From NCBI RefSeq assembly GCF_030252325.1, contig NZ_CP126981.1, positions 2,914,001 through 2,978,000 of the forward strand: a DNA stretch of 64,000 bases, written 5' to 3'. This document shows positions 1 through 64,000 of the stretch, piece by piece. The DNA is from Candidatus Mycobacterium wuenschmannii. GTDB lineage: Bacteria; Actinomycetota; Actinomycetes; Mycobacteriales; Mycobacteriaceae. The first letter of the stretch is position 1, and each line of letters begins with the position of its first letter. Position numbers and translations under genes: made by a program. Below the pieces are notes generated by a model. That model was not told where the DNA came from. It saw nothing but the letters and a program-made list of their open reading frames with translations, and searched no databases.

Positions 1-1895
1 TCGATCATGTCCTGCAGCGGCGGCTGCGACGAGCCGGACTTGAACGTCTCACGCAGGCCCGGCCACAGGTTGGTCCGCTTGCCGTCGACGTACTCGTAGA
101 AGCCGGCGCCGGACAGCCGGGACGGACGACCGAGCTCGATCATCTTCTCCACCACGGCTTCTGCCGGGTGCGGCTCGTACGTGCCACCGGCATCCTCGAT
201 GCCCTTACGCGAAGCGGTCGCGATCTTGTGCATCAGCTCGAGGTTGAGCTCGTCGGAGAGCTGCAGCGGCGGCGCCGGGTAGCCGGCCTGCGAACCGGCC
301 TGCTCGATGCTGTAGGGCTCCACGCCCTCGCCGAGCATCGCCAGCGCCTCGTTGACGAAGGTGCCGATGACGCGGGAGGTGAAAAAGCCGCGGCTGTCGT
401 TGACCACGATCGGGGTCTTGCCGATGGCCAGGGTGTAATCGAACACCCGGGCCAGCGCCTCGTCGGAAGTCTTTTCGCCCCTGATGATTTCGACCAGTGG
501 CATCTTGTCGACCGGCGAGAAGAAGTGGATTCCGACGAAGTCCTCCTGGCGCTTCACGCCGGTCGCCAGACCGGTGATCGGCAGCGTCGAGGTGTTGGAC
601 CCGAGCAGCGCGTTGGGCTCGACGATGTCCTCGATCTCCTGGAATACCTTGTGCTTGAGGTCCTGGTTCTCGAAGACGGCCTCGACCACGAAGTCGACAC
701 CCTTGAGTGCCTCGGGGTCGGCGGCCGGGGTGATGCGGGCCAGCAACGCCTTAGACTTCTCCTCGGTGGTCTTGCCCCGCTCGAGCGCCTTGGCCTCGAG
801 CTTTTCCGAGTAACCCTTGCCCTTCTCCGCGGCCTCGATGCTGACGTCCTTCAGCACGACCTCGTAACCGGCCTTGGCCGACACGTAGGCGATTCCGGCG
901 CCCATCATGCCCGCGCCCAGCACACCGATCTTGTGGATCTTGACCTTTTCGATGCCGTCGGGGCGGGACCCGCCGCCGTTGATGGTCTGCAGGTCCATGA
1001 AGAACGCCTGGATCATGTTCTTGGCAACCTGACCGGTGACCAGCGACGTGAAGTAGCGGCTCTCGATCCGGCTGGCGGTGTCGAAGTCGACCTGCGCGCC
1101 CTCGACGGCCGCGGCCAGGATCGCCCGCGGCGCAGGCATGTTCGCGCCCTTGAGCTGCGAACGCAGCAGCGAAGGGAACGACGGCAGGATCGCCGCCAGC
1201 GCCGGCGACGACGGAGTGCCGCCCGGAATCTTGTGACCCTTGACGTCCCACGGCTGCGTGTGCGACTCGGGGTTCGCCTTGATCCACGCCTTGGCTTTGG
1301 GAACCAGTTCGTCGACGCTGCCGACCAACTCGTCGACCAGGCCGGCCTCCTTGGCCTTGGTCGGGTTAAACCGGGTGCCCTGGCTCAACACGTTCATGAA
1401 CGCGTTCTGGATGCCGAACATGCGAACGGTGCGGGTGACACCGCCACCGCCGGGCAGCAGGCCCAGCGTCACCTCGGGCAGACCGACGACCAGACCCTTG
1501 ACGTCTGCGGCGATGCGGTGGTGACACGCCAGCGCGATCTCCAGACCACCGCCGAGCGCGGCGCCGTTGATGGCGGCCACCACCGGCTTGCCCAGGGTCT
1601 CCAGCGCACGCAGGTCACGCTTGACGTTCTCGACGGTGTCGAACGCCTCGCCGGCGTCCTCCGGGCCGAGCTTGATCATGCCCTTGAGGTCACCACCGGC
1701 GAAGAAGGTCTTCTTTGCGCTGGCGATCACCACTCCGGTAATCGAATCCTTCTCCGCGACAAGCTTTTCCACCGCGTTATGCATCGACTCGGCGTAGTGC
1801 TCGTTCATCACGTTGGCCGACCCGGTGGGATCGTCCAGCGTCAGCGTGACGATGCCGTCGGCATCCTTGTCCCAGTGAATAGTGTTCTCTGCCAT
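1..1895 (-). CDS. fadB: 3-hydroxyacyl-CoA dehydrogenase / enoyl-CoA hydratase FadB, C-terminus beyond window
   Basis: This is the large subunit of a fatty-acid beta-oxidation complex; it hydrates enoyl-CoA and oxidises the 3-hydroxyacyl-CoA with NAD. The ATG is at 1895 and about 631 codons are visible before the window edge. The N-terminal third is a crotonase domain with the oxyanion-hole segments FFAGGDLKGM and NGAALGGGLE. The middle has the NAD-binding motif GAGMMGAGIA, followed by the HAD signature region IGIHFFSPVDKMPLVE (seen as VGIHFFSPVDKMPLVE). It begins 11 bp after the fadA stop, so the two are an operon, as in M. tuberculosis Rv0859-Rv0860. The missing part should be under 100 residues of the C-terminal HAD repeat. 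Family assignment is secure; the symbol comes from synteny. Confidence 0.93.
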   Translation of the reverse strand, partial: MAENTIHWDKDADGIVTLTLDDPTGSANVMNEHYAESMHNAVEKLVAEKDSITGVVIASAKKTFFAGGDLKGMIKLGPEDAGEAFDTVENVKRDLRALETLGKPVVAAINGAALGGGLEIALACHHRIAADVKGLVVGLPEVTLGLLPGGGGVTRTVRMFGIQNAFMNVLSQGTRFNPTKAKEAGLVDELVGSVDELVPKAKAWIKANPESHTQPWDVKGHKIPGGTPSSPALAAILPSFPSLLRSQLKGANMPAPRAILAAAVEGAQVDFDTASRIESRYFTSLVTGQVAKNMIQAFFMDLQTINGGGSRPDGIEKVKIHKIGVLGAGMMGAGIAYVSAKAGYEVVLKDVSIEAAEKGKGYSEKLEAKALERGKTTEEKSKALLARITPAADPEALKGVDFVVEAVFENQDLKHKVFQEIEDIVEPNALLGSNTSTLPITGLATGVKRQEDFVGIHFFSPVDKMPLVEIIRGEKTSDEALARVFDYTLAIGKTPIVVNDSRGFFTSRVIGTFVNEALAMLGEGVEPYSIEQAGSQAGYPAPPLQLSDELNLELMHKIATASRKGIEDAGGTYEPHPAEAVVEKMIELGRPSRLSGAGFYEYVDGKRTNLWPGLRETFKSGSSQPPLQDMI

Positions 1896-1906
1896 TGCCT
1901 TAACCC

Positions 1907-3118
1907 CTAAACCCGCTCGATGATGGTCGCGACGCCCATGCCACCGCCGACGCACAGTGTGATCACCGCACGACGCGCGTTGCGGCGCTCGAGCTCGTCC
2001 ACCATGGTTCCGGTGATCATCGCGCCGGTGGCGCCAAGTGGGTGGCCCATTGCGATGGCGCCACCGTTGACGTTCAGCTTCTCGTCCGGGATGTGCAGGT
2101 CCTTCTGGAACTTCAGGACCACCGAGGCGAATGCCTCATTGAGTTCGAACAGGTCGATGTCGTCCACGGTCAGACCGGCGCGGTCCAGCGCCTTCTGGGT
2201 GGCCGGCGTCGGGCCGGTCAGCATGATCGTCGGGTCGGCGCCGGTGGTGGCGGTCGCGACGATGCGCGCCCGCGGGGTCAAGCCCTGTGACTTGCCGGCG
2301 GCCTCGGAGCCGACGAGCACCAGCGCGGCACCGTCGACGATGCCGGAGCTGTTGCCGCCGGTGTGCACGTGGTTGATCTTCTCGACCCAGTGGTAGCGCT
2401 GGCGGGCGACGTCGTCGAAGCCGGTCATCGCGGCCAACCCCTCGAAGGCGGGCTTGAGCTTGCCCAGGCCCTCGGCGGTGGTGTCGGGACGCATGTGCTC
2501 GTCGTGGTCGAGGATCGTCAAGCCGTTCTGATCCCGAACCGGGACGACGGATTTGGCGAAGTAACCGCCCGACCAGGCTTCTGCCGCCTTCGCCTGCGAG
2601 CGCAACGCGTAGGCGTCCACGTCGTCGCGGGTGAAGCCTTCGATCGTGGCGATCAGGTCGGCGCTGATGCCCTGCGGGACGATGTAGGCGTCGTAGCTGG
2701 TGACCGGGTCGGCCATCATCGCGCCACCGTCGGAGCCCATCGGCACGCGGCTCATCGACTCGACACCGCCGGCCAGCACCAGGTCGTCCCAACCGGAGCG
2801 CACCTTCTGCGCGGCGGTGTTCACTGCTTCCAGACCGGAGGCGCAGAACCGGTTGAGCTGGACGCCACCGACCGTGTCGGGCATACCTGCCGCGAGCACC
2901 ACCGTGCGGGCGATGTCGCCGCCCTGGTCGCCCACCGGGGACACCACGCCCAGCACGATGTCGCTGATCAGGCTCTCGTCGAGATCGGGGTGGCGCCGAC
3001 GCAGTTCGCCGACCAGACCAGTCACCAGGTCGAGCGGCTTGACCTCGGTCAGCGATCCATTCTTCTGCTTCCCGCGCGGCGTGCGGATGGCCTCGTAGAT
3101 GAAGGCTTCTTCGGACAT
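1907..3118 (-). CDS. fadA: acetyl-CoA acyltransferase (thiolase) FadA
   Basis: A 403-residue degradative thiolase that cleaves 3-ketoacyl-CoA in the last step of beta-oxidation and partners FadB. The nucleophilic cysteine lies in [14 protein letters not shown] near residue 90. The C-terminal motifs [16 protein letters not shown] and CVGGGMG supply the catalytic histidine and second cysteine. The length is normal for the family. The ATG at 3118 is preceded by an AGAGGA ribosome-binding site. It is first in the fadA-fadB operon, with its stop 11 bp before fadB. A perfect 19-bp palindrome lies 29 bp upstream of the start and probably controls the operon. Confidence 0.95.
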
Positions 3119-3146
3119 GACTGATTCCTCTTCACGATTGATTTTT

Positions 3147-3165
3147 CGATCCGTGCGACGGATCG
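3147..3165. promoter_or_regulatory. 19-bp perfect palindrome in the fadA promoter region
   Basis: CGATCCGT-GCG-ACGGATCG has two exact 8-bp arms around a 3-bp centre. It lies 29-47 bp upstream of the fadA ATG. An A-run follows the hairpin on the transcribed strand rather than a T-run, so it is not a terminator. The size and symmetry suit a TetR-family or other dimeric repressor. The regulator is unknown. Confidence 0.5.
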
Positions 3166-3214
3166 GCCGAGGGCGACGCTAGTCCTCTGGACGCCACCCT
3201 AACAAAAGGCCCGG

Positions 3215-3230
3215 CCAACCTGTTGGTTGG
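3215..3230. promoter_or_regulatory. inverted repeat CCAACC-N4-GGTTGG between fadA and dapC
   Basis: Six-base arms are separated by TGTT, about 83 bp upstream of the dapC start and about 97 bp upstream of fadA. The arms echo the CAACCAACC arms of the large operator at 59981-60014. It could be an operator for either divergent gene, but it is short enough to arise by chance. Confidence 0.25.
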
Positions 3231-3312
3231 GAGGTTCGCGGCTAGGCATATGGTCGGGCTCCTCACCGGGCCGCATGCGGCCCGCATCGTCGCTCTCCTA
3301 GGCTCGACAGCC

Positions 3313-4482
3313 ATGACGGTGCAGGGACTCCAGCCGTACGCAACCACGGTGTTCGCCGAGATGTCCGCACTGGCGGCGCGCGTCGGCGCAGTCAACCTCG
3401 GCCAGGGTTTCCCCGACGAGGACGGGCCGCCGGCCATGCTCGCGCTCGCCCGGGACGCCATCGCCGACGGCATCAACCAGTACCCGCCGGGGATCGGCAT
3501 CCCCGCACTGCGGGAGGCAGTCGCCGCGCAGCGCAAGCGTAAGTACGGCATCGACTACGACCCCGCGACCGAGGTGCTGATCACCGTCGGCGCCACCGAG
3601 GCGATCGCCGCCGCGGTGTTCGGACTGGTCGAACCCGGCTCCGAGGTGATCCTGATCCAGCCGTTCTACGACTCCTACTCCCCGGTGGTGGCGATGGCCG
3701 GCACCAAACGGGTCGTCGTGCCGATGGTGCCGGACGGGCGTCGTTTCGCACTCGACACCGACGCCCTACGCCACGCGGTGACGCCGCGGACCCGGGCGCT
3801 GATACTCAACTCCCCGCACAACCCCACCGGGACCGTGCTGAGCGCCGACGAATTGTCCGCGATCGCCGAGATCGCCGTCGCCGCCGACCTACTGGTCATC
3901 ACCGACGAGGTCTACGAGCATCTCGTCTTTGACGGGCACCGGCACCTCCCCCTGGCCGGGTTGGACGGGATGGCCAAGCGCACAATCACCATCTCCAGCG
4001 CGGCGAAGATGTTCAACTGCACCGGCTGGAAGATCGGCTGGGCCTGCGGGCCGACCGAACTCATCCAGGGCGTGCGGGCCGCCAAGCAGTACCTGACCTA
4101 TGTCGGCGGCGCCCCCTTCCAGCCGGCGGTGGCCGAAGCCCTCGATACCCAGGACGCCTGGGTGGACGAGCTTCGAAACTCGTTGCAGCACAGACGCGAT
4201 CGCCTCAGCCGCGGACTGACGGAGATCGGCTTCGATGTGCTCGACAGCGCCGGCACCTACTTCCTCTGCGCCGATCCGCGCCCGCTCGGCTACGACGACA
4301 GCACCGCGTTCTGCGCGGCGCTACCCGAACAGGTCGGCGTGGCCGCAATACCGATGACGGCGTTCTGCGATCCCGGCGCCGACGACCGGGCTTCGTGGAA
4401 TCACCTGGTGCGCTTCACGTTCTGCAAACGTGACGACACCCTGGACGAGGCCATCAGCCGACTGCGGCAGCTACGCGGTTAG
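3313..4482 (+). CDS. dapC: N-succinyldiaminopimelate aminotransferase DapC-like, PLP class I aminotransferase
   Basis: A 389-residue fold-type I aminotransferase. In M. tuberculosis the orthologue beside fadA (Rv0858c) is annotated DapC, which makes N-succinyl-LL-diaminopimelate for lysine and peptidoglycan. Seen here are LGQGFPDEDGPP near the N-terminus, NSPHNPTGTV, the PLP lysine in ISSAAKMFNCTGWK, and the substrate-binding arginine in HLVRFTFCK. An open frame runs 30 codons further upstream, but MTVQGLQPYATTVFAEM is the usual family N-terminus, so ATG 3313 is chosen. The last 12 bp overlap the end of the convergent SRPBCC gene. Kynurenine-aminotransferase-like activity is an alternative that sequence cannot exclude. 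Confidence 0.85.
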   Translation: MTVQGLQPYATTVFAEMSALAARVGAVNLGQGFPDEDGPPAMLALARDAIADGINQYPPGIGIPALREAVAAQRKRKYGIDYDPATEVLITVGATEAIAAAVFGLVEPGSEVILIQPFYDSYSPVVAMAGTKRVVVPMVPDGRRFALDTDALRHAVTPRTRALILNSPHNPTGTVLSADELSAIAEIAVAADLLVITDEVYEHLVFDGHRHLPLAGLDGMAKRTITISSAAKMFNCTGWKIGWACGPTELIQGVRAAKQYLTYVGGAPFQPAVAEALDTQDAWVDELRNSLQHRRDRLSRGLTEIGFDVLDSAGTYFLCADPRPLGYDDSTAFCAALPEQVGVAAIPMTAFCDPGADDRASWNHLVRFTFCKRDDTLDEAISRLRQLRG

Positions 4483-4929
4483 GCCCTTCGCGGCGACGAT
4501 CGCCGTCACTTTGCGGCGCAGACCCTCGGTCGCGGCATAGAGGATCTTCTTGCGCGCCCGGTTGACGAGGAACTCGGGAATGGGAGTCGACGGCTCGAGG
4601 GTGATCTCGAAGCGCACCCGCGTCCGGTCCTCGGTCTCGCGCTGCATCGTGTACTCGACGTGCTGCGCGTGCTGCTGCATGGTTTTCCGGGCGTCCCACA
4701 CCACCCAGTCCGGGCCCCAGTGGTATTCGAGCACCTCGTTGTCGACGATGCCGGAGACGCGGATGCCGACCTTCACGTGATGCGGCCGGCCATCGGGGTA
4801 GCGATCGATGACCTCTGCCCGCTTGTGCACCGACGACCAGGTCGGCACCGAGCCAATGTCGGCCAGCACCCCCAGGATCACCTCCGGCGGCGCATCGATG
4901 ACAACCTCTCGCGATGCTTGTACGGCCAC
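4471..4929 (-). CDS. SRPBCC (START-like) family protein, paralogue 1
   Basis: A 152-residue protein of the polyketide-cyclase/START-like superfamily, a helix-grip fold that binds hydrophobic ligands. It runs from SREVVIDAPPEVILGVLADI through WSSVHKRAEVI to a C-terminal helix. The start is the GTG at 4929; the upstream extension is unlike the family. It corresponds to the Rv0857/Rv0856 type by position. Related copies lie at 6545-7000 and 8126-8569; copy 2 is closest, sharing DGRPHHVK, EYHWGP and EDRTRVRF. The 3' end overlaps dapC by 12 bp. No catalytic function can be assigned; lipid or polyketide-like ligand binding is inferred from the fold. Confidence 0.85.
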   Translation of the reverse strand: MAVQASREVVIDAPPEVILGVLADIGSVPTWSSVHKRAEVIDRYPDGRPHHVKVGIRVSGIVDNEVLEYHWGPDWVVWDARKTMQQHAQHVEYTMQRETEDRTRVRFEITLEPSTPIPEFLVNRARKKILYAATEGLRRKVTAIVAAKGLTA

Positions 4930-4978
4930 TACGAGCAAACTAGCAACGCAACCTGCGGCGCGGCCTACTGTTGGCGAA

Positions 4979-6412
4979 ATGCAGCAACTGAGTTGGACCG
5001 ACGACATGTTGCTGCGGGCCGAGCGGCCGGCGACACCGCAACAGATCCAGCTGCTGCTGATCTACGACCCGTCGACCGCCCCGGGCGGCAAGGTCACCTT
5101 CAAAGGAATTCTCGAAGAACTCGACGCGCGCCTGCACCTCGCGGAGATCTTCCGTCGCCGCATCACCGAGACACCGGTCGGCCTCGATCGGGCGTACTGG
5201 GTGGACGACCCGAACTTCGACCTCGAGTACCACGTTCGGCACATCGGTCTGCCGCAGCCAGGCGACTGGCGACAGCTGTGCATCCAGGTCGCGCGACTGA
5301 TGGGCCGGCAGATCGACCTGCGCCGGCCGCCCTGGGAGATCACCGTCATCGAGGGACTGAACGCCGTTCCGGGAGTGCCGAAAGGCTCGTTCGCGATGGC
5401 GCTGAAACTCCACCACTGCGCGGTCGACGGCATGGCGAGCGTGCAGATGATCGCGGCGTTGCACAACCTCGCCGCGGACAGCCCACGGCCCGCGCCGCCC
5501 GACCATCCGTGGCAGCCCGCGGAACTGCCCTCGACCGCAAACCTGTTGTCGCGCACGGCTATCAAGGCGATGACCTACCCGGTGCGGGCGAGCGCGGTGT
5601 TCGCCACACATGCACCCAAGGCGGTACTCGGACTGGCCGGCCTGCCCATCAAGCTGGTCAACAGCGTGTCCAAGATGACCGAGCTCAGCGCGCCTTCGCT
5701 GCCGCCGAAGACCCGGTTCAACCAAACCGTCTCGCCCCACCGGGTTTTCGAGGCCCGCTTCCACTCACTCGACGACTTCAAGCGGATCAAGGCGCGGGTG
5801 CCCGGCGCGACCGTCAACGACGTCGCGCTCGCCTACGTGGGCGGCGCGCTGCGGTGTTACCTGGACGGGCACGGCGAGCTTCCCGACGAATCACTGGTGG
5901 CGGCCTGCCCGATGACACTGCGGCAGGCCGACGACACGACCAGCCAGGGCAACGCGCTGTTCGGCCGGTTGCAGTCACTCGGCACCGACATCGCCGACCC
6001 GCTGGTGCGGCTCGCCACGATCACCGAGTCGACATCGGGCAGCCGGAACGGCCCGGACCGCTCGTCTCACAGCCAGCTGATCGACGTCATCGGGACGGTG
6101 CCGACCGCACTGCTGGGCATCGCAGCCAAGGCCGCCAGCGTGCTGCCGTTCTCCGGCCCGAATGTCGCCAACACGACCGTCACCAACGTCCCGGGCCCGC
6201 CCGTGCCGCTGTATTTCTGTGGGGCGCAACTACTACGGGCTGCCGGCCTCGGGCCGCTGATCGGCGGGATGAACCTCATCCATGTCGTCGCCAGCTACAA
6301 CGGCACGTTGTCGATCAGCGCCACCGCCGACCGCGACTCGCTGCCCGACCCCGGCAACTACGCCGAGTGCATGCAGCACGCCTTCGATGAGTTGCTCTCC
6401 ATCGCGCAGTGA
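4979..6412 (+). CDS. wax ester synthase / diacylglycerol acyltransferase (WS/DGAT)
   Basis: A 477-residue acyl-CoA:alcohol or acyl-CoA:diacylglycerol acyltransferase that makes wax esters or triacylglycerol at the membrane or lipid-body surface. The catalytic HHxxxDG motif is present as LHHCAVDGM, about 140 residues in. The C-terminal half has the family segment NVPGPPVPLYFCGA. ATG 4979 gives the standard MQQLSWTDDMLLRAE start; the longer open frame is not needed. It is divergent from the SRPBCC gene at 4929, with only 49 bp between the starts. Its stop is 2 bp from the 3' end of the convergent tRNA-Cys. Mycobacteria have many paralogues, so I assign no tgs number. Confidence 0.92.
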   Translation: MQQLSWTDDMLLRAERPATPQQIQLLLIYDPSTAPGGKVTFKGILEELDARLHLAEIFRRRITETPVGLDRAYWVDDPNFDLEYHVRHIGLPQPGDWRQLCIQVARLMGRQIDLRRPPWEITVIEGLNAVPGVPKGSFAMALKLHHCAVDGMASVQMIAALHNLAADSPRPAPPDHPWQPAELPSTANLLSRTAIKAMTYPVRASAVFATHAPKAVLGLAGLPIKLVNSVSKMTELSAPSLPPKTRFNQTVSPHRVFEARFHSLDDFKRIKARVPGATVNDVALAYVGGALRCYLDGHGELPDESLVAACPMTLRQADDTTSQGNALFGRLQSLGTDIADPLVRLATITESTSGSRNGPDRSSHSQLIDVIGTVPTALLGIAAKAASVLPFSGPNVANTTVTNVPGPPVPLYFCGAQLLRAAGLGPLIGGMNLIHVVASYNGTLSISATADRDSLPDPGNYAECMQHAFDELLSIAQ

Positions 6413-6413
6413 G

Positions 6414-6484
6414 AGCGAGTGACGGGATTCGAACCCGTGTGTACGGCTTTGCAGGCCGCTGCCTAGCCGCTCAGCCACACCCGC
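6414..6484 (-). tRNA. tRNA-Cys (anticodon GCA)
   Basis: A 71-nt cloverleaf read on the minus strand. The acceptor stem GCGGGTG pairs with CACTCGC, including one G-U pair. The anticodon loop CTGCAAA carries GCA. The T arm is ACGGG-TTCGAAT-CCCGT. The discriminator base is T(U73), the expected identity element for tRNA-Cys. The CCA end is not encoded. Confidence 0.96.
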
Positions 6485-6544
6485 ATGAGGGACTACCGTG
6501 CCAGCAGCGCCGCCGGCGGGCCACGGTTTGACTCGGCGGGATCG

Positions 6545-7000
6545 CTATTGCGAGCGTTCCGATTCGACGACGGCCATCACCTGGTCGCGCAGGCCCTTGG
6601 TCGCCGCGTCGAGCACGATCTCGCTCGCCCGCCGAACCACGAAGGCGGGTACCGGTCCGGCGGGTTCGACGGTGATGTCGAAACGCACCCGCGTCCGGTC
6701 TTCCCCGACGGGATGGAGGTTGTACTCGACGTGTTGGCCGCGCTGCTGAAAAGTGTCGCTCGCGTCCCACACCACCCAGTTCGGACCCCAGTGGTATTCC
6801 AGGATCTCGTTGTCGACGAGCCCGAAGATCTTGATGGTGGCCTTGACGTGATGTGGCCGCCCGTCGGAATACCAGTCGATCACCTGAATCCGCTTGTGCA
6901 CCGGCGACCATGAGGACAACGACCCGACGTCAGCCAACGCCTCCAGGATCACCCCCGGCGGCGCGTCGATGACGATCTCTCGCGATGCTCGTACGGCCAC
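6545..7000 (-). CDS. SRPBCC (START-like) family protein, paralogue 2
   Basis: A 151-residue START-like protein very similar to the one at 4471-4929 and more distantly to 8126-8569. Family segments include SREIVIDAPPGVILEALADV, WSPVHKRIQVIDWY, EYHWGPNWVVWD and EDRTRVRFDI. The GTG at 7000 is the start, at the same place relative to the domain as in paralogue 1. It follows far by 40 bp on the same strand, so it may be the last gene of a three-gene unit SRPBCC-far-SRPBCC. The repeated association of these small proteins with a racemase suggests CoA-ester or lipid binding, which is inference. Confidence 0.85.
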   Translation of the reverse strand: MAVRASREIVIDAPPGVILEALADVGSLSSWSPVHKRIQVIDWYSDGRPHHVKATIKIFGLVDNEILEYHWGPNWVVWDASDTFQQRGQHVEYNLHPVGEDRTRVRFDITVEPAGPVPAFVVRRASEIVLDAATKGLRDQVMAVVESERSQ

Positions 7001-7040
7001 TAACGACCAAGCTAGCAATTTCGCAGCGGAATTGGGCCGA

Positions 7041-8120
7041 TTACCAGTCGATTTCGTCGAGCGGAGTGGTCGATTGCGGAATCGGACCGACCTGCGCGGG
7101 AGGTGTCCGGGAGAACCGCGGCGCGGGTGCGGCCTGATCGGCACCGTGTGCGTTCACCAGCGTCGCGCGCGCATTCAGGTGCGGGTCGGCGGCGGCTTCG
7201 CTCCACGTCAGCACCGGGGTGACGCAAGCATCGGTGCCGTCGAAGATCGTCGACCACTCGTCGCGGGTCTTGGCGGCGAACCGCTCCGTGAAGACGTCGA
7301 ACATCGTTGGGAATTCCCCGATTTCGAACTGACCCGGCACATCGTCGGCCGAGAGTCCCAGGCCGGCCAACAGCGCGGCGAAGAACTGCGGCTCGATCGC
7401 GCCGACCGCCATGTATCCGCCATCGGAGGTTTCGTAGCAGCGATAGAACGGGGCGCCGCCGTCGAGCAGAAACGACTCACGTTCGTCGCGCATCGCGCCG
7501 GTCGACTTCATCGTCCACATCATCTGCGCCAGCACGCTGACGCCGTCGACCATCGCCGCGTCGATTACCTGCCCCTTGTCGGACCGCTCCCGCTCGTAGA
7601 GCGCGGAGACGATGCCGAGCAGCACGAACATCGAGCCGCCGCCGAAGTCGGCCACCAGATTCAGCGGCGGCATCGGCGGCCGGTCGCGGTAGCCGAGCGC
7701 CGACAGCGCGCCGGTCTGCGACAGGTAGTTGATGTCGTGTCCGGCGGTGCTGGCCCGCGGCCCGTCCTGGCCCCAGCCGGTGATGCGCGCGAAGATCAGC
7801 CGCGGGTTGACCGCCGCGCAATCGTCCGGGCCGATACCGAGACGCTCGCAGGTGCCCGGCCGGAAGCAGTCCAGCAGCACGTCGGCCTTGGCCGCGAGAT
7901 CCAGCAATTTCTGCGGGTCGGCCTTGACGTCGAGGTCCACGATCCGCTTGCCGCGGTGCAACAGGTCGACATTCTCGGCGGGCAGGACCAGCCCGCCGGG
8001 GCGGCGCACCCGCACCACGTCGGCGCCCAGATCCGCGAGCACCATCGCCGCGTGTGGGCCCGGTCCGATGCCGCCGAGTTCGATCACTCGTACCCCATCG
8101 AGGGGTCCACGGGTGGTCAC
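7041..8120 (-). CDS. far: fatty-acid-CoA racemase / alpha-methylacyl-CoA racemase (family III CoA transferase fold)
   Basis: A 359-residue member of the CaiB/BaiF family in the alpha-methylacyl-CoA racemase branch. It epimerises 2-methylacyl-CoA thioesters so that stereospecific beta-oxidation can proceed. The N-terminus VTTRGPLDGVRVIELGGIGP, the segment GADVVRVRRPGG and the repeated ATAGHDINYLSQTGALS-type segment (STAGHDINYLSQTGALS) are typical. The GTG at 8120 is chosen because a stop lies just upstream in frame. Length and position match M. tuberculosis far (Rv0855). It starts 5 bp after the stop of the SRPBCC gene at 8126, so the two are co-transcribed. Confidence 0.9.
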   Translation of the reverse strand: MTTRGPLDGVRVIELGGIGPGPHAAMVLADLGADVVRVRRPGGLVLPAENVDLLHRGKRIVDLDVKADPQKLLDLAAKADVLLDCFRPGTCERLGIGPDDCAAVNPRLIFARITGWGQDGPRASTAGHDINYLSQTGALSALGYRDRPPMPPLNLVADFGGGSMFVLLGIVSALYERERSDKGQVIDAAMVDGVSVLAQMMWTMKSTGAMRDERESFLLDGGAPFYRCYETSDGGYMAVGAIEPQFFAALLAGLGLSADDVPGQFEIGEFPTMFDVFTERFAAKTRDEWSTIFDGTDACVTPVLTWSEAAADPHLNARATLVNAHGADQAAPAPRFSRTPPAQVGPIPQSTTPLDEIDW

Positions 8121-8125
8121 GGTCG

Positions 8126-8569
8126 CTACTGTCCCTTCTTCACCTTCAGCACCTGGTCGCGCAACCCTTTGGTACCGGTGTCGACGGTTCCTTTGATGGC
8201 CCGCTTGATGACAAAGCCGGGCAACGGGACAACGGGATCGACACTGATCTCGAAGACGACCTTGGTCTTGTCGCCGTTCGGGGTCAACGTGTACGACGCG
8301 TCCTGCGAGCGTTGCTGGCCGGAGCTGACCAGCGTCCAGCTGACCTTGTCTTCGGCCCACGTGTAGGCAACCACCTGTTCGTCGGTGATGCCTGCGGCCT
8401 TCACCTTCATCTTCACCTTCAGCGGCCGCCCGTTCTTGTCCTTCTCCAGAACCTCGGCGCTCTGATGCGGCGGCGACCAGCTGGTGACCGAGTCCATGTC
8501 GCCGATCACGTCGAGGATCTCCTCGGGAGACGCCTCGATCACGATTTCGCGGGTTTCTTTGATTGCCAT
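8126..8569 (-). CDS. SRPBCC (START-like) family protein, paralogue 3
   Basis: A 147-residue START-like protein, same length as I recall for Rv0854. It begins MAIKETREIVIEASPEEIL and keeps the tryptophan segment SVTSWSPPHQSAEV of the other two copies, but is more diverged in the middle. It is lysine-rich. ATG 8569 is unambiguous. Its stop is 5 bp upstream of the far start, which indicates one transcript. It is divergent from kdc, with 68 bp between starts. The ligand is unknown. Confidence 0.87.
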   Translation of the reverse strand: MAIKETREIVIEASPEEILDVIGDMDSVTSWSPPHQSAEVLEKDKNGRPLKVKMKVKAAGITDEQVVAYTWAEDKVSWTLVSSGQQRSQDASYTLTPNGDKTKVVFEISVDPVVPLPGFVIKRAIKGTVDTGTKGLRDQVLKVKKGQ

Positions 8570-8637
8570 GAGCGGACGATAGCGAGACGGCGCCGCGCTG
8601 AGGGCGATTTCGCACGCAGACGCGTAGCGTCGATGCG

Positions 8638-10293
8638 GTGAACGCTGCTGCTTCGTACACCGTCGGCGACTACCTGCTCGACCGGCTCGCAGAGCTAGGG
8701 GTCACCGAGGTGTTCGGTGTGCCCGGCGACTACAACCTTGAATTCCTGGATCACATCGTCGCGCATCCACAGCTGCGCTGGGTCGGCAACGCCAACGAGC
8801 TCAATGCCGGATACGCGGCCGACGGATACGGCCGCCTGCGCGGAATGTCAGCCGTGGTAACCACATTCGGAGTCGGCGAGCTGTCAGCGGCCAATGCGAT
8901 CGCGGGTAGCTACGCCGAACATGTCCCGGTGGTACACATCGTCGGCGGACCGTCGAAGGACGCCCAGGGCACCCGCCGCGCCCTGCACCACTCGCTGGGC
9001 GACGGCGACTTCGAGCACTTCTTGCGGGTGAGCCGCGAGTTCACTTGTGCGCAAGCCAATCTCATGCCTGCCACTGCGACTCGGGAAATCGACCGGGTGC
9101 TCTGCGAGGTCCGCGAGCAGCGGCGGCCGGGTTATCTGCTGCTGTCCACCGACGTGGCCCGCTTCGAGACCGAGCCGCCGGGCGCGCCGCTGCCGCACTA
9201 CACCGGCGGTACCAGCCCGCGGTCACTGGCGTTATTCACCGAGGCCGCAAGCCAACTCATCGGCGACCACCAGCTGACCGTGCTGGCCGACCTGCTGGTC
9301 CATCGGTTGAATGCCGTCGACAAGCTCGAGGCACTACTGGCTGCCGACGTCGTGCCACACGCCACGCTGATGTGGGGCAAGAGCCTCGTCGATGAGAGCG
9401 CTCCGGAATTCCTCGGCATCTACGCGGGATCCGCGAGCGCAGAGCCCGTGCGGCGGGCGATCGAGGAGGCCCCGGCGCTCGTCACCGCAGGCGTGGTGTT
9501 CACCGACATGGTCAGTGGATTTTTCAGTCAGCGCGTCGATCCGGCCCGGACCATCGACGTGGGGCCACAGCAGAGCACCGTCGGCAACGAAGTGTTCGCG
9601 CCACTGGAAATGGGGGCGGCGCTCGACGCGCTGACCGCGATCCTCACCGAACGCGGCGTTCGATCCCCCGCTGTGACGACAGCCGCCGAGGACGCCCCGG
9701 TGCAGCCGCCGAACCGGGACGAGTCGTTGACCCAGAAAGTGTTGTGGGACAGGTTCTGTGACGCACTGACGCCCGGCAACATCGTGCTCGCCGATCAGGG
9801 CACCTCGTTCTACGGGATGGCCACCCACCGGCTCCCGCAGGGCGTGACGTTTATTGGCCAACCACTTTGGGGCTCAATCGGCTACACGCTGCCCGCCACG
9901 CTCGGCGCAGGCCTGGCGGAGCGTGATCGGCGCCCGGTGCTGCTGATCGGTGACGGCGCCGCGCAGCTGACGGTGCAGGAGCTGGGCGCGTTTTCCCGCG
10001 AGGGCCTGTCCCCGGTCGTCGTCGTGGTGAACAACGACGGCTACACCATCGAACGGATGATCCACGGAAACACCGCGCCCTACAACGACATTGTGCGATG
10101 GAGCTGGGCTGACATTCCGACCGCGCTCGGCGTCACCGACCACCTGACGTTCCGGGCCGAGACGTATGGCGAACTCGACGACGCGTTCGTCGCGGCCGCC
10201 GAGCACCGGAATCGATTCGTGCTCATCGAGGCGGTGGTCGGTCGCCTCGACATTCCTGATTTGCTCACCGATCTCGTCTCCGACCTCGGCTGA
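8638..10293 (+). CDS. kdc: alpha-keto-acid / indolepyruvate decarboxylase, TPP-dependent
   Basis: A 551-residue thiamine-diphosphate enzyme that decarboxylates branched-chain or aromatic 2-oxoacids to aldehydes. The N-terminal domain has the catalytic glutamate in [16 protein letters not shown]. The C-terminal domain has the TPP/Mg motif [11 protein letters not shown] ending at NNDGYTIER. Length and order of domains are normal. Translation starts at GTG 8638. The position next to the far cluster matches M. tuberculosis Rv0853c (pdc/kdc). Its stop codon directly abuts the stop of the convergent Bfd-like gene at 10294. Confidence 0.9.
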
Positions 10294-10470
10294 TCAGACC
10301 CCGTGCTCCGCACCGGGCATGGCGAGCAGTTTGCGTAGGGTCCGGCGACATCGCCCGCAATCGGCTCCCGCTCCGCACGCCGCGGCGATCTGATTCGTCG
10401 TCGATGCCCCGCCGGCAATGACGTCGGCCACCACCTGGCTGGTGATCCCGTTACACAGGCAGACGAACAC
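10294..10470 (-). CDS. bacterioferritin-associated ferredoxin-like [2Fe-2S] protein
   Basis: A 58-residue protein with the Bfd cysteine pattern. Cys4 and Cys6 form the CxC pair (VFVCLCNGIT) and Cys38 and Cys41 form the CxxC pair (ADCGRC); a fifth cysteine is at 32. This fold binds one [2Fe-2S] cluster. In known systems Bfd carries electrons to bacterioferritin or forms a domain of redox enzymes. GTG 10470 is the only start, since the stop of the upstream gene lies in frame just before it. It is the fourth and last gene of the run amidohydrolase-fadD-hypothetical-bfd. No bacterioferritin is nearby, so a role with the surrounding oxygenases is possible. Confidence 0.8.
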   Translation of the reverse strand: MFVCLCNGITSQVVADVIAGGASTTNQIAAACGAGADCGRCRRTLRKLLAMPGAEHGV

Positions 10471-10482
10471 CGGCGGGCCCGC

Positions 10483-11112
10483 CTACTCGTCGATCCGCAT
10501 CATGTCGCAGAACGTGCCGACGAATACCGGCGGATAGGCACCCACACCGGCGCCGTCGATCCACGGGGCCGCGGTGTCGGGGTGCTCGATCCAGCGCCGC
10601 GCGCGGTCCTCGTCGTCGAGTTCCTGCAGGATCATCACTTCGTGACTGTCGTCAAAAGCCTGGAACAGGCGGGTCTCCCGGATACCGGCTGACTCGAATC
10701 TGGCTTGCGCATCGCGGATTTCGTGGGTCAGCACCGGAACGCTGTCGACCGACGAGATCGCCGCGACCACGACGCCCGGCGCGGAGTTCGCGGACCGCGC
10801 CCCCGATCCGTACCGTTCGACGATCTCCCCGGCGAACACGGCGGGAATGTCGTCGACGCCGACGGCGTCGAACCACTCGAAGAAGACGCGCGAGCGCAGC
10901 AGTTCGACGATCGGCTCCCGACTGCGCACGCCGATGGTCACCAGCACGCGACCGGGATCGTGGGTCGAGGCATACAGCAGAACATGATGGGCGCCGATGT
11001 CGGCGAGTGCCGATCTGCGGCGGGTGAGCAACGGCCATACCTGTTCCGGGTCGGCCACCCGATAGTCGGACGCGATCACCAGCGAATGCGAATGCGCGTC
11101 GCCATTGCTCAC
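10483..11112 (-). CDS. conserved hypothetical protein downstream of fadD
   Basis: A 209-residue soluble protein that I do not assign to a family. It seems to hold two similar halves: the first begins SLVIASDYRVADPEQVWPLL and contains VLVTIGVRSREPIVELL, and the second contains VLTHEIRDAQARFESAGI and VMILQELDDEDRARRWIEH. Such alpha-beta patterns resemble dimeric alpha-beta barrel (ABM/Dabb-like) domains, but this is a guess from texture. GTG 11112 overlaps the fadD stop by four bases (GTGA), so it is translationally coupled to the acyl-CoA synthetase. It has no signal peptide or membrane segment. Confidence 0.7.
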   Translation of the reverse strand: MSNGDAHSHSLVIASDYRVADPEQVWPLLTRRRSALADIGAHHVLLYASTHDPGRVLVTIGVRSREPIVELLRSRVFFEWFDAVGVDDIPAVFAGEIVERYGSGARSANSAPGVVVAAISSVDSVPVLTHEIRDAQARFESAGIRETRLFQAFDDSHEVMILQELDDEDRARRWIEHPDTAAPWIDGAGVGAYPPVFVGTFCDMMRIDE

Positions 11113-12533
11113 CGGAGCTGGTCCTTCATCACCTTCCCGGTGGCGTTCAGAGGTAGTTCGCCGAGGAACTCGACGTAGCGCGGCGCCTTGAACCCGGCCA
11201 TCCGGTCCCGGCACCATCCGATCAGATCGTCTTCTGACACAGGTCTTTTCAGCACCACAAAGGCCTTCCCTACCTGGCCGAGCCGCTCGTCGGGCACCCC
11301 AATCACGGCGACCTGGGCAACCGCCGGGTGCTCCAGCATGAAGCCTTCGATCTCGGCCGGGTACGCATTGAACCCACCAACGATGAACATGTCCTTTTTA
11401 CGCCCGTCGATCCTCAACCGGCCGGACTTGTCGAAATTGCCGAGATCGCCGGTGTGCAGCCAGCCGTCGTCGTCGATGGCGAGCGCGGTCGCCTCCGGGT
11501 CGTCCAGGTACCCCTGCATGACGCCGTAGCCCCGCACCAACACCTCGCCGTCCTCGGCGATGCGCACGTCGACGTCCTCGCAGGGCAGGCCGGCGGTGGT
11601 GGCCACCTCTTCGAACGAGTCCCCGGGACGCGACAGCGTTACGTTGCCGGCCTCGGTGAGCCCGTAACCGGTCATCAACGTCTGGAACGGCAGTTCGTCG
11701 TGGATGCGGCGGACCAGTTCCACCGGTATGTCGGCGGCGCCGGTGACGCCGGCACGCAGCGACGACAGCTTGGCTTTGTCCGGGATCGTCAGTAACGAGT
11801 GGTAGAGCGTCGGAGGCCCGGGAAGCATCGAAATGCGTTCACGCTCAATCAGATCGATTACCGTGTCGACGTCGAACACCGGCAGTGGGAGCATGGTCGC
11901 GCCGCGCAGGAACGAGGCGATCAGGCCCGCTTTGAGGCCGAACGTGTGGAAGTACGGGTTGATCATCAGGTAGCGGTCGCCCTCGCGCAGATCGGCGAGC
12001 GTCGCCCACTCCTCGTACATCCGCAACGTCTGCCGATGGTTCATCATCGCGCCCTTGGGGCGGCCGGTTGTGCCTGAGGTGAAGATGATGTCGGCGATGT
12101 CGCCGCCGTTCACCGGGCATTCGAAAGGTGCACCGCTGGACAAGAAGTCAGACTTCAGGTCGATCACCGGAACGCCCGCCGGGGCCGTGAAGTCCTGGTC
12201 GAGGAAGCCCTTCTGCACCAGGACGGCCTTCGCACGACTGCGGACGATGATGTCCCCGGCCTCGTCGGGCTTGAACCGGGTGTTGACCGGCACCAGCACG
12301 CCGCCGGCGGTGAGCACGCCGAACGCGGCGACGATCCAGTCGGCCGAGTTGGGCGCCCAGACGGCTACTCGCTCGCCCTTACCGATGCCGAGGTCGCGGA
12401 AAGCGCCTGCGGCGCAGCGAATCCGATGGACCAGGTCGCGGAAGGTCAAGCGCAGCGGACCGTCGACAACCGCTTCCGCGTCGCCGAACCGGTCCGCCGC
12501 GCTGACGACCATCTCGGGGATGGTCTGCCACAT
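11109..12533 (-). CDS. acyl-CoA synthetase (FadD family, FadD3-like length)
   Basis: A 474-residue adenylate-forming ligase that activates a carboxylic acid to its CoA thioester with ATP. Core motifs are IIFTSGTTGRPKGAMM, YGLTEAG, DGWLHTGDLG, the GFNAYPAEIE hinge and a C-terminal lysine in NATGKVMKDQLR. It is short for a long-chain FadD, which suits a small or ring-containing acid; the sequence style recalls FadD3 of sterol ring degradation, but I cannot confirm orthology. It starts 7 bp after the amidohydrolase stop and overlaps the next gene by 4 bp. The whole run is probably controlled by the operator at 13752-13770. Confidence 0.9.
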   Translation of the reverse strand: MWQTIPEMVVSAADRFGDAEAVVDGPLRLTFRDLVHRIRCAAGAFRDLGIGKGERVAVWAPNSADWIVAAFGVLTAGGVLVPVNTRFKPDEAGDIIVRSRAKAVLVQKGFLDQDFTAPAGVPVIDLKSDFLSSGAPFECPVNGGDIADIIFTSGTTGRPKGAMMNHRQTLRMYEEWATLADLREGDRYLMINPYFHTFGLKAGLIASFLRGATMLPLPVFDVDTVIDLIERERISMLPGPPTLYHSLLTIPDKAKLSSLRAGVTGAADIPVELVRRIHDELPFQTLMTGYGLTEAGNVTLSRPGDSFEEVATTAGLPCEDVDVRIAEDGEVLVRGYGVMQGYLDDPEATALAIDDDGWLHTGDLGNFDKSGRLRIDGRKKDMFIVGGFNAYPAEIEGFMLEHPAVAQVAVIGVPDERLGQVGKAFVVLKRPVSEDDLIGWCRDRMAGFKAPRYVEFLGELPLNATGKVMKDQLR

Positions 12534-12540
12534 TTAAGTG

Positions 12541-13731
12541 TCAGACCGTGACAAGCCGACCGAGGTTGCCGCCCATGATCTTTGCCTGGTCTTCCGGCTT
12601 CAGGTGGGAGAGCGCTTCGATGTAGAAGGTCGGCTCCGCCAGCCCCTCCGGGTGCGGCCAGTCCGATCCGTACAGCACCTGGTCCACACCGACGAGCTTG
12701 ACCAGGTCGTCGATACCGTCCTCGAAGAACGGGCTTACGTGGATCCGGTTCTTGACCATCTCGACCGGGTCGCTCGGGAATGCCTCAGGGGCCTTCCGGA
12801 AGACCTCGGCCAGACCGTCGAGCAGCGGGGTCATCCACTTCGAGCCGGCCTCGACGATGGCGACCTTCAGCTTCGGGTGCCGGTACAGCGCGCCGTGAAT
12901 CACCCACGAGCCGACCGAGTCCTGAATCGGCCGCCACTCGTTAAGGATGCCCATCGCATTGGTCTGGAACGGCAGCATCTCCTGGTCGGCACCGTCCCAC
13001 TCCGAGGTGTACCGGGAGTAGCCGCTGTCGCTGGAGTGCATGCCGACCAGCACGTCGTGCTCGACGACACGCTCCCAGAACGGGTCGAACTCGGGCACCG
13101 CGAATGACCGTGGGCCCCGGAAACCCGGCACGGGTGCCGGGCGAACCAGGATGGCGCGGGCACCGCGCTTGACCGCCCACTCCAGTTCCTCGATGGCCTT
13201 CTCGACGATCGGCAGGGTGATGACCGGCGTGGTGAAGATCCGGTTCTGGTAGTTGAAGCCCCAGACCTCGTCCAACCACTCGTTCAGCGCGTGGACCAGC
13301 ACGTGGATGGCCAGCGGGTCGTCACGCAGCCGCTCCTCCAGCAGGCTGGCCAGGGTCGGGAACATCAGCGTCTTGTCCAGGCCCAGCTCGTTCATCGTCT
13401 CCAGGCGCGGGCCGGGCTCAAAGAACGCCGGAATCGCGCGCATCGGCTCACCGAACAGCTCGCGCTTGCTCTTGCCGTCCGGGTTGCCGTACTTGAAGTA
13501 CTCCTCCCACGCGCCCGGCCGGGCGACGACCTCGAAGGTCGGGTTGGGGATGTAGTTGCTGATCTGGCCGCGAATGGCGATTTTGGTGCGCCCGTTGATC
13601 TGCACGTACTGGACGTAGTCCTTGTACTCCTTGGGCAGGAACTTGGTCAGCGCCTCCGGCGGCTCGTAGAGATGGTTGTCTGCGTCGAAAATCGGAAACG
13701 GCACGTCCACCTTGTGCGACAACTGCCCCAT
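12541..13731 (-). CDS. amidohydrolase family 2 protein (metal-dependent hydrolase/decarboxylase), copy A
   Basis: A 396-residue TIM-barrel protein of the amidohydrolase_2 type, which includes ACMSD-like decarboxylases and C-C or C-N hydrolases. The N-terminal metal motif is FDADNHLYEP, a D-x-x-x-H form rather than the classic HxH. The C-terminal motif is YGSDWPHPEG with the catalytic aspartate. ATG 13731 has a perfect GGAGG site (AAGGAGGA) and is preferred to the frame start 39 bp upstream. It heads the operon with fadD, a hypothetical gene and a Bfd-like gene. The class-1 operator lies 21-39 bp upstream. Related copies at 45324 and 46457 suggest sequential steps in one pathway. Confidence 0.88.
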   Translation of the reverse strand: MGQLSHKVDVPFPIFDADNHLYEPPEALTKFLPKEYKDYVQYVQINGRTKIAIRGQISNYIPNPTFEVVARPGAWEEYFKYGNPDGKSKRELFGEPMRAIPAFFEPGPRLETMNELGLDKTLMFPTLASLLEERLRDDPLAIHVLVHALNEWLDEVWGFNYQNRIFTTPVITLPIVEKAIEELEWAVKRGARAILVRPAPVPGFRGPRSFAVPEFDPFWERVVEHDVLVGMHSSDSGYSRYTSEWDGADQEMLPFQTNAMGILNEWRPIQDSVGSWVIHGALYRHPKLKVAIVEAGSKWMTPLLDGLAEVFRKAPEAFPSDPVEMVKNRIHVSPFFEDGIDDLVKLVGVDQVLYGSDWPHPEGLAEPTFYIEALSHLKPEDQAKIMGGNLGRLVTV

Positions 13732-13751
13732 GAAATCCTCCTTCACAATTT

Positions 13752-13770
13752 GTGAGAATGATATTCTCAC
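13752..13770. promoter_or_regulatory. class-1 operator GTGAGAAT-N3-ATTCTCAC
   Basis: A perfect 19-bp palindrome, GTGAGAATGATATTCTCAC, with 8-bp arms. It lies 21-39 bp upstream of the amidohydrolase ATG at 13731 and overlaps the last codons of the upstream DinB gene. It is the best copy of a motif found also at 44157, 45131 (one mismatch) and 58770 (degenerate). It probably overlaps the -10 region. Confidence 0.7.
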
Positions 13771-14351
13771 GCGGAGCTTATGGCAATGCCTCCACCCCCC
13801 GTTTGCGTGCCGGCGTAGAGGTCACGCAGCAGTGCAATCTCCGCGCCGTGGTGTATCGCTTCGCGGTGAATGTGCAGGATGAGGGTCGCCATCGGCTTGT
13901 CCGCATACGGCCCCTCGGCGGGCCCGCACGGCCTCGCCAATTCGTCGGCGTCCAGCGCGGCGACCCCGGCCGTCCAGCGCGCATAGCCGGCATCGAGTTG
14001 AGCGAGCCCCTCCGCAGCGGTCGCCGCGTACCGGAATGAGCCGTAATCCATCGCCGGGCCGCCGAAGTACGATGCGGCGCGCATTCCGAATACGCCCACG
14101 ATGATGTGGCCGAGCCGCCAGGCGATCGTCGTCACCGGTGGGGGTTCGGGCTGGGGGAAGGCGAAGTCGATCACCGTCTCGCCCCCGCCCGCGGCGCCCT
14201 CGCTGCGCTGCTGCCCGCGCGCGCGAACACCCCAACAGCCCGGCACGGGTTCCCAGTGATATTCGGCGTCGGACAGGGACTCGAACCGCGGCCGCAGCGC
14301 GGTCTCCCAGTGAAAGCGAAGCTGGTCGACAAGCTCGGTGGTCCAGTCCAT
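13767..14351 (-). CDS. DinB-family metalloprotein (mycothiol-dependent enzyme-like)
   Basis: A 194-residue four-helix DinB/MDMPI-like protein. Putative metal-binding histidines are seen in WRLGHIIVG in the first half and in HREAIHHGAEIALL near the C-terminus, giving the three-histidine pattern of the family. In actinobacteria such proteins often act as mycothiol-dependent isomerases or transferases; the reaction here is unknown. ATG 14351 begins MDWTTELVDQLRFHW, a usual family start. It precedes the amidohydrolase gene on the same strand by 35 bp, and the class-1 operator overlaps its stop codon, so the downstream operon has its own promoter. Confidence 0.8.
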   Translation of the reverse strand: MDWTTELVDQLRFHWETALRPRFESLSDAEYHWEPVPGCWGVRARGQQRSEGAAGGGETVIDFAFPQPEPPPVTTIAWRLGHIIVGVFGMRAASYFGGPAMDYGSFRYAATAAEGLAQLDAGYARWTAGVAALDADELARPCGPAEGPYADKPMATLILHIHREAIHHGAEIALLRDLYAGTQTGGGGIAISSA

Positions 14352-14450
14352 GCCGTCACGCTACGACGGACCGCTGACAGCCTTTTGTCGAATCGGCTCA
14401 GGCCTCCGACCTGCAGAGGTTAGGGTCTGAGGAAAGGGAGCGGTGATGCT

Positions 14451-14469
14451 ATTCTCCGCTCAGGAGAAT
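14451..14469. promoter_or_regulatory. class-2 operator ATTCTCC-N5-GGAGAAT
   Basis: A 19-bp inverted repeat with perfect 7-bp arms around GCTCA. It lies 41-59 bp upstream of the secreted MmpS-like gene at 14510. The same geometry recurs at 23606 and 25063. TATTCT at its left edge could serve as a -10 element. Confidence 0.65.
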
Positions 14470-14509
14470 GCCAATATCGCACTGTGCTCCAGTGCGGCCG
14501 GAGGTGCGC

Positions 14510-14929
14510 ATGACAACCATCGGTAGAGCCGCGCTGGGGGTCGCCTTGGCAGCCGTGGTGGGGACCGGAACCGCCGCGCCGTCGCGGGCCGACGACCCGC
14601 CGATGCACCAGGTTCGCTACGTGATCACGGCGGCCAGCCCGATCTGGGCCGACATCTACTACCTGGACCAGCAGCCCCAGAAGTACTCCGACTACAGCCA
14701 CAACCCGTACCAGTACACCCCCAACGTCCAGGCCGACATCGCGCCCGGCCATCCGTGGACGTCGCCACCGGTGATGCTGACCGACCCCAACAACTACGCG
14801 ATGGTCGTGGTCAGCACGGGCACCGAGCCTGGCACGCCGATGTTCCATTGCGCGCTGGTCGTCGACGGAGCGGTGGTCGTATCCAACGACGGCCCCAAAG
14901 GCACGCTCTGTTCGCTGCGCACCTGGTGA
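14510..14929 (+). CDS. secreted MmpS-like small protein
   Basis: A 139-residue exported protein. An N-terminal signal peptide (MTTIGRAALGVALAAVVGTG, then cleavage near SRA-DD) is followed by a domain of about 110 residues. The domain pattern (VRYVITAASPIWADIYYLD, then a late FHCALVVDG and a C-terminal LCSLRTW) recalls the periplasmic domain of MmpS proteins, which have two cysteines around a VDG turn. Unlike MmpS it has no adjacent MmpL. ATG 14510 follows a GGAGG site. A class-2 operator lies in its promoter. The function may be lipid binding outside the membrane; this is inference from resemblance. Confidence 0.75.
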   Translation: MTTIGRAALGVALAAVVGTGTAAPSRADDPPMHQVRYVITAASPIWADIYYLDQQPQKYSDYSHNPYQYTPNVQADIAPGHPWTSPPVMLTDPNNYAMVVVSTGTEPGTPMFHCALVVDGAVVVSNDGPKGTLCSLRTW

Positions 14930-14934
14930 GTGGG

Positions 14935-15525
14935 TCAGATCTCGGGGTCGCCCTCGAGATGGCGGAGGTACTCCTCGACGATCTCGACGGTCTCGCGGTG
15001 GCCTGCGGACATGTCGAGCGCCCGCTCGATGACCAGGACGCGAGACACGCTGGTCATCAGCACCGACCACACCAGCGGGGGAAATTTCACCGGGTCGACA
15101 CCGTAGCCCTCGAGGATCGTGGTCAGCGCCTTGCGCTGTTCCTCGCGGAAGCGCTCGGCGTAATAGGCGATCTCGGCCTTCAGCGCTTTGCGATGGTTGG
15201 CCAGCGCGATGAACTCCATGGTGATCGTGGTCGCCGCGGGATCGGTGCTGAACCGCCACAGCGCCCACAGCGGCTGCGGCGCCTGCAGCATCTGCGCCTG
15301 GACCTCGAGTCCTTCCTCGGCGCGACGGCGGAACGCGGCCAGGAACAATTCGTCCATCGTGCGGAAGTAGTAGTGCACCAACTGCGGCTTGAGCGCCGCC
15401 CGTTCCGCCACGCGGCGCGAAGTCACTGCGGCGTAACCCTCTTCGAGCATCAACTGCTCGGCGGCGTCGAGCAGCACCGTCCGGTTCTTGGCGTCCGGTG
15501 CCCCGATCCTGCGGGCCGAAGTCAT
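14935..15525 (-). CDS. TetR/AcrR family transcriptional regulator
   Basis: A 196-residue repressor-type regulator. The N-terminal DNA-binding domain runs from NRTVLLDAAEQLMLEEGYAA to the helix-turn-helix VTSRRVAERAALKPQLVHYY; the rest is a ligand-binding helical domain. ATG 15525 (MTSARRIGAPDAKNR) fits the family; an alternative ATG at 15564 would add 13 residues. It is divergent from the P450 at 15732. Two overlapping palindromes at 15609-15635 lie between them and probably are its operator, so it likely controls itself and that P450. Its stop is 5 bp from the convergent secreted gene. Confidence 0.88.
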   Translation of the reverse strand: MTSARRIGAPDAKNRTVLLDAAEQLMLEEGYAAVTSRRVAERAALKPQLVHYYFRTMDELFLAAFRRRAEEGLEVQAQMLQAPQPLWALWRFSTDPAATTITMEFIALANHRKALKAEIAYYAERFREEQRKALTTILEGYGVDPVKFPPLVWSVLMTSVSRVLVIERALDMSAGHRETVEIVEEYLRHLEGDPEI

Positions 15526-15608
15526 GCTGAGGTTCCACGCTCTCGCCGAAAATTTGCTGAACATGGGTGATCGTAGCGTCGGCCCAGGTTCTCGCCTTGA
15601 CCACGACA

Positions 15609-15635
15609 TTAGCGTCATGCTAAGCAGGTGCTCAG
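15609..15635. promoter_or_regulatory. overlapping palindromes in the TetR-P450 divergent promoter
   Basis: TTAGC-N5-GCTAA (15609-15623) overlaps CTAAGC-N4-GCTCAG (15620-15635, one mismatch). Both lie between the divergent TetR and P450 starts, 84-122 bp from each. This is the usual place for a TetR autoregulatory operator. The assignment to the neighbouring TetR is inference. Confidence 0.5.
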
Positions 15636-15731
15636 CAAGTTCCGCACATTCGCCGGATTCAGTCCTGGGCGGCATCACATCTGGCCGCTCACACACCACG
15701 GGTAAGACAGCCTCGGGAGGCGCGTAACACC

Positions 15732-17027
15732 ATGAGCACCTACGACTCGATCGATTTCTTCACCGACCCGTCGCTGGTTCCCGACCCGCACCCCTACTTC
15801 GACTACCTGCGGAGCCAGAACCCGGTGCTGCGGCTGCCGGTCTACAACGTCGTGGCGGTGACGGGGTGGGAAGAGGCCAACGCGGTCTACAAGGACCCCG
15901 AGACCTTCTCCAACTGCGTCGCGCTCGGTGGTCCGTTCCCGCCGCTGCCCTTCGAGGTCGACTGCGACGACCTCACCCCGCTGATCGAGGCCAACCGCAG
16001 CCAGTTCCCGATGTTCGAGCACATGGTCACCATGGATCCGCCGGACCACACCAAGGCGCGCTCGATCCTGAGCCGGTTGCTCACCCCGAGCCGGCTGAAG
16101 GAGAACGAGGAATTCATGTGGCGGCTCGCCGACCGTCAGCTCGACGAATTCCTCGGCAACGCCGAGTGTGAGTTCATCGCGGAGTACTCGAAGCCCTTCG
16201 CCACGTTGGTGATTGCCGACCTGCTCGGCGTGCCGGAAGACGACCACAAGCAGTTCCGCACGGTACTGGGCGCGGACCGTCCTGAGACGCGAGTAGGTGC
16301 TATCGACGGCGGGTCGGTGGGCATCAACCCGCTGGAGTGGTTGGACGAGAAGTTCTGCTCCTACATCGAGGACCGGCGCGCCAACCCGCGCGACGACGTG
16401 TTGACGTCGTTGGCGACGGCGCTGTACCCCGACGGAACCACTCCCGAGGTGATCGACGTAAGTCGTTCCGCGACATTCCTTTTCGCCGCCGGCCAAGAGA
16501 CCACCGCAAAGCTGCTCTCCGCGGCACTACAGGCGTTGGGCGACCGGCCCGAGATACAGCAGCGGCTGCGCGAGGACCGCAGCTTGATTCCCGGCTTCAT
16601 CGAGGAGTCGCTGCGCTTCGAGAGCCCGGTCAAGAGCGACTCCCGGCTCGCGGTGCGCTCGACCACCATCGGTGGCGTCGACATCCCGGTCGGCACCGTG
16701 GTGATGATCCTGCCCGGCGCCGCCAACCGCGACCCACGCCGGTTCGAGAACCCGCACGAGTTCCAGATCGACCGCAAGAACGTCCGCGAGCACATGGCTT
16801 TCGCGCGCGGCGTGCACTCCTGCCCGGGCGCGCCGCTGGCCCGCGTCGAGGGCCGCGTCTCGATCGAGCGCATCCTGGACCGGATGTCGGACATCTCGAT
16901 CAGCGAGCCGCAGCACGGTCCGATCGACGAGCGGCGCTACACCTTCGAGCCGACCTACATCCTGCGCGGGCTCAGTGATCTACACCTGACGTTCACACCG
17001 CGTCCCGCGCTCGCACCGGTGAGCTGA
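15732..17027 (+). CDS. cytochrome P450, type I
   Basis: A 431-residue soluble bacterial P450 monooxygenase. The heme-binding loop is FARGVHSCPG with the thiolate at Cys364. The I-helix oxygen-activation motif is FAAGQETTA, and the K-helix ExxR is EESLR. It is a close paralogue of the P450 at 57462-58742: both have the C-terminal segment ILRGL-DLHL-FTP, the N-terminal pattern FF-DP-L--DPHPYF/DPYPYY, and EENEDAMW-like helices (LKENE). ATG 15732 follows a GGAGG-like site. The divergent TetR probably regulates it. No ferredoxin is adjacent, so it must use a partner made elsewhere, perhaps one of the four ferredoxins in this window. The substrate is unknown. Confidence 0.95.
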   Translation: MSTYDSIDFFTDPSLVPDPHPYFDYLRSQNPVLRLPVYNVVAVTGWEEANAVYKDPETFSNCVALGGPFPPLPFEVDCDDLTPLIEANRSQFPMFEHMVTMDPPDHTKARSILSRLLTPSRLKENEEFMWRLADRQLDEFLGNAECEFIAEYSKPFATLVIADLLGVPEDDHKQFRTVLGADRPETRVGAIDGGSVGINPLEWLDEKFCSYIEDRRANPRDDVLTSLATALYPDGTTPEVIDVSRSATFLFAAGQETTAKLLSAALQALGDRPEIQQRLREDRSLIPGFIEESLRFESPVKSDSRLAVRSTTIGGVDIPVGTVVMILPGAANRDPRRFENPHEFQIDRKNVREHMAFARGVHSCPGAPLARVEGRVSIERILDRMSDISISEPQHGPIDERRYTFEPTYILRGLSDLHLTFTPRPALAPVS

Positions 17028-17060
17028 GCAAAGCCCCGAGTGTGCAGGTTGTGAGCGTTC

Positions 17061-17104
17061 CCGGGACGACTTTCCAGACGTAACCAACACAGTGGGCGTC
17101 CCGG
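17061..17104. terminator. possible bidirectional hairpin between convergent P450 genes
   Basis: CCGGGACG (17061-17068) and CGTCCCGG (17097-17104) are perfect 8-bp inverted arms separated by 28 bp. They lie in the 89-bp gap between two converging P450 genes. There is no T-run, so this would be an atypical terminator. The long loop makes it uncertain. Confidence 0.3.
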
Positions 17105-17116
17105 ACACGGCGACCC

Positions 17117-18319
17117 TTATCCGGTGACCACGGGCAGCCGCGCCCAGCCGCGGACGCTGGCGGTGTGGGCGCGTTCGGCGTTGGCGTAGTCGACCTGCCA
17201 GTCAGGCCAGCGCTTGAGCACCTCTTCGAAGGCCACCCGGGCCTCGAGGCGGGCCAGCGCGGAGCCGAGGCAGAAGTGCAGGCCTTGGCCGAAACTGAGA
17301 TGGGCGCCGCGACGGTGGATGTCGAAACGATCCGGGTCGGGAAACTGACTTTCGTCGCGATTGGCAGAAGCGTTGAGCAGCAACATGAACGAGCCCGCCG
17401 GCACTGTGCGACCGTACAGGTCGGCGTCCTGCGCGACGTAGCGGGCCTGGACCGGCGACGGCGGTTCGAAGCGCAGCGACTCCTCGATCGCGCCCGGTAT
17501 CAGCGAGTGGTCGGCAACCAGTTCGCGGCGTTGCTCCGGGTGGTCGGAAAGTAGCTGCGCCATGAAACCGATCAGGCGGGTGGTGGTCTCGTTGCCGGCG
17601 CCGGCGATCATCGCGGTGTAGGACAGCACCTCGGTGCGCGTCAGCGGCCGTTTGACTCCGTCGGCCTCCTCGATCTCGGCCGCGAGCAACTCGGTCATCA
17701 AGTCGTCGGAAGGGTGCTCCGCCCGGTATTCGATGAACTCGGCGAACATCGTGATGGTCTCTTCGAAGATCTTCTGGCTGACGGCTTCCGGGCCGGCCCC
17801 TTTGGCGACGTCGATGAACGCGCCGTTGCGATCCCGGATGCGGGCCTGGTGTTCTTCGGGAATGCCCAGCAGGTAGCCGATGGTCCGCATCGGCAGCACG
17901 GAGCCCAGATCGGCGATGAAGTCGAATCCGTCGCTGCCGACCAGCGGATCCAGTTCGCCGGTACAGAAGTCGCGGACCAGTGACTCGACCGCGAGCATGC
18001 GCCGCGGGGTAAAAACCTTCGACAACAGTTTGCGATGCAGGTCGTGCAGCGGCGGATCCTCGAACAGCAGGATGCCCGGCGGCACTTCGATGTTGTTGAA
18101 CAAGATGTCGGCGGTGGTGCCGCGGCCGGAGCGGTAGGTCTGCCAGTTGTGCAGCTCCCGTGCGACGTCCTCATACCGGCTGAGCGCGTAGAAGTTGTAC
18201 TTCTCGTTGTAGTACAACGGAGCTTCCTCGCGCATCCGTTTCCATACCGGATACGGATTGTCATCGATGTCGGAATCGTATGGGTCGTAATATAACTCGA
18301 CGGTGTTGATGTCTGACAT
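17117..18319 (-). CDS. cytochrome P450, type II
   Basis: A 400-residue P450 monooxygenase. The heme loop is FGQGLHFCLG with Cys350, the I-helix motif is IAGAGNETTT, and the K-helix is EESLRFEPP. It resembles the P450 at 55168 in the N-terminal segment YDPYDSDIDDNPYPVWKRMR and in APLYYNEKYNFYALSRYED. ATG 18319 is clear. It lies 15 bp after the stop of a TetR gene on the same strand, so TetR and P450 form an operon. That operon is divergent from the AveC-family gene and shares its promoter region, which links the P450 to the spirocyclase-like protein. No redox partner is adjacent. Confidence 0.95.
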   Translation of the reverse strand: MSDINTVELYYDPYDSDIDDNPYPVWKRMREEAPLYYNEKYNFYALSRYEDVARELHNWQTYRSGRGTTADILFNNIEVPPGILLFEDPPLHDLHRKLLSKVFTPRRMLAVESLVRDFCTGELDPLVGSDGFDFIADLGSVLPMRTIGYLLGIPEEHQARIRDRNGAFIDVAKGAGPEAVSQKIFEETITMFAEFIEYRAEHPSDDLMTELLAAEIEEADGVKRPLTRTEVLSYTAMIAGAGNETTTRLIGFMAQLLSDHPEQRRELVADHSLIPGAIEESLRFEPPSPVQARYVAQDADLYGRTVPAGSFMLLLNASANRDESQFPDPDRFDIHRRGAHLSFGQGLHFCLGSALARLEARVAFEEVLKRWPDWQVDYANAERAHTASVRGWARLPVVTG

Positions 18320-18334
18320 GTTCGCCGGAGCCCT

Positions 18335-18994
18335 TCAGTCGTTGCGGTGCAGGAAGCCGTGCAGAATCGCCTGGACGAGTTCGTCGACGATCACTTCTCT
18401 CGACGGCGGCGCGGCGCCGAAGTAAGTCGACCGCAGCGCCGCCATCCCGGCGATCATCGCGACCGTGGAGTGCGCCGGCAGGTCGGGATGATCCGAATGC
18501 ATGCCGCGCAGATTCATTCCCTCGCCGCTGATCCGGCCGAGCACCTGAAAGGCCCGCTTGACGTCGTCGACGCCGGTCTCGGCGAGCTCGTCCGCGCTCA
18601 GCGCGTCGGCCGCCATGAGGGTCAGCAGCAGACCCTGGTGTTCGACGAACAGGTCGTAGAGCTGGCTGACGAAGTGGCCCGTCAGCTCCTCCTCGACGGC
18701 CTCCTCGTGATCGACCGATTGCCAGGTCTCGCCGAATTGGTCGATGAAGCTGGTGAACGGCTCGACCAGTGCCTCACGGAACAACGCGGCCTTCGAGCCG
18801 AAGTTGCGGAACAGCAGGTGCTCGGTAACGCCTGCCGCCGTGGCGATTTCACGGGTGGTCGTACTCCGGTAGTCCTGGCGGCCGAACAGCCGCCGGGCGG
18901 CGTCGAGCAGCAGCCTGCGGGGCTCACCACGGGGCCGGCGGATCGGAGTGGGCGCGGCAACGGTGGTCCGCTTGGCGGTTGATCGTTGGGGCAC
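18335..18994 (-). CDS. TetR/AcrR family regulator of the P450/AveC-like module
   Basis: A 219-residue TetR-type regulator. The DNA-binding domain spans PRRLLLDAARRLFGRQDYRS and the helix-turn-helix TTREIATAAGVTEHLLFRNF. The C-terminal effector domain is all helical. The GTG at 18994 is chosen because the longer frame (TTG at 19021) would run through the tandem operator at 19001-19042. It is followed 15 bp later by the P450 at 17117-18319. The divergent genes at 19068 and 19181 probably fall under its control through the same operator. Confidence 0.86.
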   Translation of the reverse strand: MPQRSTAKRTTVAAPTPIRRPRGEPRRLLLDAARRLFGRQDYRSTTTREIATAAGVTEHLLFRNFGSKAALFREALVEPFTSFIDQFGETWQSVDHEEAVEEELTGHFVSQLYDLFVEHQGLLLTLMAADALSADELAETGVDDVKRAFQVLGRISGEGMNLRGMHSDHPDLPAHSTVAMIAGMAALRSTYFGAAPPSREVIVDELVQAILHGFLHRND

Positions 18995-19000
18995 AAATTG

Positions 19001-19042
19001 AGGATAGTATGTGCTATTCAATTAGGATAGTATTCACTACCC
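19001..19042. promoter_or_regulatory. tandem operator, two copies of AGGATAGTAT with TAG-N6-CTA symmetry
   Basis: The decamer AGGATAGTAT occurs at 19001-19010 and 19024-19033. Each begins an imperfect inverted repeat: GGATAG-N6-CTATTC and GGATAG-N6-CTACCC. The centres are 23 bp apart, about two helical turns. The site lies between the TetR start (18994) and the small gene at 19068, ideal for coordinate repression of both directions. Confidence 0.6.
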
Positions 19043-19067
19043 AAAGAGCCAAAGCTGTCTCGGAAGG

Positions 19068-19184
19068 ATGGTCGACGTGGGCGCCCTGATCATGCTCGGC
19101 ACGCTGTTCGGACTGGTCGTGTTGATATTCGGCCTGGTGTTCCGGTTCGACCCGGAGGCCCGCGACCGAGGAACGATCAGATGA
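19068..19184 (+). CDS. 38-residue single-span membrane microprotein coupled to AveC-like gene
   Basis: A short open frame, ATG 19068, with a GGAAGG ribosome-binding site just before the start. The peptide begins MVDVGALIMLGTLFGLVVLI and has one clear hydrophobic span of about 20 residues, followed by a charged tail FDPEARDRGTIR. Its stop overlaps the start of the AveC-family gene by four bases (ATGA), which implies translational coupling. It sits directly downstream of the tandem operator, so it is the first gene of the divergent operon. The function is unknown; an assembly or stabilising subunit for its multi-span neighbour is a reasonable guess. Confidence 0.7.
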   Translation: MVDVGALIMLGTLFGLVVLIFGLVFRFDPEARDRGTIR

Positions 19185-19954
19185 CACCGGTCATGCAGGC
19201 GGCCAGTGGGTTCGCGCTCATCGGCGGCATCTCCTTCGTCGTGTTGGCAGTCGTCCTTAGCGTTCGCCAGGGACGTGTGCATCCCCTACTGTTGCTGTGC
19301 ATTTCGGCGATCTCTTTCTCATGGATCGAGGCTCCATACGACTGGGCGATGTACGCGCAGTTTCCCGCCGCCATCCCGCGCATGCCGTCCTGGTGGCCGC
19401 TGAACATGACGTGGGGCGGGCTGCCGCTGTTCGTGCCGATCGGCTACATCTCGTACTTCGTGCTGCCGGCCTTCACCGCCACCGCACTCGGGCGTTGGCT
19501 GATCGCGCGCTTCGGCTGGCGCAGGCCCCCAACGCTTTTGATCGTCGGCCTGGTGGTCGGCTTCGCCTGGGCACTGTTCTTCAACGGCTTCCTCGGCGCC
19601 AAACTCGGTGTCTTCTACTACGGCAGGGTGATTCCCGGCCTCGCGATCCGCGAGGGCACCCTGCACCAGTACCCGCTGTATGACTCACTGGCGATGGCCA
19701 TCCAGATGATGGTCTTCACCTACCTGCTGGGTCGTACCGACGCCGAAGGCCGCAACGTCATCGAGATGGTCGCCGCCAGGCGGGCGAAGACTCCGCTGCA
19801 GGCCTCGCTACTCTCGGTCGTCGGGGTGATCGTCGTCGGAAACGTCTTGTACGGCGCTGTTTTCGCGCCACACCTGATCACCAAGCTCGGGGGCTGGGTC
19901 ACCGCGGAGCCTCCCGGCCAACTGTTCCCGGGCGTGCCGAATCAGCCCAAATAG
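19181..19954 (+). CDS. spirocyclase AveC family integral membrane protein
   Basis: A 257-residue multi-span membrane protein with six or seven hydrophobic segments. Characteristic AveC-family features are the segment WIEAPYDWAMYAQFP, followed by SWWPLNMTWGGLPLFVPIGY with its conserved tryptophans, glycines and tyrosine. In Streptomyces AveC acts on spiroketal formation and dehydration in avermectin; mycobacterial members lack an assigned reaction. It is coupled to the microprotein at 19068 and is divergent from the TetR-P450 operon. The context suggests that it acts on the P450 product or on a membrane-embedded cyclic lipid. The family call is from motif recall. Confidence 0.75.
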   Translation: MTPVMQAASGFALIGGISFVVLAVVLSVRQGRVHPLLLLCISAISFSWIEAPYDWAMYAQFPAAIPRMPSWWPLNMTWGGLPLFVPIGYISYFVLPAFTATALGRWLIARFGWRRPPTLLIVGLVVGFAWALFFNGFLGAKLGVFYYGRVIPGLAIREGTLHQYPLYDSLAMAIQMMVFTYLLGRTDAEGRNVIEMVAARRAKTPLQASLLSVVGVIVVGNVLYGAVFAPHLITKLGGWVTAEPPGQLFPGVPNQPK

Positions 19955-19971
19955 GACACGTCGTGCCCCGC

Positions 19972-21042
19972 TCAGTCGAAAGCGTGCCGCGGCAACGTCA
20001 TCGGGATGTCCAGCGAGCTGAGCAGTCCGGGCGCGGCAGCGACGACGTAGGGAATCGCGTTGACGACACGCATCGCGGTGGACGTCATCGCGGCCCGGCC
20101 GGCGCCGTGGCCCTCGGCCTCGCCGAGCGTCATCTCGCAGTGCACGTCGGGATCGCCGGCAATGTCGACCCGGTAGGTCGCGTCGCTCTCCGAGCTCGGC
20201 CAGTCGGGCGCGACGTCGCGTGCCATCCGGATGATGTGCTCGATCACGATGGCCTCGCGGCCGTTGACGAAGCCCGCTGCCCGGGTCCGGACCGCCCCGC
20301 AGGTCCCCGCCGGGATCGTGCCGAACGCGACTTCGATGTCGCGATCGGTCAATTCCCGGTCGAGCGTGCCGCGGATCTCCTCTATCTCGACACCGAGGCC
20401 CGAAGCCATCAGGTGTATCGGTGCCTTCCAGGCCATTTCGATGAATCCCGGTGTCTTGAGCATCGGCTCGAAGTCGAGTGGACGGCCGAAGCCCATGCCG
20501 TCCATCATCACGTCGGCGACAGGGTAGTGATCGTTGAGCGCGACCTCGCTGGCCGTGATGCAACGGATGTTCCTCGACTGGGTGCTCATCAACAGCGCGA
20601 GCTGGTCGGAGGCGAAGCCGGGAAAGATGCCGGAGCCGTAGAACGACGCGCCCCCGGAGGTGGCGGCGGCGTCGAGCTGCTGGTACCAGTCGGGCGCGAA
20701 GTATGCGGGCGGGTAGACCAAACTGGTCGACGAGGTCGAGACCACGTTGACACCGGCCTTCAGCAGTCGCAGATAATCGCGGACCGCGGCGGCGTCGCGC
20801 TCGGGGCCACTGGCCGAGTACACCACGCAGTCGGGCTTCAGCGCGATCAGCACGTCGGCATCGTTGGTGGCCGCCAGCCCGATCGGCTCACCACCGGCCA
20901 GCTCGCCGACATCCCTGCCGACTTTGTCCGGCGAATGAACCCATACGCCAACCAGTTCCAGATCGGGGCGACGGATGATCGCCTCGATGGCGGCGGCCCC
21001 CACGCCTCCGGTGGACCAAGCGACGACGCGGGTGCTGGGCAT
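19972..21042 (-). CDS. NAD(P)-dependent dehydrogenase, dihydrodipicolinate-reductase-like (amine dehydrogenase family), copy 1
   Basis: A 356-residue protein with an N-terminal Rossmann fold (RVVAWSTGGVGAAAIEAI) and a DapB/2,4-diaminopentanoate-dehydrogenase-like layout. Conserved blocks include LVGVWVHSPDKVGRDVGEL, PDCVVYSASGPERD, AGVNVVSTSST and a late GREAIVIEHIIRMA. It is clearly a paralogue of the gene at 22073-23176. ATG 21042 has a good GGAGAG site. It follows the LLM gene by 12 bp on the same strand, so they form an operon. In this mycobacterial family the reaction is usually unknown; oxidation or reduction of a small carbonyl or amine is inferred. Confidence 0.85.
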   Translation of the reverse strand: MPSTRVVAWSTGGVGAAAIEAIIRRPDLELVGVWVHSPDKVGRDVGELAGGEPIGLAATNDADVLIALKPDCVVYSASGPERDAAAVRDYLRLLKAGVNVVSTSSTSLVYPPAYFAPDWYQQLDAAATSGGASFYGSGIFPGFASDQLALLMSTQSRNIRCITASEVALNDHYPVADVMMDGMGFGRPLDFEPMLKTPGFIEMAWKAPIHLMASGLGVEIEEIRGTLDRELTDRDIEVAFGTIPAGTCGAVRTRAAGFVNGREAIVIEHIIRMARDVAPDWPSSESDATYRVDIAGDPDVHCEMTLGEAEGHGAGRAAMTSTAMRVVNAIPYVVAAAPGLLSSLDIPMTLPRHAFD

Positions 21043-21054
21043 CGGAACTCTCCT

Positions 21055-22032
21055 TCAGTTGGACTGCGCCCGCGCGCTCACGGCGCCGGCGAGTTCGAGA
21101 TAGCGCCACGCCACATCGGGCGCGATGCCGCCGCACAGTGGGTGCAACGGGAGCGGACGTCCGCTGCGGACGTAGTCGACCGCCTCGTCGGGGGTGAAGA
21201 TCCGGTACGGCCCATCCGCGTCGCGCAGCGCATCGACGGTGTCGGCCCGGGTGATACTGGCCACCGAATTGTCCTGCGGCCGATAGGAAGCTGCGGTCAC
21301 CGCATCGTGCAGCAGGTGCGGCCCCAGCAGCCGCCATGCCTCGTCGATGTCTTCGGCGACGAAAACCGTTGTTGGAGAACCGGGTACCGGGAACTGCACG
21401 ACACCGGGATCGTGCCCCGCGGCCCGGCACTGCGCCTCGTAGAAGTCCCGCAGGTCCGGCGAGTCGGTCTGCGAGATGAATCCGAGACCGTGCGTCGCGG
21501 CACGGCGGGCGGCGGCCCTACTGCCACCGGCGATCAGCACCATCGGCCCGGAAGCCGACCCGCACGCGGGCGTCACGCGCACCCGACGACCCTGGTACTC
21601 AACGGTTTCGCCGTGCAGGAGTCCGTCGAGCAGGGTGACGATCTCATCGGCTGCCCGGCCGCGGGTGCCGATGTCGACGCCGAAGTGCTCGTACTCCTCG
21701 ATCCGGTGGCCGACGCCCAGCGCATAGGACACCCGACCCCTGCTGACCAGGTCGAGCACGCACATCTCCTCGGCCAGCCGCACCGGATCCCACAGCGGAA
21801 TCGGCACGGCCGCAAGCAGTATCGCCAAATGAGTGGTCCGCGCCGCAATCGCCGACGCCAATATCAACGGGGTCGGCAGGTGGCCGTCGTCGGTGCCGTG
21901 GTGTTCGGACAGCACCGCGATGATCGCGCCGCGCGTCTCGGCCCACGCGCACATGTCGATCGCGGCACCGTAGAGATCGGCCGCGGGCGCGCCCCAGTCC
22001 GAGGCACGCATATCGAACCTGAGCGTGAACAT
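21055..22032 (-). CDS. LLM class flavin-dependent oxidoreductase (luciferase-like)
   Basis: A 325-residue bacterial-luciferase-like TIM-barrel enzyme that uses F420 or FMN. Recognised segments are LSEHHGTDDG near residue 45, LAEEMCVLDLVSRGRVSYALGVG-like core (seen as VSRGRVSYALGVGHR) and MVLIAGGSRAAARRAA. The N-terminus MFTLRFDMRASDWGAPA is complete, with ATG at 22032. The distance to the divergent gene at 22073 is 40 bp. It is first in an operon with the DapB-like gene at 19972. It could act as a monooxygenase or as an F420-dependent reductase; the sequence does not decide between them. Confidence 0.9.
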   Translation of the reverse strand: MFTLRFDMRASDWGAPAADLYGAAIDMCAWAETRGAIIAVLSEHHGTDDGHLPTPLILASAIAARTTHLAILLAAVPIPLWDPVRLAEEMCVLDLVSRGRVSYALGVGHRIEEYEHFGVDIGTRGRAADEIVTLLDGLLHGETVEYQGRRVRVTPACGSASGPMVLIAGGSRAAARRAATHGLGFISQTDSPDLRDFYEAQCRAAGHDPGVVQFPVPGSPTTVFVAEDIDEAWRLLGPHLLHDAVTAASYRPQDNSVASITRADTVDALRDADGPYRIFTPDEAVDYVRSGRPLPLHPLCGGIAPDVAWRYLELAGAVSARAQSN

Positions 22033-22072
22033 TGTTCGAACCTAACATTTGGTCACATCAAGGAGGATACAC

Positions 22073-23176
22073 ATGGCGCAACGCCCCTATCGAGTCGTCG
22101 TCTGGGCTACCGGCGGCATCGGTTCGATAGCGATCCGCGCGATTGACCGGCGACCCGAGCTCGAACTTGTTGGGGTGTGGGTGCATTCGCCGGAGAAGGA
22201 CGGCAAGGACGTCGGTGAGCTCGCCAACGGTGAGCCGATCGGACTGGCGGCGACGACCGATGCGGACGCGCTGATCGCGCTCCAGCCCGACTGCGTCGTC
22301 TACGCCGCGAGCGGGCCCGAGCGAGACGCACTCGCCATCCCGGATTACGTCAAGCTGCTCGAGGCCGGCATCAACGTTGTCACGACGAGCACCACCAGAC
22401 TGGTCAACCCGCACCTGTACGAGCCGGCGGAGTGGCGCGACCAGTTGGTCACCGCGGCCAAGCAGGGGCAGGTGTCGCTATACGCGTCGGGCATCGAACC
22501 CGGTTTCGCCGCCGACTACCTGCCGCTGGTGCTCGCGACCCAGTCGTCGTCCATCGAGAAGATCCACGCATTCGAGATGGGGCTGTACGACGACTACGGC
22601 GTACCCGACATCATGATCAACGGGCTGGGCTTCGGCCAGCCCCTCGACTACCAACCGTGGATCAGCTTTCCGGGCGCGATCGCCGGCGAGTGGCAGGGCC
22701 AGATCCGACTGATCGCCGACGCACTGGGCGCCGAATTACAGGAATTGCGTGAGGGTTTCGACCGCGCGGTGACCAACCGAACGCTCAACGTCGCGATGGG
22801 CACCGTGGAGGCCGGCACCTGCGGTGCGATCAGGATGCAGGCCATCGGGGTGGTGGACGGCAGGGAGGCGATCGTCATCGAGCACGTCACCCGGCTGGCG
22901 CACGACGTCGCGCCGGACTGGCCGGTCGGGATCGGGGATCTGTCCTACCGGGTGATGATCACCGGCGACCCCGATATCGACTGCACCCTGGCGGCCACGC
23001 TGCGGGATCCGAAGCGGGCCGGCATCGCCGGAATGACGTCCGGCGCCGGCGCAATGGTGGCCACTGCGATGCGCGTCGTCAACGCCGTGCCCTATGTCGT
23101 CGACGCGCCGGCCGGGTTGCTCAGCTCGGTGGATCTGCCGCTGACCATCCCGCACAACGCCCTTGTCGCGCGGTGA
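22073..23176 (+). CDS. NAD(P)-dependent dehydrogenase, dihydrodipicolinate-reductase-like, copy 2
   Basis: A 367-residue paralogue of the protein at 19972-21042, matching along its whole length (RVVVWATGGIGSIAIRAI, ELVGVWVHSPEKDGKDVGEL, PDCVVYAASGPERDALAI, GREAIVIEHVTRLAHDVAP). ATG 22073 is chosen because AAGGAGGA lies 7 bp upstream; the frame extends 8 codons further. It is divergent from the LLM gene, so two paralogues flank one flavoenzyme. An 8-bp palindrome GTTCGAAC (22034-22041) lies in the shared promoter. The stop is 1 bp from the convergent secreted-protein gene. Confidence 0.86.
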   Translation: MAQRPYRVVVWATGGIGSIAIRAIDRRPELELVGVWVHSPEKDGKDVGELANGEPIGLAATTDADALIALQPDCVVYAASGPERDALAIPDYVKLLEAGINVVTTSTTRLVNPHLYEPAEWRDQLVTAAKQGQVSLYASGIEPGFAADYLPLVLATQSSSIEKIHAFEMGLYDDYGVPDIMINGLGFGQPLDYQPWISFPGAIAGEWQGQIRLIADALGAELQELREGFDRAVTNRTLNVAMGTVEAGTCGAIRMQAIGVVDGREAIVIEHVTRLAHDVAPDWPVGIGDLSYRVMITGDPDIDCTLAATLRDPKRAGIAGMTSGAGAMVATAMRVVNAVPYVVDAPAGLLSSVDLPLTIPHNALVAR

Positions 23177-23177
23177 C

Positions 23178-23576
23178 TTACGTGTCGGCGCGGGTCCAGA
23201 AGGTGTGGCCGGCCTGCGCGATACAGATCAGGAAGAGTCCGTCGGGCGCCTGCGCGACGTAGTTCATGAACGTGTGGCAATCGGCGTTCTCTTCTTTGAT
23301 GCCTGCCATCGGAGGTGAGCGGAACCACCTCGCCTGGTATCGCCGAGGCGAGCCGCAGAACATCAGTCGTCCGGGCTGCGTCGCCGGCGTATAGCCGCCG
23401 GAGACGCCGAACGCGTAGTAGGTGGTGTTGTCGCACGGTGCGCCGAGGACCATGTTCGAGGCGATGCCGGGCGTACACGCCGGATAGTCGCACACGGTCG
23501 GCCCTGCCGCAGCCAACGGCTGCACCAACGCACTGACTCCGATCAGCGCAGCAACCAACGCGATAAAGCAACGCAC
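23178..23576 (-). CDS. small secreted cysteine-containing protein
   Basis: A 132-residue exported protein. The signal peptide (MRCFIALVAALIGVSALVQP, cleavage near LAAA-GPT) is followed by a mature part with six cysteines, including VCDYPAC, GAPCDNTTYY, LMFCGSP, DCHTF and FLICIAQ, probably disulphide-bonded. I do not recognise a named family. GTG 23576 is the start. A class-2 operator lies 30-48 bp upstream, shared with the divergent Mas operon, so this secreted protein is likely co-expressed with the mce-associated genes. Confidence 0.75.
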   Translation of the reverse strand: MRCFIALVAALIGVSALVQPLAAAGPTVCDYPACTPGIASNMVLGAPCDNTTYYAFGVSGGYTPATQPGRLMFCGSPRRYQARWFRSPPMAGIKEENADCHTFMNYVAQAPDGLFLICIAQAGHTFWTRADT

Positions 23577-23605
23577 GTCGTTAGTTTTGCACGCGCGATA
23601 AGAAA

Positions 23606-23624
23606 ATTCTCCTATTCGGAGAAG
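23606..23624. promoter_or_regulatory. class-2 operator ATTCTCC-N5-GGAGAAG in divergent promoter
   Basis: Arms ATTCTCC and GGAGAAG (one mismatch at the outermost base) flank TATTC. It has the same 7-5-7 geometry as the sites at 14451 and 25063. It lies between the secreted gene (start 23576, minus) and the Mas operon (start 23714, plus) and could regulate both. Confidence 0.6.
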
Positions 23625-23713
23625 AAGGTCGAGCGCTGTCTCACCGCATCGGGCCTGCAGGTTTGGGTGATAACGTGACTATCCGTGTGTAGCCCGGAAC
23701 GAGCCCAGGACCA

Positions 23714-24433
23714 GTGACGGACTCCGACCGCGATCCATCCAGCACCGAAGCCCCGGACCCGCTCGCGGAAGCCGAACGGGAGCTCGCGCGCGCCGAGGAA
23801 CGCGCCGAGGCCGCCCGTGCGCGTGCGGTCGAATTGCGGCGCGAGGCGGAGTCCGATCCGGGCGACGAGTCCGATCCTGGCGATGAGCCCGAAGACCTCA
23901 CGCCCACACGGTGGCGGAAGCGCCCCCGGTTGCCCTGGCGGTTCCACCGGCCCAGCGGAAAGACGGTGGGGATCGGCGCCGCGATCGTGCTCGTCGGCGC
24001 ATCGCTGGCCGCCAGCGGCTACATCGTCTGGCAGCATCGCGCGCTCGAACAGCGCCGGCAGCATGTCGCGGAATTCACCGAAGCGGCGCGGGAAGACGTC
24101 GCGACGCTGATGTCCATCGATCCAGCGCACGCCCAGGAGAGCATTCAGCACACCATCGACAGCACCACGGGTGCACTCAAGAGCCAGCTCGAAGCGACGT
24201 CCGGGTACATGGTCAAAAACGCCCAAGAGGCGCAGGTCACGACCAAAGCCACGGTGCAGGAAGTCGCCGTCGAGTCGATGACCGACAACTCCGCGGTCCT
24301 GCTCGTGGTGGCGAAGTCCGACACCACCAACGCGGACAAATCCCAACGGCCCTCAGCGTTTTGGCGGATCAGTGTCAATATCGATCGTGATGGAGATCGG
24401 CTCAAGATGTCGAAACTGGACTTCGTCCAATGA
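23714..24433 (+). CDS. mce-associated membrane protein (Mas), gene 1
   Basis: A 239-residue protein. Residues 1-80 are highly charged and rich in Ala, Glu and Arg (AEAERELARAEERAEAARAR), likely a coiled coil in the cytoplasm. One transmembrane span (TVGIGAAIVLVGASLAASGY) follows, then an extracytoplasmic domain of the Mas type that resembles VirB8/NTF2 folds. Mas proteins stabilise mce lipid importers at the membrane. GTG 23714 is the start. It overlaps the second Mas gene by four bases (ATGA). The two genes converge on the mce operon, an arrangement unlike the usual co-directional mas genes downstream of mceF. Confidence 0.85.
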   Translation: MTDSDRDPSSTEAPDPLAEAERELARAEERAEAARARAVELRREAESDPGDESDPGDEPEDLTPTRWRKRPRLPWRFHRPSGKTVGIGAAIVLVGASLAASGYIVWQHRALEQRRQHVAEFTEAAREDVATLMSIDPAHAQESIQHTIDSTTGALKSQLEATSGYMVKNAQEAQVTTKATVQEVAVESMTDNSAVLLVVAKSDTTNADKSQRPSAFWRISVNIDRDGDRLKMSKLDFVQ

Positions 24434-25011
24434 TTTCCAAATCAGAGCTGTCGATCGAGGGCGATGCGGCCGTCTCGAACGACCCGGAGAGCACCGGAGC
24501 GATCGACCGTTTCGTGTCGAGCGTGGTGGCCCACTGGCGCCCGGTCGCGTTGGCGGCATCGGTACTCGCCTCGGTGGGACTTGCGGTGTTCCTGTTCCTG
24601 GCTGAATACCTGCCGGATCGGCAAATCGACGAGGCCGCGGCCCGGACGGTCATCGCTGCGGCCTCCGAGGGTGCCGTTGCGGCGCTGTCGTATTCGTCCG
24701 ATTCGTTGGATCGCGACTTCACCAGGGCGCGCTCGCATCTCACCGGAGACTTCCTGGCCTATTACGACAAGTTCACCAAGGACTACGTGGTGCCCGCGGT
24801 CAAGGACAAGCATCTCTCGCAGACCGCCGCGGTGGTCAGGGCCGCCGTCTCGGAGCTGGACGCGGGCTCGGCCGTGGTGCTGATCTTCCTCAACGAGACC
24901 ACGCTCAGCAAAGACAAACCGCAACCGCTGATGACGCCGAGCGGTGTGCGGATAACGCTCACAAAAGTGCGCGGGAGCTGGCTCATCTCCAAGCTGGACC
25001 CAGTCGTCTGA
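24430..25011 (+). CDS. mce-associated membrane protein (Mas), gene 2
   Basis: A 193-residue single-span protein. A short cytoplasmic N-terminus is followed by the span PVALAASVLASVGLAVFLFL. The external domain contains SYSSDSLDRDFTRARSHLTG and ends GSWLISKLDPVV, the usual Mas pattern in which an acidic DSLD segment precedes a helical FxxARxxLTGxF stretch. ATG 24430 overlaps gene 1. The pair probably forms a hetero-complex supporting the nearby mce importer. Nothing truncated is seen. Confidence 0.88.
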   Translation: MISKSELSIEGDAAVSNDPESTGAIDRFVSSVVAHWRPVALAASVLASVGLAVFLFLAEYLPDRQIDEAAARTVIAAASEGAVAALSYSSDSLDRDFTRARSHLTGDFLAYYDKFTKDYVVPAVKDKHLSQTAAVVRAAVSELDAGSAVVLIFLNETTLSKDKPQPLMTPSGVRITLTKVRGSWLISKLDPVV

Positions 25012-25062
25012 CCGCTGTCACCGTCTCGTTCGAACCCGTGCCAGGGAAAACTCGGCGGTGTT

Positions 25063-25081
25063 ATTCTCGTCGGACGAGAAC
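25063..25081. promoter_or_regulatory. class-2 operator ATTCTCG-N5-CGAGAAC
   Basis: Arms ATTCTCG and CGAGAAC (one mismatch) flank TCGGA. It lies 31-49 bp upstream of the secreted gene at 25112. It shares geometry with 14451 and 23606. TATTCT at its left edge is a plausible -10 element. Confidence 0.6.
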
Positions 25082-25111
25082 GCCACTACCGGTGCCGTCG
25101 AGGAGTAGACG

Positions 25112-25642
25112 ATGCGACCACCTGGAGCTGTTGCCACCGCGATGCTGTTGACTGCCAGTGCAATTGGCCTTGTAGGTTCCGCGACGACCACTGCTCATGC
25201 CACGACGAAGGAGGACGTGGCGATCAATGGAACCTATCGAGTTACCTCAATTGGCAACTGGGCCAAGATCAACGACCAGTACAACGGCGAGCCGACGACT
25301 GTGCAGACCTGGACGGTGCACTCGACCTGCAGCACGTTCCTGGCGTGCGACGGCTCGATGAAGAGCGACGAGGGCTGGAGCGCCCGGATGTACATGCTGG
25401 ACGGGACTTCCTGGTACGTCAAACGCGAGGTTCCGGATTGGGAGCGGTGCCAAGACGGCACCGCGTTCACCGGTAAGCAGACCTTCTCCTTCTATCCCGC
25501 AAGCGCCGACGGTAGCGGCTATTTCGAGCTCGGGTCACCGGTCATGGCGGGCCGCAACAAGACCGTCGGCCCGAGCGGCGCGTGCGGGCAGAACCAGTGG
25601 CTGACCATCGATATGCCGCTGCGTATCGACAAGATCAGCTGA
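25112..25642 (+). CDS. secreted protein of mycobacterial W/C-rich domain type, copy 1
   Basis: A 176-residue exported protein with a signal peptide (MRPPGAVATAMLLTASAIGL, cleavage near AHA-TT). The mature part begins NGTYRVTSIGNWAKINDQYN and has paired cysteines in STCSTFLACDGSM and later ones near ERCQDGT and GACGQNQ. This pattern of aromatic residues and cysteines is common in secreted mycobacterial proteins of unknown function. The protein at 41517 has a loosely similar start (TYGNYRV). The class-2 operator lies upstream. It converges with mceF, 20 bp apart, and is probably an extracellular accessory of the importer or a carrier; that is inference. Confidence 0.75.
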   Translation: MRPPGAVATAMLLTASAIGLVGSATTTAHATTKEDVAINGTYRVTSIGNWAKINDQYNGEPTTVQTWTVHSTCSTFLACDGSMKSDEGWSARMYMLDGTSWYVKREVPDWERCQDGTAFTGKQTFSFYPASADGSGYFELGSPVMAGRNKTVGPSGACGQNQWLTIDMPLRIDKIS

Positions 25643-25662
25643 CCTGACAGTCGACGTCCGCT

Positions 25663-27372
25663 CTATACCGGGAACATGTCCTGCCACTTCTTGTGCGCCG
25701 ACCCGCCCAGGTCCGACTGCTCGTAGAACTTCCCGTCCGGCGTGATGTAACGCCCGTCTCTGGGGTCGTAGGTGGCGACCGCAACCGGCGGGACGGCCTG
25801 AGTTGCCTTGCCGTCAAACGAACTTGGGTGAGCCTTCGGTTGGCCGCCGCCGTCGATCACGGCGGGTGGCCGCGGGGGCGTTGCCGGTCGATGAATGGCG
25901 GCCGGGGGGGACGGCACGTCGAGTGGCGCTATCGAGGGAAAGTCGTGAGCCTGAGTCGACATGTTCGCTCCCGACGGGACGGGGGGCGTCGCCGCGCCCA
26001 TCGTGCCCGGTGGGGGCGTTGCTCCGCGCGGTCCCGGGGGTGTGCCGCGCGGGACGGCCCCCAGCGGCAGCGGCGTCCCCTCCAGCGGACCGAAGATCCG
26101 CTTGTCCGAGGTCACCCGGTCGTCGGGCGGGATGCCCTGGGCGAGCAGGTTGGGATCCAACGGCGACGGGCCGAGCACATGCTGGCGCATGGCCAGCGGC
26201 ATGTACGGCTTGTCGCTGTTGCAGATTTCGACGGTGGGCGCGCGCTTTCCCGGATGCCCCATGCACGGATAGTTGCGGGCGCCGCGCACGGCGAGTGGTG
26301 AATCCTGTGGCAGTTTGCAGTACAAGCCGTCCGGCGTATCGATCACGGTCGTGTCGGCCGGGGATCGCCACTGGTTCTGCGGCAGAAAGCCGACCGTGCA
26401 GATCGGCGGATCGTCGACCGTGAGCGAGAAGTCGCCCCGGGCCTGACCGTCGGGCCAGTTCGTGCTGCCCGCCGTCTGTTCGTAGGCGACGGACGCAGGC
26501 AGCAGCACCAGCAGTTGCTCGAGCGAGGGGTGGTAGGTGACGCCGATCTGACCGATCGTGGTCAAATTCGCAAGCAGCACAGGCAATGTCGGCTTGATCT
26601 GCTGGAAGAGCCGCGACGCCTCGTCCAACGCGCCGGGTCCCTGTTGCAGCACCGTGCGGACCTTGGAGTCGTCGTTGGCCAGCACATCCGATACCCCGGC
26701 CAGGCTGCGGGCCCACGTCCGAATCGAGTCGGTTGTCTGCGCCTGGGCGTTCAACAACGACTGTGAATCCTCGGCGAGGGCGCGGGTCCGGTCGACGATG
26801 GCGTTGGAGTCGGCCGAGATCCGCGACGCCGCATCGCTCAGCGAACCGAGGTCATAGCCGGCCCCGTTGAACGCCTTGAACGACTCGTCGAGCAGCTGAC
26901 CGATCTTGTTTTTCGGCAGGCTTTTCACCAAGGCGTTCAGTTGATCGAGCATCGGCCCTACCGCTTGCGGAATCGCGGTGTCGTGCGCCGCGATAACGGA
27001 GCCGTCGCGTAGATACGGCCCCGCGTCCGTGCGCGGTCGCAGGTCGACATACTGTTCACCCACCGCCGAGACGCTCAGCACATCGGCCTGCAGGTTCGCC
27101 GGGATCTTCTGCGAACTATCAAGTGAGAGCGTTGCTTTGGCGCCCCTCGCGGTCAGCGATACCGCGGTGACCTTGCCGACCTGCACTCCGCGATAGGTGA
27201 CGTTGGAGAATCGATACAGACCCCCGGTCGCCGGTAACTCGAGCGTGACGGTCATCCGACCGATGCCGAGCAGCATGGGCGCCTGGACATAGAAGAGGGC
27301 CATCGCGATCACGCCGACGATGCCGACGATCGCGAAAATCAGCAACTGAATACGGACAAAGCGCGTCAGCAT
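25663..27372 (-). CDS. MCE family protein MceF
   Basis: The last gene of the mce operon, 569 residues. An N-terminal span (LLIFAIVGIVGVIAMALFYV) anchors it; the MlaD/MCE domain follows at about residues 40-115 (VTLELPATGGLYRFSNVTYR, GVQVGKV), then a helical tunnel-forming region, and a long proline-rich C-terminal tail (for example GAVPRGTPPGPRGATPPPG). MceF subunits join MceA-E in a heterohexamer that shuttles lipids across the cell envelope. ATG 27372 abuts the mceE stop. The exact mce class (mce1-mce8) is not determined here, so no number is given. Confidence 0.92.
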   Translation of the reverse strand: MLTRFVRIQLLIFAIVGIVGVIAMALFYVQAPMLLGIGRMTVTLELPATGGLYRFSNVTYRGVQVGKVTAVSLTARGAKATLSLDSSQKIPANLQADVLSVSAVGEQYVDLRPRTDAGPYLRDGSVIAAHDTAIPQAVGPMLDQLNALVKSLPKNKIGQLLDESFKAFNGAGYDLGSLSDAASRISADSNAIVDRTRALAEDSQSLLNAQAQTTDSIRTWARSLAGVSDVLANDDSKVRTVLQQGPGALDEASRLFQQIKPTLPVLLANLTTIGQIGVTYHPSLEQLLVLLPASVAYEQTAGSTNWPDGQARGDFSLTVDDPPICTVGFLPQNQWRSPADTTVIDTPDGLYCKLPQDSPLAVRGARNYPCMGHPGKRAPTVEICNSDKPYMPLAMRQHVLGPSPLDPNLLAQGIPPDDRVTSDKRIFGPLEGTPLPLGAVPRGTPPGPRGATPPPGTMGAATPPVPSGANMSTQAHDFPSIAPLDVPSPPAAIHRPATPPRPPAVIDGGGQPKAHPSSFDGKATQAVPPVAVATYDPRDGRYITPDGKFYEQSDLGGSAHKKWQDMFPV

Positions 27373-28650
27373 CTATCTACCCCCGTCCGTCGGCGCGGGC
27401 CCGGGTGGCGGACCGAATGCGGGTGCCGGAACGGCGGGACCGGTGAATTGGAGATTCGGCTGCCCGGGACCGGACGGCGGCGGCGCCTGCGGGCCCGGCT
27501 GGACTGCCGGACCCGGCAGCGTCGTGCTCGGCCTACCCGGGGGCGGACCGAAGCCCTCGTGTAACGGGTCGCGGGTGTACTGCAGGTACGGCGGGTCCCC
27601 GGGGGCGGGAATCTGCTGTTCGCCGAGCTGTCCGAAGTGCGTTCCGAGAAACAGGCCCTGCTTCAGCCGTGGAATCGAAAGGTCCAGCTGCACATGCAAG
27701 TTGAAGTAGTCACCGCGAACGGCACGGTCGACGAAGTTCTGGGTGAACGGGAAGACCGTCAACGCCGCGATCGCGGTGTCGATGTCCCCGCCCACGTCCG
27801 CGAGACCCTTGACTGTCGGCCCGAGATTGTTCAGATTTCGGACGAGGTCGGCCTCGGTGTCGTTGATCAGCCCGGTGGCGGTGTTGCTGAACTTGCGCAA
27901 CTCGGCCAGCGCGGTCGTCAGCCGTGGTCGCTCCTTGATCAGCACATCAAGCGCGGGCGGTACCTTGCGCAATGCCTGCGTGAGAACCTCGCGCTGCGCA
28001 GCGAAGGTGCCGCCGATCTGATCCAGCGCCTCAATGGACGCGACGATGTTGTCGCGTTGTTCGTCGAGCGTCCCGACGAACGTGTCGAAGCGGTTGATCA
28101 AGTCGCGGACCGCGCCACCGCGACCGGCGAGCGCGGCGCTGAAGTTGTGGATGATCTCGCCAATCTGACCGAGTCCGCCCCCGTTGACGACGAGCGCCAG
28201 CGACGACAGGGTCTGCTCGGTCGAGGGGAAGGTCGACGACCGATTCAGCGGGATGGTGGCGCCCGGGCGGAGCCGACCGACGCCGGGCTTACCGAGCGGC
28301 GGATTGAGTTCCAGGTGCATCGACCCCAGGAGGCTGGTCTGGCCGATGCTGGCTTCCACATTGGCGGGGATGACAAGGCCGTGCTTGACCGAGATCTGGA
28401 CGACGGCGTGCCAGTCCTTCACCGTCATCGGGCCGACGCTGCCGACCGTCACGTCGTCCATGAGCACCGGCGAATTCGACTCCATGGTAACGACATTCGC
28501 CAGTTCGACATGGTAGACGTCGGCGTCCGGGCCGCGCCCGACGGCTCCGGGCAATGGCAGCGAGTTGAGGCCGTGGAACGCACAACCGGTGCTCATCAAC
28601 AGCACGCAACACGCGATCGCGAACACGCGCCGCACGGCACCCCGGCTCAT
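27373..28650 (-). CDS. MCE family lipoprotein MceE
   Basis: A 425-residue subunit of the importer, made as a lipoprotein. The signal peptide ends in the lipobox LMSTGC, so Cys lipidation is expected. The MCE domain contains VELANVVTMESNSPVLMDDV and TVGSVGPM. The C-terminus is proline- and glycine-rich. ATG 28650 is preceded by GGGAAGGAG at a good distance; a GTG at 28704 that overlaps the mceD stop is in frame but would add a non-signal N-terminus. The stop abuts mceF directly. Confidence 0.92.
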   Translation of the reverse strand: MSRGAVRRVFAIACCVLLMSTGCAFHGLNSLPLPGAVGRGPDADVYHVELANVVTMESNSPVLMDDVTVGSVGPMTVKDWHAVVQISVKHGLVIPANVEASIGQTSLLGSMHLELNPPLGKPGVGRLRPGATIPLNRSSTFPSTEQTLSSLALVVNGGGLGQIGEIIHNFSAALAGRGGAVRDLINRFDTFVGTLDEQRDNIVASIEALDQIGGTFAAQREVLTQALRKVPPALDVLIKERPRLTTALAELRKFSNTATGLINDTEADLVRNLNNLGPTVKGLADVGGDIDTAIAALTVFPFTQNFVDRAVRGDYFNLHVQLDLSIPRLKQGLFLGTHFGQLGEQQIPAPGDPPYLQYTRDPLHEGFGPPPGRPSTTLPGPAVQPGPQAPPPSGPGQPNLQFTGPAVPAPAFGPPPGPAPTDGGR

Positions 28651-28700
28651 CGCCCGACTCCTTCCCGGGCCAAAGGCCCGCAGCGTTGTCCGGGCGGCGA

Positions 28701-30131
28701 TCACGGGTGGCCCGCTTCGGCCGGCAGCAGCATGCCCGGCAGACTCGGCCCGGGCGGCGGCGCCTCGGCGACGGAGGGTGGCGGCGGTTCCGGCATCGCC
28801 GCGCCCGGTATCCGGGGTAGCGGCACCGACGGCGCCGGACCGGGCACCAGCGAGTCTCCGTTGATACCGGTCCACGCCGAAATCGCGGGCGGGATTTCAG
28901 GCGGTCCGGGTTTCGGTCCGGCACCGCCGGGTGCCAGACGCGCTTCGCTGTATTCGACGTTGCCCGGGTCGACCGACTTCGCGATGAACGGGTTGATCGG
29001 GATCGGCAAGCTGTTGAAGTTCAGTGTCCGCAGACCGGGGCCGAGGAACAGCGAGCACAGCTTGCCCGACTCGGTCGCGGTGACGTTCTCGATCGCCTGG
29101 ACCTGCGCGCAACCGGGGATGGGAACCGGCAGCAGCAGTCCGGATTGGGTGGGGTTGGCGAAGTCCATGATGCCGAACCCGCCCACGATGGTTCCGGTGT
29201 CGGCGTTGTAGTCGTTGAAGAAGTTGCTCAGCGCGGTCGGCGCGCCATGCAGGATGTTCTCCAAGGCCATGTGCTGATCGACCAGCGGCTGAATTGCCTT
29301 GCCCAGTCGGTCGATCTGCTCGCTCGCCTCGTCGCGGGTCCCGGCGATAAAGCGTTGCACCTCGCCCACCGCGCTCGACAGATCGGTCAGCGCCGCGTCC
29401 AGATCGGATTTGTTGTCGTCGACCACACTGGTGAGGCTGGCCAGCCGATTGTTGAACTGCACCATCTGAATGTTGCTGTCGCGCAACGCGGTGACGAAAG
29501 TCTGCAGGTTCTTGATGATGTCGACGATATTGCCGCTGCCGTTCGCGATGGTCCGCGCCACCCCGGACAGCTGAGTCAGCGTTTGGCGCAACTTCTCGCC
29601 GTTGTTCCCGTCCAGCGCGTTGGCGGCGCTGTCGATGAAACGCGATATCGAGGGCGTCGTAACCTTCGCGTTGGGACCCAAGTCCGTTGCCAGCCGCATC
29701 AATTGGGACTTGACCTCGTCCCACTCCACCGGAACCGCGGTGCGCTCGATCGGGATCACCGCACCGTCGGCCATCTTCGGGCCACTGGTCCGATACGAGG
29801 GCGTGAGTTCGACGTAGCGGGCCGCCACCAGGTTCTGGGTGATGATGACCGCTTTCGCGTCCGCCGGAACGGGCACGTCGTGGTCGATGTGCAAAGTCAT
29901 CTTCGCTTTAGTGCCTTGCGGATCAATGGATTTGATCGTGCCGACCTTGACGCCCGAAACCCGCACCTCGTCGCCGGGATAGATCGCGGTGGCCGAGGAG
30001 AAGTAGGCGGTGATGGTCTTGGGGCCGAAGAAGAACTGCTGGATCGCAAAGGTTGCACCGCCGAGAAGGAGGACCGCCAGCGCCACTGCGGCAATCTTCG
30101 TCAGCTTGCCGCGAGGAATCCGGGGGCTCAT
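28701..30131 (-). CDS. MCE family protein MceD
   Basis: A 476-residue importer subunit. A single N-terminal span (IAAVALAVLLLGGATFAI) is followed by the MCE domain (ITAYFSSATAIYPGDEVRVS, GVKVGTIKSIDPQGTKAKMT). A long helical section and a proline-rich end (PPAISAWTGINGDSLVPGP onward) complete it. ATG 30131 overlaps the mceC stop by four bases (ATGA). The 50-bp gap to mceE is the largest inside the operon. The architecture is normal for MceD. Confidence 0.92.
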   Translation of the reverse strand: MSPRIPRGKLTKIAAVALAVLLLGGATFAIQQFFFGPKTITAYFSSATAIYPGDEVRVSGVKVGTIKSIDPQGTKAKMTLHIDHDVPVPADAKAVIITQNLVAARYVELTPSYRTSGPKMADGAVIPIERTAVPVEWDEVKSQLMRLATDLGPNAKVTTPSISRFIDSAANALDGNNGEKLRQTLTQLSGVARTIANGSGNIVDIIKNLQTFVTALRDSNIQMVQFNNRLASLTSVVDDNKSDLDAALTDLSSAVGEVQRFIAGTRDEASEQIDRLGKAIQPLVDQHMALENILHGAPTALSNFFNDYNADTGTIVGGFGIMDFANPTQSGLLLPVPIPGCAQVQAIENVTATESGKLCSLFLGPGLRTLNFNSLPIPINPFIAKSVDPGNVEYSEARLAPGGAGPKPGPPEIPPAISAWTGINGDSLVPGPAPSVPLPRIPGAAMPEPPPPSVAEAPPPGPSLPGMLLPAEAGHP

Positions 30132-31246
30132 TGACTGCCCCCGATCCGGCCGCCCAAGGTACAGCCCGGGCACTGCGGAGCGCCGTTGTACGGGAACGGA
30201 AGCAGCGCCCGCGGCACCGGGGACGGGAAGCCCGGGCCCTTGTTGGTGTCGAAGGTGCGGAATCCCCAGAGGTAGTCCAAGAATGGCTGGAACAGCTGCG
30301 GGACAAGGAAGTTCGGCACGAAGGCGGAGTAGGCGTACATGCTCGAGATGGCCTCACCCACGGTGATCTCGAACTTCGCGAGACCGGGCAGCGCCTTCTC
30401 GAAGTTGTCGCGATTCTTCTCCAGCACCGCGGTCACCGAGTTCAGCTTTTGCAACGCGGGCGCCAGCTTGCTCTCGTTGTCATGCACCAACCCGGACAAC
30501 TGCTTGGACACATTCGATGTGGCCGACAACAACTGCACGATCTCGTTTCGGCGCGCGGCCAGGACCTGCAGCAGATCATCGGAGTTGAGGATCAGCTTGT
30601 TCACCTGCTGGCTGCGTTCGGACAGGATGCCGGTGACGGCGCTGGCGCTTTTGAACAGGTCGGCGAGGCTGGTGTTGCGAGCATTGAGGCTCTGCGTCAA
30701 CCGGGTGACCGCGTCGAAGGTCGGTCCCAGTTGCGGGGCGATCTGATTCAGCGTCGTCGTCAATGTATCGAGTGACTGGTTGAGGGTCGCGGTGTTCGTC
30801 TGCTCCGCGTAGGCGGTGAAGTCGCTCACCGCTTCGGTCAACGAATACGGCGACGAGGTGCGCGTGATCGGAATGACGTCGAGGGGATGCATCGTTCCGC
30901 TGCCGGCCGACTCGATGGTCAGCACGCGTTCACCCAGCAGTGTGCCGGTGCGGATGTGGGCGCTGGTGTCCTTGCCGAGCGGAACGCTGCCCCGCATCAT
31001 GAAGGTCACCATGGCGTCGCCTTCGTGCAACGAAACGTCCTGCACCGTGCCGACTTTGATTCCCGACACCGTCACCGCGTTGCCGACGGCAAGGCCGCCG
31101 GCCTCGGAGAACAGCGCCTGGTAACGGACGTCGCTCGCCAGCGACACCAGCCGATCGGGCGACAAGCCGACCAAGATCACCATCGCGATCAGGACGGCGC
31201 CGATGAACCCGGCCTTGATCAACCCGGCTCCGCGGTATTTCAGCAT
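30128..31246 (-). CDS. MCE family protein MceC
   Basis: A 372-residue importer subunit with an N-terminal span (AGFIGAVLIAMVILVGLSP), an MCE domain (ALFSEAGGLAVGNAVTVSGI, KVGTVQDVSLHEGDAMVTF) and helical repeats (LNQSLDTLTTTLNQIAPQLG). It ends in a short cysteine-containing tail CPGCTLGGRIGG. ATG 31246 shares one base with the mceB stop (TGATG). A longer open frame upstream lies inside mceB and is rejected. Confidence 0.92.
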   Translation of the reverse strand: MLKYRGAGLIKAGFIGAVLIAMVILVGLSPDRLVSLASDVRYQALFSEAGGLAVGNAVTVSGIKVGTVQDVSLHEGDAMVTFMMRGSVPLGKDTSAHIRTGTLLGERVLTIESAGSGTMHPLDVIPITRTSSPYSLTEAVSDFTAYAEQTNTATLNQSLDTLTTTLNQIAPQLGPTFDAVTRLTQSLNARNTSLADLFKSASAVTGILSERSQQVNKLILNSDDLLQVLAARRNEIVQLLSATSNVSKQLSGLVHDNESKLAPALQKLNSVTAVLEKNRDNFEKALPGLAKFEITVGEAISSMYAYSAFVPNFLVPQLFQPFLDYLWGFRTFDTNKGPGFPSPVPRALLPFPYNGAPQCPGCTLGGRIGGSQ

Positions 31247-32289
31247 CAGGGATCCTCCGGTTCCGGTTCCTCGCACCGTTGAGCATCGGACCTGAAAAAG
31301 GGCGCCAAGACGGTCTTGCCCTGTAGGTCGGTGCCCCGGATCGTAATCTCGCACAGAAAGTAGGGGATGGTGGCGCCGAAGACGCCGAGCCGGACCAGCT
31401 TTCGGTAATTCCTCGGTGCCTTCTGGAACGCGGCGTCGAGGCGGTCCTTGTCGTCGTCGAGGTTCGGAGCCAATCGGCTGAGCTGATCCACGGTCGCCGA
31501 CAGTGGCTTTCGCGATTTGCCCAGCAGGTCTGCGAGAGTGACGGTGCCGGTGCTGAGCGAGTCGATGGCCGGGCCGAAGGTGTCGCGGTCATCCGCCAGC
31601 CCCGTCACGAGCTTCTCCAGACGGTCGATTGCCCCGGAGAATTGGCCACCATCCTTGTTCAGGGTTGCCGCGACGGTGTTGAGGTTCTCGATCAGGTGCT
31701 CGATCGTCTGGTCGTGGTCGGCCAACGTGTTCGTAAAGGAAGTCGACTTGTTGAACAGCGACTGCAGGGAATCGCCCTCACCCTGGAACACTTCCAGCAG
31801 CGCCGACGACAGCGCGTTCACGTCACGTGGATTGAGCCCGTGAATAAGGGGTTTCAGCCCACCGAGCAACAGGTCGAGGTCGAGCGCGGGCGCGGTGTGA
31901 CTCACATTGATTTGCCCTCCGCCGGGCAGTCGCTTGGCCGAACCCGGTCCGTCGACGAGTTCCAGGTAACGATCGCCGACAAGATTGAGATAACGCACCG
32001 CCGCCTTGGTGCCATCGGTGAGCGCGACCGTGTTGTCCGCGTCGAATTTGACCACGACCTTCTTGTCCGCCTGCAGCGCAACGTCATTGACGGTGCCCAC
32101 CCGGACGCCGGCGACCCGCACCGAATCGCCCGCCTTCAACCGCGAGGCATCGTTGAAGATCGCCGAATAGCCGGTGACCGCACCGGTGCGGTACTGGCCG
32201 AAGGTGAAGAACAGGAACGCGGTCAGCACCGACATCACGACGGCGAAGACACCGAACTTGATCAGCGGGCCGCGCAGTGAGCCCCTCAT
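31246..32289 (-). CDS. MCE family protein MceB
   Basis: A 347-residue importer subunit. The N-terminus MRGSLRGPLIKFGVFAVVMS has one span. The MCE domain reads YSAIFNDASRLKAGDSVRVA and GVRVGTVNDVALQADKKVVV. A helical segment with HDQTIEHLIENLNTVAATLN follows. The C-terminus has conserved cysteines near FLCEITIRGTDLQGK and AQRCEEPEPEDP. ATG 32289 overlaps the mceA stop by 4 bp. Confidence 0.93.
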   Translation of the reverse strand: MRGSLRGPLIKFGVFAVVMSVLTAFLFFTFGQYRTGAVTGYSAIFNDASRLKAGDSVRVAGVRVGTVNDVALQADKKVVVKFDADNTVALTDGTKAAVRYLNLVGDRYLELVDGPGSAKRLPGGGQINVSHTAPALDLDLLLGGLKPLIHGLNPRDVNALSSALLEVFQGEGDSLQSLFNKSTSFTNTLADHDQTIEHLIENLNTVAATLNKDGGQFSGAIDRLEKLVTGLADDRDTFGPAIDSLSTGTVTLADLLGKSRKPLSATVDQLSRLAPNLDDDKDRLDAAFQKAPRNYRKLVRLGVFGATIPYFLCEITIRGTDLQGKTVLAPFFRSDAQRCEEPEPEDP

Positions 32290-33473
32290 CCCTGCTGTCC
32301 AATCTGGGCGGGGTTGCGAGGTGGGCCGTCGATCGGGCCGTACAACAGCTGTTTGAGGCCGTCGAAGTTGAGCAGCAGTTGCGGGTTCCCGTACACCACC
32401 GGGTTCGAGCCGGTGTCTGCGATGAGAACCTTGGCCTTGCTGTTGAAAGGGATCTTGGGCAGATTCATGCAGTGTGGGCCGCCCGTGGCCGCAACCTTGG
32501 GCAGGTTCGCCGGATAGCGATAGCGTTCGGCGCCGAACGTGAGGCTGGCGGAGATCGCGATGCTTGGTTCCGGCAACGGTGGCGTTCTGGACAGCTCCGC
32601 GTCGCCCCGCATGGTGCAGGTCAACGCCGGAGCGTACTCGTTGAGCAGATCGGTCGTCGGCGCGAGTAGATGGAAGACGTTCGTCAGATCCTTGCGGTTG
32701 GCGCCCAGGACGTCATTGCCGACGTCGGCGAGCCCTATCGCACTGAGTAGAAACGCGTCGAGATTGCGTTGCTCGTCGACGATCGACTTGCTGATCTTGA
32801 CCGAATTGTCCAGTGCCTTGACCAGATTCGCGGACGCGTCGCCGTAGGCGCGGAACACCGGCGCCGACATCGCGATGTCGTGACTCAGCGCGGGAAGTTC
32901 CGGCTGAAACTTCGCCAGGAACGAATCGAGGTCACTGAATGCCTGGCCGATCTTCTCGCCACGGCCGCTGAGTGCCTGCGAGACCGCTCCCAGCGTCTCG
33001 TTGAGCTTGGCGGGGTCGAGCTTGCCCAGCACCGCCGTCAGCTGCTTGAACACCGTGTTGACCTCGACCGTGACGTGCTGGCTGTCGAGCACCTGACCGG
33101 CGTGCAATGCCGACGCCGCCGGTTCAGCCGGGGGCACCAGCTCGACGAACTTGGCGCCGAAAACCGTCGGCGAGGTGAGGTCGACGAGCACATTGGACGG
33201 AATCAGGTGCATCTCGGAGGGATACATCGCCAGGTGCAGTACCGCCTCACCGTCGGGCCGCGACTCGATCGAAGCGACCTTGCCGACCTGGACACCGTGC
33301 ATCTTCACTTTCGCGTCCGGGTTCATCACCAGACCGGCGCGCGGCGATAGCACGGTCACCGGCACGCTCTCAGTGAAGCTGCCCTGAAACAGGCCCACGG
33401 CGACGGCGACGATCGCGACGAGGACCGCGACGGTCACCAGTCCCGTCAGCGCGCGTATCCCGTTGTGGGGCAT
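32286..33473 (-). CDS. MCE family protein MceA
   Basis: A 395-residue subunit and the first Mce protein of the operon. After the membrane span (LVTVAVLVAIVAVAVGLFQG), the MCE domain contains SPRAGLVMNPDAKVKMHGVQ and VGKVASIESRPDGEAVLHL. The helical region includes GRGEKIGQAFSDLDSFLAKF. Two cysteines (LTCTMRG and PHCMNLP) lie in the C-terminal region, as in other MceA proteins. ATG 33473 follows yrbEB by 10 bp. Confidence 0.93.
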   Translation of the reverse strand: MPHNGIRALTGLVTVAVLVAIVAVAVGLFQGSFTESVPVTVLSPRAGLVMNPDAKVKMHGVQVGKVASIESRPDGEAVLHLAMYPSEMHLIPSNVLVDLTSPTVFGAKFVELVPPAEPAASALHAGQVLDSQHVTVEVNTVFKQLTAVLGKLDPAKLNETLGAVSQALSGRGEKIGQAFSDLDSFLAKFQPELPALSHDIAMSAPVFRAYGDASANLVKALDNSVKISKSIVDEQRNLDAFLLSAIGLADVGNDVLGANRKDLTNVFHLLAPTTDLLNEYAPALTCTMRGDAELSRTPPLPEPSIAISASLTFGAERYRYPANLPKVAATGGPHCMNLPKIPFNSKAKVLIADTGSNPVVYGNPQLLLNFDGLKQLLYGPIDGPPRNPAQIGQQG

Positions 33474-33483
33474 GGCGTTTTCC

Positions 33484-34347
33484 CTATCCCGAGAGGTTGA
33501 AGTTGCCGTTGGAGCCGTAGATCGCGAGCGAGACCAGCAGCGTCACCGACACCACCACGATCAGCGAGGTGCGTACCGCATTGCCGGTGGCGACGCCAAC
33601 GCCTTCCGGCCCGCCGGACGCGAAATATCCGTAGTAGGTATGCAAGAGCAGGACGGCGAGCGCCATCAACACCGCCTGCAGGAAAGACCACAGCAGGTCG
33701 ATCGGGTTCAGGAAGGTGTCGAAGTAATGGTTGTAGAGACCCCCGGACTGGCCGAACAGCACCACCGTGGTGAATTGGCTTGCCAGGAAAGACAATATGA
33801 CCGCGATGCTATACAGCGGTGTGATGGCAAGCATGCCCGCGATGATCCTGGTGCTGACCAGATACGAGATCGGCCGGATCGCCATCGCTTCCAGCGCATC
33901 GATCTCTTCGGCGATCCGCATGGCGCCGAGTTGCGCGGTGACACCGGCACCGAATGTTGCCGCCAACCCGATCCCCGCGACGACTGGCGCCGCGATGCGG
34001 ACGTTGATGAAGGCGGCCAGGAATCCAGTGAGGGCTTCAATGCCGATGTTGCCCAGCGAGCTGTAACCCTGTACGGCGAGAGTGCCGCCGGCGGCCAGGG
34101 TCAGGAAGCCGACGATGACCACCGTTCCACCGATCATCGCCAGTGTTCCTGCGCCCATGCTGATTTCGGCGATGAGCCGAATGATCTCCCGGCCGTATCG
34201 GGTAACCGCGAAGGGAATGCCGGCCAACGCCTTACCGTAGAACGCGGTGTGGTCACCGACCGAGGTCAGGGCGCCGACGGGCCTGCGCCAGTAACCGAAG
34301 GCCCGGAAGGCCCGCGGATACGCGGCTTTCAGCGTCTTCACCGACAC
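33484..34347 (-). CDS. YrbE/MlaE-type permease B of the mce importer
   Basis: A 287-residue inner-membrane permease with five or six spans. The conserved MlaE core motif appears as MRIAEEIDALEAMAIRPISY with the E-x-D-A-L-E signature. The first part is the GYWRRPVGALTSVGDHTAFY leader. GTG 34347 is chosen since AGGAG lies about 8 bp upstream; a second GTG two codons later is possible. It pairs with yrbEA to form the ABC-type transmembrane dimer; the shared ATPase MceG is not in this window, as usual for mce systems. Confidence 0.93.
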   Translation of the reverse strand: MSVKTLKAAYPRAFRAFGYWRRPVGALTSVGDHTAFYGKALAGIPFAVTRYGREIIRLIAEISMGAGTLAMIGGTVVIVGFLTLAAGGTLAVQGYSSLGNIGIEALTGFLAAFINVRIAAPVVAGIGLAATFGAGVTAQLGAMRIAEEIDALEAMAIRPISYLVSTRIIAGMLAITPLYSIAVILSFLASQFTTVVLFGQSGGLYNHYFDTFLNPIDLLWSFLQAVLMALAVLLLHTYYGYFASGGPEGVGVATGNAVRTSLIVVVSVTLLVSLAIYGSNGNFNLSG

Positions 34348-34363
34348 GGCATGTCTCCTACTA

Positions 34364-35179
34364 TCACTTCGTCGTGAATCGGATGCCGATCGCCGTGACG
34401 ACCACGTTGACAACGAACAGAGCCATGAAGGCGTAGACCACAGTCTCGTTCACTGCGTTGCCCACAGCCTTGGCACCACCGCCGGATACCGTCAATCCGC
34501 GGTAGCACGCCACCAGCCCGGCGATAAATCCGAACAGCGAGGCCTTGACGCACGAGATGACCACCTCGGGCACACCGGTGAGCAAGGTGATTCCGGCGGC
34601 GAAGGCGCCGGGGTTCACGTCCTGCACGAAGACTGAAAACACGTAGCCGCCAACGATTCCGATGATCACCACCAGGCTGTTGAGCAGCAGGGCGACCAAG
34701 CCGGCGGCGAGCATCCGCGGAGTAACCAACCGCTGTACGGGATTGATGCCGAGCACTTCCATCGCGTCGATCTCTTCGCGGATCGTTCGTGAGCCGAGGT
34801 CGGCACACATCGCCGTTGCGCCGGCGCCCGCCACGATCAGCACCGTGACCAGCGGGCCGACCTGGGTGACCGCACCGAACGCCGCGCCCGCACCGCTGAG
34901 GTCGGCCGCGCCGAGCTCGCGCAACAGGATGTTGAGGATGAAGCTGATCAGAACGGTGAAGGGGATCGCCACCAAGAACGTCGGAGCGAGGGCCACTCTC
35001 GCGATGAACCACGACTGCTCGAGGAATTCCCGTCCCTGGAACGGCCGGCGAAACATGAACTTGATGGCGTCGGCACCCATCGCGAAAAGACCGCCCACGG
35101 CCTGCATCGCACCCGCGACACCATTGGGCAGCGTGATCCCCGTGGACCAGCGCTCAGCGCCTTTGGTCGCCATCGACAA
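34364..35179 (-). CDS. YrbE/MlaE-type permease A of the mce importer
   Basis: A 271-residue permease, first gene of the importer operon. Core motifs are TIREEIDAMEVLGINPVQRL and CYRGLTVSGGGAKAVGNAVN, with a cysteine in CADLGSRT. GGAGGG is 8 bp upstream of TTG 35179; ATG 35173 two codons later is a possible alternative. A 143-bp gap separates it from the upstream CoA-transferase gene on the same strand, and contains the palindrome CTTCTAGAAG. There is no adjacent GntR or TetR gene of the Mce1R or Mce3R kind. Confidence 0.92.
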   Translation of the reverse strand: MSMATKGAERWSTGITLPNGVAGAMQAVGGLFAMGADAIKFMFRRPFQGREFLEQSWFIARVALAPTFLVAIPFTVLISFILNILLRELGAADLSGAGAAFGAVTQVGPLVTVLIVAGAGATAMCADLGSRTIREEIDAMEVLGINPVQRLVTPRMLAAGLVALLLNSLVVIIGIVGGYVFSVFVQDVNPGAFAAGITLLTGVPEVVISCVKASLFGFIAGLVACYRGLTVSGGGAKAVGNAVNETVVYAFMALFVVNVVVTAIGIRFTTK

Positions 35180-35245
35180 CCACCGTCCCTCCGCGTCGTT
35201 CGCGTGAAACCACGCTCTCGAGCGGGGCGGGCCGGACGACCCCCA

Positions 35246-35255
35246 CTTCTAGAAG
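35246..35255. promoter_or_regulatory. palindrome CTTCTAGAAG in mce promoter region
   Basis: A perfect 10-bp palindrome 67-76 bp upstream of yrbEA. On the minus strand TAATAAT lies just upstream of it and could be a -10 element, but no matching -35 is seen. It is short, so chance is possible. The GAGAAT/ATTCTC operator is not seen in this promoter. Confidence 0.25.
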
Positions 35256-35322
35256 CGTCCGGCGATTATTACCCACGCCGGATGCGCCGGGAGTGAAAAT
35301 TGACAACCGAGGGACCTCCGAA

Positions 35323-36531
35323 TTAAGTGACGGCACCGATAGTTTTGAGCTCGATGATGCGGTCCCAATCGAGGCCGAGCTCCTGCAGGATTTCGTCGGT
35401 TTGCTCGGCGAACCCGGGGGCGGGTCCCGAGACGGGCGCGGCCACGTCGAACTGCACCGGGTTGGCAACCAGTTCGAGTTCACCGGCCTGCACTACATAT
35501 TCGTTGGCGCGGATCTGAGCGTCGCCCGCCGCCTGGAGGGTGTCCTGCACCGGCGCCCACGGCCCGGCGAGGGTGGCGAAGCGTTCGCTCCACTCCGCGA
35601 GCGTGCGGGTGGCCATCGCCTTGCTCAGAATCTGCACGGCCTCCGCGGTGTTGGCGGCGATCTTCTCGCCGCTGTCGAAGCGCGGATCGTCGGCCAGGTC
35701 GGGCTGGTCGATGTGCCGGCACACGTCGGCCCAGAACTTGCTCGCCTGCATCATCACGAACGAGATGTAGCGGTCGTCCGATGTCCGATACAGCCCCACC
35801 AACGGATTGATCGGCGAGCCGTGGGCGCCGGGCGGGAAGGCTTCCATGCGCTGGTTCAGGTGCACGGTCAGCGCCACGGTGTGCCCAAGCGACCACAGGC
35901 CGCTACCCAGCAGCGAGACGTCAACGATCGACGGCTCGCCGGTGCGCTCCCGCTTGAGCAGGGCGGCGGCGATGCCACCCGCCAGGTTGGTACCGGAAAT
36001 GGTGTCGCCGTAGGCGGGTCCGGGCGGCCCCACCATGCCCTCGGTTCCGGGCGGGGTCATCGTGGCCGCGGTGCCGGCCCGGCACCAGAACGCGGTCATG
36101 TCGTAGCCGCCCTTTTCCGCCTCCGCGCCGCGCGGACCCAACGCGCTGCCGCGGGCATAGACGATCGTCGGATTGATCGCGCGGATGTCGTCGACGTCGA
36201 TGCCGAACTTCTCACGGTGGCCGGGCAGGAAGCTGGTCAGGAACACGTCCGAGCGGCGGGCCAACTCGTACAGCACTTCTCGGCCCTCGGGCACCGAAAT
36301 GTCCAGCCCGACGCTGCGTTTGCAGCGATTGGCGTGCTCGATGTTGGGGTTGGGATCGCCTTCGACCTTGAGCATGCCGGTCTGCCGCAGACCGCGCTGC
36401 GGATCGCCGGTCACGGCATGCTCCACCTTGACGACGTCGGCGCCCCACTCGGCGAGCACCGCACCGGCAGACGGAACGAACCCGTACATCGCGACCTCGA
36501 GGACGCGGATGCCCTCCAGCGGCCCGCTCAC
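35323..36531 (-). CDS. CaiB/BaiF family III CoA transferase
   Basis: A 402-residue CoA transferase or racemase-fold enzyme. The N-terminus reads PLEGIRVLEVAMYGFVPSAG, followed by GADVVKVEHAVTGDPQRG. The likely catalytic aspartate is in KGGYDMTAFWCRAG, and GGIAAALLKRERTGE is the usual family segment. It would move CoA onto a carboxylate intermediate or act on an acyl-CoA isomer. GTG 36531 overlaps the ALDH stop by four bases. Together the aldehyde dehydrogenase and the transferase could turn an aldehyde to an acid and then to a CoA ester. The mce operon starts 143 bp downstream, so read-through is possible. Confidence 0.9.
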   Translation of the reverse strand: MSGPLEGIRVLEVAMYGFVPSAGAVLAEWGADVVKVEHAVTGDPQRGLRQTGMLKVEGDPNPNIEHANRCKRSVGLDISVPEGREVLYELARRSDVFLTSFLPGHREKFGIDVDDIRAINPTIVYARGSALGPRGAEAEKGGYDMTAFWCRAGTAATMTPPGTEGMVGPPGPAYGDTISGTNLAGGIAAALLKRERTGEPSIVDVSLLGSGLWSLGHTVALTVHLNQRMEAFPPGAHGSPINPLVGLYRTSDDRYISFVMMQASKFWADVCRHIDQPDLADDPRFDSGEKIAANTAEAVQILSKAMATRTLAEWSERFATLAGPWAPVQDTLQAAGDAQIRANEYVVQAGELELVANPVQFDVAAPVSGPAPGFAEQTDEILQELGLDWDRIIELKTIGAVT

Positions 36532-38048
36532 GCCGCACCCCCGGCAGCCGATACCGCCGGGACGGCGATCGTCTTGCGCTCCAAGAACTCCTCGAGACCC
36601 GCGACGCCCATCTCACGACCCACGCCCGACTGCTTGAACCCACCGAAGGGCGCGTCGGCGCTGAAGTAATTGCCGCCGTTGACCGAGAACGATCCGGCGC
36701 GGATACGCCGCGCGACGGCCAGCGCGCGGTCCTGATCGGCACTGAACACCGCTCCGGCCAGTCCGTAGATGGAGTTGTTGGCGATGCGAACCGCGTCGTC
36801 GTCATCGTCGAACGCGATCACCGCGAGCACCGGACCGAAGATCTCCTGCTGCGCGATCTCGCTGTCGGGGTCGACGTTGGTCAGCAGTGTGGGCGCATAG
36901 AAGTAACCCGGGTCGAGCTTCGTGCCGCCGGTGACCAGCGTCGCGCCGTCGGCCACGGCGCGCTGCACCATGCCGTCGACCTTCTCGCGCTGGCGCTCGT
37001 TGATCAGCGGGCCCATGTAGGTCTTGGGGTCGGCCGGGTCGCCGTGGCGGACCTTGGCGAAGTTCTGCGCAATCAGGTCGACGATCTCGTCGTGGTGGGT
37101 GCGCGGCACCAGCAGCCGCGAGGTCAGCGCGCAGCCCTGGCCGGCATGGGTGACCATGGAGAACGCGGCGAACATGCTGGCGCCGGCGAAGTCGGCGTCG
37201 TCGAGCAGAATCGCCGCGGACTTGCCACCGAGTTCGAGGAAGACCTTCTTGACGGTCTCGCTGGCCGCGGCCATGATCCGGCGCCCGACCGGAGTGGAGC
37301 CGGTGAACGTGATGACGTCGACATCGGGGCTGGTGGTCAAGGCCTCGCCGACAGCGGCATCCGACGAGCTCAGCACGTTGACGACGCCGGGCGGGATGTC
37401 GGTGTGGTTCGCGATGATCTCGCCCAGCGCCAGCGTGACGAGCGGGGTGTCCGGCGCGCCCTTGAGAATGACTGTGCATCCGGCGGCGAGCGCCGGCGGC
37501 AGCTTCGCCAGCGCCAACTGGTTCGGGTAGTTGTAGGCGATGATCGCGCCGACCACCCCGGCGCCTTCCTTCTCTACCCACCGCTTGTGCCGCATGCCGC
37601 GCGACTCGATTTCACCGAGGTCTTCGGTCATCGAGTAGTCGCGCAACAGGTCCGCGTAGTAGCGAACGATCTTGATCGGCTCGTCCAGTTGGGCGCCCTG
37701 GGTCAGGGCGCGAGTGGCACCGACTTCGGCGATGGTGAGCTCGCGCAGTTCCTCCGCGTGGTCCAGCAGCGCCTGATGCAACTGCTCGAGGCACCGGACG
37801 CGGAACGCGGCGTCGGTCGACCATGTCGTGGTGTCGAAAGCCCGGCGCGCGGCCGCGATGGCCTCCAGCGCTTCGCCGATGCCCGCGTCAGGGGCGTAGC
37901 CGATGACGTCACCGGTGGCGGGGTTGACCGAAGCGAAGACGCGCTCGGTTGCGACGAGCTGACCGTCGATCAGCAGCCGCCGGTCGGAGTTACCGTCCGT
38001 CGATGGGCCGTGGCCCACGGTGGCGGTGGCGGCTTGCTGCGGTGGCAT
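36528..38048 (-). CDS. aldehyde dehydrogenase (NAD(P)-dependent)
   Basis: A 506-residue ALDH-superfamily enzyme oxidising an aldehyde to a carboxylic acid. The catalytic cysteine is in HAGQGCALTSR and the general base glutamate in LELGGKSAAIL. Coenzyme-binding motifs ITFTGSTPVGRRI and the C-terminal PFGGFKQSGVGREMG are present. ATG 38048 is clear. It is followed with 4-bp overlap by the CoA transferase. A degenerate class-2 site (38077-38095) lies 29-47 bp upstream in the divergent promoter shared with the SDR at 38305. It could take the product of the mycofactocin SDR at 39042. Confidence 0.93.
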   Translation of the reverse strand: MPPQQAATATVGHGPSTDGNSDRRLLIDGQLVATERVFASVNPATGDVIGYAPDAGIGEALEAIAAARRAFDTTTWSTDAAFRVRCLEQLHQALLDHAEELRELTIAEVGATRALTQGAQLDEPIKIVRYYADLLRDYSMTEDLGEIESRGMRHKRWVEKEGAGVVGAIIAYNYPNQLALAKLPPALAAGCTVILKGAPDTPLVTLALGEIIANHTDIPPGVVNVLSSSDAAVGEALTTSPDVDVITFTGSTPVGRRIMAAASETVKKVFLELGGKSAAILLDDADFAGASMFAAFSMVTHAGQGCALTSRLLVPRTHHDEIVDLIAQNFAKVRHGDPADPKTYMGPLINERQREKVDGMVQRAVADGATLVTGGTKLDPGYFYAPTLLTNVDPDSEIAQQEIFGPVLAVIAFDDDDDAVRIANNSIYGLAGAVFSADQDRALAVARRIRAGSFSVNGGNYFSADAPFGGFKQSGVGREMGVAGLEEFLERKTIAVPAVSAAGGAA

Positions 38049-38076
38049 TCAGGCTCCTCAACACGTGGATAATTGC

Positions 38077-38095
38077 ATTCTCATCCGGGGCGAAT
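38077..38095. promoter_or_regulatory. degenerate class-2 operator ATTCTCA-N5-GGCGAAT
   Basis: Arms ATTCTCA and GGCGAAT keep the 7-5-7 geometry of class-2 sites but are not a perfect inverted pair (GAGAAT is changed to GCGAAT). It is placed 29-47 bp upstream of the ALDH ATG, as at the better sites. Confidence 0.4.
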
Positions 38096-38244
38096 CTTAC
38101 ATTCCGACTACGAGAATTCAACCAAACGGAAGAAACGAGACTGCCATACTTGTGGGCGATATGCGCACATCGTGATTACGGAGTCGCCGCAGGCCGGAGC
38201 AGGTTTTTGAGCCGTCTTGCGAGCCGCCGCAACGCGAGAGTAAG

Positions 38245-38263
38245 GTTCTCGTATTCGGAAGGG
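38245..38263. promoter_or_regulatory. half-conserved class-2 site upstream of the SDR leader
   Basis: GTTCTCG-TATTC-GGAAGGG keeps the left arm and shares the TATTC centre with the site at 23606; the right arm is mostly lost. It lies 42-60 bp upstream of the SDR start at 38305. It also overlaps the ribosome-binding site of the short leader frame. Evidence is weak. Confidence 0.25.
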
Positions 38264-38272
38264 AGATTCTTG

Positions 38273-38308
38273 GTGAGCGATACGGTTCCTGTCCCGGTGA
38301 CCCTATGA
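38273..38308 (+). CDS. 11-codon leader frame, or frameshifted true N-terminus of the SDR
   Basis: GTG 38273 is preceded by GGGAG at 7 bp, a good ribosome-binding site. It reads VSDTVPVPVTL and stops at TGA, overlapping the SDR start ATG 38305 by four bases. The SDR ATG has no clear ribosome-binding site of its own. Either this is a leader that couples translation, or a one-base indel near 38305 has cut off the N-terminus of a longer SDR. The peptide looks like normal coding sequence, which keeps both options open. Confidence 0.45.
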   Translation: MSDTVPVPVTL

Positions 38309-39006
38309 GAACGGCGGTTGTCACCGGCGGCAGCTCCGGAATCGGCCTGGCGATCGTGGAGCGACTCCGCAAGGACGGCTACCGGGTCGCGACCCTCGAC
38401 CTGAACCCGTCCGACACCGAGTTGGCGTTTACCGCCGACGTCACTGACCGCGGCCAGATCGACAGCGCGCTCGCCGGCATCCGCGAGCAGGCCGGACCGA
38501 TCACCGTGCTGGTCAACGCTGCCGGCCTGGACGGCTTCAAGCGCTTCGCCCACATCGAATTCAGCGACTGGCGGCGTCTGATCGATGTCAACCTCAACGG
38601 CGTCTTCCACATGATCCAGGCGGTGCTGCCCGACATGCTCGAAGCCGGCTGGGGACGCATTGTCAACATCTCCTCGTCCAGCACGCACTCGGGTGCGCCG
38701 TTCATGTCGCACTACGTTGCGGCCAAGTCCGCCGTCAACGGGCTGACCAAGTCGCTGGCTCTGGAGTACGGACCCAACGGCATCACGGTCAACGCGGTGC
38801 CGCCGGGCTTCATCGACACTCCGATGCTGCGCAGCGCGGAGCGGCGCGGCAACCTCGGTGACATCGAAAAGACCATCGCCGCAACGCCGGTGCGCCGCAT
38901 CGGCAAACCCGAAGACATCGCAGCCGCCTGCGCCTTTCTGATCTCCGAGGAGGCCGGTTACATCACCGGTCAGATCCTGGGAGTCAACGGCGGCCGAAAC
39001 ACCTAG
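38305..39006 (+). CDS. short-chain dehydrogenase/reductase (SDR), classical
   Basis: A 233-residue NAD(P)-dependent alcohol dehydrogenase or ketoacyl reductase. The Rossmann motif is VVTGGSSGIGLAIVE, the structural motif LVNAAGL follows, and the catalytic Ser-Tyr-Lys are in NISSSSTHSG and SHYVAAKSAVNGLTK. The C-terminus ITGQILGVNGGRNT is typical. It is close to the minimum length because it starts only two residues before the first strand, which is unusual and fits the possible N-terminal frameshift noted at 38273. It heads a run with the mycofactocin SDR, a ferredoxin and a P450. Confidence 0.9.
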   Translation: MRTAVVTGGSSGIGLAIVERLRKDGYRVATLDLNPSDTELAFTADVTDRGQIDSALAGIREQAGPITVLVNAAGLDGFKRFAHIEFSDWRRLIDVNLNGVFHMIQAVLPDMLEAGWGRIVNISSSSTHSGAPFMSHYVAAKSAVNGLTKSLALEYGPNGITVNAVPPGFIDTPMLRSAERRGNLGDIEKTIAATPVRRIGKPEDIAAACAFLISEEAGYITGQILGVNGGRNT

Positions 39007-39041
39007 CACGCGAGAACATTTCGTACTCAAGAGGAGAACTA

Positions 39042-39914
39042 GTGGGAGAACAGCAGGGTCGGGTAGCCGGCAAGGTCGCCTTCGTGACGGGCGCGGGCCG
39101 CGGGCAGGGCCGCAGTCACGCGGTGCGTCTGGCCGAAGAGGGTGCCGACATCATCGCTGTCGACGTGTGTCACGACATCGACACCATCGGCTATCCGATG
39201 TCCAGCCTGGAAGACCTCGAGGAAACCGCTCGGCTGGTCGAGAAGACCGGTCAGCGAATCTCGTTCGCGGAGGCCGATGTTCGTGACGCTTCCGCGCTGC
39301 AGGCGGCGTTGGAGAACGGCCTGGCGGAGTTCGGCAAGCTCGACATCGTCGTGACCGCGGCCGGCGTCGCCGGCATGAAGGGACAGCCTCCGCTGCAGGC
39401 CTGGACCGACGTGATCAACACCAACCTGATCGGGACGATCAACGCGATTCAGGTTGCGCTGCCGCACCTCACCGAGGGGGCGTCGATCATCGCCACCGGA
39501 TCCACCGCCGCGCTGATGGACACGTCGAAGAAGGACAACCCGGGTAAGGACCCGGGCGGCATGGCGTACGTGCACTCCAAGCGCGCGCTGTCCAGCTACG
39601 TGCACGACCTTGCCACCGAGCTCTCGGTGCTGGGCATCCGCGCCAACGTGGTGCACCCGACCAACACCAATACCCCCATGCTGCAGAGCGAACCGATGTA
39701 CCGTTCGTTCCGGCCGGATCTCGAGAACCCGACGCGCGCGGACGCCGAGCCGGTTTTCGGTGTGCAGCAAGCGATGAGGGTTCCATTCGTCGAACCGGAG
39801 GACATCAGCAATGCCGTGCTGTGGCTGGCCTCCGACGAGGCCAGGTACGTCACCGGTACGCAACTGCGCGTCGATGCCGGCGGATACCTCAAGTGGTACG
39901 ACTACCGCACGTAA
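39042..39914 (+). CDS. mycofactocin-coupled SDR (carveol-dehydrogenase-like)
   Basis: A 290-residue SDR of the group that keeps a tightly bound NAD re-oxidised by mycofactocin. The hallmark N-terminus is GRVAGKVAFVTGAGRGQGRS, followed by HAVRLAEEGADIIAVDVCHD and a long insert YPMSSLEDLEETARLVEKTG. The catalytic segments are ATGSTAALM and AYVHSKRALSSYV. The end RVDAGGYLKWYDYR is also typical. GTG 39042 has GAGGAG just upstream. It probably oxidises an alcohol made by the adjacent P450. The family call is from memory of its signature and should be checked against TIGR03971. Confidence 0.85.
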   Translation: MGEQQGRVAGKVAFVTGAGRGQGRSHAVRLAEEGADIIAVDVCHDIDTIGYPMSSLEDLEETARLVEKTGQRISFAEADVRDASALQAALENGLAEFGKLDIVVTAAGVAGMKGQPPLQAWTDVINTNLIGTINAIQVALPHLTEGASIIATGSTAALMDTSKKDNPGKDPGGMAYVHSKRALSSYVHDLATELSVLGIRANVVHPTNTNTPMLQSEPMYRSFRPDLENPTRADAEPVFGVQQAMRVPFVEPEDISNAVLWLASDEARYVTGTQLRVDAGGYLKWYDYRT

Positions 39915-39922
39915 GGGAAGCC

Positions 39923-40123
39923 ATGAAAGTTCGAGTTGATTCAGATCGCTGCCAGGGACACACGCTGTGCTCGATGATCGCGCCGGAGTCCTTCGAACTC
40001 GATGACATCGAGGGCCACGCGTCGGCCGTGTCGGAAGATGTTCCGGCAGAACAGGAAGACGCCGTCCGCGAGGCGGCGCATTCCTGCCCCGAGCAAGCGA
40101 TTCTGCTGACGGAGAGCTCATGA
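39923..40123 (+). CDS. [3Fe-4S] ferredoxin, P450 partner
   Basis: A 66-residue ferredoxin with the CxxHxxC...CP pattern (DRCQGHTLCSMIAP and HSCPEQAILL), which lacks the fourth cysteine and so binds a [3Fe-4S] cluster. Such proteins feed electrons to neighbouring P450s. ATG 39923 lies 8 bp after the SDR stop, and the stop overlaps the start of the P450 at 40120 by four bases. It is the dedicated partner of that P450. Confidence 0.93.
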   Translation: MKVRVDSDRCQGHTLCSMIAPESFELDDIEGHASAVSEDVPAEQEDAVREAAHSCPEQAILLTESS

Positions 40124-41475
40124 GCATCGAGGACGACACCGACCGCAAGAAGAACCGCTACCACTTCGACCGGCACACCCCCGAGTACCGCGGCCAGTTC
40201 GAGAAGATCACCGAAGAGATCCACGAGAAGTGCCCGGTCGCGTGGACCGACACCTACGACGGTCACTGGGTGGCCGGCGGCAGCAACGCTGTGTTCGAAC
40301 TCGCCCGCTGCCCGGTCGTCTCCAACGACCACGACATCAACGGTGAGCGCAAGGGCTACCAAGGCATTTCGATACCGAAGGCCAAACGCGCCAGCGGTGT
40401 CCGCGGCGGCATCCTGGAGATGGACGAGCCCGAGCACCGCATCTATCGCACCGTTCTGAACCCATATCTGTCGCCGGCGGCGGTCAAGCGCTGGGTGCCG
40501 TTCATCGACGACGTGACCCGCGCCTGCCTCGACGAGAAGATCGAACAAGGCCGCATCGACTTCGTCGACGACCTGGCCAACATCGTGCCGGCGGTTCTGA
40601 CGCTGGCGATGCTCGGCATCCCGTTGAAGAACTGGGCGATTTACAGCGAGCCGGTGCATGCCTCGGTGTACACCCCCGAGCACTCGCCCGACATCGACAA
40701 GATCGTCGCCATGCACCGCCAGATGGGCCTGGACTTGCTGACCAACATGGTCGAGATCAAGGAGAACCCGCGACCGGGAATCGTCAACGGCCTCTTGCAA
40801 CTACGCATCGACGGCGAGCCCGCCCCCGACCTCGAGATCATGGGCAACCTGGGCCTGGTGATCGGCGGCGGCTTCGACACCACCACCGCGCTGACCGCGC
40901 ACTCGATGGAGTGGCTGTCGCAGCATCCCGACGAGCGCGAACGATTGAGCCGTGACCGGGCCACGCTGCTGGACTCCGCCACCGAGGAGTTCCTGCGCTA
41001 CTACACGCCGGCTCCCGGCGACGGCCGCACCTTCTCCGACGACGTCGAACTCGAGGGCACCCAGTTCAAAGAAGGTGAACGGCTGTGGATCTCGTGGGCG
41101 ATGGCCAACCGTGACCCGTCGGTGTTCAACGAGCCGAACAAGATTCTAATGGACCGAAAAGGGAACCGGCACTTCAGCTTTGGCCTCGGGGTGCACCGTT
41201 GCATCGGATCGAACGTGGCACGCACGGTGTTCAAGTCGATGCTCACCGCGGTGCTCGACCGGATGCCGGACTATGTGTGCGACCCGGAGGGCACTGTGCA
41301 CTACGAAACCATCGGTGTCATTCAGGGCATGCGGAACCTGCCGGCCACCTTCACACCCGGCAAGCGGGTGGGCGCCGGACTGGACGAGACGTTGGAGAAG
41401 CTGCAGAAGATCTGCGACGAGCAGGAACTCGCACTGCCCATCACCGAACGCAAAGAAACCGCCGTCATCGACTGA
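40120..41475 (+). CDS. cytochrome P450, type III
   Basis: A 451-residue P450 monooxygenase, slightly long for the bacterial class. The heme loop is FGLGVHRCIG with Cys361; the I-helix reads VIGGGFDTTTALT, and the K-helix is EEFLRYYTP. The C-terminal tail after the core (VGAGLDETLEKLQKICDEQE) is an extra helical segment. It differs strongly from the other four P450s in the window. ATG 40120 overlaps the ferredoxin stop. In the run SDR-mycofactocin SDR-ferredoxin-P450, the P450 would create a hydroxyl that the SDRs oxidise. The substrate is unknown. Confidence 0.95.
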   Translation: MSIEDDTDRKKNRYHFDRHTPEYRGQFEKITEEIHEKCPVAWTDTYDGHWVAGGSNAVFELARCPVVSNDHDINGERKGYQGISIPKAKRASGVRGGILEMDEPEHRIYRTVLNPYLSPAAVKRWVPFIDDVTRACLDEKIEQGRIDFVDDLANIVPAVLTLAMLGIPLKNWAIYSEPVHASVYTPEHSPDIDKIVAMHRQMGLDLLTNMVEIKENPRPGIVNGLLQLRIDGEPAPDLEIMGNLGLVIGGGFDTTTALTAHSMEWLSQHPDERERLSRDRATLLDSATEEFLRYYTPAPGDGRTFSDDVELEGTQFKEGERLWISWAMANRDPSVFNEPNKILMDRKGNRHFSFGLGVHRCIGSNVARTVFKSMLTAVLDRMPDYVCDPEGTVHYETIGVIQGMRNLPATFTPGKRVGAGLDETLEKLQKICDEQELALPITERKETAVID

Positions 41476-41478
41476 CAA

Positions 41479-41497
41479 TCGGCTTATATTCAGCCGA
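41479..41497. promoter_or_regulatory. inverted repeat TCGGCT-N7-AGCCGA around a TATATT element
   Basis: Perfect 6-bp arms enclose TATATTC. TATATT would make a good -10 box about 27 bp before the GTG at 41517. Either an operator on that promoter or a weak terminator of the P450 gene; the absence of a T-run favours an operator. Confidence 0.35.
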
Positions 41498-41516
41498 GTA
41501 ACGGAAGGTGCGGGAC

Positions 41517-41948
41517 GTGAAGTCGTTGGCGATCAGCTCTACATTGGTGGCGGCCGCAGTGACGTGGGCGCCGGGGGCCGACGCCCACATGACCTACGGA
41601 AATTACCGGGTGGAGTCGCCCCGCGATCCGGGTCACTCGTGGATATGGGCCCTCCGGCCATGCGAGCCCGGTCACCCCGACGACTGCCTTCAGGACCAGG
41701 CCCAACCCAGGCCCAACGGGCAAGCGCAGCCGTGGTACTCGGTCGCGCATCTGGCCAACAACCAATACACGATGGTCGTCGACGTGCCGGATGGCGTGCG
41801 ATGCCTGGTCTACTTCCTGCCCTCGCACGACGTCTACACCTGGGACGCGACTTCGCTGAACGGGTCGGTGACGTCCACCTTCGACAAGAGCTGCGGCGAC
41901 GGCCCAGGCGGCACCGCCAGCTGGCCGTTCAATCTCGTCCGGGAGTGA
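41517..41948 (+). CDS. secreted protein of mycobacterial W/C-rich domain type, copy 2
   Basis: A 143-residue exported protein. The signal peptide begins VKSLAISSTLVAAAVTWAPG and is cleaved near ADA-HM. The mature part begins MTYGNYRVESPRDPGHSWIW and has cysteines in RPCEPGHPDDCLQ, VRCLVYF and DKSCGDG. GTG 41517 is preferred over GTG 41508 because the latter overlaps the GGAAGG ribosome-binding site. The overall style resembles the secreted protein at 25112. It converges with the acyl-CoA dehydrogenase at 41952, only 3 bp apart. Function unknown. Confidence 0.7.
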   Translation: MKSLAISSTLVAAAVTWAPGADAHMTYGNYRVESPRDPGHSWIWALRPCEPGHPDDCLQDQAQPRPNGQAQPWYSVAHLANNQYTMVVDVPDGVRCLVYFLPSHDVYTWDATSLNGSVTSTFDKSCGDGPGGTASWPFNLVRE

Positions 41949-41951
41949 CTC

Positions 41952-43130
41952 TCAGCGGGCGGGCAGCCCCAACACCCGCTGGGCGATGATGTTGCGCTGT
42001 ATCTCCGACGTACCCCCGGCGATGGTGCCGGAGAAGCTGCGGGCGTAGCGCTCGAACCAACTGCCGAAGTAGTGATCGAGGTTCATCGGCTCGTAGGGTC
42101 CGGACATCGCCGGGTGCAACAATCCGTCGGAACCCGCTGCGGACAAAGCGTTTTCGCACGCCTGCCGCTCGGCTTCAGAGCCGAGCAGCTTGAGCACCGA
42201 CAGGGCGGGCACGTCTTCCTCTCCGCGAGAGGCGCGGGCCAGCGCGACCGAACCGAGCAGTCGCAGCGCCTGGCGGTCCATGATCGCTGTCGCGAAATGG
42301 TCGCGCTCGAGGGCACTCGACGGGTGGAAGTCGGTGATGACGTTGTCGAGCCGGTCGGCGAATCCGAGCCACATCATCGTCCGCTCGTGTCCCAGTGAGC
42401 CGTTGGCGACGCCCCAGCCGCCGTTGAGCGGACCGACCAGGTTTTCCGCCGGCACCTTCACGTCCTCGAAGAACACCTCGTTGAAGTCGAGGTTGTCCTG
42501 ACCGCAGATGTCCGGGAAGGGCCGACGCGTCACACCCGGGGTGTCCGTGGGGATGACGAGCGCGCTGATTCCCTTGTGCTTCGGCGCATCTGGATCGGTG
42601 CGCACGAAGGTCAGCAACACGTCGGCGTCGTGCGCGCCCGACGTCCACACCTTCTGTCCGTTGACCACGAAGTGATCGCCGTCGAGCACCGCCTTGGTAC
42701 GCAGCGACGCCAGGTCCGATCCGGCGCTGGGCTCGCTCATGCCCAGCGACGCGGTGATCTCAGCGCGCAGGATAGGGACCGCCCAGCGCTGCTTCTGCTC
42801 GTCGCTGCCGAACGAAATCAGCGACGCGGCAATGATATTGACACCCTGGGGATTGAAGCTGTGATAAATCCGCCGCTTGCACAACTCCTCCAGGTACACG
42901 TACTGCTGCAGGACGGTGGCATTTCGGCCGCCGAATTCCGGCGGCTGAGTGGGCAGCAGCCAGCCGTTGTCGAAGAGCAACCGCTGCCAGCGACGGGCCC
43001 AATCAGGCATGTGCGACACCGATTTCGGTCGCTCCACCGCCTCGGCGGCGGCGGTCGGCACGTGCTGGTCGAGGAACGCGACGAACTCGTCGCGGAAGGC
43101 CTCGACGTCGGGCTCAAAGGTGAGTTGCAC
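41952..43130 (-). CDS. acyl-CoA dehydrogenase (FadE), larger subunit of a pair
   Basis: A 392-residue flavoprotein that introduces a double bond into acyl-CoA. FAD-binding motifs are ITASLGMSEPSAGSDLASLR and FVVNGQKVWTSGA. The C-terminus FSGTIAGGTSEIQRNIIAQ with RVLGLP is canonical. Its neighbour at 43114 is a shorter ACAD, and the two overlap by 17 bp. Such paired genes in sterol catabolism (for example FadE26/27 or ChsE1/E2) form alpha2beta2 enzymes, so a heterotetramer is likely. GTG 43130 follows GAGGAG. The class-1 operator at 44157 probably controls the pair. Confidence 0.92.
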   Translation of the reverse strand: MQLTFEPDVEAFRDEFVAFLDQHVPTAAAEAVERPKSVSHMPDWARRWQRLLFDNGWLLPTQPPEFGGRNATVLQQYVYLEELCKRRIYHSFNPQGVNIIAASLISFGSDEQKQRWAVPILRAEITASLGMSEPSAGSDLASLRTKAVLDGDHFVVNGQKVWTSGAHDADVLLTFVRTDPDAPKHKGISALVIPTDTPGVTRRPFPDICGQDNLDFNEVFFEDVKVPAENLVGPLNGGWGVANGSLGHERTMMWLGFADRLDNVITDFHPSSALERDHFATAIMDRQALRLLGSVALARASRGEEDVPALSVLKLLGSEAERQACENALSAAGSDGLLHPAMSGPYEPMNLDHYFGSWFERYARSFSGTIAGGTSEIQRNIIAQRVLGLPAR

Positions 43131-44124
43131 GGTACTCCTCGGTAACCCTCGCGCGGTGCTCGGCGGTTCCGCCGAGCATCAGCTCGCCGGCCTTCGCTCG
43201 TTTGAGGGCGAACTGCAGATCGTTCTCCCAGGTGAAGCCCATCGCGCCGAAGAGCTGCAGGCCGTGCCGGAAAACCAACGACTGGCATTCGCCCGCACCG
43301 GCTTTCGCCATCGCGGCAGCCAGTCGGCGGCGCGGGTCGTTACCGGCGATCGTCAGCGCGGAGTAGTAGGCCAGCGCCCGGGCCCGCTCGATGGCGACGT
43401 GCATATCGGCCGCCTTGTGCTGGACCGCCTGGAACGACCCGATCGCCACCCCGAACTGTTGCCGACTACGGACATGGTCGAGCACCAGGTCCAGAATGCG
43501 TTGGCACGCTCCGACCATGGTGATCGCCATCCCCATCAGCGCGACGTGATGCGCGGCCTCGGTGTCGACCCGCACACGGGCGGCGTCGGGCAGACGCAGC
43601 CCGTCGAAGGTCAGGTCGGCGACGTGCAGCACCGGGTCGAGCACCGCGCTGCGGCGCGTGGACAACTGCCCGCCCGCATCGCCGGTGTCGACGACGAACA
43701 CCGCGGCGTCGGTGACGACGGCCAACCGCTCCGCACGATCGCCGTCCAGCACGTGCCGTGCGGTGCCGTCCAGCACCCACTCGTCGCCGTCTCGGTGCGC
43801 GCTGATCCCGCCGTAGACGGCGGTGCCGGACGCCTGCGGGTCGAAACGCTCCCCGACCAGCGGCGCGTACTGGGTCATAGTCGCCAGGAACGGGGTCGGG
43901 TCCGTGGCGCGCCCCAGCTCTTCGAGGACAATGGCCAGTTCGACGGCGTTCTCGGCGTCGCTCATCTCGGTCCAGCCGTGCTCGCGGTAGGCCTTCCAGA
44001 CCGGTGCGGGGTCGGTGCCGTCCTCGGCTATGGCCCTGACCAGTGACGGAGGGCATTGCTTACCGACCGCGTCGCGCACGGTTTCTTGCCAGAGCCGCTG
44101 ATCGGCGTCGAATTCCAGCAGCAT
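43114..44124 (-). CDS. acyl-CoA dehydrogenase (FadE), smaller subunit of a pair
   Basis: A 336-residue ACAD-fold protein. It has the helical N-terminus (FDADQRLWQETVRDAVGKQC), a beta domain that is shortened, and a C-terminal domain with HGLQLFGAMGFTWENDLQFA. The usual GGTSEIQ ending is replaced by LMLGGTAEHRARVTEEY, which suggests loss of part of the active site, as in the partner subunits of heteromeric ACADs. ATG 44124 has GAAGGAG upstream; the much longer open frame is rejected as it crosses the divergent promoter. A class-1 operator lies 33-51 bp upstream. Confidence 0.88.
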   Translation of the reverse strand: MLLEFDADQRLWQETVRDAVGKQCPPSLVRAIAEDGTDPAPVWKAYREHGWTEMSDAENAVELAIVLEELGRATDPTPFLATMTQYAPLVGERFDPQASGTAVYGGISAHRDGDEWVLDGTARHVLDGDRAERLAVVTDAAVFVVDTGDAGGQLSTRRSAVLDPVLHVADLTFDGLRLPDAARVRVDTEAAHHVALMGMAITMVGACQRILDLVLDHVRSRQQFGVAIGSFQAVQHKAADMHVAIERARALAYYSALTIAGNDPRRRLAAAMAKAGAGECQSLVFRHGLQLFGAMGFTWENDLQFALKRAKAGELMLGGTAEHRARVTEEYRATHL

Positions 44125-44156
44125 TCCGGCCAGCTCCTTCGCTCGTTCAACGTGCC

Positions 44157-44175
44157 GTGAGAATACTATTCTCTT
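44157..44175. promoter_or_regulatory. class-1 operator GTGAGAAT-N3-ATTCTCTT
   Basis: GTGAGAATACTATTCTCTT keeps GAGAAT and ATTCTC exactly and differs from the site at 13752 only in the centre and outermost bases. It sits in the divergent promoter between the ACAD pair (start 44124) and the dehydrogenase at 44248, so it could control both directions. Confidence 0.65.
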
Positions 44176-44247
44176 AATAGCACAGTGACAATCTCGCTCC
44201 GACTGCGCCACTTGCGCGCGCACGGCCCGAGGAGGCAGGCAGCGATC

Positions 44248-45138
44248 ATGGACATCGGGTTTATCGGGTTGGGCCACATGGGTTTTCCAATGGCGCGGCG
44301 GCTGCTCGAGGCGGGCCACGACGTCGTGGCCTACGACACCCGTGCGGAGGCCGTCGATCGTCTGGTCGCCCTCGGCGCTCGAGCGGCCGCCTCCCCGCCG
44401 CAGGTCGCAACCCGCGCCGAGACCGTGCTGGCCAGCCTGCCGTCCCCGCAGGTAGCACTCGAGGTGGCCGCGGGCGTCGCCGCCGGTGACCGGGTCGTGC
44501 GTTACGTCGACCTGTCGACGATCGGCAGTGCCACCGCGGCGCGCATCCACGAACTGCTGGCCGCGCACGACATCGCCGCGATCGACTGCCCGGTCAGCGG
44601 CGGAGTCGGCGGCGCCGAGGCTGGAACCCTCGCACTGATGGTGTCGGGACCTCACCCGGAATTCGAGATACTGCGCCCGGTGCTGGAAACGCTGGGCCGA
44701 CCGATGCACGTCGGCGAGCAACCCGGCTCGGCACAGACGATGAAACTGATGAACAACATCCTGGCCGCCACCGTTATGGTCGCGACATCGGAAGTCGTTG
44801 TGATGGGCGCGAAGTCGGGCCTCGACCCGCAGGTGATGATCGATGTGCTGAACGCGGGGTCGGGCGCGACGAGCGCCAGCCGGGACAAATTCCCCCGGTC
44901 GATTCTGCCGCGCACATTCGACTACGGCTTCGCCACCGGGCTGATGGTCAAGGACGTCCGGCTGTATCTCGAGGAGGCGCGGGCGCTCGAGGCCCCGGTC
45001 GCGATCGCCGAGGCCGTCGCGGGCCTCTGGGAGACCACCCTCGAGGACGAGGGTGCCGACTCCGATTTCACCTCCGCGATCAAGCCGCTCGAACGGGCCG
45101 CCGGAGTCACCTTCGGGCTCCGCAAACCGGGAGAATGA
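44248..45138 (+). CDS. beta-hydroxyacid dehydrogenase (3-hydroxyisobutyrate dehydrogenase family), copy 1
   Basis: A 296-residue NAD(P)-dependent enzyme. The nucleotide-binding motif is IGFIGLGHMGFPMARRLLE. The substrate-binding motif is DCPVSGGVGGAEAGTLAL and the catalytic lysine is in MKLMNNILAA. The family oxidises 3-hydroxyacids or reduces semialdehydes. ATG 44248 is chosen because GAGGAGG is upstream; the upstream frame start at 44185 lies beside the operator. It leads a plus-strand set with two amidohydrolases, a Rieske protein and a hydrolase. Two further family members are at 53462 and 54277. Confidence 0.9.
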   Translation: MDIGFIGLGHMGFPMARRLLEAGHDVVAYDTRAEAVDRLVALGARAAASPPQVATRAETVLASLPSPQVALEVAAGVAAGDRVVRYVDLSTIGSATAARIHELLAAHDIAAIDCPVSGGVGGAEAGTLALMVSGPHPEFEILRPVLETLGRPMHVGEQPGSAQTMKLMNNILAATVMVATSEVVVMGAKSGLDPQVMIDVLNAGSGATSASRDKFPRSILPRTFDYGFATGLMVKDVRLYLEEARALEAPVAIAEAVAGLWETTLEDEGADSDFTSAIKPLERAAGVTFGLRKPGE

Positions 45139-45145
45139 TATTATC
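45131..45145. promoter_or_regulatory. near class-1 site GAGAAT-GAT-ATTATC
   Basis: One mismatch from the core of the site at 13752. It overlaps the stop codon of the dehydrogenase gene and lies about 180 bp upstream of the amidohydrolase at 45324. The match could partly be chance, but the 185-bp gap suggests a promoter here. Confidence 0.4.
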
Positions 45146-45323
45146 GCGTGCGTAGAACAGCACTTTCAGCTGGTTGCTTCGATTGTGGTCACTAGCAGGC
45201 GCGATGAATAATCGAAATGCTTACGGGAACCCTGTTGATTAGCGGCGCGCCGAGATGTTAGTTTCGCTAGCAGACTGCTCGCGCCCTCGACGCAGTCTTC
45301 CCTGCTCGCGAAGGATGGTGTAG

Positions 45324-46415
45324 GTGATCGAGCACCCGGACGGGACACGCACGCCGCTGATCGACGCGAGCGTGCACATCTTCTTCTCGTCCAACAAGGA
45401 GCTGCGCTCGGTACTGCGCGAGCCGTTCAAGAGTCGCGGGTTCCCCGACTACGAGATGGACTGGTACGGCGCGCCGGGCGGAGAGTACGCGCCCAAGACC
45501 CGCGGACCCGAACGTCAGTACCCCGGCTCGGACCCGGATTTCGTTGGCAATGAGCTTTTTTCGAATCGTGGCGTGGATGTCGCGGTGCTACATCCGATGG
45601 CGCGTGGCATCATGCCTGACCGCCACCTCGGCAGCGCCCTGCACGCCGCGCACAACGAGATGATGGTGTCGAAGTGGTTGGAGCACAGCCACTTCGGCGA
45701 CCGTTTCCGCGGCACGATCCGGGTGAACCCCGACGACATCGCCGGCGCGCTGAAAGAAATCGAGAAATGGCGTTCGCACCCCCGGGTGGTGCAGATCGGG
45801 GTGCCGCTGCAGTCCCGGGAGTTGTACGGGAAGCCGCAGTTCTGGCCGCTGTGGGAGGCCGCCGTCGACGCGGGCCTGCCGGTTGCCGCGCACATCGAGG
45901 TCGGCTCGGGCATCGCCAATCCGCCCACCCCGAACGGCAATACCCGCGTCTACGAGCATTACGTGAGCTTCATGGCGCTGAACTTCCTGTACCACCAGAT
46001 GAACATGATCGCCGAGGGCGTCTTCGAGCGCTTTCCGGGGCTGAAGTTCGTCTGGGGCGACGGCGCCGCAGACTTCATCACGCCGTTCATGTGGCGGATG
46101 GACACCTTCGGCCGGCCGCACCTCGAGCAAACGCCGTGGGCACCCAAGATCCCCAGCGACTATCTACCGGGGCACATCTACTTCGTCCAGGGCAGCCTCG
46201 ACGGGCCCGGCGACGCGGATTTCGCGGGCGAGTGGTTCGGCTTCACCGGTAAGGAAGACATGGTGATGTTCGGCTCGAGCTACCCGCACTGGCAGCTCGG
46301 CGACATGACCAAACTGCCCAAGGCACTGTCCCCCGAGCAGCGGGAGAAGCTGTGCTGGCGCAATGCAGCCAACCTCTACGGGATCGACATTTCGGCCGAT
46401 CTCGCGGCCGGCTAG
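45324..46415 (+). CDS. amidohydrolase family 2 protein, copy B
   Basis: A 363-residue TIM-barrel metalloenzyme. The N-terminal metal segment is LIDASVHIFFSS (D-x-x-x-H). Further features are AAHIEVGSGI, the histidine/tyrosine region NTRVYEHYVSFMALNF and the late GSSYPHWQLGD motif, where the usual aspartate before YPHW is serine. That change may alter metal binding or catalysis compared with copy C (SSDYPHW). GTG 45324 is the start. It is followed 41 bp later by copy C, and both resemble each other in length and layout. Decarboxylase or ring-cleavage hydrolase activity is possible. Confidence 0.86.
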   Translation: MIEHPDGTRTPLIDASVHIFFSSNKELRSVLREPFKSRGFPDYEMDWYGAPGGEYAPKTRGPERQYPGSDPDFVGNELFSNRGVDVAVLHPMARGIMPDRHLGSALHAAHNEMMVSKWLEHSHFGDRFRGTIRVNPDDIAGALKEIEKWRSHPRVVQIGVPLQSRELYGKPQFWPLWEAAVDAGLPVAAHIEVGSGIANPPTPNGNTRVYEHYVSFMALNFLYHQMNMIAEGVFERFPGLKFVWGDGAADFITPFMWRMDTFGRPHLEQTPWAPKIPSDYLPGHIYFVQGSLDGPGDADFAGEWFGFTGKEDMVMFGSSYPHWQLGDMTKLPKALSPEQREKLCWRNAANLYGIDISADLAAG

Positions 46416-46456
46416 TCGCAGAATAGAAGCAACCCAGGGAGAGCGAGGAGATCGAG

Positions 46457-47602
46457 ATGACGCTGACCCATTCGCAAGAGCGTGTACCGGCTGCGGAGCG
46501 CATCGCCGTCCGCTGCGTCGACTCGGACGTCCACCCGGCGCCCAAACGCGGCGAGCTCACCCCGTATATCCCGGAGCCGTGGCGCAGCAAGTACTTCCTC
46601 AACCGGGACGTCGGCGAGCAGATCTATTACGACGCCCCCGATTACGCGCACAGCTATGCGATGCGCATCGACGCCTTCCCCAAAGACGGTGAATTCGCCT
46701 GCAGTGACCCGGACATGGCGTTCCGGCAGCTGATCATGGAGGCGGGTTCGGACATCGCGATCCTGGAACCCGCGGCCTACCCGGCCCGTCTTCCCGAGGC
46801 GCAGCACGCCATGTCGGCGGCGCTCAACGAATGGCAGGCACATCACTGGCTCGACAGCCACAACAACTGGCACGAGCGGTGGCGCGGCTCGATCTGCGCG
46901 GCCATCGAGGAGCCGGAGGAATCGGTCCGCGAGATCGAGAAGTGGGCCGGACACCCCTTCATGGCGCAGATCCTGATCAAGGCCGAGCCGCGGCCGTCGT
47001 GGGGCAACCCGAAGTACGACCCGATCTGGGCCGCCGCCACAAAGGCCGACATGCCGGTGAGCTGCCACCTGTCGCGCAGCCAGTTCGACGAGCTGCCCGC
47101 CCCGCCGGTCGGCTACCCGAGCTACAACCACGACTTCATGGTCACGTACTCGCTGCTGGCCGCGAACCAGGTGATGAGCCTGATCTTCGACGGCGTCTTC
47201 GACCGCTTCCCGACGCTGCACATCGTGTTCGTGGAGCACGCGTTCAGTTGGATCCTGCCGCTGATGTGGCGAATGGACGCGATCTACGAAGCGCGCAAGT
47301 CCTGGCTGGACATCAAGCGCAAGCCGTCGGAGTACGTCAAGGAGCACATCAAGTTCACCACGCAGCCGCTCGACTACCCGGAGGACAAGACCGAGTTGAC
47401 GCGCGCGCTGGAGTGGATGGAGTGCGAGAAGATCCTGCTGTTCTCCTCCGATTACCCGCACTGGACGTTCGACGACCCGCGCTGGCTGGTCAAGCACCTG
47501 CCCAAGCACGCCCGGGACGCCGTCATGTACAAGAACGGCATTGCGACGTACCACCTTCCGGAGACGGTCCCCGTCCTCGAGGGTCAAGTCCGGGTGCTCT
47601 GA
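46457..47602 (+). CDS. amidohydrolase family 2 protein, copy C
   Basis: A 381-residue metal-dependent hydrolase or decarboxylase of the same family as copies A and B. The N-terminal motif is RCVDSDVHPAPKRGEL (D-x-D-x-H), the middle includes MPVSCHLSRSQFDEL, and the C-terminal catalytic motif is LLFSSDYPHWTFDD with the aspartate intact. ATG 46457 has GGGAGAGCGAGGAG upstream. Its stop is 1 bp before the Rieske TTG start, so the Rieske gene is probably coupled to it. An operon 45324-48876 is likely. Confidence 0.88.
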   Translation: MTLTHSQERVPAAERIAVRCVDSDVHPAPKRGELTPYIPEPWRSKYFLNRDVGEQIYYDAPDYAHSYAMRIDAFPKDGEFACSDPDMAFRQLIMEAGSDIAILEPAAYPARLPEAQHAMSAALNEWQAHHWLDSHNNWHERWRGSICAAIEEPEESVREIEKWAGHPFMAQILIKAEPRPSWGNPKYDPIWAAATKADMPVSCHLSRSQFDELPAPPVGYPSYNHDFMVTYSLLAANQVMSLIFDGVFDRFPTLHIVFVEHAFSWILPLMWRMDAIYEARKSWLDIKRKPSEYVKEHIKFTTQPLDYPEDKTELTRALEWMECEKILLFSSDYPHWTFDDPRWLVKHLPKHARDAVMYKNGIATYHLPETVPVLEGQVRVL

Positions 47603-47603
47603 G

Positions 47604-47993
47604 TTGCCAGACGAAGTCGAGCCGCGTCTCGCGCAGGGACGCGAGCACATTGTCGCGACCGTCGACGAGATTCCTTCGGGGAAGCACAAATTGGTGCCGA
47701 TCGGCCGGCATGGCGTCGGCGTGTACAACGTCAACGGGACCTTCTACGCAATCGCGAATTACTGCCCACATCAAGGTGGTCCGCTGTGCTCCGGGCGTGC
47801 CCGCGGGCGCACGATCGTAGATGAGACGGCACCGGGTGACGCGGTGATGGTGCGCGACAAGGAGTACATCTACTGCCCCTGGCATCAGTGGGGCTTCGAG
47901 TTGGCGACCGGCACCACCGCGGTCAAGCCGGAGTGGAGCATCCGCACCTATCCGGTGCGAGTCGTCGGTAACGACGTCTTGGTGCAGGCCTGA
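47604..47993 (+). CDS. stand-alone Rieske [2Fe-2S] ferredoxin-like protein
   Basis: A 129-residue Rieske protein. Cluster ligands are in NYCPHQGGPLC (Cys and His) and YCPWHQWGFELATG (Cys and His), the bipartite CxH...CxxH pattern. It has no catalytic oxygenase domain, so it is either the ferredoxin of a Rieske oxygenase encoded elsewhere or an electron carrier for the local enzymes. TTG 47604 is the most likely start, right after the amidohydrolase stop; no in-frame ATG or GTG lies before the domain. It is followed 16 bp later by an alpha/beta hydrolase. Confidence 0.85.
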   Translation: MPDEVEPRLAQGREHIVATVDEIPSGKHKLVPIGRHGVGVYNVNGTFYAIANYCPHQGGPLCSGRARGRTIVDETAPGDAVMVRDKEYIYCPWHQWGFELATGTTAVKPEWSIRTYPVRVVGNDVLVQA

Positions 47994-48009
47994 TCGAGAA
48001 GGGGAATCT

Positions 48010-48876
48010 GTGTCTTCGCTTGAGGTGAACGGCGGCAAGGTCGTCTACGAAATCCTCGGTGAGTCAGGTGATCTCATCGCGCTGACGCCTGGTGGTCGGT
48101 TCAGCAAGGAGATCCCCGGGTTGCGCCCGCTGGCCGAGGCGCTGGCCGCCGGGGGCTACCGCGTACTGCTGTGGGACCGGCCCAACTGCGGCGCTTCCGA
48201 CGTGCAGTTCTACGGGCAGAGCGAGTCACACATGCGCGCTGAGACGCTGCACAAGCTGGTGACCGGGCTGGGGTTCGAACGGTGCATCCTGGCCGGCGGG
48301 TCCGGCGGCGCACGGGATTCCATGCTGACCACCATGCTCTACCCCGAGATGGTGGAGAAGCTCGTGGTGTGGAACATCGTCGGCGGCATCTACGGCACGT
48401 TCGTGCTCGGCTCGTACTACATCGTGCCGAACATCCTCGCGGTGCGCGGCAGCGGCATGGCGGGCGTGGCCAAAGTCCAGGAGTGGCAGGAGCGCATCGC
48501 CGAGAATTCGGCCAACGAGCAGCGGATCCTCGACTTCGACGCCGACGAATTCCTCAAGCTGATGCTGCGCTGGCTCAACGCCTTCGTCTCGAAGCCTGGC
48601 CAGACGATTCCGGGTGTCGACGACGAGATGTTCGACCGAATCAGGGTCCCCACCTTGATTATTCGGGGCGGCGAGAACGACATGGATCATCCGAAGCGGA
48701 CCTCGTTGGAGGTCAGCTGCCTCATCAAGGGATCCAAGCTGATCGACCCACCGTGGCCGGAAGACGCCTGGGAGCGCGCCTCCGAGGAGCGCGCGCAGGG
48801 AAAAGTCAAGCGCTTCAACATGTTCGACACCTGGGTGCAGGCCGCCCCGGCCATCCTGGAGTTCCTGGGGTCGTGA
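48010..48876 (+). CDS. alpha/beta hydrolase, copy 1
   Basis: A 288-residue alpha/beta-fold hydrolase. The nucleophile elbow is LAGGSGGARDS, with serine in G-x-S-x-G. The oxyanion region is ALTPGGRFSKEIPG and the late segment PTLIIRGGENDMDHP carries the acid residue. The closing histidine is not obvious, since the C-terminal region lacks a clear GH motif. It is last in the set that begins with amidohydrolase copy B. C-C bond hydrolases of meta-cleavage products belong to this fold, which would suit a ring-degradation role, but an esterase is equally possible. Confidence 0.86.
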   Translation: MSSLEVNGGKVVYEILGESGDLIALTPGGRFSKEIPGLRPLAEALAAGGYRVLLWDRPNCGASDVQFYGQSESHMRAETLHKLVTGLGFERCILAGGSGGARDSMLTTMLYPEMVEKLVVWNIVGGIYGTFVLGSYYIVPNILAVRGSGMAGVAKVQEWQERIAENSANEQRILDFDADEFLKLMLRWLNAFVSKPGQTIPGVDDEMFDRIRVPTLIIRGGENDMDHPKRTSLEVSCLIKGSKLIDPPWPEDAWERASEERAQGKVKRFNMFDTWVQAAPAILEFLGS

Positions 48877-48881
48877 TGGGG

Positions 48882-49349
48882 CTATACCGTGTGGATGCGG
48901 ACCTCGCAGTTGAGCGAGGCCTCCAGCGCAGTGTGGACCCGGCTCTCGGGGACGCGGTCGAGGTCGACTTCTCGCAGCGTCACGTCGACGATGTCGAAGC
49001 CGTCGTCGCCAGGGGTGCGGAGGATCTCGCCGGTGAGCCCGAATCCGGCCAGCACGCCGTGCGCATCGTCATCGGTCCCCCGGCTGACGAAAGTGATGAC
49101 ACCGGGCACCGGGGTGGTCGCAAAAGCGTTGGCGCACAGCTTGATCGCCGCGTGCGTGGCGGCGTCGGCATCCTCACTACTGATCAACAGCTCCACCTCG
49201 CGACGGCCCACGGGCATCGCCCCGAGGTCTTTGGCGATCACGCCGCCACTGCCCACGCTGTCGAGGAGAGCCGCCATGCCATCGTTTAGCCGCGCGGGCG
49301 TCAGCACGTTCTCGGGGTCGACGTTGATGCGCACGACTGCGGTTCGCAT
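48882..49349 (-). CDS. conserved hypothetical protein (155 aa)
   Basis: A soluble 155-residue protein with no family I can name. It starts MRTAVVRINVDPENVLTPAR and contains VGRREVELLISSEDADAATH and VPESRVHTALEASLNCEVRI. The alternation of strands and helices suggests a ferredoxin-like or alpha/beta fold. ATG 49349 gives a compact protein; the much longer open frame upstream is antisense to the NuoF-like gene and is rejected. It is divergent from that gene with 36 bp between starts and convergent with the hydrolase at 48010, so it may share regulation with the NuoF-like operon. Confidence 0.7.
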   Translation of the reverse strand: MRTAVVRINVDPENVLTPARLNDGMAALLDSVGSGGVIAKDLGAMPVGRREVELLISSEDADAATHAAIKLCANAFATTPVPGVITFVSRGTDDDAHGVLAGFGLTGEILRTPGDDGFDIVDVTLREVDLDRVPESRVHTALEASLNCEVRIHTV

Positions 49350-49385
49350 GCACGTAAGCCTAACCGCGACGGCGGAGCTCAGCTG

Positions 49386-50660
49386 ATGGCGACCACCGCC
49401 GCGACGCCGATCACGCTCGGCACCTCGCCCGGCCTGACCCCCCGACTGCTGACTCAGGCCGGCCGCGAAGACCTCGCGGCCTACGGCGGCTACCAACCGC
49501 TGACCATCGACCTGCTCGACGAGGTCGAGGCCAGTGGCTTGCTCGGGCGGGGCGGGGCCGGCTTTCCGTTCGCGGTGAAGGCGCGCGCGGTCCGCGATAA
49601 CGGACGAGTCGCCGGTGGCGCGGTCGTCGTCGCCAACGGCGAGGAGGGCGAACCGGCGTCGATCAAGGACCGCTGGCTGCTGCGCAACCGGCCGCATCTG
49701 ATCCTCGACGGCCTCCGGCTGGCCGCCGCGATGGTCGGCGCCGACCGCGCGTACGTCTATGTGTCCGACGCGGATTCGGCACGCAGCGTGGAATCCGCCC
49801 TGGCCGAACTCGGGACGGATGCCCTCGGCGGGGTCGCCGTCGAGGTCTACACCGTCGAGGCGGGCTACGTGGCCGGAGAGGAGACCGCGGCGGTGCGCGC
49901 GCTCAACGGTGGACCCGTCAAACCGACGGACAAGCCACCGCGGCCATTCCAGGAGGGCGTCGACGGTCTGCCGACACTGGTGAGCAACGTGGAAACGCTG
50001 GCCGGCCTTCCGTTCGTGCAGCAGCACGGAGCGGCAGAGTTCCGCTCGCTCGGCACCTCGGACTCGCCGGGCAGCTTCCTGGTGACGCTTACCGGGGCCG
50101 GCCACGCACCCGCACTCTACGAGCTTCCCCACGGCCTGTCGTTCACCGATCTGCTTGCACTGCGTGGCATTTCGCCAGATCAGGTGCAAGCGGTACTGAT
50201 GGGTGGCTACTTCGCCGGACTGCTCGACCGTGCCGTGCTCGACGCCACGCTCGACCACGAAGCGCTCCGCGCACTCGGCAGTGGGCTGGGTAACGGTGCG
50301 ATCAGCGTGATCACCGACGACTGCCCGCTCGCCGTGGCCGCCTCGGTGTTGGCGTACTTCGACCGCGAGAATGCCGGACAGTGCGGGTCGTGCTTCAACG
50401 GAACGGCGGCGATGGCCGCGGTCGCCGGGGCCCTGCGCGACGGCGCCGCCACCGAGGACGACGTGGCCCGGTTGCGCCGCTGGTCGGTGGTGCTGCGCGG
50501 TCGCGGGGCCTGCGCCACGCTGGACGCCGCGACCAACATCGCCGCGAGCCTGCTGAGCCACTTCCCCGACCTGGTCCAGAGTCACCTCGACAACAGTTGC
50601 CAGACATGCCAATCGGGCGCTTTCACCGGTGACCGCCCCTACCAGGTGGAGGCGCTGTGA
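49386..50660 (+). CDS. NuoF-like NADH:acceptor flavoprotein (orphan complex-I F-subunit homologue)
   Basis: A 424-residue protein of the NuoF/HoxF/51-kDa family. The FMN/NADH glycine-rich motif is GLLGRGGAGFPFAVK, followed by VVVANGEEGEPASIKDRWLL, YVAGEETAAVRALNGG and LPTLVSNVETLAGLP; an SLBB-like part and the iron-sulphur domain follow. The cluster motif is GQCGSCFNG, so the third cysteine of the standard CxxCxxC is replaced by glycine; RGACATL and a C-terminal CQTC add cysteines. No other nuo genes are near. The gene overlaps a ferredoxin by 4 bp, so it is likely an NADH:ferredoxin reductase for the P450 systems here. It is first in a six-gene operon. Confidence 0.88.
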   Translation: MATTAATPITLGTSPGLTPRLLTQAGREDLAAYGGYQPLTIDLLDEVEASGLLGRGGAGFPFAVKARAVRDNGRVAGGAVVVANGEEGEPASIKDRWLLRNRPHLILDGLRLAAAMVGADRAYVYVSDADSARSVESALAELGTDALGGVAVEVYTVEAGYVAGEETAAVRALNGGPVKPTDKPPRPFQEGVDGLPTLVSNVETLAGLPFVQQHGAAEFRSLGTSDSPGSFLVTLTGAGHAPALYELPHGLSFTDLLALRGISPDQVQAVLMGGYFAGLLDRAVLDATLDHEALRALGSGLGNGAISVITDDCPLAVAASVLAYFDRENAGQCGSCFNGTAAMAAVAGALRDGAATEDDVARLRRWSVVLRGRGACATLDAATNIAASLLSHFPDLVQSHLDNSCQTCQSGAFTGDRPYQVEAL

Positions 50661-50953
50661 AGATCCGGCTGGACCGCACCATCTGCGACGGCTTTGGTTT
50701 GTGCGCCAAGCACGCGCCGAAGCACTTCTCCCTCGACGACTGGGGGTATGCGTCGCTGGAAGGCGATGGCGAGGTCGCCGAGGGTGACCGTGACGCGGTG
50801 ATGCGGGCGCTGCTGGACTGTCCCGTGCACGCGATCACCGAGTGGGGTGAACGCCGCGAGGCCGAACCGCACGACCGGTCGATCGGTGTCGACGATCCGG
50901 CCGAACACCTGAAAACCGAAGCGAACGAAGCGGAGTGGGGGTTCACCCGTTGA
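50657..50953 (+). CDS. ferredoxin with C-terminal extension, partner of the NuoF-like protein
   Basis: A 98-residue ferredoxin of the [3Fe-4S]/[4Fe-4S] P450-partner class. The cluster motif is ICDGFGLCAKHAP with CPVHAI later; the spacing is CxxxxxC...CP, with phenylalanine at the position that is histidine in the other ferredoxins. About 30 extra residues at the C-terminus (GERREAEPHDRSIGVDD onward) are acidic. GTG 50657 overlaps the NuoF-like stop (GTGA), and its own stop overlaps the thiolase start. The tight coupling suggests a fixed electron path: NADH to the flavoprotein to this ferredoxin to an oxygenase. Confidence 0.9.
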   Translation: MKIRLDRTICDGFGLCAKHAPKHFSLDDWGYASLEGDGEVAEGDRDAVMRALLDCPVHAITEWGERREAEPHDRSIGVDDPAEHLKTEANEAEWGFTR

Positions 50954-52596
50954 CCGGACGTCCGCTGCCGTTGCTCACCGACGACAACGAGTTCTTCTGG
51001 AAGTCGGGCGCCGACGGCACGCTACGTCTGCAGGAGTGCACCGACTGCAACGCGCTGATCCACCCGCCCGCGCCCGTGTGCCGATACTGCCGCTCCCGGA
51101 ACCTCGGGGTGCGGGCGGTGTCGGGCCGTGCCACGCTCGCCGGGTTCACAATCAACGAAAGATTCAGCCTGCCAGGTCTTCCCGCGCCCTACGTCGTCGC
51201 CCAGGTTGCGATCGCCGAAGATCCGCGAGTGCGGCTGACCACCAACATCATCGACTGCGAGCCCGAACTGCTGGAACTGGGTCAGCACGTCGAGGTGGTC
51301 TTCGAGCAGGACGACGACGTGTGGCTGCCGCTGTTTCGTCTGGTCGACGGCGCCGAACCCGCGAAGTTGCCGATCGACGAGATCGAACCGGAGCGCTTCG
51401 GTGAGTTCGTCCGGCCGATGCTGACGACGGAGAAGTTCGAAGACAAGGTGGCGCTGACCGGAATCGGCATGTCGCAGATCGGTCGCCGGTTGATGGTGCC
51501 GGCGCTGTCGCTGACCATCGATGCGTGCGAGGCGGCGATCGCCGATGCCGGGCTGTCCATCGACGACATCGACGGTCTCTCAACGTATCCCGGTGGCGGG
51601 AACATGGGCGGGTTCGGCGAGGGCGGGGTCACCGCGCTGGAGGCCGCCATGGGTATCCGGCCCACGTGGCACAACGGCGGCATCGAGACCTTCGGTCCCG
51701 GCGGTTCGGTGATCGCGGCGATGCTTGCGGTCGCGGGTGGGCTGGCCCGCCATGTGCTGTGCTTCCGAACGCTGTGGGAGGCGACCTTCAACGAGCACAT
51801 GAAGCTGGGCAAGATCGTCCCGTCGGGCGGACGCCGCGCCGACTGGCTGCTGCCGTTTGGCGCGACTTCCGCGGCACACACGTTGGCGCAGAACGCCCAG
51901 CGCCATTTTCACCGCTACGGCACCACCAAGGAGACGCTGGGCTGGATCGCGCTGAATCAGCGCGCCAACGCCGAACTCAACCCGACCGCGGTGTACCGGA
52001 CCCCTATGACGATGGACGACTACCTGACCGCGCGCCCGATCACCTCGCCGTTCGGGCTCTACGACTGCGATGTGCCGTGCGACGGTGCCGTCGCAGTGAT
52101 CGTGTCCGCCGTCGACGCGGCGCAGGACACGGCGAAGCCACCGGTGTATGTCGATGCCGTCGGCACCCAGATCATCGAGCGAATCGACTGGGACCAAAGC
52201 ACATTGACGCACGAGCCGCAGGTGCTGGGCCAGGCCGCGCACCTGTGGACCCGAACGTCGCTGACGCCACAGGATGTCGACGTCGCCGAGTTGTACGACG
52301 GGTTCACGATGAACTGCCTGTCGTGGATCGAGGCGCTCGGATTCTGTGGCATCGGCGAGGCGCGCGACTTTCTGGACGGTGGCAAGAACATCGCCCGTGA
52401 CGGGCAATTGCCGCTGAACACCCACGGCGGACAGCTGTCACACGGGCGGACGCATGGCATGGGTCTGCTGCACGAGGCGATCACCCAGTTGCGCGGGGAG
52501 GGCGGCGATCGCCAGGTCGCCGACGCGCGGGTCGGCGTGGTCAGCAGCGGTGGCCTCACGCCCAGTGGAGTCTTGTTGTTGCGGGCCGACCGGTGA
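50950..52596 (+). CDS. fused DUF35 (OB-fold/Zn-ribbon) and thiolase-like (Ltp2-type) protein
   Basis: A 548-residue fusion. Residues 1-140 form a DUF35 unit, with a zinc ribbon CTDCNALIHPPAPVCRYC followed by an OB fold. The remainder is a thiolase-like domain, from VALTGIGMSQIGRRLMVPAL. The nucleophile position lacks cysteine (ETFGPGGSVIAAMLAVAGGL), as in the sterol aldolase Ltp2; YDGFT and NTHGGQLSHGRTHGMG are conserved in that group. In cholesterol catabolism Ltp2 works with the DUF35 domain of ChsH2 to cleave the side chain; here both are in one chain. The start TTG 50950 overlaps the ferredoxin stop (TTGA); GTG 50935 is an alternative. Confidence 0.88.
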   Translation: MTGRPLPLLTDDNEFFWKSGADGTLRLQECTDCNALIHPPAPVCRYCRSRNLGVRAVSGRATLAGFTINERFSLPGLPAPYVVAQVAIAEDPRVRLTTNIIDCEPELLELGQHVEVVFEQDDDVWLPLFRLVDGAEPAKLPIDEIEPERFGEFVRPMLTTEKFEDKVALTGIGMSQIGRRLMVPALSLTIDACEAAIADAGLSIDDIDGLSTYPGGGNMGGFGEGGVTALEAAMGIRPTWHNGGIETFGPGGSVIAAMLAVAGGLARHVLCFRTLWEATFNEHMKLGKIVPSGGRRADWLLPFGATSAAHTLAQNAQRHFHRYGTTKETLGWIALNQRANAELNPTAVYRTPMTMDDYLTARPITSPFGLYDCDVPCDGAVAVIVSAVDAAQDTAKPPVYVDAVGTQIIERIDWDQSTLTHEPQVLGQAAHLWTRTSLTPQDVDVAELYDGFTMNCLSWIEALGFCGIGEARDFLDGGKNIARDGQLPLNTHGGQLSHGRTHGMGLLHEAITQLRGEGGDRQVADARVGVVSSGGLTPSGVLLLRADR

Positions 52597-53462
52597 CACC
52601 GATTTCGGTGCAGCCCCGGCTCGTCATCGTCGACGGCGTGCCGATGTCGGCGTTGGTGGCCGAGGCACCCGAGCCGAAGGCGGTCATCGTCGCCATCCAC
52701 GGCGGCGGTACTACCGCACTGTATTTCGACTGCCCCGGCCATCCGGACCTGTCGCTGCTGCGGTGCGGCGCCGAGCGCGGCTACACGGTGGTGGCGATCG
52801 ACCGGCCCGGCTATGGCAGCTCGGCGGCCTATCCCGACGCGGTCGCCGAACCCGAGCAGCGGGTGCGGCTCGCGTACGGACTGGTCGACAAGGTGCTGGG
52901 CGAAAAGCCGCGCGGTGCCGGCCTTTTCCTGATGGGGCATTCCGGCGGCTGCGAGCTCGCGATACGAATGGCCGTGGAAGCATCCGACGGGCGGCGCGTC
53001 GACCTGATCGGGATCGAACTGGCCGGCACCGGTCGGCGTTACCATCCGGCCGCGCGGGAGATCCTCAAGACCGCCACCCGGGAGCATCGCCCGTCCGGGA
53101 TGCGCGAATTGCTGTGGCACCCGCCGGAGCTCTATCCGCCTGAAATGCTCGGCGGGGCAACCGTTTACCCGGGCGCTCCCCCGTATGAGGACAAGATGGT
53201 GTCCGACTGGGCACGCCAGGACTTTCCGGCGTTGGCCCCGAATGTGCGAATACCCGTCCAATTCAGCATCGCCGAGCACGAGAAGGTCTGGCAGTGCGAC
53301 GCGGCGGCCCAGACGGAGCTCACCTCGATGTTCAGCAACGCGACCAAGTTCCAGATCAACGAGCAGGCCGGCGCCGGGCACAATATCAGCGTGGGCCACA
53401 CGGCAGCGGCCTATCACGCCACGGTGTTCGCCTTCGTCGACCAGTGCGCGGAGACCCGGTGA
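52593..53462 (+). CDS. alpha/beta hydrolase, copy 2
   Basis: A 289-residue alpha/beta hydrolase. The oxyanion segment is VAIHGGGTTALYFD, the nucleophile elbow LMGHSGGCELAI, and the probable catalytic histidine is in GAGHNISVGHTAAAYH. The C-terminal region has an acid in SIAEHEKVW. GTG 52593 overlaps the thiolase stop, and its stop overlaps the next start (TGATG). In the six-gene operon it may hydrolyse an ester, lactone or thioester product of the aldolase. It shares only the fold with the hydrolase at 48010. Confidence 0.9.
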   Translation: MTPISVQPRLVIVDGVPMSALVAEAPEPKAVIVAIHGGGTTALYFDCPGHPDLSLLRCGAERGYTVVAIDRPGYGSSAAYPDAVAEPEQRVRLAYGLVDKVLGEKPRGAGLFLMGHSGGCELAIRMAVEASDGRRVDLIGIELAGTGRRYHPAAREILKTATREHRPSGMRELLWHPPELYPPEMLGGATVYPGAPPYEDKMVSDWARQDFPALAPNVRIPVQFSIAEHEKVWQCDAAAQTELTSMFSNATKFQINEQAGAGHNISVGHTAAAYHATVFAFVDQCAETR

Positions 53463-54280
53463 TGCGCGTCGGATTCATCGGTCTGGGTAGCCAGGGCGGT
53501 CCCATGGCGGGGCGCATCGTCGACGCCGGTTTTCCCACGACCTTGTGGGCGCGACGGCCCGCGTCGCTCGAACCGTACGCCGACACCGCGGCCGCGGTCG
53601 CCGAGACGCCCGCGGCACTGGCCGCCGCCAGCGACTTGGTGTGCCTGTGCGTGGTCGGCGACGCCGATGTCGACGAGGTCGTCACCGGCGACAACGGGGT
53701 GCTGGCCGGGCTCGAACCGGGTGGCGTGATCGCCATCCACAGCACGGTGCATCCAAACAGCTGTCTTCGACTGGCGGAAAAAGCTGCCGCACAGGACGTC
53801 TCGATCATCGACGCGCCGGTGAGCGGCGGGGCCCCGGCCGTCGCGGAGGGCAAGCTGCTGGTGATGGTCGGCGGTGACGACGATGTGGTCGAACGGTGCC
53901 GCCCGGTGTTCGCCAGCTACGCCGATCCGATCGTGCATCTGGGCGCACTGGGCTCCGGCCAGACCACCAAGCTGCTCAACAACTTGCTGTTCACCGCCAA
54001 TCTGGGCACGGCGGCCACGGCGCTGTCACTCGGTGAGGCGCTCGGCGTGCTGCCCGACCGACTCGCCGAGGTGATCGCCCGCGGAAGCGGAAACAGTTTC
54101 GCGCTCAACGTACTCGGTGGCGATACCGCCGGCCTGGCCCGGCTCGCCGGAATGGCCGGGCCCCTACTGCAAAAGGATGTCCGGTTGTTGGCCGACGTCG
54201 CGGATGCCGCGACCGCCGGCGGCGGAGCGGTGCTCGACGCGGCCGACGCGACGCTGGCCCTCATGGAACATCCACGGTGA
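53462..54280 (+). CDS. beta-hydroxyacid dehydrogenase family, copy 2
   Basis: A 272-residue NAD(P)-dependent enzyme. The cofactor motif is VGFIGLGSQGGPMAGRI, substrate motif DAPVSGGAPAVAEGKLLV, and catalytic lysine in TKLLNNLLFTAN. ATG 53462 is chosen since the upstream open frame lies inside the hydrolase gene. It overlaps the hydrolase stop by one base and the next gene by four. With copy 3 it forms a tandem pair of related genes, which suggests two successive oxidations of hydroxyacids or one heteromeric enzyme. Confidence 0.9.
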   Translation: MRVGFIGLGSQGGPMAGRIVDAGFPTTLWARRPASLEPYADTAAAVAETPAALAAASDLVCLCVVGDADVDEVVTGDNGVLAGLEPGGVIAIHSTVHPNSCLRLAEKAAAQDVSIIDAPVSGGAPAVAEGKLLVMVGGDDDVVERCRPVFASYADPIVHLGALGSGQTTKLLNNLLFTANLGTAATALSLGEALGVLPDRLAEVIARGSGNSFALNVLGGDTAGLARLAGMAGPLLQKDVRLLADVADAATAGGGAVLDAADATLALMEHPR

Positions 54281-55068
54281 GAATCGGATTCATCGGCGCC
54301 GGACGAATGGGCCGCCCGATGGTGTGCCGGCTCGTCGGCGCGGGACATATCGTGCGGGTCCTGGGTAGATCGGACGAGAAGCGCTCCGCGATAGCGGAAT
54401 TGGGCGCCGACGCGGTCGGCGACATCGCGGCCGTCTGCGCAGACGCGGAGTTGGTGGTGCTCTGCGTGTTCACCGACGAACAGGTACGGCAGGTCTGCCT
54501 GACCGACGGCCTGGCCGGCGCGATGGCGGACACCGGCACGCTGGTGCTGCACACCACCGGAAGCCCGCGCACCGCAGAGGCGATCGCCGCGCGAGGGGTC
54601 GACGTCGTGGACGCGCCGGTGAGCGGCGGCCCGCACGACGCGGCCGCCGGTGCGCTGACGCTGTTCGTCGGTGGCTCCGACGACGCGGTGGCGAAGGCAC
54701 GCCCGGCGTTGTCCTGCTACGGGGATCCGATTCTGCATGTCGGCCCCCTTGGAGCGGGCCAGAAGGTGAAGCTGATCAACAACACCCTGTTCGCGGCGCA
54801 GATCGGTCTGCTCGCCAACGCCGTCGACCTGGCCTCTCGACTCGGCGTGACGGAGTCGGCGCTGCTCACCGCCCTTCCACACGGCAGCGCGGCGAGTCGC
54901 GTGGTGGACATCGTCGCGGCGGGCGGTTCGGTGGCGTCTTTCATCGAAACCGCAGGCGAATTCGTCGGCAAGGACGTCGCGGTGGTCCGGCAGATCGCCG
55001 CTGAACTGGGCAGCGACCTCGGCGGCCTCGACGACATCGTCACGGCGGTAATTCCCGGCGTCGGATAG
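54277..55068 (+). CDS. beta-hydroxyacid dehydrogenase family, copy 3
   Basis: A 263-residue enzyme of the same family. The motifs are IGFIGAGRMGRPMVCRLVG, DAPVSGGPHDAAAGALTL and the catalytic lysine in VKLINNTLFAAQ. GTG 54277 overlaps the preceding stop (GTGA). It is the last gene of the six-gene operon 49386-55068. It is slightly short but complete. Sequence differences from copy 2 are large, so they are old paralogues rather than a recent duplication. Confidence 0.9.
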   Translation: MRIGFIGAGRMGRPMVCRLVGAGHIVRVLGRSDEKRSAIAELGADAVGDIAAVCADAELVVLCVFTDEQVRQVCLTDGLAGAMADTGTLVLHTTGSPRTAEAIAARGVDVVDAPVSGGPHDAAAGALTLFVGGSDDAVAKARPALSCYGDPILHVGPLGAGQKVKLINNTLFAAQIGLLANAVDLASRLGVTESALLTALPHGSAASRVVDIVAAGGSVASFIETAGEFVGKDVAVVRQIAAELGSDLGGLDDIVTAVIPGVG

Positions 55069-55096
55069 GGCCTTTTCGACCCGCGACGAAGCGTCT

Positions 55097-55134
55097 ACCG
55101 TTAGCGTTACAGTCGAGCATTCCGTCGTAACGGT
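55097..55134. promoter_or_regulatory. inverted repeat ACCGTTA ... TAACGGT upstream of P450
   Basis: Perfect 7-bp arms (55097-55103 and 55128-55134) enclose a nested GTTAC/GTAAC pair (55106-55110 and 55127-55131). The site lies 34-71 bp upstream of the P450 ATG at 55168, in the 99-bp gap after the operon. It differs from all other palindromes in the window. It may be an operator for a regulator outside this region. Confidence 0.35.
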
Positions 55135-55167
55135 GTACGCCGCTCACTGGGCGGTCAGGAGGGTGTC

Positions 55168-56373
55168 ATGACCAAGCCAAAGGTCGTCTTCGATCCGTTC
55201 TCCGAGGAGTTCTTCACGAACCCCTTCGACATCTATCGACGAATGCGCGAGGACGCCCCGCTGTATTACGACGAGCGGGAGGACTTCTACGCGATCACGC
55301 GCCACGAAGACGTGTCGACGGCGCTGAAGGACCACGAGACCTATTCGTCGAGTCGGGGCTGCGACCTGGCGATGGTCCGCAAGGGCATCTCCCCTGACAT
55401 GCGATCGATCATCTTCATGGATCCGCCGGATCATCGCGCCATGCGCAGCCTGCTCAACAAGGCCTTCACCCCGCGCGCCGTGCAGGCGCAACTCGATGAC
55501 GTGCACGAGGTGACCGACAAGTACCTGGGTGCGGTCGATCCCGACAACTTCGATGTGGTGCAGGACTTCTCGGGTCCGTTCCCGGTCGAGGTCATCACCC
55601 GGATGGCCGGGGTGCCCGAAGAGTATCGCCAGCAGGTGCGGCACTGGATCGACATCAGCCTGAGCCGCGAACCCGGCCAGATCGAGGTCAGCGAAGCCGG
55701 CATGCAGGCCAACATCGACACCGCGATGTACTACTTCGGCCTGATCGGGGAACGCCGGGAGACGCCGCAGGACGACATGATCAGCCGGCTGATCGCCGCC
55801 GAGATCCCCGGCGAGGACGGCGAGATGCGCCGCCTCGACGACATCGAGATCACCAGCTTCGCCACGCTGCTCGGTGGTGCGGGTGCGGAGACGGTGACCA
55901 AGCTGATCGGCAGTGCCGCAGTGCTTTTCGCGCGCAACCCGGGCGAATGGCAGAAGCTGCAAGACGACCGCAGCAAGATTCCGGGCGCCATCGAAGAACT
56001 CCTGCGTTACGAGGGTCCGGTGCAGTACAACGTCCGCTGGACGCTCAAGGAAGCGCACACCAGCGGCGGCTCCATACCGGCCGGCAAGCCGGTGTTCGTG
56101 ATGAACGCCGCGGCCAACCGCGACCCGGACGCGTTCACCGACGCCGACACCTTCGACATCGATCGCGATCAGACCGAGGCACAGCACATGGGTCTGGGGT
56201 ACGGCATTCACAGCTGCCTCGGCGCCGCGCTGGCCCGGATGGAGAGCCGGATCGCACTGGAGAAACTGCTCGACTTCATGCCCCGCTACGAGGTGAATTG
56301 GGATGGCTGCAAGCGAGTGACCATGCAGAACGTCGCGGGCTGGCTGAACGTCCCGGTGAAGGTACTGCGATGA
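55168..56373 (+). CDS. cytochrome P450, type II (heme loop with Leu in place of Phe)
   Basis: A 401-residue P450 monooxygenase. The heme loop is LGYGIHSCLG with Cys350; the conserved phenylalanine of FxxGxHxCxG is leucine. The I-helix is LGGAGAETVTK, where the usual second threonine of ETT is valine; the K-helix is EELLRYEGP. These are uncommon but tolerated variants. ATG 55168 has AGGAGGG upstream. It resembles the P450 at 17117 (EEFFTNPFDIYRRMREDAPL, YYDEREDFYAITRHED). A ferredoxin follows 10 bp later. Confidence 0.94.
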   Translation: MTKPKVVFDPFSEEFFTNPFDIYRRMREDAPLYYDEREDFYAITRHEDVSTALKDHETYSSSRGCDLAMVRKGISPDMRSIIFMDPPDHRAMRSLLNKAFTPRAVQAQLDDVHEVTDKYLGAVDPDNFDVVQDFSGPFPVEVITRMAGVPEEYRQQVRHWIDISLSREPGQIEVSEAGMQANIDTAMYYFGLIGERRETPQDDMISRLIAAEIPGEDGEMRRLDDIEITSFATLLGGAGAETVTKLIGSAAVLFARNPGEWQKLQDDRSKIPGAIEELLRYEGPVQYNVRWTLKEAHTSGGSIPAGKPVFVMNAAANRDPDAFTDADTFDIDRDQTEAQHMGLGYGIHSCLGAALARMESRIALEKLLDFMPRYEVNWDGCKRVTMQNVAGWLNVPVKVLR

Positions 56374-56383
56374 GGTGGGTTGC

Positions 56384-56581
56384 GTGACAAAGAAGATCGA
56401 CGTCGACTGGGGTCTGTGCGAGAGCAACGGGGTCTGCATGGGCGTCGCCCCGGACATCTTTCGGCTCGAGGACGACGACACCCTGACCGTCTTGCAGGAC
56501 GAGGTCACCCCCGACAACGAAGACGTGGTGCTCGACGCCGTCCGGCAGTGCCCCAGGCAGGCCATCGCGATCAACGAATAG
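56384..56581 (+). CDS. [3Fe-4S]-type ferredoxin, P450 partner
   Basis: A 65-residue ferredoxin downstream of the P450 at 55168. The cluster motif is GLCESNGVCMGVAP and QCPRQAIAIN, again CxxxxxC...CP with asparagine in place of the usual histidine. GTG 56384 is chosen with GAGGTGG upstream, in frame after an extra GTG at 56375. It is most likely the dedicated electron donor of that P450. Confidence 0.92.
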   Translation: MTKKIDVDWGLCESNGVCMGVAPDIFRLEDDDTLTVLQDEVTPDNEDVVLDAVRQCPRQAIAINE

Positions 56582-56597
56582 CCGCGATACTGACGGC

Positions 56598-56646
56598 AGG
56601 GTCGCGGCTCGGCCAATTCCACAGCCGTGGCTTCTGTTTCGCGGCG
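56598..56646 (+). repeat. 49-bp direct repeat, left copy
   Basis: A 49-bp element that recurs at 56921-56969 with 46 of 49 identical bases; shared core GGCCAATTCCACAGCCGTGG. The two copies flank the small secreted gene at 56674, 323 bp apart. The core contains CCAC-N4-GTGG, a possible small hairpin. Confidence 0.75.
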
Positions 56647-56673
56647 ACGGCCGAGAGGCCCTACTATTCGAGC

Positions 56674-56898
56674 ATGAAAACGAGAGTGTTGCTCTCAGCG
56701 GCAGCCTTGGCCGCTGGTGCCTTTGTGTTTACCGCTCCATCGGCCTCGGCCAGCGACTTCTGTGATTCGCTCGGCAACCCCGCGCAGATCCACGACTGCA
56801 ATTGCGGCTCCGACAATCACCCGGGCACCCCCGAGTATCAGCAGTGCCTGCACGGGGGCCCTGTGCCCGGTCCGGCCAAGACCGAGCCGGCCCCCTAA
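56674..56898 (+). CDS. 74-residue secreted cysteine-containing protein
   Basis: A small exported protein. The signal peptide MKTRVLLSAAALAAGAFVFT ends near ASA-SDF. The mature part, about 48 residues, has four cysteines (FCDSL, DCNCGSD, QQCLHGG) and a proline-rich tail. No family recognised. ATG 56674 starts 93 bp after the ferredoxin stop. It is flanked by the 49-bp direct repeats, so it may have been inserted or duplicated as a unit. Confidence 0.7.
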   Translation: MKTRVLLSAAALAAGAFVFTAPSASASDFCDSLGNPAQIHDCNCGSDNHPGTPEYQQCLHGGPVPGPAKTEPAP

Positions 56899-56920
56899 CG
56901 CCTGTCGCGAAACCGACCTC

Positions 56921-56969
56921 AGGGTCGCGCGTCGGCCAATTCCACAGCCGTGGCCTCTGTTTCGCGGCG
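56921..56969 (+). repeat. 49-bp direct repeat, right copy
   Basis: Second copy of the element at 56598, three mismatches. It ends 8 bp before the stop of the convergent DUF1330 gene. Confidence 0.75.
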
Positions 56970-56976
56970 GAGGGTG

Positions 56977-57261
56977 TCAGAACCCGGAAAGTATCACCGC
57001 GTTGCAGTCGGCCGCGGCCTGACGCAGTTTGGCCGCCGCCTGATAAGCGTCGGACTCATACCACGCGCGCGCGGCCTCCACCGATTCGAATTCCAGCACG
57101 ACGGTCTGGTCACCGTGCCAGGTGCCTTCGATCGTCTCGGCCTTCGTGTCGACGGCGAGGATGTTGACACCACCCATCGCAGCGCCGGCGGCCTTGCCGT
57201 AGGCCTTCATGCCTTCCGGGTCTTTGATGGCTTCGGTGAGAATGACATAGCCTTTGGGCAT
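56977..57261 (-). CDS. DUF1330 family protein
   Basis: A 94-residue protein of the DUF1330 type, a dimeric alpha-beta barrel fold. It has the family start GYVILTEAIKDPEGMKAYGK and the central motif TIEGTWHGDQTVVLEFESVE, followed by EAARAWYESDAYQAA. The function is unknown; small barrels of this kind can act as monooxygenases, isomerases or dehydratases. ATG 57261 lies 15 bp after the ferredoxin stop, so it is the third gene of the P450-ferredoxin-DUF1330 operon. Confidence 0.9.
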   Translation of the reverse strand: MPKGYVILTEAIKDPEGMKAYGKAAGAAMGGVNILAVDTKAETIEGTWHGDQTVVLEFESVEAARAWYESDAYQAAAKLRQAAADCNAVILSGF

Positions 57262-57276
57262 AGTCGTTGCCGCTCC

Positions 57277-57465
57277 TTACCTTTCGCTGATGGCCTGCTC
57301 GGGACAGCATTCGATGGCCTCCTGAGCGGCCGATTCCAGATCGGTCGGAACCTCGGAGTCGATCGCCACCGCGTAACCGTCATCGGTCAGGCTGAACACG
57401 TCGGAGCACAGGGTCAGGCACATCCCGTGGCCGCGACAACGCTGATCGTCTACCCAAACCTTCAT
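57277..57465 (-). CDS. [3Fe-4S] ferredoxin, P450 partner
   Basis: A 62-residue ferredoxin with motif RCRGHGMCLTLCSD and CCPEQAISE, the CxxHxxC...CP type. Extra cysteines are at the second part of the first motif and next to the CP. ATG 57465 overlaps the P450 stop by four bases (ATGA). It is the electron donor for the P450 at 57462. Confidence 0.93.
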   Translation of the reverse strand: MKVWVDDQRCRGHGMCLTLCSDVFSLTDDGYAVAIDSEVPTDLESAAQEAIECCPEQAISER

Positions 57466-58742
57466 GCCGGCGTGAACTCCAGGTGCAGATCGATGAGCCC
57501 ACGCAGTATGTAGGTCGGAACATATTGGTAGCGGCGGTCATTCGCCGGCCCGTGATGCTGTTCGCTGATCCGGATGTCGGAGGTCCGGTCGAGCAGTCGC
57601 TCCAGCGCCACCCGCGTCTCGGCCCGCGCCAGCGGCGCGCCTGGGCAGCTGTGGATGCCGCGGCCGAACGCAATGTGTTGGCGCGCATTCTTTCTGGCTG
57701 GGTCGAACGCGGTGGGGTCCTCGAATCGGCGCGGATCACGGTTGGCCGCGGCCTGCACGATCATCACCGTGCTGCCCGCCGGCAGGTCGACCCCGCCGAC
57801 GTTGACCGGCCTCCGGTTCATCCGGAAGTCGCCTTTAACAGGGCTCTCGTGGCGCAGCGATTCCTCGATGAAGTTCGGCAGCAGGCTGCGGTCCTTGCGC
57901 AACTGGGCCTGGATGTCCGGCCGCTCTCCCAGCGTCTGCAGCGAGGCGCCCAGCAGTCGCACGGTGGTTTCCTGGCCGGCCGAAAAGACGTTCGCCGCAA
58001 CGCGAGCCACGTCGCCGACGTCCGGTGTTGAACCGTCCGGGTAGGTGGCGGTCGCCAGCCCGGTCAGCACGTCGTCGCGCGGATTCGCGCGGCGGTCGTT
58101 GACGTAATCGGAGAACAACCCGTAGAGGAACTCCAGCGGGCTGTGCGCCAGCGACTCCTTGCCGGTGCCGCCGACACCGCCACCGGAGTGTTCGCGGATG
58201 CCCTGGACGAACTTGTCCCGGTCCTCCATCGGAACGCCCAGCAGGTCGGCGATCACCAGCAGCGTGAAGGGGCTGGCGAAGCCTTTGATGAACTCGCCGT
58301 GACCGGGCGCCAGGAAATCGTCGAGGGCCTGATCGGCCAGATCCCACATGGCGTCTTCGTTCTCCTTGAGACGCTTCGGGGTGATCAGCCGCATCAGCAG
58401 CGAGCGGTGGTTGGTGTGCGTCGGCGGATCGAGGGTGGGCAACTGGTCGCTGAAGGGCAGCTCGTCGCGGTGCTGCACGATCAACTCGGTGATGTCGCTG
58501 TCGCCCTTGTCCTCGAGGCTCACCGGGAATCCGGGGAACGGCCCGGTCACCGAGTTGCACGACGACCATGTCTCGGCGTCGTTGAGGACGGCGCAGGCCT
58601 CCTCCCAGCCGGTCACCATCGTGACGTCGTGATGCTTCTCCTTAGCCACGGGGCACTGTCCACGCAGCGACTCGTAGTAGGGGTAAGGGTCCGCGATGAG
58701 GTCCGTGCCACGGAAAAAGTCCAGCTCGGCGGGGTCACTCAT
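57462..58742 (-). CDS. cytochrome P450, type I paralogue
   Basis: A 426-residue P450, paralogous to the one at 15732. The heme loop is FGRGIHSCPG with Cys366; the I-helix motif is FSAGQETTVRLL, and the K-helix EESLRHESP. Unlike the paralogue, it keeps its ferredoxin gene downstream. ATG 58742 is chosen over GTG/ATG choices upstream because MSDPAELDFFRGTDLIADPY is a usual start. A degenerate class-1 site lies 28-46 bp upstream. A TetR-hypothetical operon precedes it on the same strand. Confidence 0.94.
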   Translation of the reverse strand: MSDPAELDFFRGTDLIADPYPYYESLRGQCPVAKEKHHDVTMVTGWEEACAVLNDAETWSSCNSVTGPFPGFPVSLEDKGDSDITELIVQHRDELPFSDQLPTLDPPTHTNHRSLLMRLITPKRLKENEDAMWDLADQALDDFLAPGHGEFIKGFASPFTLLVIADLLGVPMEDRDKFVQGIREHSGGGVGGTGKESLAHSPLEFLYGLFSDYVNDRRANPRDDVLTGLATATYPDGSTPDVGDVARVAANVFSAGQETTVRLLGASLQTLGERPDIQAQLRKDRSLLPNFIEESLRHESPVKGDFRMNRRPVNVGGVDLPAGSTVMIVQAAANRDPRRFEDPTAFDPARKNARQHIAFGRGIHSCPGAPLARAETRVALERLLDRTSDIRISEQHHGPANDRRYQYVPTYILRGLIDLHLEFTPA

Positions 58743-58769
58743 GGTCTCGCACCGTTCCAATCTCGATCA

Positions 58770-58788
58770 GTGAGAATGTGCCTCTCAG
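58770..58788. promoter_or_regulatory. degenerate class-1 operator upstream of P450
   Basis: GTGAGAAT-GTG-CCTCTCAG keeps the left arm exactly and TCTCA of the right arm. It lies 28-46 bp upstream of the P450 ATG, the same spacing as other class-1 sites. Confidence 0.45.
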
Positions 58789-58848
58789 AGATGAGTATTA
58801 GATTTCCATAGAGCATGGCGCAACGTCAACGCGCCGCTGAGTCGCGTG

Positions 58849-59355
58849 TCAGCCCGCGGGGATGAGATCGGCCTGGACCGAGGGGCTGGTCGTCACCCGG
58901 CTGCGGAACGTCTCGATCGGGCCGATCGGCGCGGCGCCCATCCCGGCGGCCGCGAGGGCCTGCGCCTTGAATGCCAGGGCGGCCGCACTGAGCCGGTGCT
59001 CGACGAGCCCGACCGTGGCGTCCAGTTCCACCGGCCAGGTTTGCCCCCACAGCGTGACCTCGGTCGCACCCTGGTCGAGGGCCTGCAGGACCCCCTCGCG
59101 GACGCGCGGATCGCAGTCGAACAGGTCGGCCGCCGCGGCGAGGGTCTGCGGTGGCGGGCGGTGACCCACGGTGGCCAGCGCGTACTCGAGATCGAGAATC
59201 CGGGCGCCCAGGATCTGCAGCGGGCGCTCGTCGGCGTGGTCGGCGACCAGCACCGTCACGTCCCAACCGGCCATCGTCCGATCGAACAGCCAGCCGCCGG
59301 CGAATCGCACGACGTCGGCGACATTTGCGGCGACGACGTCGAGGCGATACCTCAC
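58849..59355 (-). CDS. conserved hypothetical protein coupled to TetR
   Basis: A 168-residue protein of no recognised family. It begins VRYRLDVVAANVADVVRFAG and contains WLFDRTMAGWDVTVLVADHA, so it is probably soluble with alternating strands and helices. GTG 59355 overlaps the TetR stop by four bases; a longer open frame lies inside the TetR gene and is rejected. It sits between a TetR gene and the P450 operon, so it could be a ligand sensor or accessory protein. Nothing more can be said. Confidence 0.65.
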   Translation of the reverse strand: MRYRLDVVAANVADVVRFAGGWLFDRTMAGWDVTVLVADHADERPLQILGARILDLEYALATVGHRPPPQTLAAAADLFDCDPRVREGVLQALDQGATEVTLWGQTWPVELDATVGLVEHRLSAAALAFKAQALAAAGMGAAPIGPIETFRSRVTTSPSVQADLIPAG

Positions 59356-59957
59356 GCCGGGTTCGGCGGTGCCATATCCCGCGCCAACGATTCCGAATAC
59401 TCCTTGAACACCTCGGTCAGCGGTATCGAGGGATTGATCAGCCATGTCGTCTCCATTCCGGTGATGAAGGCAAGGATCTGCACTGCCTTGACGGTCACGT
59501 CCATATCCATGCGGAACTGGCCGGCTCGCTGGCCCTTCCGGATGAGCTCGGTGATGATGTCGATCGCGGCCTGGTAACGGGCGGTGAGCCGGTCGTGCAG
59601 CGGAGCCTCCGGGTCGACGTTCTCCGCCAGTAGCACGCTGTAGGTGCCAATCAGTTCCGGCGACCGGTAGTACCGCTCGGCGACGGCGGCGATCTCGGAG
59701 ATCAGGTCGCCCGCGCGGTCGCCGTGCGCGTCATCGTCGGCATCGCGAATGTCGAGCACCGCGTGCAGCAACTGCTCCTTGGACTCGAAGTGGTGCAGTA
59801 GGCCGGCCGGGCTCACGCCGGCCTCGCCGGCGATCTGAGCGAGCGTGGTGTTGCGCCACCCGTTTCGGGTCAGCAACCGCTGCGCGACGGCGAGGATCCG
59901 CTGCTTGCGATCCTCGCCCTTGGCCCGCAGCGACTCGTACGGCCGTGTCTCGGGCAC
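59352..59957 (-). CDS. TetR/AcrR family regulator with a strong upstream operator
   Basis: A 201-residue TetR regulator. The DNA-binding domain runs from RKQRILAVAQRLLTRNGWRN to the helix-turn-helix TTLAQIAGEAGVSPAGLLHH. The C-terminal domain includes TELIRKGQRAGQFRMDMDVT, common in TetR proteins that sense acyl-CoA or small lipids. ATG 59957 is clear. A 34-bp inverted repeat (59981-60014) lies 24 bp upstream. It is translationally coupled to the hypothetical gene at 58849. Target genes may include the P450 at 57462 and unlinked loci. Confidence 0.9.
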   Translation of the reverse strand: MPETRPYESLRAKGEDRKQRILAVAQRLLTRNGWRNTTLAQIAGEAGVSPAGLLHHFESKEQLLHAVLDIRDADDDAHGDRAGDLISEIAAVAERYYRSPELIGTYSVLLAENVDPEAPLHDRLTARYQAAIDIITELIRKGQRAGQFRMDMDVTVKAVQILAFITGMETTWLINPSIPLTEVFKEYSESLARDMAPPNPA

Positions 59958-59980
59958 CTGACTCCTTTACCGACGTCAAC

Positions 59981-60014
59981 CAACCAACCAACTGAATACA
60001 CAGTAGGTTGGTTG
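59981..60014. promoter_or_regulatory. 34-bp inverted repeat, probable TetR autoregulatory operator
   Basis: Left arm CAACCAACCAACTG and right arm CAGTAGGTTGGTTG match at 13 of 14 positions around AATACA. The left arm belongs to a short run of four CAAC units. The position 24-57 bp upstream of the TetR ATG fits autoregulation. Confidence 0.65.
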
Positions 60015-60196
60015 TAGGCGCTGTGACAAGGGTCTCATCGAGAATTCCGATGTGGTCTTCGCCGAATGCTTGCGTGACCTATATTCGTTTCCTGGGCGTC
60101 AATTAAGCGGCACCTAGGCATGTCCGCGGGAGTAATGGGTTCGTCAGGGCTGTCTATTGGCGCGGAGACGTCTCGTCGTCTCGGCGAGGGGGATAA

Positions 60197-60928
60197 ATGA
60201 AGAAGATCGTGCTCGGCGCCGCGCTATGCAGCGCCGCGGTGATGTCGGCCGGTGCCGCCAACGCCGACGACGAGGACTTTTTGTTCGGCTCGACCCACGC
60301 GCTCGTCCTGGGCTCGACCGGTATCCCGACACCGGACGCCGCCTACATCGCCGGTGCGGAAAACCTGTATCTCGACCCGAGCGGCTACGACGGCACCACC
60401 GCGACGACGCTGGCACTGACCACTCCGGAGACCTTCGACTTCACCTCGAGCGTGCCGCAGGGTGAACAAGACCTCATCAACGCCGTTCTCGCCGACTACA
60501 GCTCCGGGGCCATGGACTGCAACTCGCTCGGCTTGTGCAACGACCCGTTGACCATTTTCGCCTACTCGCAGAGCAGCCTTGTCGCGGCTTTGGCCGAACA
60601 GCAGCTCTCCGCCGACGGAATCCCCAGCGACGCTTTACGTTTCGTGCTGACTGGCGCCGACCCCCTCGTCGTCCCCGACAGCCTGTACCCAACCGAGGTG
60701 TTCGACATCTACGGTGACTTCTTCAGCTTTCCCGGCCTACTCGGTACGAATCTGCAAGACATCGAGTACGAATTGCTGCTCCATCTCGCATACCTCTGGA
60801 CAACACCGGCCGAAATCGACTCGGCCATACCGATTGTCGATGGCATGACAACCATCATGGCCATGCCGACGCTCGGCATCGACGGGCTGCTCGAAGCGCT
60901 GTACAACGCGTTCGTCGCGGGGTTTTAG
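60197..60928 (+). CDS. secreted PE-PPE domain (alpha/beta hydrolase-like) protein
   Basis: A 243-residue exported protein. The signal peptide MKKIVLGAALCSAAVMSAGA is cleaved near ANA-DD. The rest is a PE-PPE-type serine hydrolase domain: the N-terminal strand THALVLGSTGIPTPDAAYIA, the nucleophile elbow IFAYSQSSLVAALA with serine, and the late region FVLTGADPLVVPD and IPIVDGMTTIMAMP. It lacks PE or PPE N-terminal domains. Members of this group are proposed to be esterases or acyltransferases on cell-wall lipids. ATG 60197 has GAGGGGGAT upstream. It is not linked to an operon. Confidence 0.85.
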   Translation: MKKIVLGAALCSAAVMSAGAANADDEDFLFGSTHALVLGSTGIPTPDAAYIAGAENLYLDPSGYDGTTATTLALTTPETFDFTSSVPQGEQDLINAVLADYSSGAMDCNSLGLCNDPLTIFAYSQSSLVAALAEQQLSADGIPSDALRFVLTGADPLVVPDSLYPTEVFDIYGDFFSFPGLLGTNLQDIEYELLLHLAYLWTTPAEIDSAIPIVDGMTTIMAMPTLGIDGLLEALYNAFVAGF

Positions 60929-60935
60929 GCGCACG

Positions 60936-60974
60936 CTAGAAGCCGAGCGACTTGGCGATGACCACCTTCATCAC
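60936..60974 (-). pseudogene. possible decayed 3' end of a dehydrogenase gene
   Basis: On the minus strand a 12-codon frame VMKVVIAKSLGF ends at TAG and is preceded by an in-frame stop. The sequence looks like the carboxyl end of an oxidoreductase such as an acyl-CoA dehydrogenase, with no gene body. Too short to be sure; it may be chance. Confidence 0.2.
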
Positions 60975-61005
60975 TCAGGTGTGCTGCACGGATAGGTGAA
61001 GCTCG

Positions 61006-61284
61006 TCAGTGGCCGCCGAAATACACGCCCAGCAGCAGGGCGAAGAGCGCAAGAACCCACCCGCTGGTGGTCGCCTTGAGCCACCGGGGTGCGCTGCGCA
61101 CCTCCATGAACTGCGAGACCACGAGCTGGGCCTTGACCGCCGCGATCAGCAGTACGACCACCGTCACGGTCGCGTTGAGTTGGTGCGCCGCGCCGCCGTC
61201 GCGGGCCATCAGCCAGGACACCACGGTGACGCAGGTGAGCAGTGCCCAGACCATCGTCAGCCGGTTGCGAATCAGCGCGGTCAT
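61006..61284 (-). CDS. cytochrome c oxidase subunit IV-like membrane protein
   Basis: A 92-residue protein with three predicted spans: TMVWALLTCVTVVSWLMA, ATVTVVVLLIAAVKAQLVVS and SGWVLALFALLLGVYFGGH. This fits the prokaryotic Cox IV-like family (PF03626). The conserved segment AAVKAQLVVSQFMEVRSAP is characteristic. ATG 61284 is 3 bp after the subunit III stop. It is the last gene of a four-gene membrane unit. The main oxidase operon of mycobacteria is elsewhere. Confidence 0.85.
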   Translation of the reverse strand: MTALIRNRLTMVWALLTCVTVVSWLMARDGGAAHQLNATVTVVVLLIAAVKAQLVVSQFMEVRSAPRWLKATTSGWVLALFALLLGVYFGGH

Positions 61285-61287
61285 GGT

Positions 61288-61899
61288 TTACCTCATCGAA
61301 TAGAGCAGAGCGAACAGGACCAACCACAACACGTCGACCATGTGCCAGTAGGTTGCGCCGGTCTCGATGAACGAAATCTTTGGGGGCCCCGGCGTTTTCA
61401 GGTTGCGGATGATGAACGACATGATGACCAGGCCGAGCAGCACGTGGCACAGGTGCATTCCCGTCATCACGAAGTAGTACATGAAGAACAGGTTGGCGCC
61501 CGGCGTCACTCCGTCGCTGATTTCCGGGATCCACTCGAACATCTTGAGCAGCGGAAAGGCCAGACCGAACGCGAAGGCGACGCAAAACCGGCGGAGCGCG
61601 CCGCCGGAGTCGCCGGCACGGGCCGCCGTGACGCCGAGCACGACGAAGAGCGAACTGGTCAGCAGGACAACGGTATTGACGGCGCCGATGTCGAGGTTCA
61701 GTCGGGCCTGGCTGCGCAGGAAGAGGTCGTGATTCACGCCGCGGTAGTACATGTACACGACGAAGTACACGCCGAAGATGATGAGATCGCCGACGACGAA
61801 GAACCACATGCTCGCGTCGCCCGGGACATGTCCGCGCGCGGCGGCACCAGGCTGAGGACGCTCGACATCGGTTGCCGGTTCTTCGGCGACGTCAGTCAC
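61288..61899 (-). CDS. heme-copper oxidase subunit III family protein
   Basis: A 203-residue membrane protein with five spans. Subunit III features are MWFFVVGDLIIFGVYFVVYM, TGMHLCHVLLGLVIMSFIIR with its histidines and the C-terminal TGATYWHMVDVLWLVLFALL. GTG 61899 overlaps the preceding gene by four bases. It resembles NorE/CtaE-type subunits. No subunit I or II gene lies in the window, so it is orphan here. It may assist a non-canonical oxidase, or a nitric-oxide reductase-like complex elsewhere. Confidence 0.88.
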   Translation of the reverse strand: MTDVAEEPATDVERPQPGAAARGHVPGDASMWFFVVGDLIIFGVYFVVYMYYRGVNHDLFLRSQARLNLDIGAVNTVVLLTSSLFVVLGVTAARAGDSGGALRRFCVAFAFGLAFPLLKMFEWIPEISDGVTPGANLFFMYYFVMTGMHLCHVLLGLVIMSFIIRNLKTPGPPKISFIETGATYWHMVDVLWLVLFALLYSMR

Positions 61900-62663
61900 G
61901 CGTCGGCTCCCACGTTGTCGAGTTCGGCCTCGGGCTGGTTCTTGATCGAGCGGAAAATGCAGACGTAGACGATCATCTGCCAGGAGACGTAGAGCGCCAT
62001 CGCGAACCAGAAGGTCATGATGCCGTTCCACGCGAAGGGCCCGGACTTGGCGACCCACACCGGCGCGGCCATCAGTTCCGTCACGTACTGCCACACCGTG
62101 TAGTAGCCCAACCACTTTGGCAGCACATTGTTTTCGTCGAGAATGATCGCCAGCCCGAACGCCATCCACATCACGCAGAAACATCCGAGCGAACCGATGA
62201 AGGCCAGGTAGCCGAAGTCGTAGAGCATCGCCAGTACCGCCGGCCGGTACCCCAGTCGGAATGCGCCCAGGCCGAAGCAGAACATCGGAAAGAGCATGCC
62301 GACGATGGCGCCGGTGATCGCACCCATCATCATCGAGTAACGGAACGCGGGGCTGACCGACATTCGCTTGATCTGCATCAAGTACACCGCGTTCGACACG
62401 GGAGCGAGTCCGTAAGCCAGCGTGAGGATCGTGCACGCGACGAGCAAGTTGTGGGAGTGCATGAAGTCGAGGATCTTCGGCATCGGCGCGCTCGGTGATC
62501 GCGGCGGCATCATCCAACTCAGCGGCACGAACACCAGCCCGAACACATTGAAGAAGAACGGCACGGTCCAAAAGGTGATCCACTGGTCGAGTTTCGGACT
62601 CCGGCGCCACCGCAGGCGTTGTTCCGCAAGCGGGGCGGGAGCCGTCGTCAGGTCGCTGCTCAC
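61896..62663 (-). CDS. multi-span membrane protein, paralogue A
   Basis: A 255-residue integral membrane protein with about six spans. Notable segments are DQWITFWTVPFFFNVFGLVF, FWFAMALYVSWQMIVYVCIF and the motif GPFAWNGIMTF. It is related to the next protein (GPLAWNGSLSF and the WLGYYTVWQY/WVAHFNVATV stretch). I do not recognise a named family. ATG 62663 overlaps the stop of paralogue B by four bases. It is coupled to the oxidase-like subunit III gene, so it probably belongs to the same complex. Confidence 0.8.
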   Translation of the reverse strand: MSSDLTTAPAPLAEQRLRWRRSPKLDQWITFWTVPFFFNVFGLVFVPLSWMMPPRSPSAPMPKILDFMHSHNLLVACTILTLAYGLAPVSNAVYLMQIKRMSVSPAFRYSMMMGAITGAIVGMLFPMFCFGLGAFRLGYRPAVLAMLYDFGYLAFIGSLGCFCVMWMAFGLAIILDENNVLPKWLGYYTVWQYVTELMAAPVWVAKSGPFAWNGIMTFWFAMALYVSWQMIVYVCIFRSIKNQPEAELDNVGADA

Positions 62664-63364
62664 GCGAGTGCCACCCGCTCGTCACCCTGGCTCCGCACCG
62701 CCCGCAGCAGCACCGCGAACATCACCACGATGTAGACCGCAAAAGTGGTCAGACGCAACGTGAATGACAGGCTGCCGTTCCACGCCAAGGGTCCGGTCTT
62801 GTTCAGAATCGAGAACGCACTCGGAGCCAGCAGCGCCACCGTCGCGACATTGAAGTGCGCCACCCAGCGTGGGAACACCGGGTCCGCACGACCGTCGAGG
62901 TAGACGCTGAGCGCGAAACAAAGATTCTGAACCATGATTGTGCCCACCGGCGCGATGAAGAAGAACCACGCCATGTCGTTGAGCAGGCTGATGAGCTGGG
63001 GGTCGCGGTCGGGTCTGAAAGCGGCCATGCCCCAGCAATAGTCGGCCAGGATGAAGGCTGTGGTGCCGACCCCGACGCAGATGATGTAGGCATAGGTCAG
63101 GACCGTGCTGGAGGTCGACACCCGAGAGATCTGCACCGCCGTCACCGCGAACAGTGGCACGAGCGAGCACGCGATCAGGTTGCACAGGATCGACACTCCC
63201 AGGATCCCCGTCGTGTTGTGCTGGAAGAAGGCCGCGACCTGCTCGGGAGTCAGCGTCGGCGACAACGGTGGCGAGAACACCGGGAAGAGAAAGTAGGCCA
63301 GGACGAACAGCGCCATCGCCGGCGGCGCGGTCCACAGCAGGATGCGCTGACCTCGAGTGTTCAT
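62660..63364 (-). CDS. multi-span membrane protein, paralogue B
   Basis: A 234-residue integral membrane protein with about six spans, first gene of the unit. It starts MNTRGQRILLWTAPPAMALF and includes the loop FSPPLSPTLTPEQVAAFFQH, a proline-rich extracytoplasmic stretch. The matched motif GPLAWNGSLSF links it to paralogue A. ATG 63364 is chosen; 40 upstream codons lie in the intergenic region. It is divergent from the TetR gene at 63572, with 207 bp between the starts. Function unknown; a role with the Cox III/IV-like subunits is inferred. Confidence 0.8.
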   Translation of the reverse strand: MNTRGQRILLWTAPPAMALFVLAYFLFPVFSPPLSPTLTPEQVAAFFQHNTTGILGVSILCNLIACSLVPLFAVTAVQISRVSTSSTVLTYAYIICVGVGTTAFILADYCWGMAAFRPDRDPQLISLLNDMAWFFFIAPVGTIMVQNLCFALSVYLDGRADPVFPRWVAHFNVATVALLAPSAFSILNKTGPLAWNGSLSFTLRLTTFAVYIVVMFAVLLRAVRSQGDERVALA

Positions 63365-63571
63365 CGCATCAGGTCTAGCACGTTCGCTGACAGATGACAA
63401 CGAAATCTGCCGCTTCTCTCGGCTTCGCTCCAGACGGTCGTGACCGACGATGGCCTCAATCTGCCATTTCCGTAGCCGATTCAACCCGATCGTGGCCAGC
63501 CGTAATCTTCAATCCCACCGGATATGAATGACACCTGTCGGCGAGTGGGTCGAGTACTGCACAATGGACGG

Positions 63572-64000
63572 GTGCCGAATGTGGTGACCAGTCGCGAGGC
63601 CCAGCGCCGCCAAACACGGGCGCGGGTGCTCGATGCGGCGATCGTGGAGTTCCAACGGGTCGGCACCAGCGCCGCCGACATCAACGCGATCGTTGCGGCC
63701 GCCGGGGTGGCGCGCAGCACCTTTTACTTCCATTTTCCAACCAAAGAACACGTGTTGCTGGAGTTGATCGCCCGCGACGAGGACTTCTTGGCCGAGAAGC
63801 TGAGCCGGTTTCTGGATTCCCGTCGCGAACTGGGAGCGGTCCTCGAGGAGATCATTCGGCTGGTTGTCGCTCTTGAAAAACAATGGGGTGCAGCACTTTT
63901 CCGCGACGTGATCAGCCTCTATTTCTCGCCGATGCGCCGTGAGGACGAAAAATGGTCCAGACATCCCACCTTCGTCCTGCTCGCGGCAGAGATCGAACGC
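63572..64000 (+). CDS. TetR/AcrR family regulator, 3' end beyond window
   Basis: The first 143 codons of a TetR regulator run off the window edge. The DNA-binding domain is RQTRARVLDAAIVEFQRVGT and the helix-turn-helix SAADINAIVAAAGVARSTFY followed by FHFPTKEHVLLELI. Candidate starts are GTG 63572, 63581 and 63584; the last gives the neatest family N-terminus. It is divergent from the membrane-protein/oxidase unit and may regulate it. Confidence 0.85.
   Translation, partial: MPNVVTSREAQRRQTRARVLDAAIVEFQRVGTSAADINAIVAAAGVARSTFYFHFPTKEHVLLELIARDEDFLAEKLSRFLDSRRELGAVLEEIIRLVVALEKQWGAALFRDVISLYFSPMRREDEKWSRHPTFVLLAAEIER

Follow-up and report, generated by a model that had tools for sequence, protein, structure and literature searches.

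The 64,000-nucleotide stretch of DNA analysed here (the window) carries the inverted repeat GAGAAT-N3-ATTCTC at several positions near catabolic genes, which raises the question of what reads this repeat. The four sites listed in the earlier note are all present, two with perfect cores, one with a single mismatch and one with two (Table 1), and the distances given for them hold approximately (22 bp from 13731, 34 bp from 44124, 29 bp from 58742 and 178 bp from 45324), all distances being counted from gene starts called with our own simple gene caller. The 8-bp arms at 13752-13770 read GTGAGAAT-GAT-ATTCTCAC. The one-mismatch site at 38068, 19 bp before the aldehyde dehydrogenase gene, was absent from that list. 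A longer pattern with an outer T...A was too strict, matching 4 of 21 genomes. As set out below, it is highly probable that the motif represents the operator of an autoregulated TetR-type protein, TetR 79444, acting as the repressor of a catabolic regulon; the statement that no TetR in the window is clearly the regulator was correct, as this candidate is encoded 15 kb past the window end.

Table 1. Putative operator sites and associated genes (window coordinates; positions beyond 64,000 lie past the window end)
Feature	Coordinates	Strand	Remarks
Putative operator, perfect core	13754-13768	.	8-bp arms 13752-13770; 22 bp before 12541-13731
Operator-like, 1 mismatch	38068-38082	.	between divergent aldehyde dehydrogenase and SDR genes
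Putative operator, perfect core	44159-44173	.	divergent promoter region, acyl-CoA dehydrogenase (ACAD) / 44248
Operator-like, 1 mismatch	45131-45145	.	overlaps end of 44248-45138; 178 bp before 45324
Operator-like, degenerate, 2 mismatches	58772-58786	.	29 bp before P450 57462-58742
Acyl-CoA ligase (AMP-binding)	11109-12533	-	next gene, same direction as 12541
PF04909 'amidohydrolase'	12541-13731	-	perfect operator 22 bp upstream
CoA-transferase III	35323-36531		follows aldehyde dehydrogenase 36528-38048
Aldehyde dehydrogenase	36528-38048	-	19 bp from 38068 site
Second ACAD	41952-43130		follows ACAD 43114-44124
ACAD subunit	43114-44124	-	34 bp from 44159 operator
3-hydroxyisobutyrate dehydrogenase-like	44248-45138	+	divergent from ACAD; 74 bp from 44159 operator
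PF04909, AibH1-like	45324-46415	+	nearest structures 8sm7/8sm8/8sm6 and AibH
PF04909, AibH2/SfbO-like	46457-47602	+	same operon as 45324
Small Rieske ferredoxin, 99 aa	47694-47993	+	PF00355 E 2.9e-11
Small single-cluster ferredoxin	57277-57423		downstream of P450 57462-58742
Cytochrome P450	57462-58742	-	close relative of CYP150A6 (6dcd)
TetR gene	79444-80163	+	genome 2993444-2994163; L021:15444-16163; 15 kb past window end
Ferredoxin reductase	119918-120934		35 bp from perfect operator

That the repeat arose by chance, or is a non-regulatory repeat, is highly improbable in view of its frequency and placement. Allowing up to three mismatches, the window yields 24 matches as compared to 12.1 +/- 3.5 in 100 shuffles, none of which reached 24, and the 5.10-Mb genome holds eight perfect matches, with none to a backward control, where a first-order model predicts 0.10 (one of two simulated genomes held two). 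All eight lie between genes, six of them clustered within 106 kb (at 13754, 44159, 72499, 79373, 114683 and 119868 in window coordinates), and they are conserved before orthologous genes; chance is thereby refuted for the perfect sites, and the assertion that the motif recurs far above chance was borne out. What speaks for chance is the behaviour of the imperfect sites, as neither the six one-mismatch sites genome-wide (2 and 6 in first-order simulations) nor the 76 two-mismatch sites (75 and 70) represent an excess. With up to two mismatches the backward pattern matched 5 times versus 90 for the forward one, backward base steps being rarer. Three of the six one-mismatch sites precede genes in the 106-kb region and, of the remainder, L014 lies inside an open frame. 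A further weak site is located past the window end at 81094. Chance may still account for the distant one-mismatch sites and for the site at 58772, which is weak and, because the weaker mismatch classes do not rise above the genome-wide first-order simulations, is not counted as significant alone, a correction to the earlier note. The notion of a regulon under a single operator is supported by the data, with the further correction that it is mainly local (approximately 106 kb) with a few distant sites. The suggested checks on intragenic occurrence and start distance were run on 14 relatives spanning three genera, all holding the TetR, whose complete set of 86 perfect sites comprises 79 that are intergenic, six reaching a few bases into the margin of a called gene and just one called inside a gene; for 64 of the 86 the nearest called start is 10-60 bp away. 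Of seven sites in genomes lacking the TetR, two fall in called genes and five do not, two of these five loci having no gene calls nearby; one of these sites, in G139 (66% complete), is found 55 bp upstream of a 49% homologue of 70907.

A TetR gene whose own promoter carries the site, which the earlier note had recommended looking for, is found at 79444, where a perfect site (79373) lies 56 bp before the start. It is the only gene with a site of zero or one mismatch just upstream among the 134 TetR_N matches listed, in a survey that scored 150 of 208 candidates and from which weak TetRs may be missing. Its product matches PF00440 (TetR_N helix-turn-helix) at 30.4 bits (cut-off 24), is modelled as an all-helical TetR fold (pLDDT 83) for which the top matches shown are of TetR type with best TM-scores of 0.74-0.81, and possesses a helix-turn-helix that hardly varies among 16 sequences. 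A perfect site begins 129-145 bp before the aligned GTG of the TetR in 79 of 80 named genomes, the 80th, M. tilburgii, carrying a three-mismatch remnant at this promoter. A second site is located within 1.3 kb after the aligned GTG in 72 of the 80 genomes (46 perfect, 26 with one mismatch), and besides these second sites a single other such site was encountered in 967 kb. When the TetR upstream region from 81 genomes is aligned, the parts that stand out by their conservation are the operator, a TACAAT block resembling a -10 element 13 bp later, and the region from the ATG onward.

The motif is also inherited together with this gene. Within the genus (118 genomes) it is present in 93 of 95 genomes with the TetR as compared to 2 of 23 without (p 6e-19), and in the family outside the genus at least two sites occur in 39 of 49 genomes with the TetR as compared to 1 of 223 without (p 1e-36). 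Five genomes possess the TetR and no perfect site (G064 and G097 in the genus; G219, G323 and G331 outside), and 23, of which 2 belong to the genus and 21 do not, harbour one or two sites with no TetR detected, some of these genomes being incomplete. By itself, such co-inheritance could reflect the inheritance of a whole island and cannot separate a regulator from its targets, which lends some weight to the improbable alternative that the sites serve a different regulator (another TetR, IclR 111077, or one encoded elsewhere), TetR 79444 being merely a target carried with the island. The IclR orthologue is indeed preceded by a site in G028, G090 and G073, yet IclR 111077 has none in this genome (best match three mismatches) and was rejected. 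The TetRs at 14935, 18335, 59352 and 63626 were also rejected, their best sites near the starts having 3-5 mismatches, a range that takes in all six TetR genes of the 156-kb stretch besides 79444, as well as its IclR gene; TetR 59352 additionally fails on co-inheritance, as five of the nine genomes with TetR 79444 but without this neighbour keep 4-8 sites. The promoter site of TetR 79444, on the other hand, is almost invariant, and paralogues in G388 (62% identical) and G217 (59%) also carry a site, approximately 85 and 170 bp upstream, respectively. It is harder still to credit that the motif represents a metal-type (Fur/Zur) box instead of a TetR operator: while we take its AT-rich arms to be a little like Fur boxes, and some of the papers listed as containing GAGAAT concern Fur or iron, the arms are parted by three free bases, the scanned proteins are catabolic and include none for metal uptake, and the motif tracks the TetR gene across genomes.

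The motif and TetR 79444 most likely constitute one conserved on/off switch of a degradation pathway. From the computed sites, positions, conservation and co-inheritance we infer binding, repression, a ligand class and a pathway, as follows. A TetR 79444 dimer would occupy the palindrome upstream of its own gene as well as that at nine further genes or operons, each with a called start 17-74 bp away from a perfect site within the same 106 kb (12541, 43114, 44248, 72531, 78154, 113790, 114736, 118433 and 119918). Its control of 36528, 45324, 57462, 70907 and 81239 is less certain, as is that at two distant sites. The bound protein would obstruct RNA polymerase, given that the inferred -35 region of the TetR promoter lies under the operator and that elsewhere the operator is near the start codon; it is this position that points to repression and not activation. 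An intermediate of the pathway (probably an acyl-CoA) would then release the TetR and switch on a catabolic set of CoA ligases, acyl-CoA dehydrogenases, a Rieske oxygenase with a CMD protein, the ferredoxin reductase and SDRs, possibly together with P450s and the aldehyde dehydrogenase, and with one to four PF04909 proteins resembling parts of dinuclear-metal monooxygenases. Across 135 gene sides in the relatives no single strong spacing of a -10 hexamer after the operator was apparent (TANNNT counts of 9, 4, 7 and 4 at offsets 9, 12, 13 and 14), and promoter geometry is therefore shown for the TetR gene only.

The same proposed targets turn up again behind sites in the 14 relatives. The most constant of them is 12541, whose operon probably includes the ligase 11109-12533; its orthologue has a perfect site upstream in all 14, at 22-25 bp in 13 and at 43 bp from the called start in G073. 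The ligase/reductase genes 118433/119918 are found behind sites in 12, the CMD/Rieske genes 72531/73070 in 11, and the TetR gene itself in 11, no perfect site being present upstream of it in G268, G361 and G354; a perfect site remote from the TetR gene precedes the orthologue of ACAD 43114 in 8. The orthologous P450 gene of G109 is preceded, at 35 bp, by a perfect site (L196). Distance speaks against control of some units, the 70907 start being 299 bp from its site.

The arrangement is reminiscent of KstR and KstR2, the TetR-type repressors of cholesterol catabolism in mycobacteria, where a short palindrome likewise marks both the promoter of the regulator and divergent promoters in a catabolic cluster nearby. 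The motif-to-start distances of KstR2 in the available part of its description (22, 39, 22, 23 and 82 bp; PMC3068626) resemble those observed here, and a gene 285 bp from the motif is not controlled there (PMC3068626). The KstR2 operator printed in that text, AnCAAGnnCTTGnT (PMC3068626), nonetheless differs from GAGAAT-N3-ATTCTC, in agreement with the earlier note, as does the KstR motif given in that note, and the target genes are not the same; TetR 79444 scored 20.7 bits against the NCBIfam KstR equivalog, for which the cut-off is 280, and was rejected as KstR. KstR3 of Mycolicibacterium neoaurum (Mn_4965) is likewise, in the portion of its report available, a TetR repressor of a mycobacterial sterol-type catabolic operon (HBC), and deletion of KstR3 raised expression of four genes (an aldolase, a DUF35 protein, a reductase and one upstream) (PMC10398937), though the HBC operon, compared by its description there, is unlike the direct neighbours of TetR 79444. 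Acyl-CoA-sensing TetR regulators of the FadR/FasR type are a further comparison: T. thermophilus FadR with lauroyl-CoA is among the best fold matches, as are EthR2 and YvdT, albeit at approximately 16-23% identity to TetR 79444. No paper on the GAGAAT-N3-ATTCTC motif or its regulon was found in a search outside of which most subscription papers lay. The present analysis would link a hitherto unnoticed operator with a defined regulator and its set of genes, the TetR being present in 95 of the 118 genomes sampled in the genus (about four in five).

The 12541 protein and three less certain 'amidohydrolase' targets resemble the dinuclear-metal monooxygenases PtmU3, DitZ and AibH1H2, as well as SfbO, three of the four site-linked PF04909 proteins keeping the metal-ligand positions, which makes them predicted members of this young class (PtmU3/AibH2 type) and good candidates for it. 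The nearest solved structures to 12541-13731 are 4dzi and PtmU3 and, when aligned to 6omp, it retains the metal-ligand positions of PtmU3, Glu313 among them, the first Asp/His pair aligning in a separate weak segment. L021:6907-8199 also keeps these positions (aligned to 6omp) with Glu313 replaced by Asp, as in DitZ, a likeness for which DitZ is taken as the name of a PDB entry. In 45324-46415 two to three of the six metal-ligand positions are replaced, and it resembles an AibH1-type partner; operator control of this gene is less certain because of distance, its orthologue in six relatives sharing with ACAD 43114 a perfect site that is 203-241 bp away. The adjoining 46457-47602, the presumed catalytic subunit, retains all six AibH2 metal-ligand positions (aligned to 6m1w_B; ligands as named in PMC7782822), with Thr at the position of the second-shell Asp342. 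The succession of an AibH1-like/AibH2-like pair and a small Rieske protein, the latter presumed to be the electron donor by analogy with AibG, together with a ferredoxin reductase beside an operator (119918-120934), recalls AibH1H2 with AibG and AibF. It can tentatively be proposed that this one widespread mycobacterial TetR governs a dedicated pathway for a polycyclic acid, terpenoid- or steroid-like, whose CoA thioesters would be hydroxylated by several amidohydrolase-fold dinuclear oxygenases (PtmU3/DitZ-type, 4dzi-type and an AibH1H2-type pair having a Rieske ferredoxin of its own) along with a Rieske oxygenase and P450s, a possibility made less likely by the 178-299 bp separating the sites from 45324 and 70907. 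For the candidate dinuclear oxygenase genes, the operator suggests when they are switched on.

The four copies of the inverted repeat GAGAAT-N3-ATTCTC from which the earlier note had proposed a dispersed regulon are all present in the window sequence, those at 13754 and 44159 being perfect, that at 45131 carrying one mismatch and that at 58772 two. A scan of the whole genome (5.10 Mb, single contig) identified eight perfect and six one-mismatch sites and no match to the same pattern written backwards, and when up to two mismatches were allowed 90 matches were obtained versus 5 for the backward pattern. First-order expectation is 0.10 perfect sites per genome, in agreement with the 22 sites found across the 223 family genomes without the TetR regulator described below, while one of two simulated genomes contained two. 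The genome-wide counts of one-mismatch (6) and two-mismatch (76 of the 90) sites approximated those of the simulations, and weak sites were therefore credited only if their position or conservation spoke for them. All eight perfect sites, six local and two distant, are intergenic, genes having been called over 156 kb with a simple codon-usage script. Two of 14 fetched relatives retain the L007 site in front of the orthologue (83% and 81% identity), and no counterpart of the L008 site was found among the 14; L014, a distant one-mismatch site, lies within an open frame.

Operator sites, the putative regulator gene and recurrent site-linked units (window numbering, continued past 64000; fractions refer to the 14 surveyed relatives)
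Feature	Position or gene	Remarks
Perfect sites, local stretch (6 of 8)	13754, 44159, 72499, 79373, 114683, 119868	
One-mismatch sites, same stretch	38068, 45131, 81094	
Distant perfect site	L007	before phosphotransferase gene
Distant perfect site	L008	before thioesterase gene
TetR-family gene	ATG 79444; 239 aa	site 79373 in promoter; script-chosen start GTG 79510
PF04909 gene	12541	site-linked in 14/14
CoA ligase and/or ferredoxin reductase	118433, 119918	12/14
TetR, in several divergent from an ACAD	79444	11/14
CMD and/or Rieske oxygenase	72531, 73070	11/14; often divergent from PF04909 gene 70907
ACAD apart from TetR	43114	8/14; divergent from PF04909 gene 45324 in 6 of these
SDR	114736	5/14

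The search suggested by the earlier note, for a TetR gene whose own promoter carries the site, yielded the gene at 79444, 15 kb beyond the window, whose ATG is conserved in an alignment of 81 upstream regions. Of the 133 further TetR_N matches listed (150 of 208 candidates scored), none has, by position, a site with 0-1 mismatch just upstream. For the six remaining TetR genes of the stretch, and for its IclR gene, the best sites carry 3-5 mismatches. The nearest named genomes with this TetR belong to Mycobacterium in the broad sense, and in 79 of 80 of them (the best 80 of 401 confirmed stretches; TetR relatives of 86-95% identity) a perfect site starts 129-145 bp 5′ of the aligned GTG, the sole exception being M. 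tilburgii (L146), which retains the TetR with an operator remnant of three mismatches and no site with 0-1 mismatch in the locus. Beyond the TetR gene, 72 of the 80 carry a second site (46 perfect), and the 967 kb of these loci contain only one further site with at most one mismatch. The predicted structure is a normal TetR fold (pLDDT 83) whose closest matches, about 16-23% identical, are EthR2, YvdT, Rv0078 and FadR proteins that bind acyl-CoA, and on this model the ligand is likely to be an acyl-CoA. The genome also holds two open frames (3078074-3078889 and 2009614-2010420; 453 and 495 aa) with two TetR_N domains each, as in Mce3R.

Regulator and motif are mostly inherited together. Among 118 genomes of the genus, where two distant matches (G009 and G106, 36-38% identical) were dropped, the motif occurs in 93 of 95 with the orthologue (absent in G064 and G097) and in two of 23 without it (G052 and G078, one site each), the backward control matching once, in G109. 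In the family sample of 301 genomes, 272 lie outside the genus; of the 49 with the TetR, 46 have at least one site and 39 at least two (none in G219, G323 and G331), while of the 223 without it 20 have one site and G403 has two. Fisher p values (6e-19 for the genus; 6e-32 for at least one and 1e-36 for at least two sites outside it) are too small because the genomes are related, the effect size being nonetheless clear. A control TetR, 59352, is found in 86 of the 118 genus genomes (E up to 1e-60); G034, G049, G064, G065, G071, G084, G097, G099 and G111, which lack it and retain the 79444 TetR, have 1, 6, 0, 5, 1, 4, 0, 6 and 8 sites, respectively. Among the genomes of other genera inspected for position, a site lies 5′ of the TetR in G144, G169, G258, G277, G288, G388, G217 and G155, and also 5′ of paralogues (62% in G388, 59% in G217); inspection of G268, G361 and G354 revealed no perfect site there. 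Two regulator copies, about 78-82% identical to the 79444 TetR, are present in each of G024, G030, G077, G081, G094, G109 and G357.

Across the 81 regions, the TetR promoter keeps both its operator and, 13 bp 3′ of it, a TACAAT block. The usual -10/-35 spacer is 17 bp; with this spacing before TACAAT the -35 element would fall within the operator, so that bound TetR would be expected to block the polymerase. No single -10 spacing shared by all sites stood out. The GAGAAT arms are each followed by A in 55-69%, which often makes the motif centre TATTCT, and one might speculate that this could itself be a -10 element. Nine called genes besides the TetR have a perfect site 17-74 bp from their starts, much like the 22-82 bp given for KstR2 motifs in PMC3068626. 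A TetR-controlled catabolic regulon is of a known kind; our literature search for this operator and its regulon found no report, and since PMC4482099 presents its 11 significant TetR motifs as logos, ours may overlap one of them.

Targets were surveyed in 14 genomes of three genera at every one of their 86 perfect sites, the called genes being compared with this genome's proteins. Of these sites, 79 are intergenic, six overlap a called gene edge by a few bases and one (L195) lies within a called gene whose start is perhaps wrong, the nearest start being 10-60 bp away for 64 and at most 300 bp for all 86. Control of 70907 (299 bp from its site here) and 45324 (178 bp from a one-mismatch site here, 203-241 bp in relatives) is less certain owing to these distances; a gene lying 285 bp from the motif of KstR2 was not under KstR2 control (PMC3068626). 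The site which the earlier note had placed before P450 57462, a CYP150A6 relative, draws support from G109, where a perfect site precedes the orthologue by 35 bp, although, with two mismatches, the window's own site is weak and of a class occurring at simulated frequency.

The site-linked proteins comprise CoA ligases, ACADs, a Rieske oxygenase, a ferredoxin reductase, SDRs and four PF04909 proteins, with P450s and an ALDH at weaker sites. PF04909 includes the dinuclear monooxygenase group of PtmU3, AibH2 and SfbO, as described in PMC7782822, PMC10811679 and PMC10401708. The product of 70907-72199 scores 362 bits against DitZ and 111 bits against PtmU3, and that of 12541 scores 282 bits against 4dzi and 75 bits against PtmU3; 46457, followed by a small Rieske protein gene (47694), matches 8sm7, SfbO-type structures and AibH2 with 6/6 AibH2 ligand positions kept, and two or three of these are lost in the neighbouring 45324, as in AibH1. 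PtmU3 is described in PMC7782822 as a diterpenoid-biosynthetic beta-hydroxylase able to use CoA-ligated substrates, and this likeness makes a terpenoid- or steroid-like acid a fair guess, if no more, for the pathway substrate. Within the island, an MhpA/MhpB-like and KstD-like cluster at 105775-113397 (L023:1775-9397) encodes a 3-hydroxyphenylpropionate hydroxylase, a carboxyethylcatechol dioxygenase, an alpha/beta hydrolase, two KstD-like dehydrogenases and an IclR regulator; in this genome it carries no site with 0-1 mismatch, and in G028, G090 and G073 the IclR and hydrolase genes have a perfect site between them. Small single-cluster ferredoxins are encoded at 50657-50953, 56384-56581 and 57277-57423, two of them beside P450 genes, and 50950-52596 encodes a ChsH2-type OB-fold fused with a thiolase-like protein.
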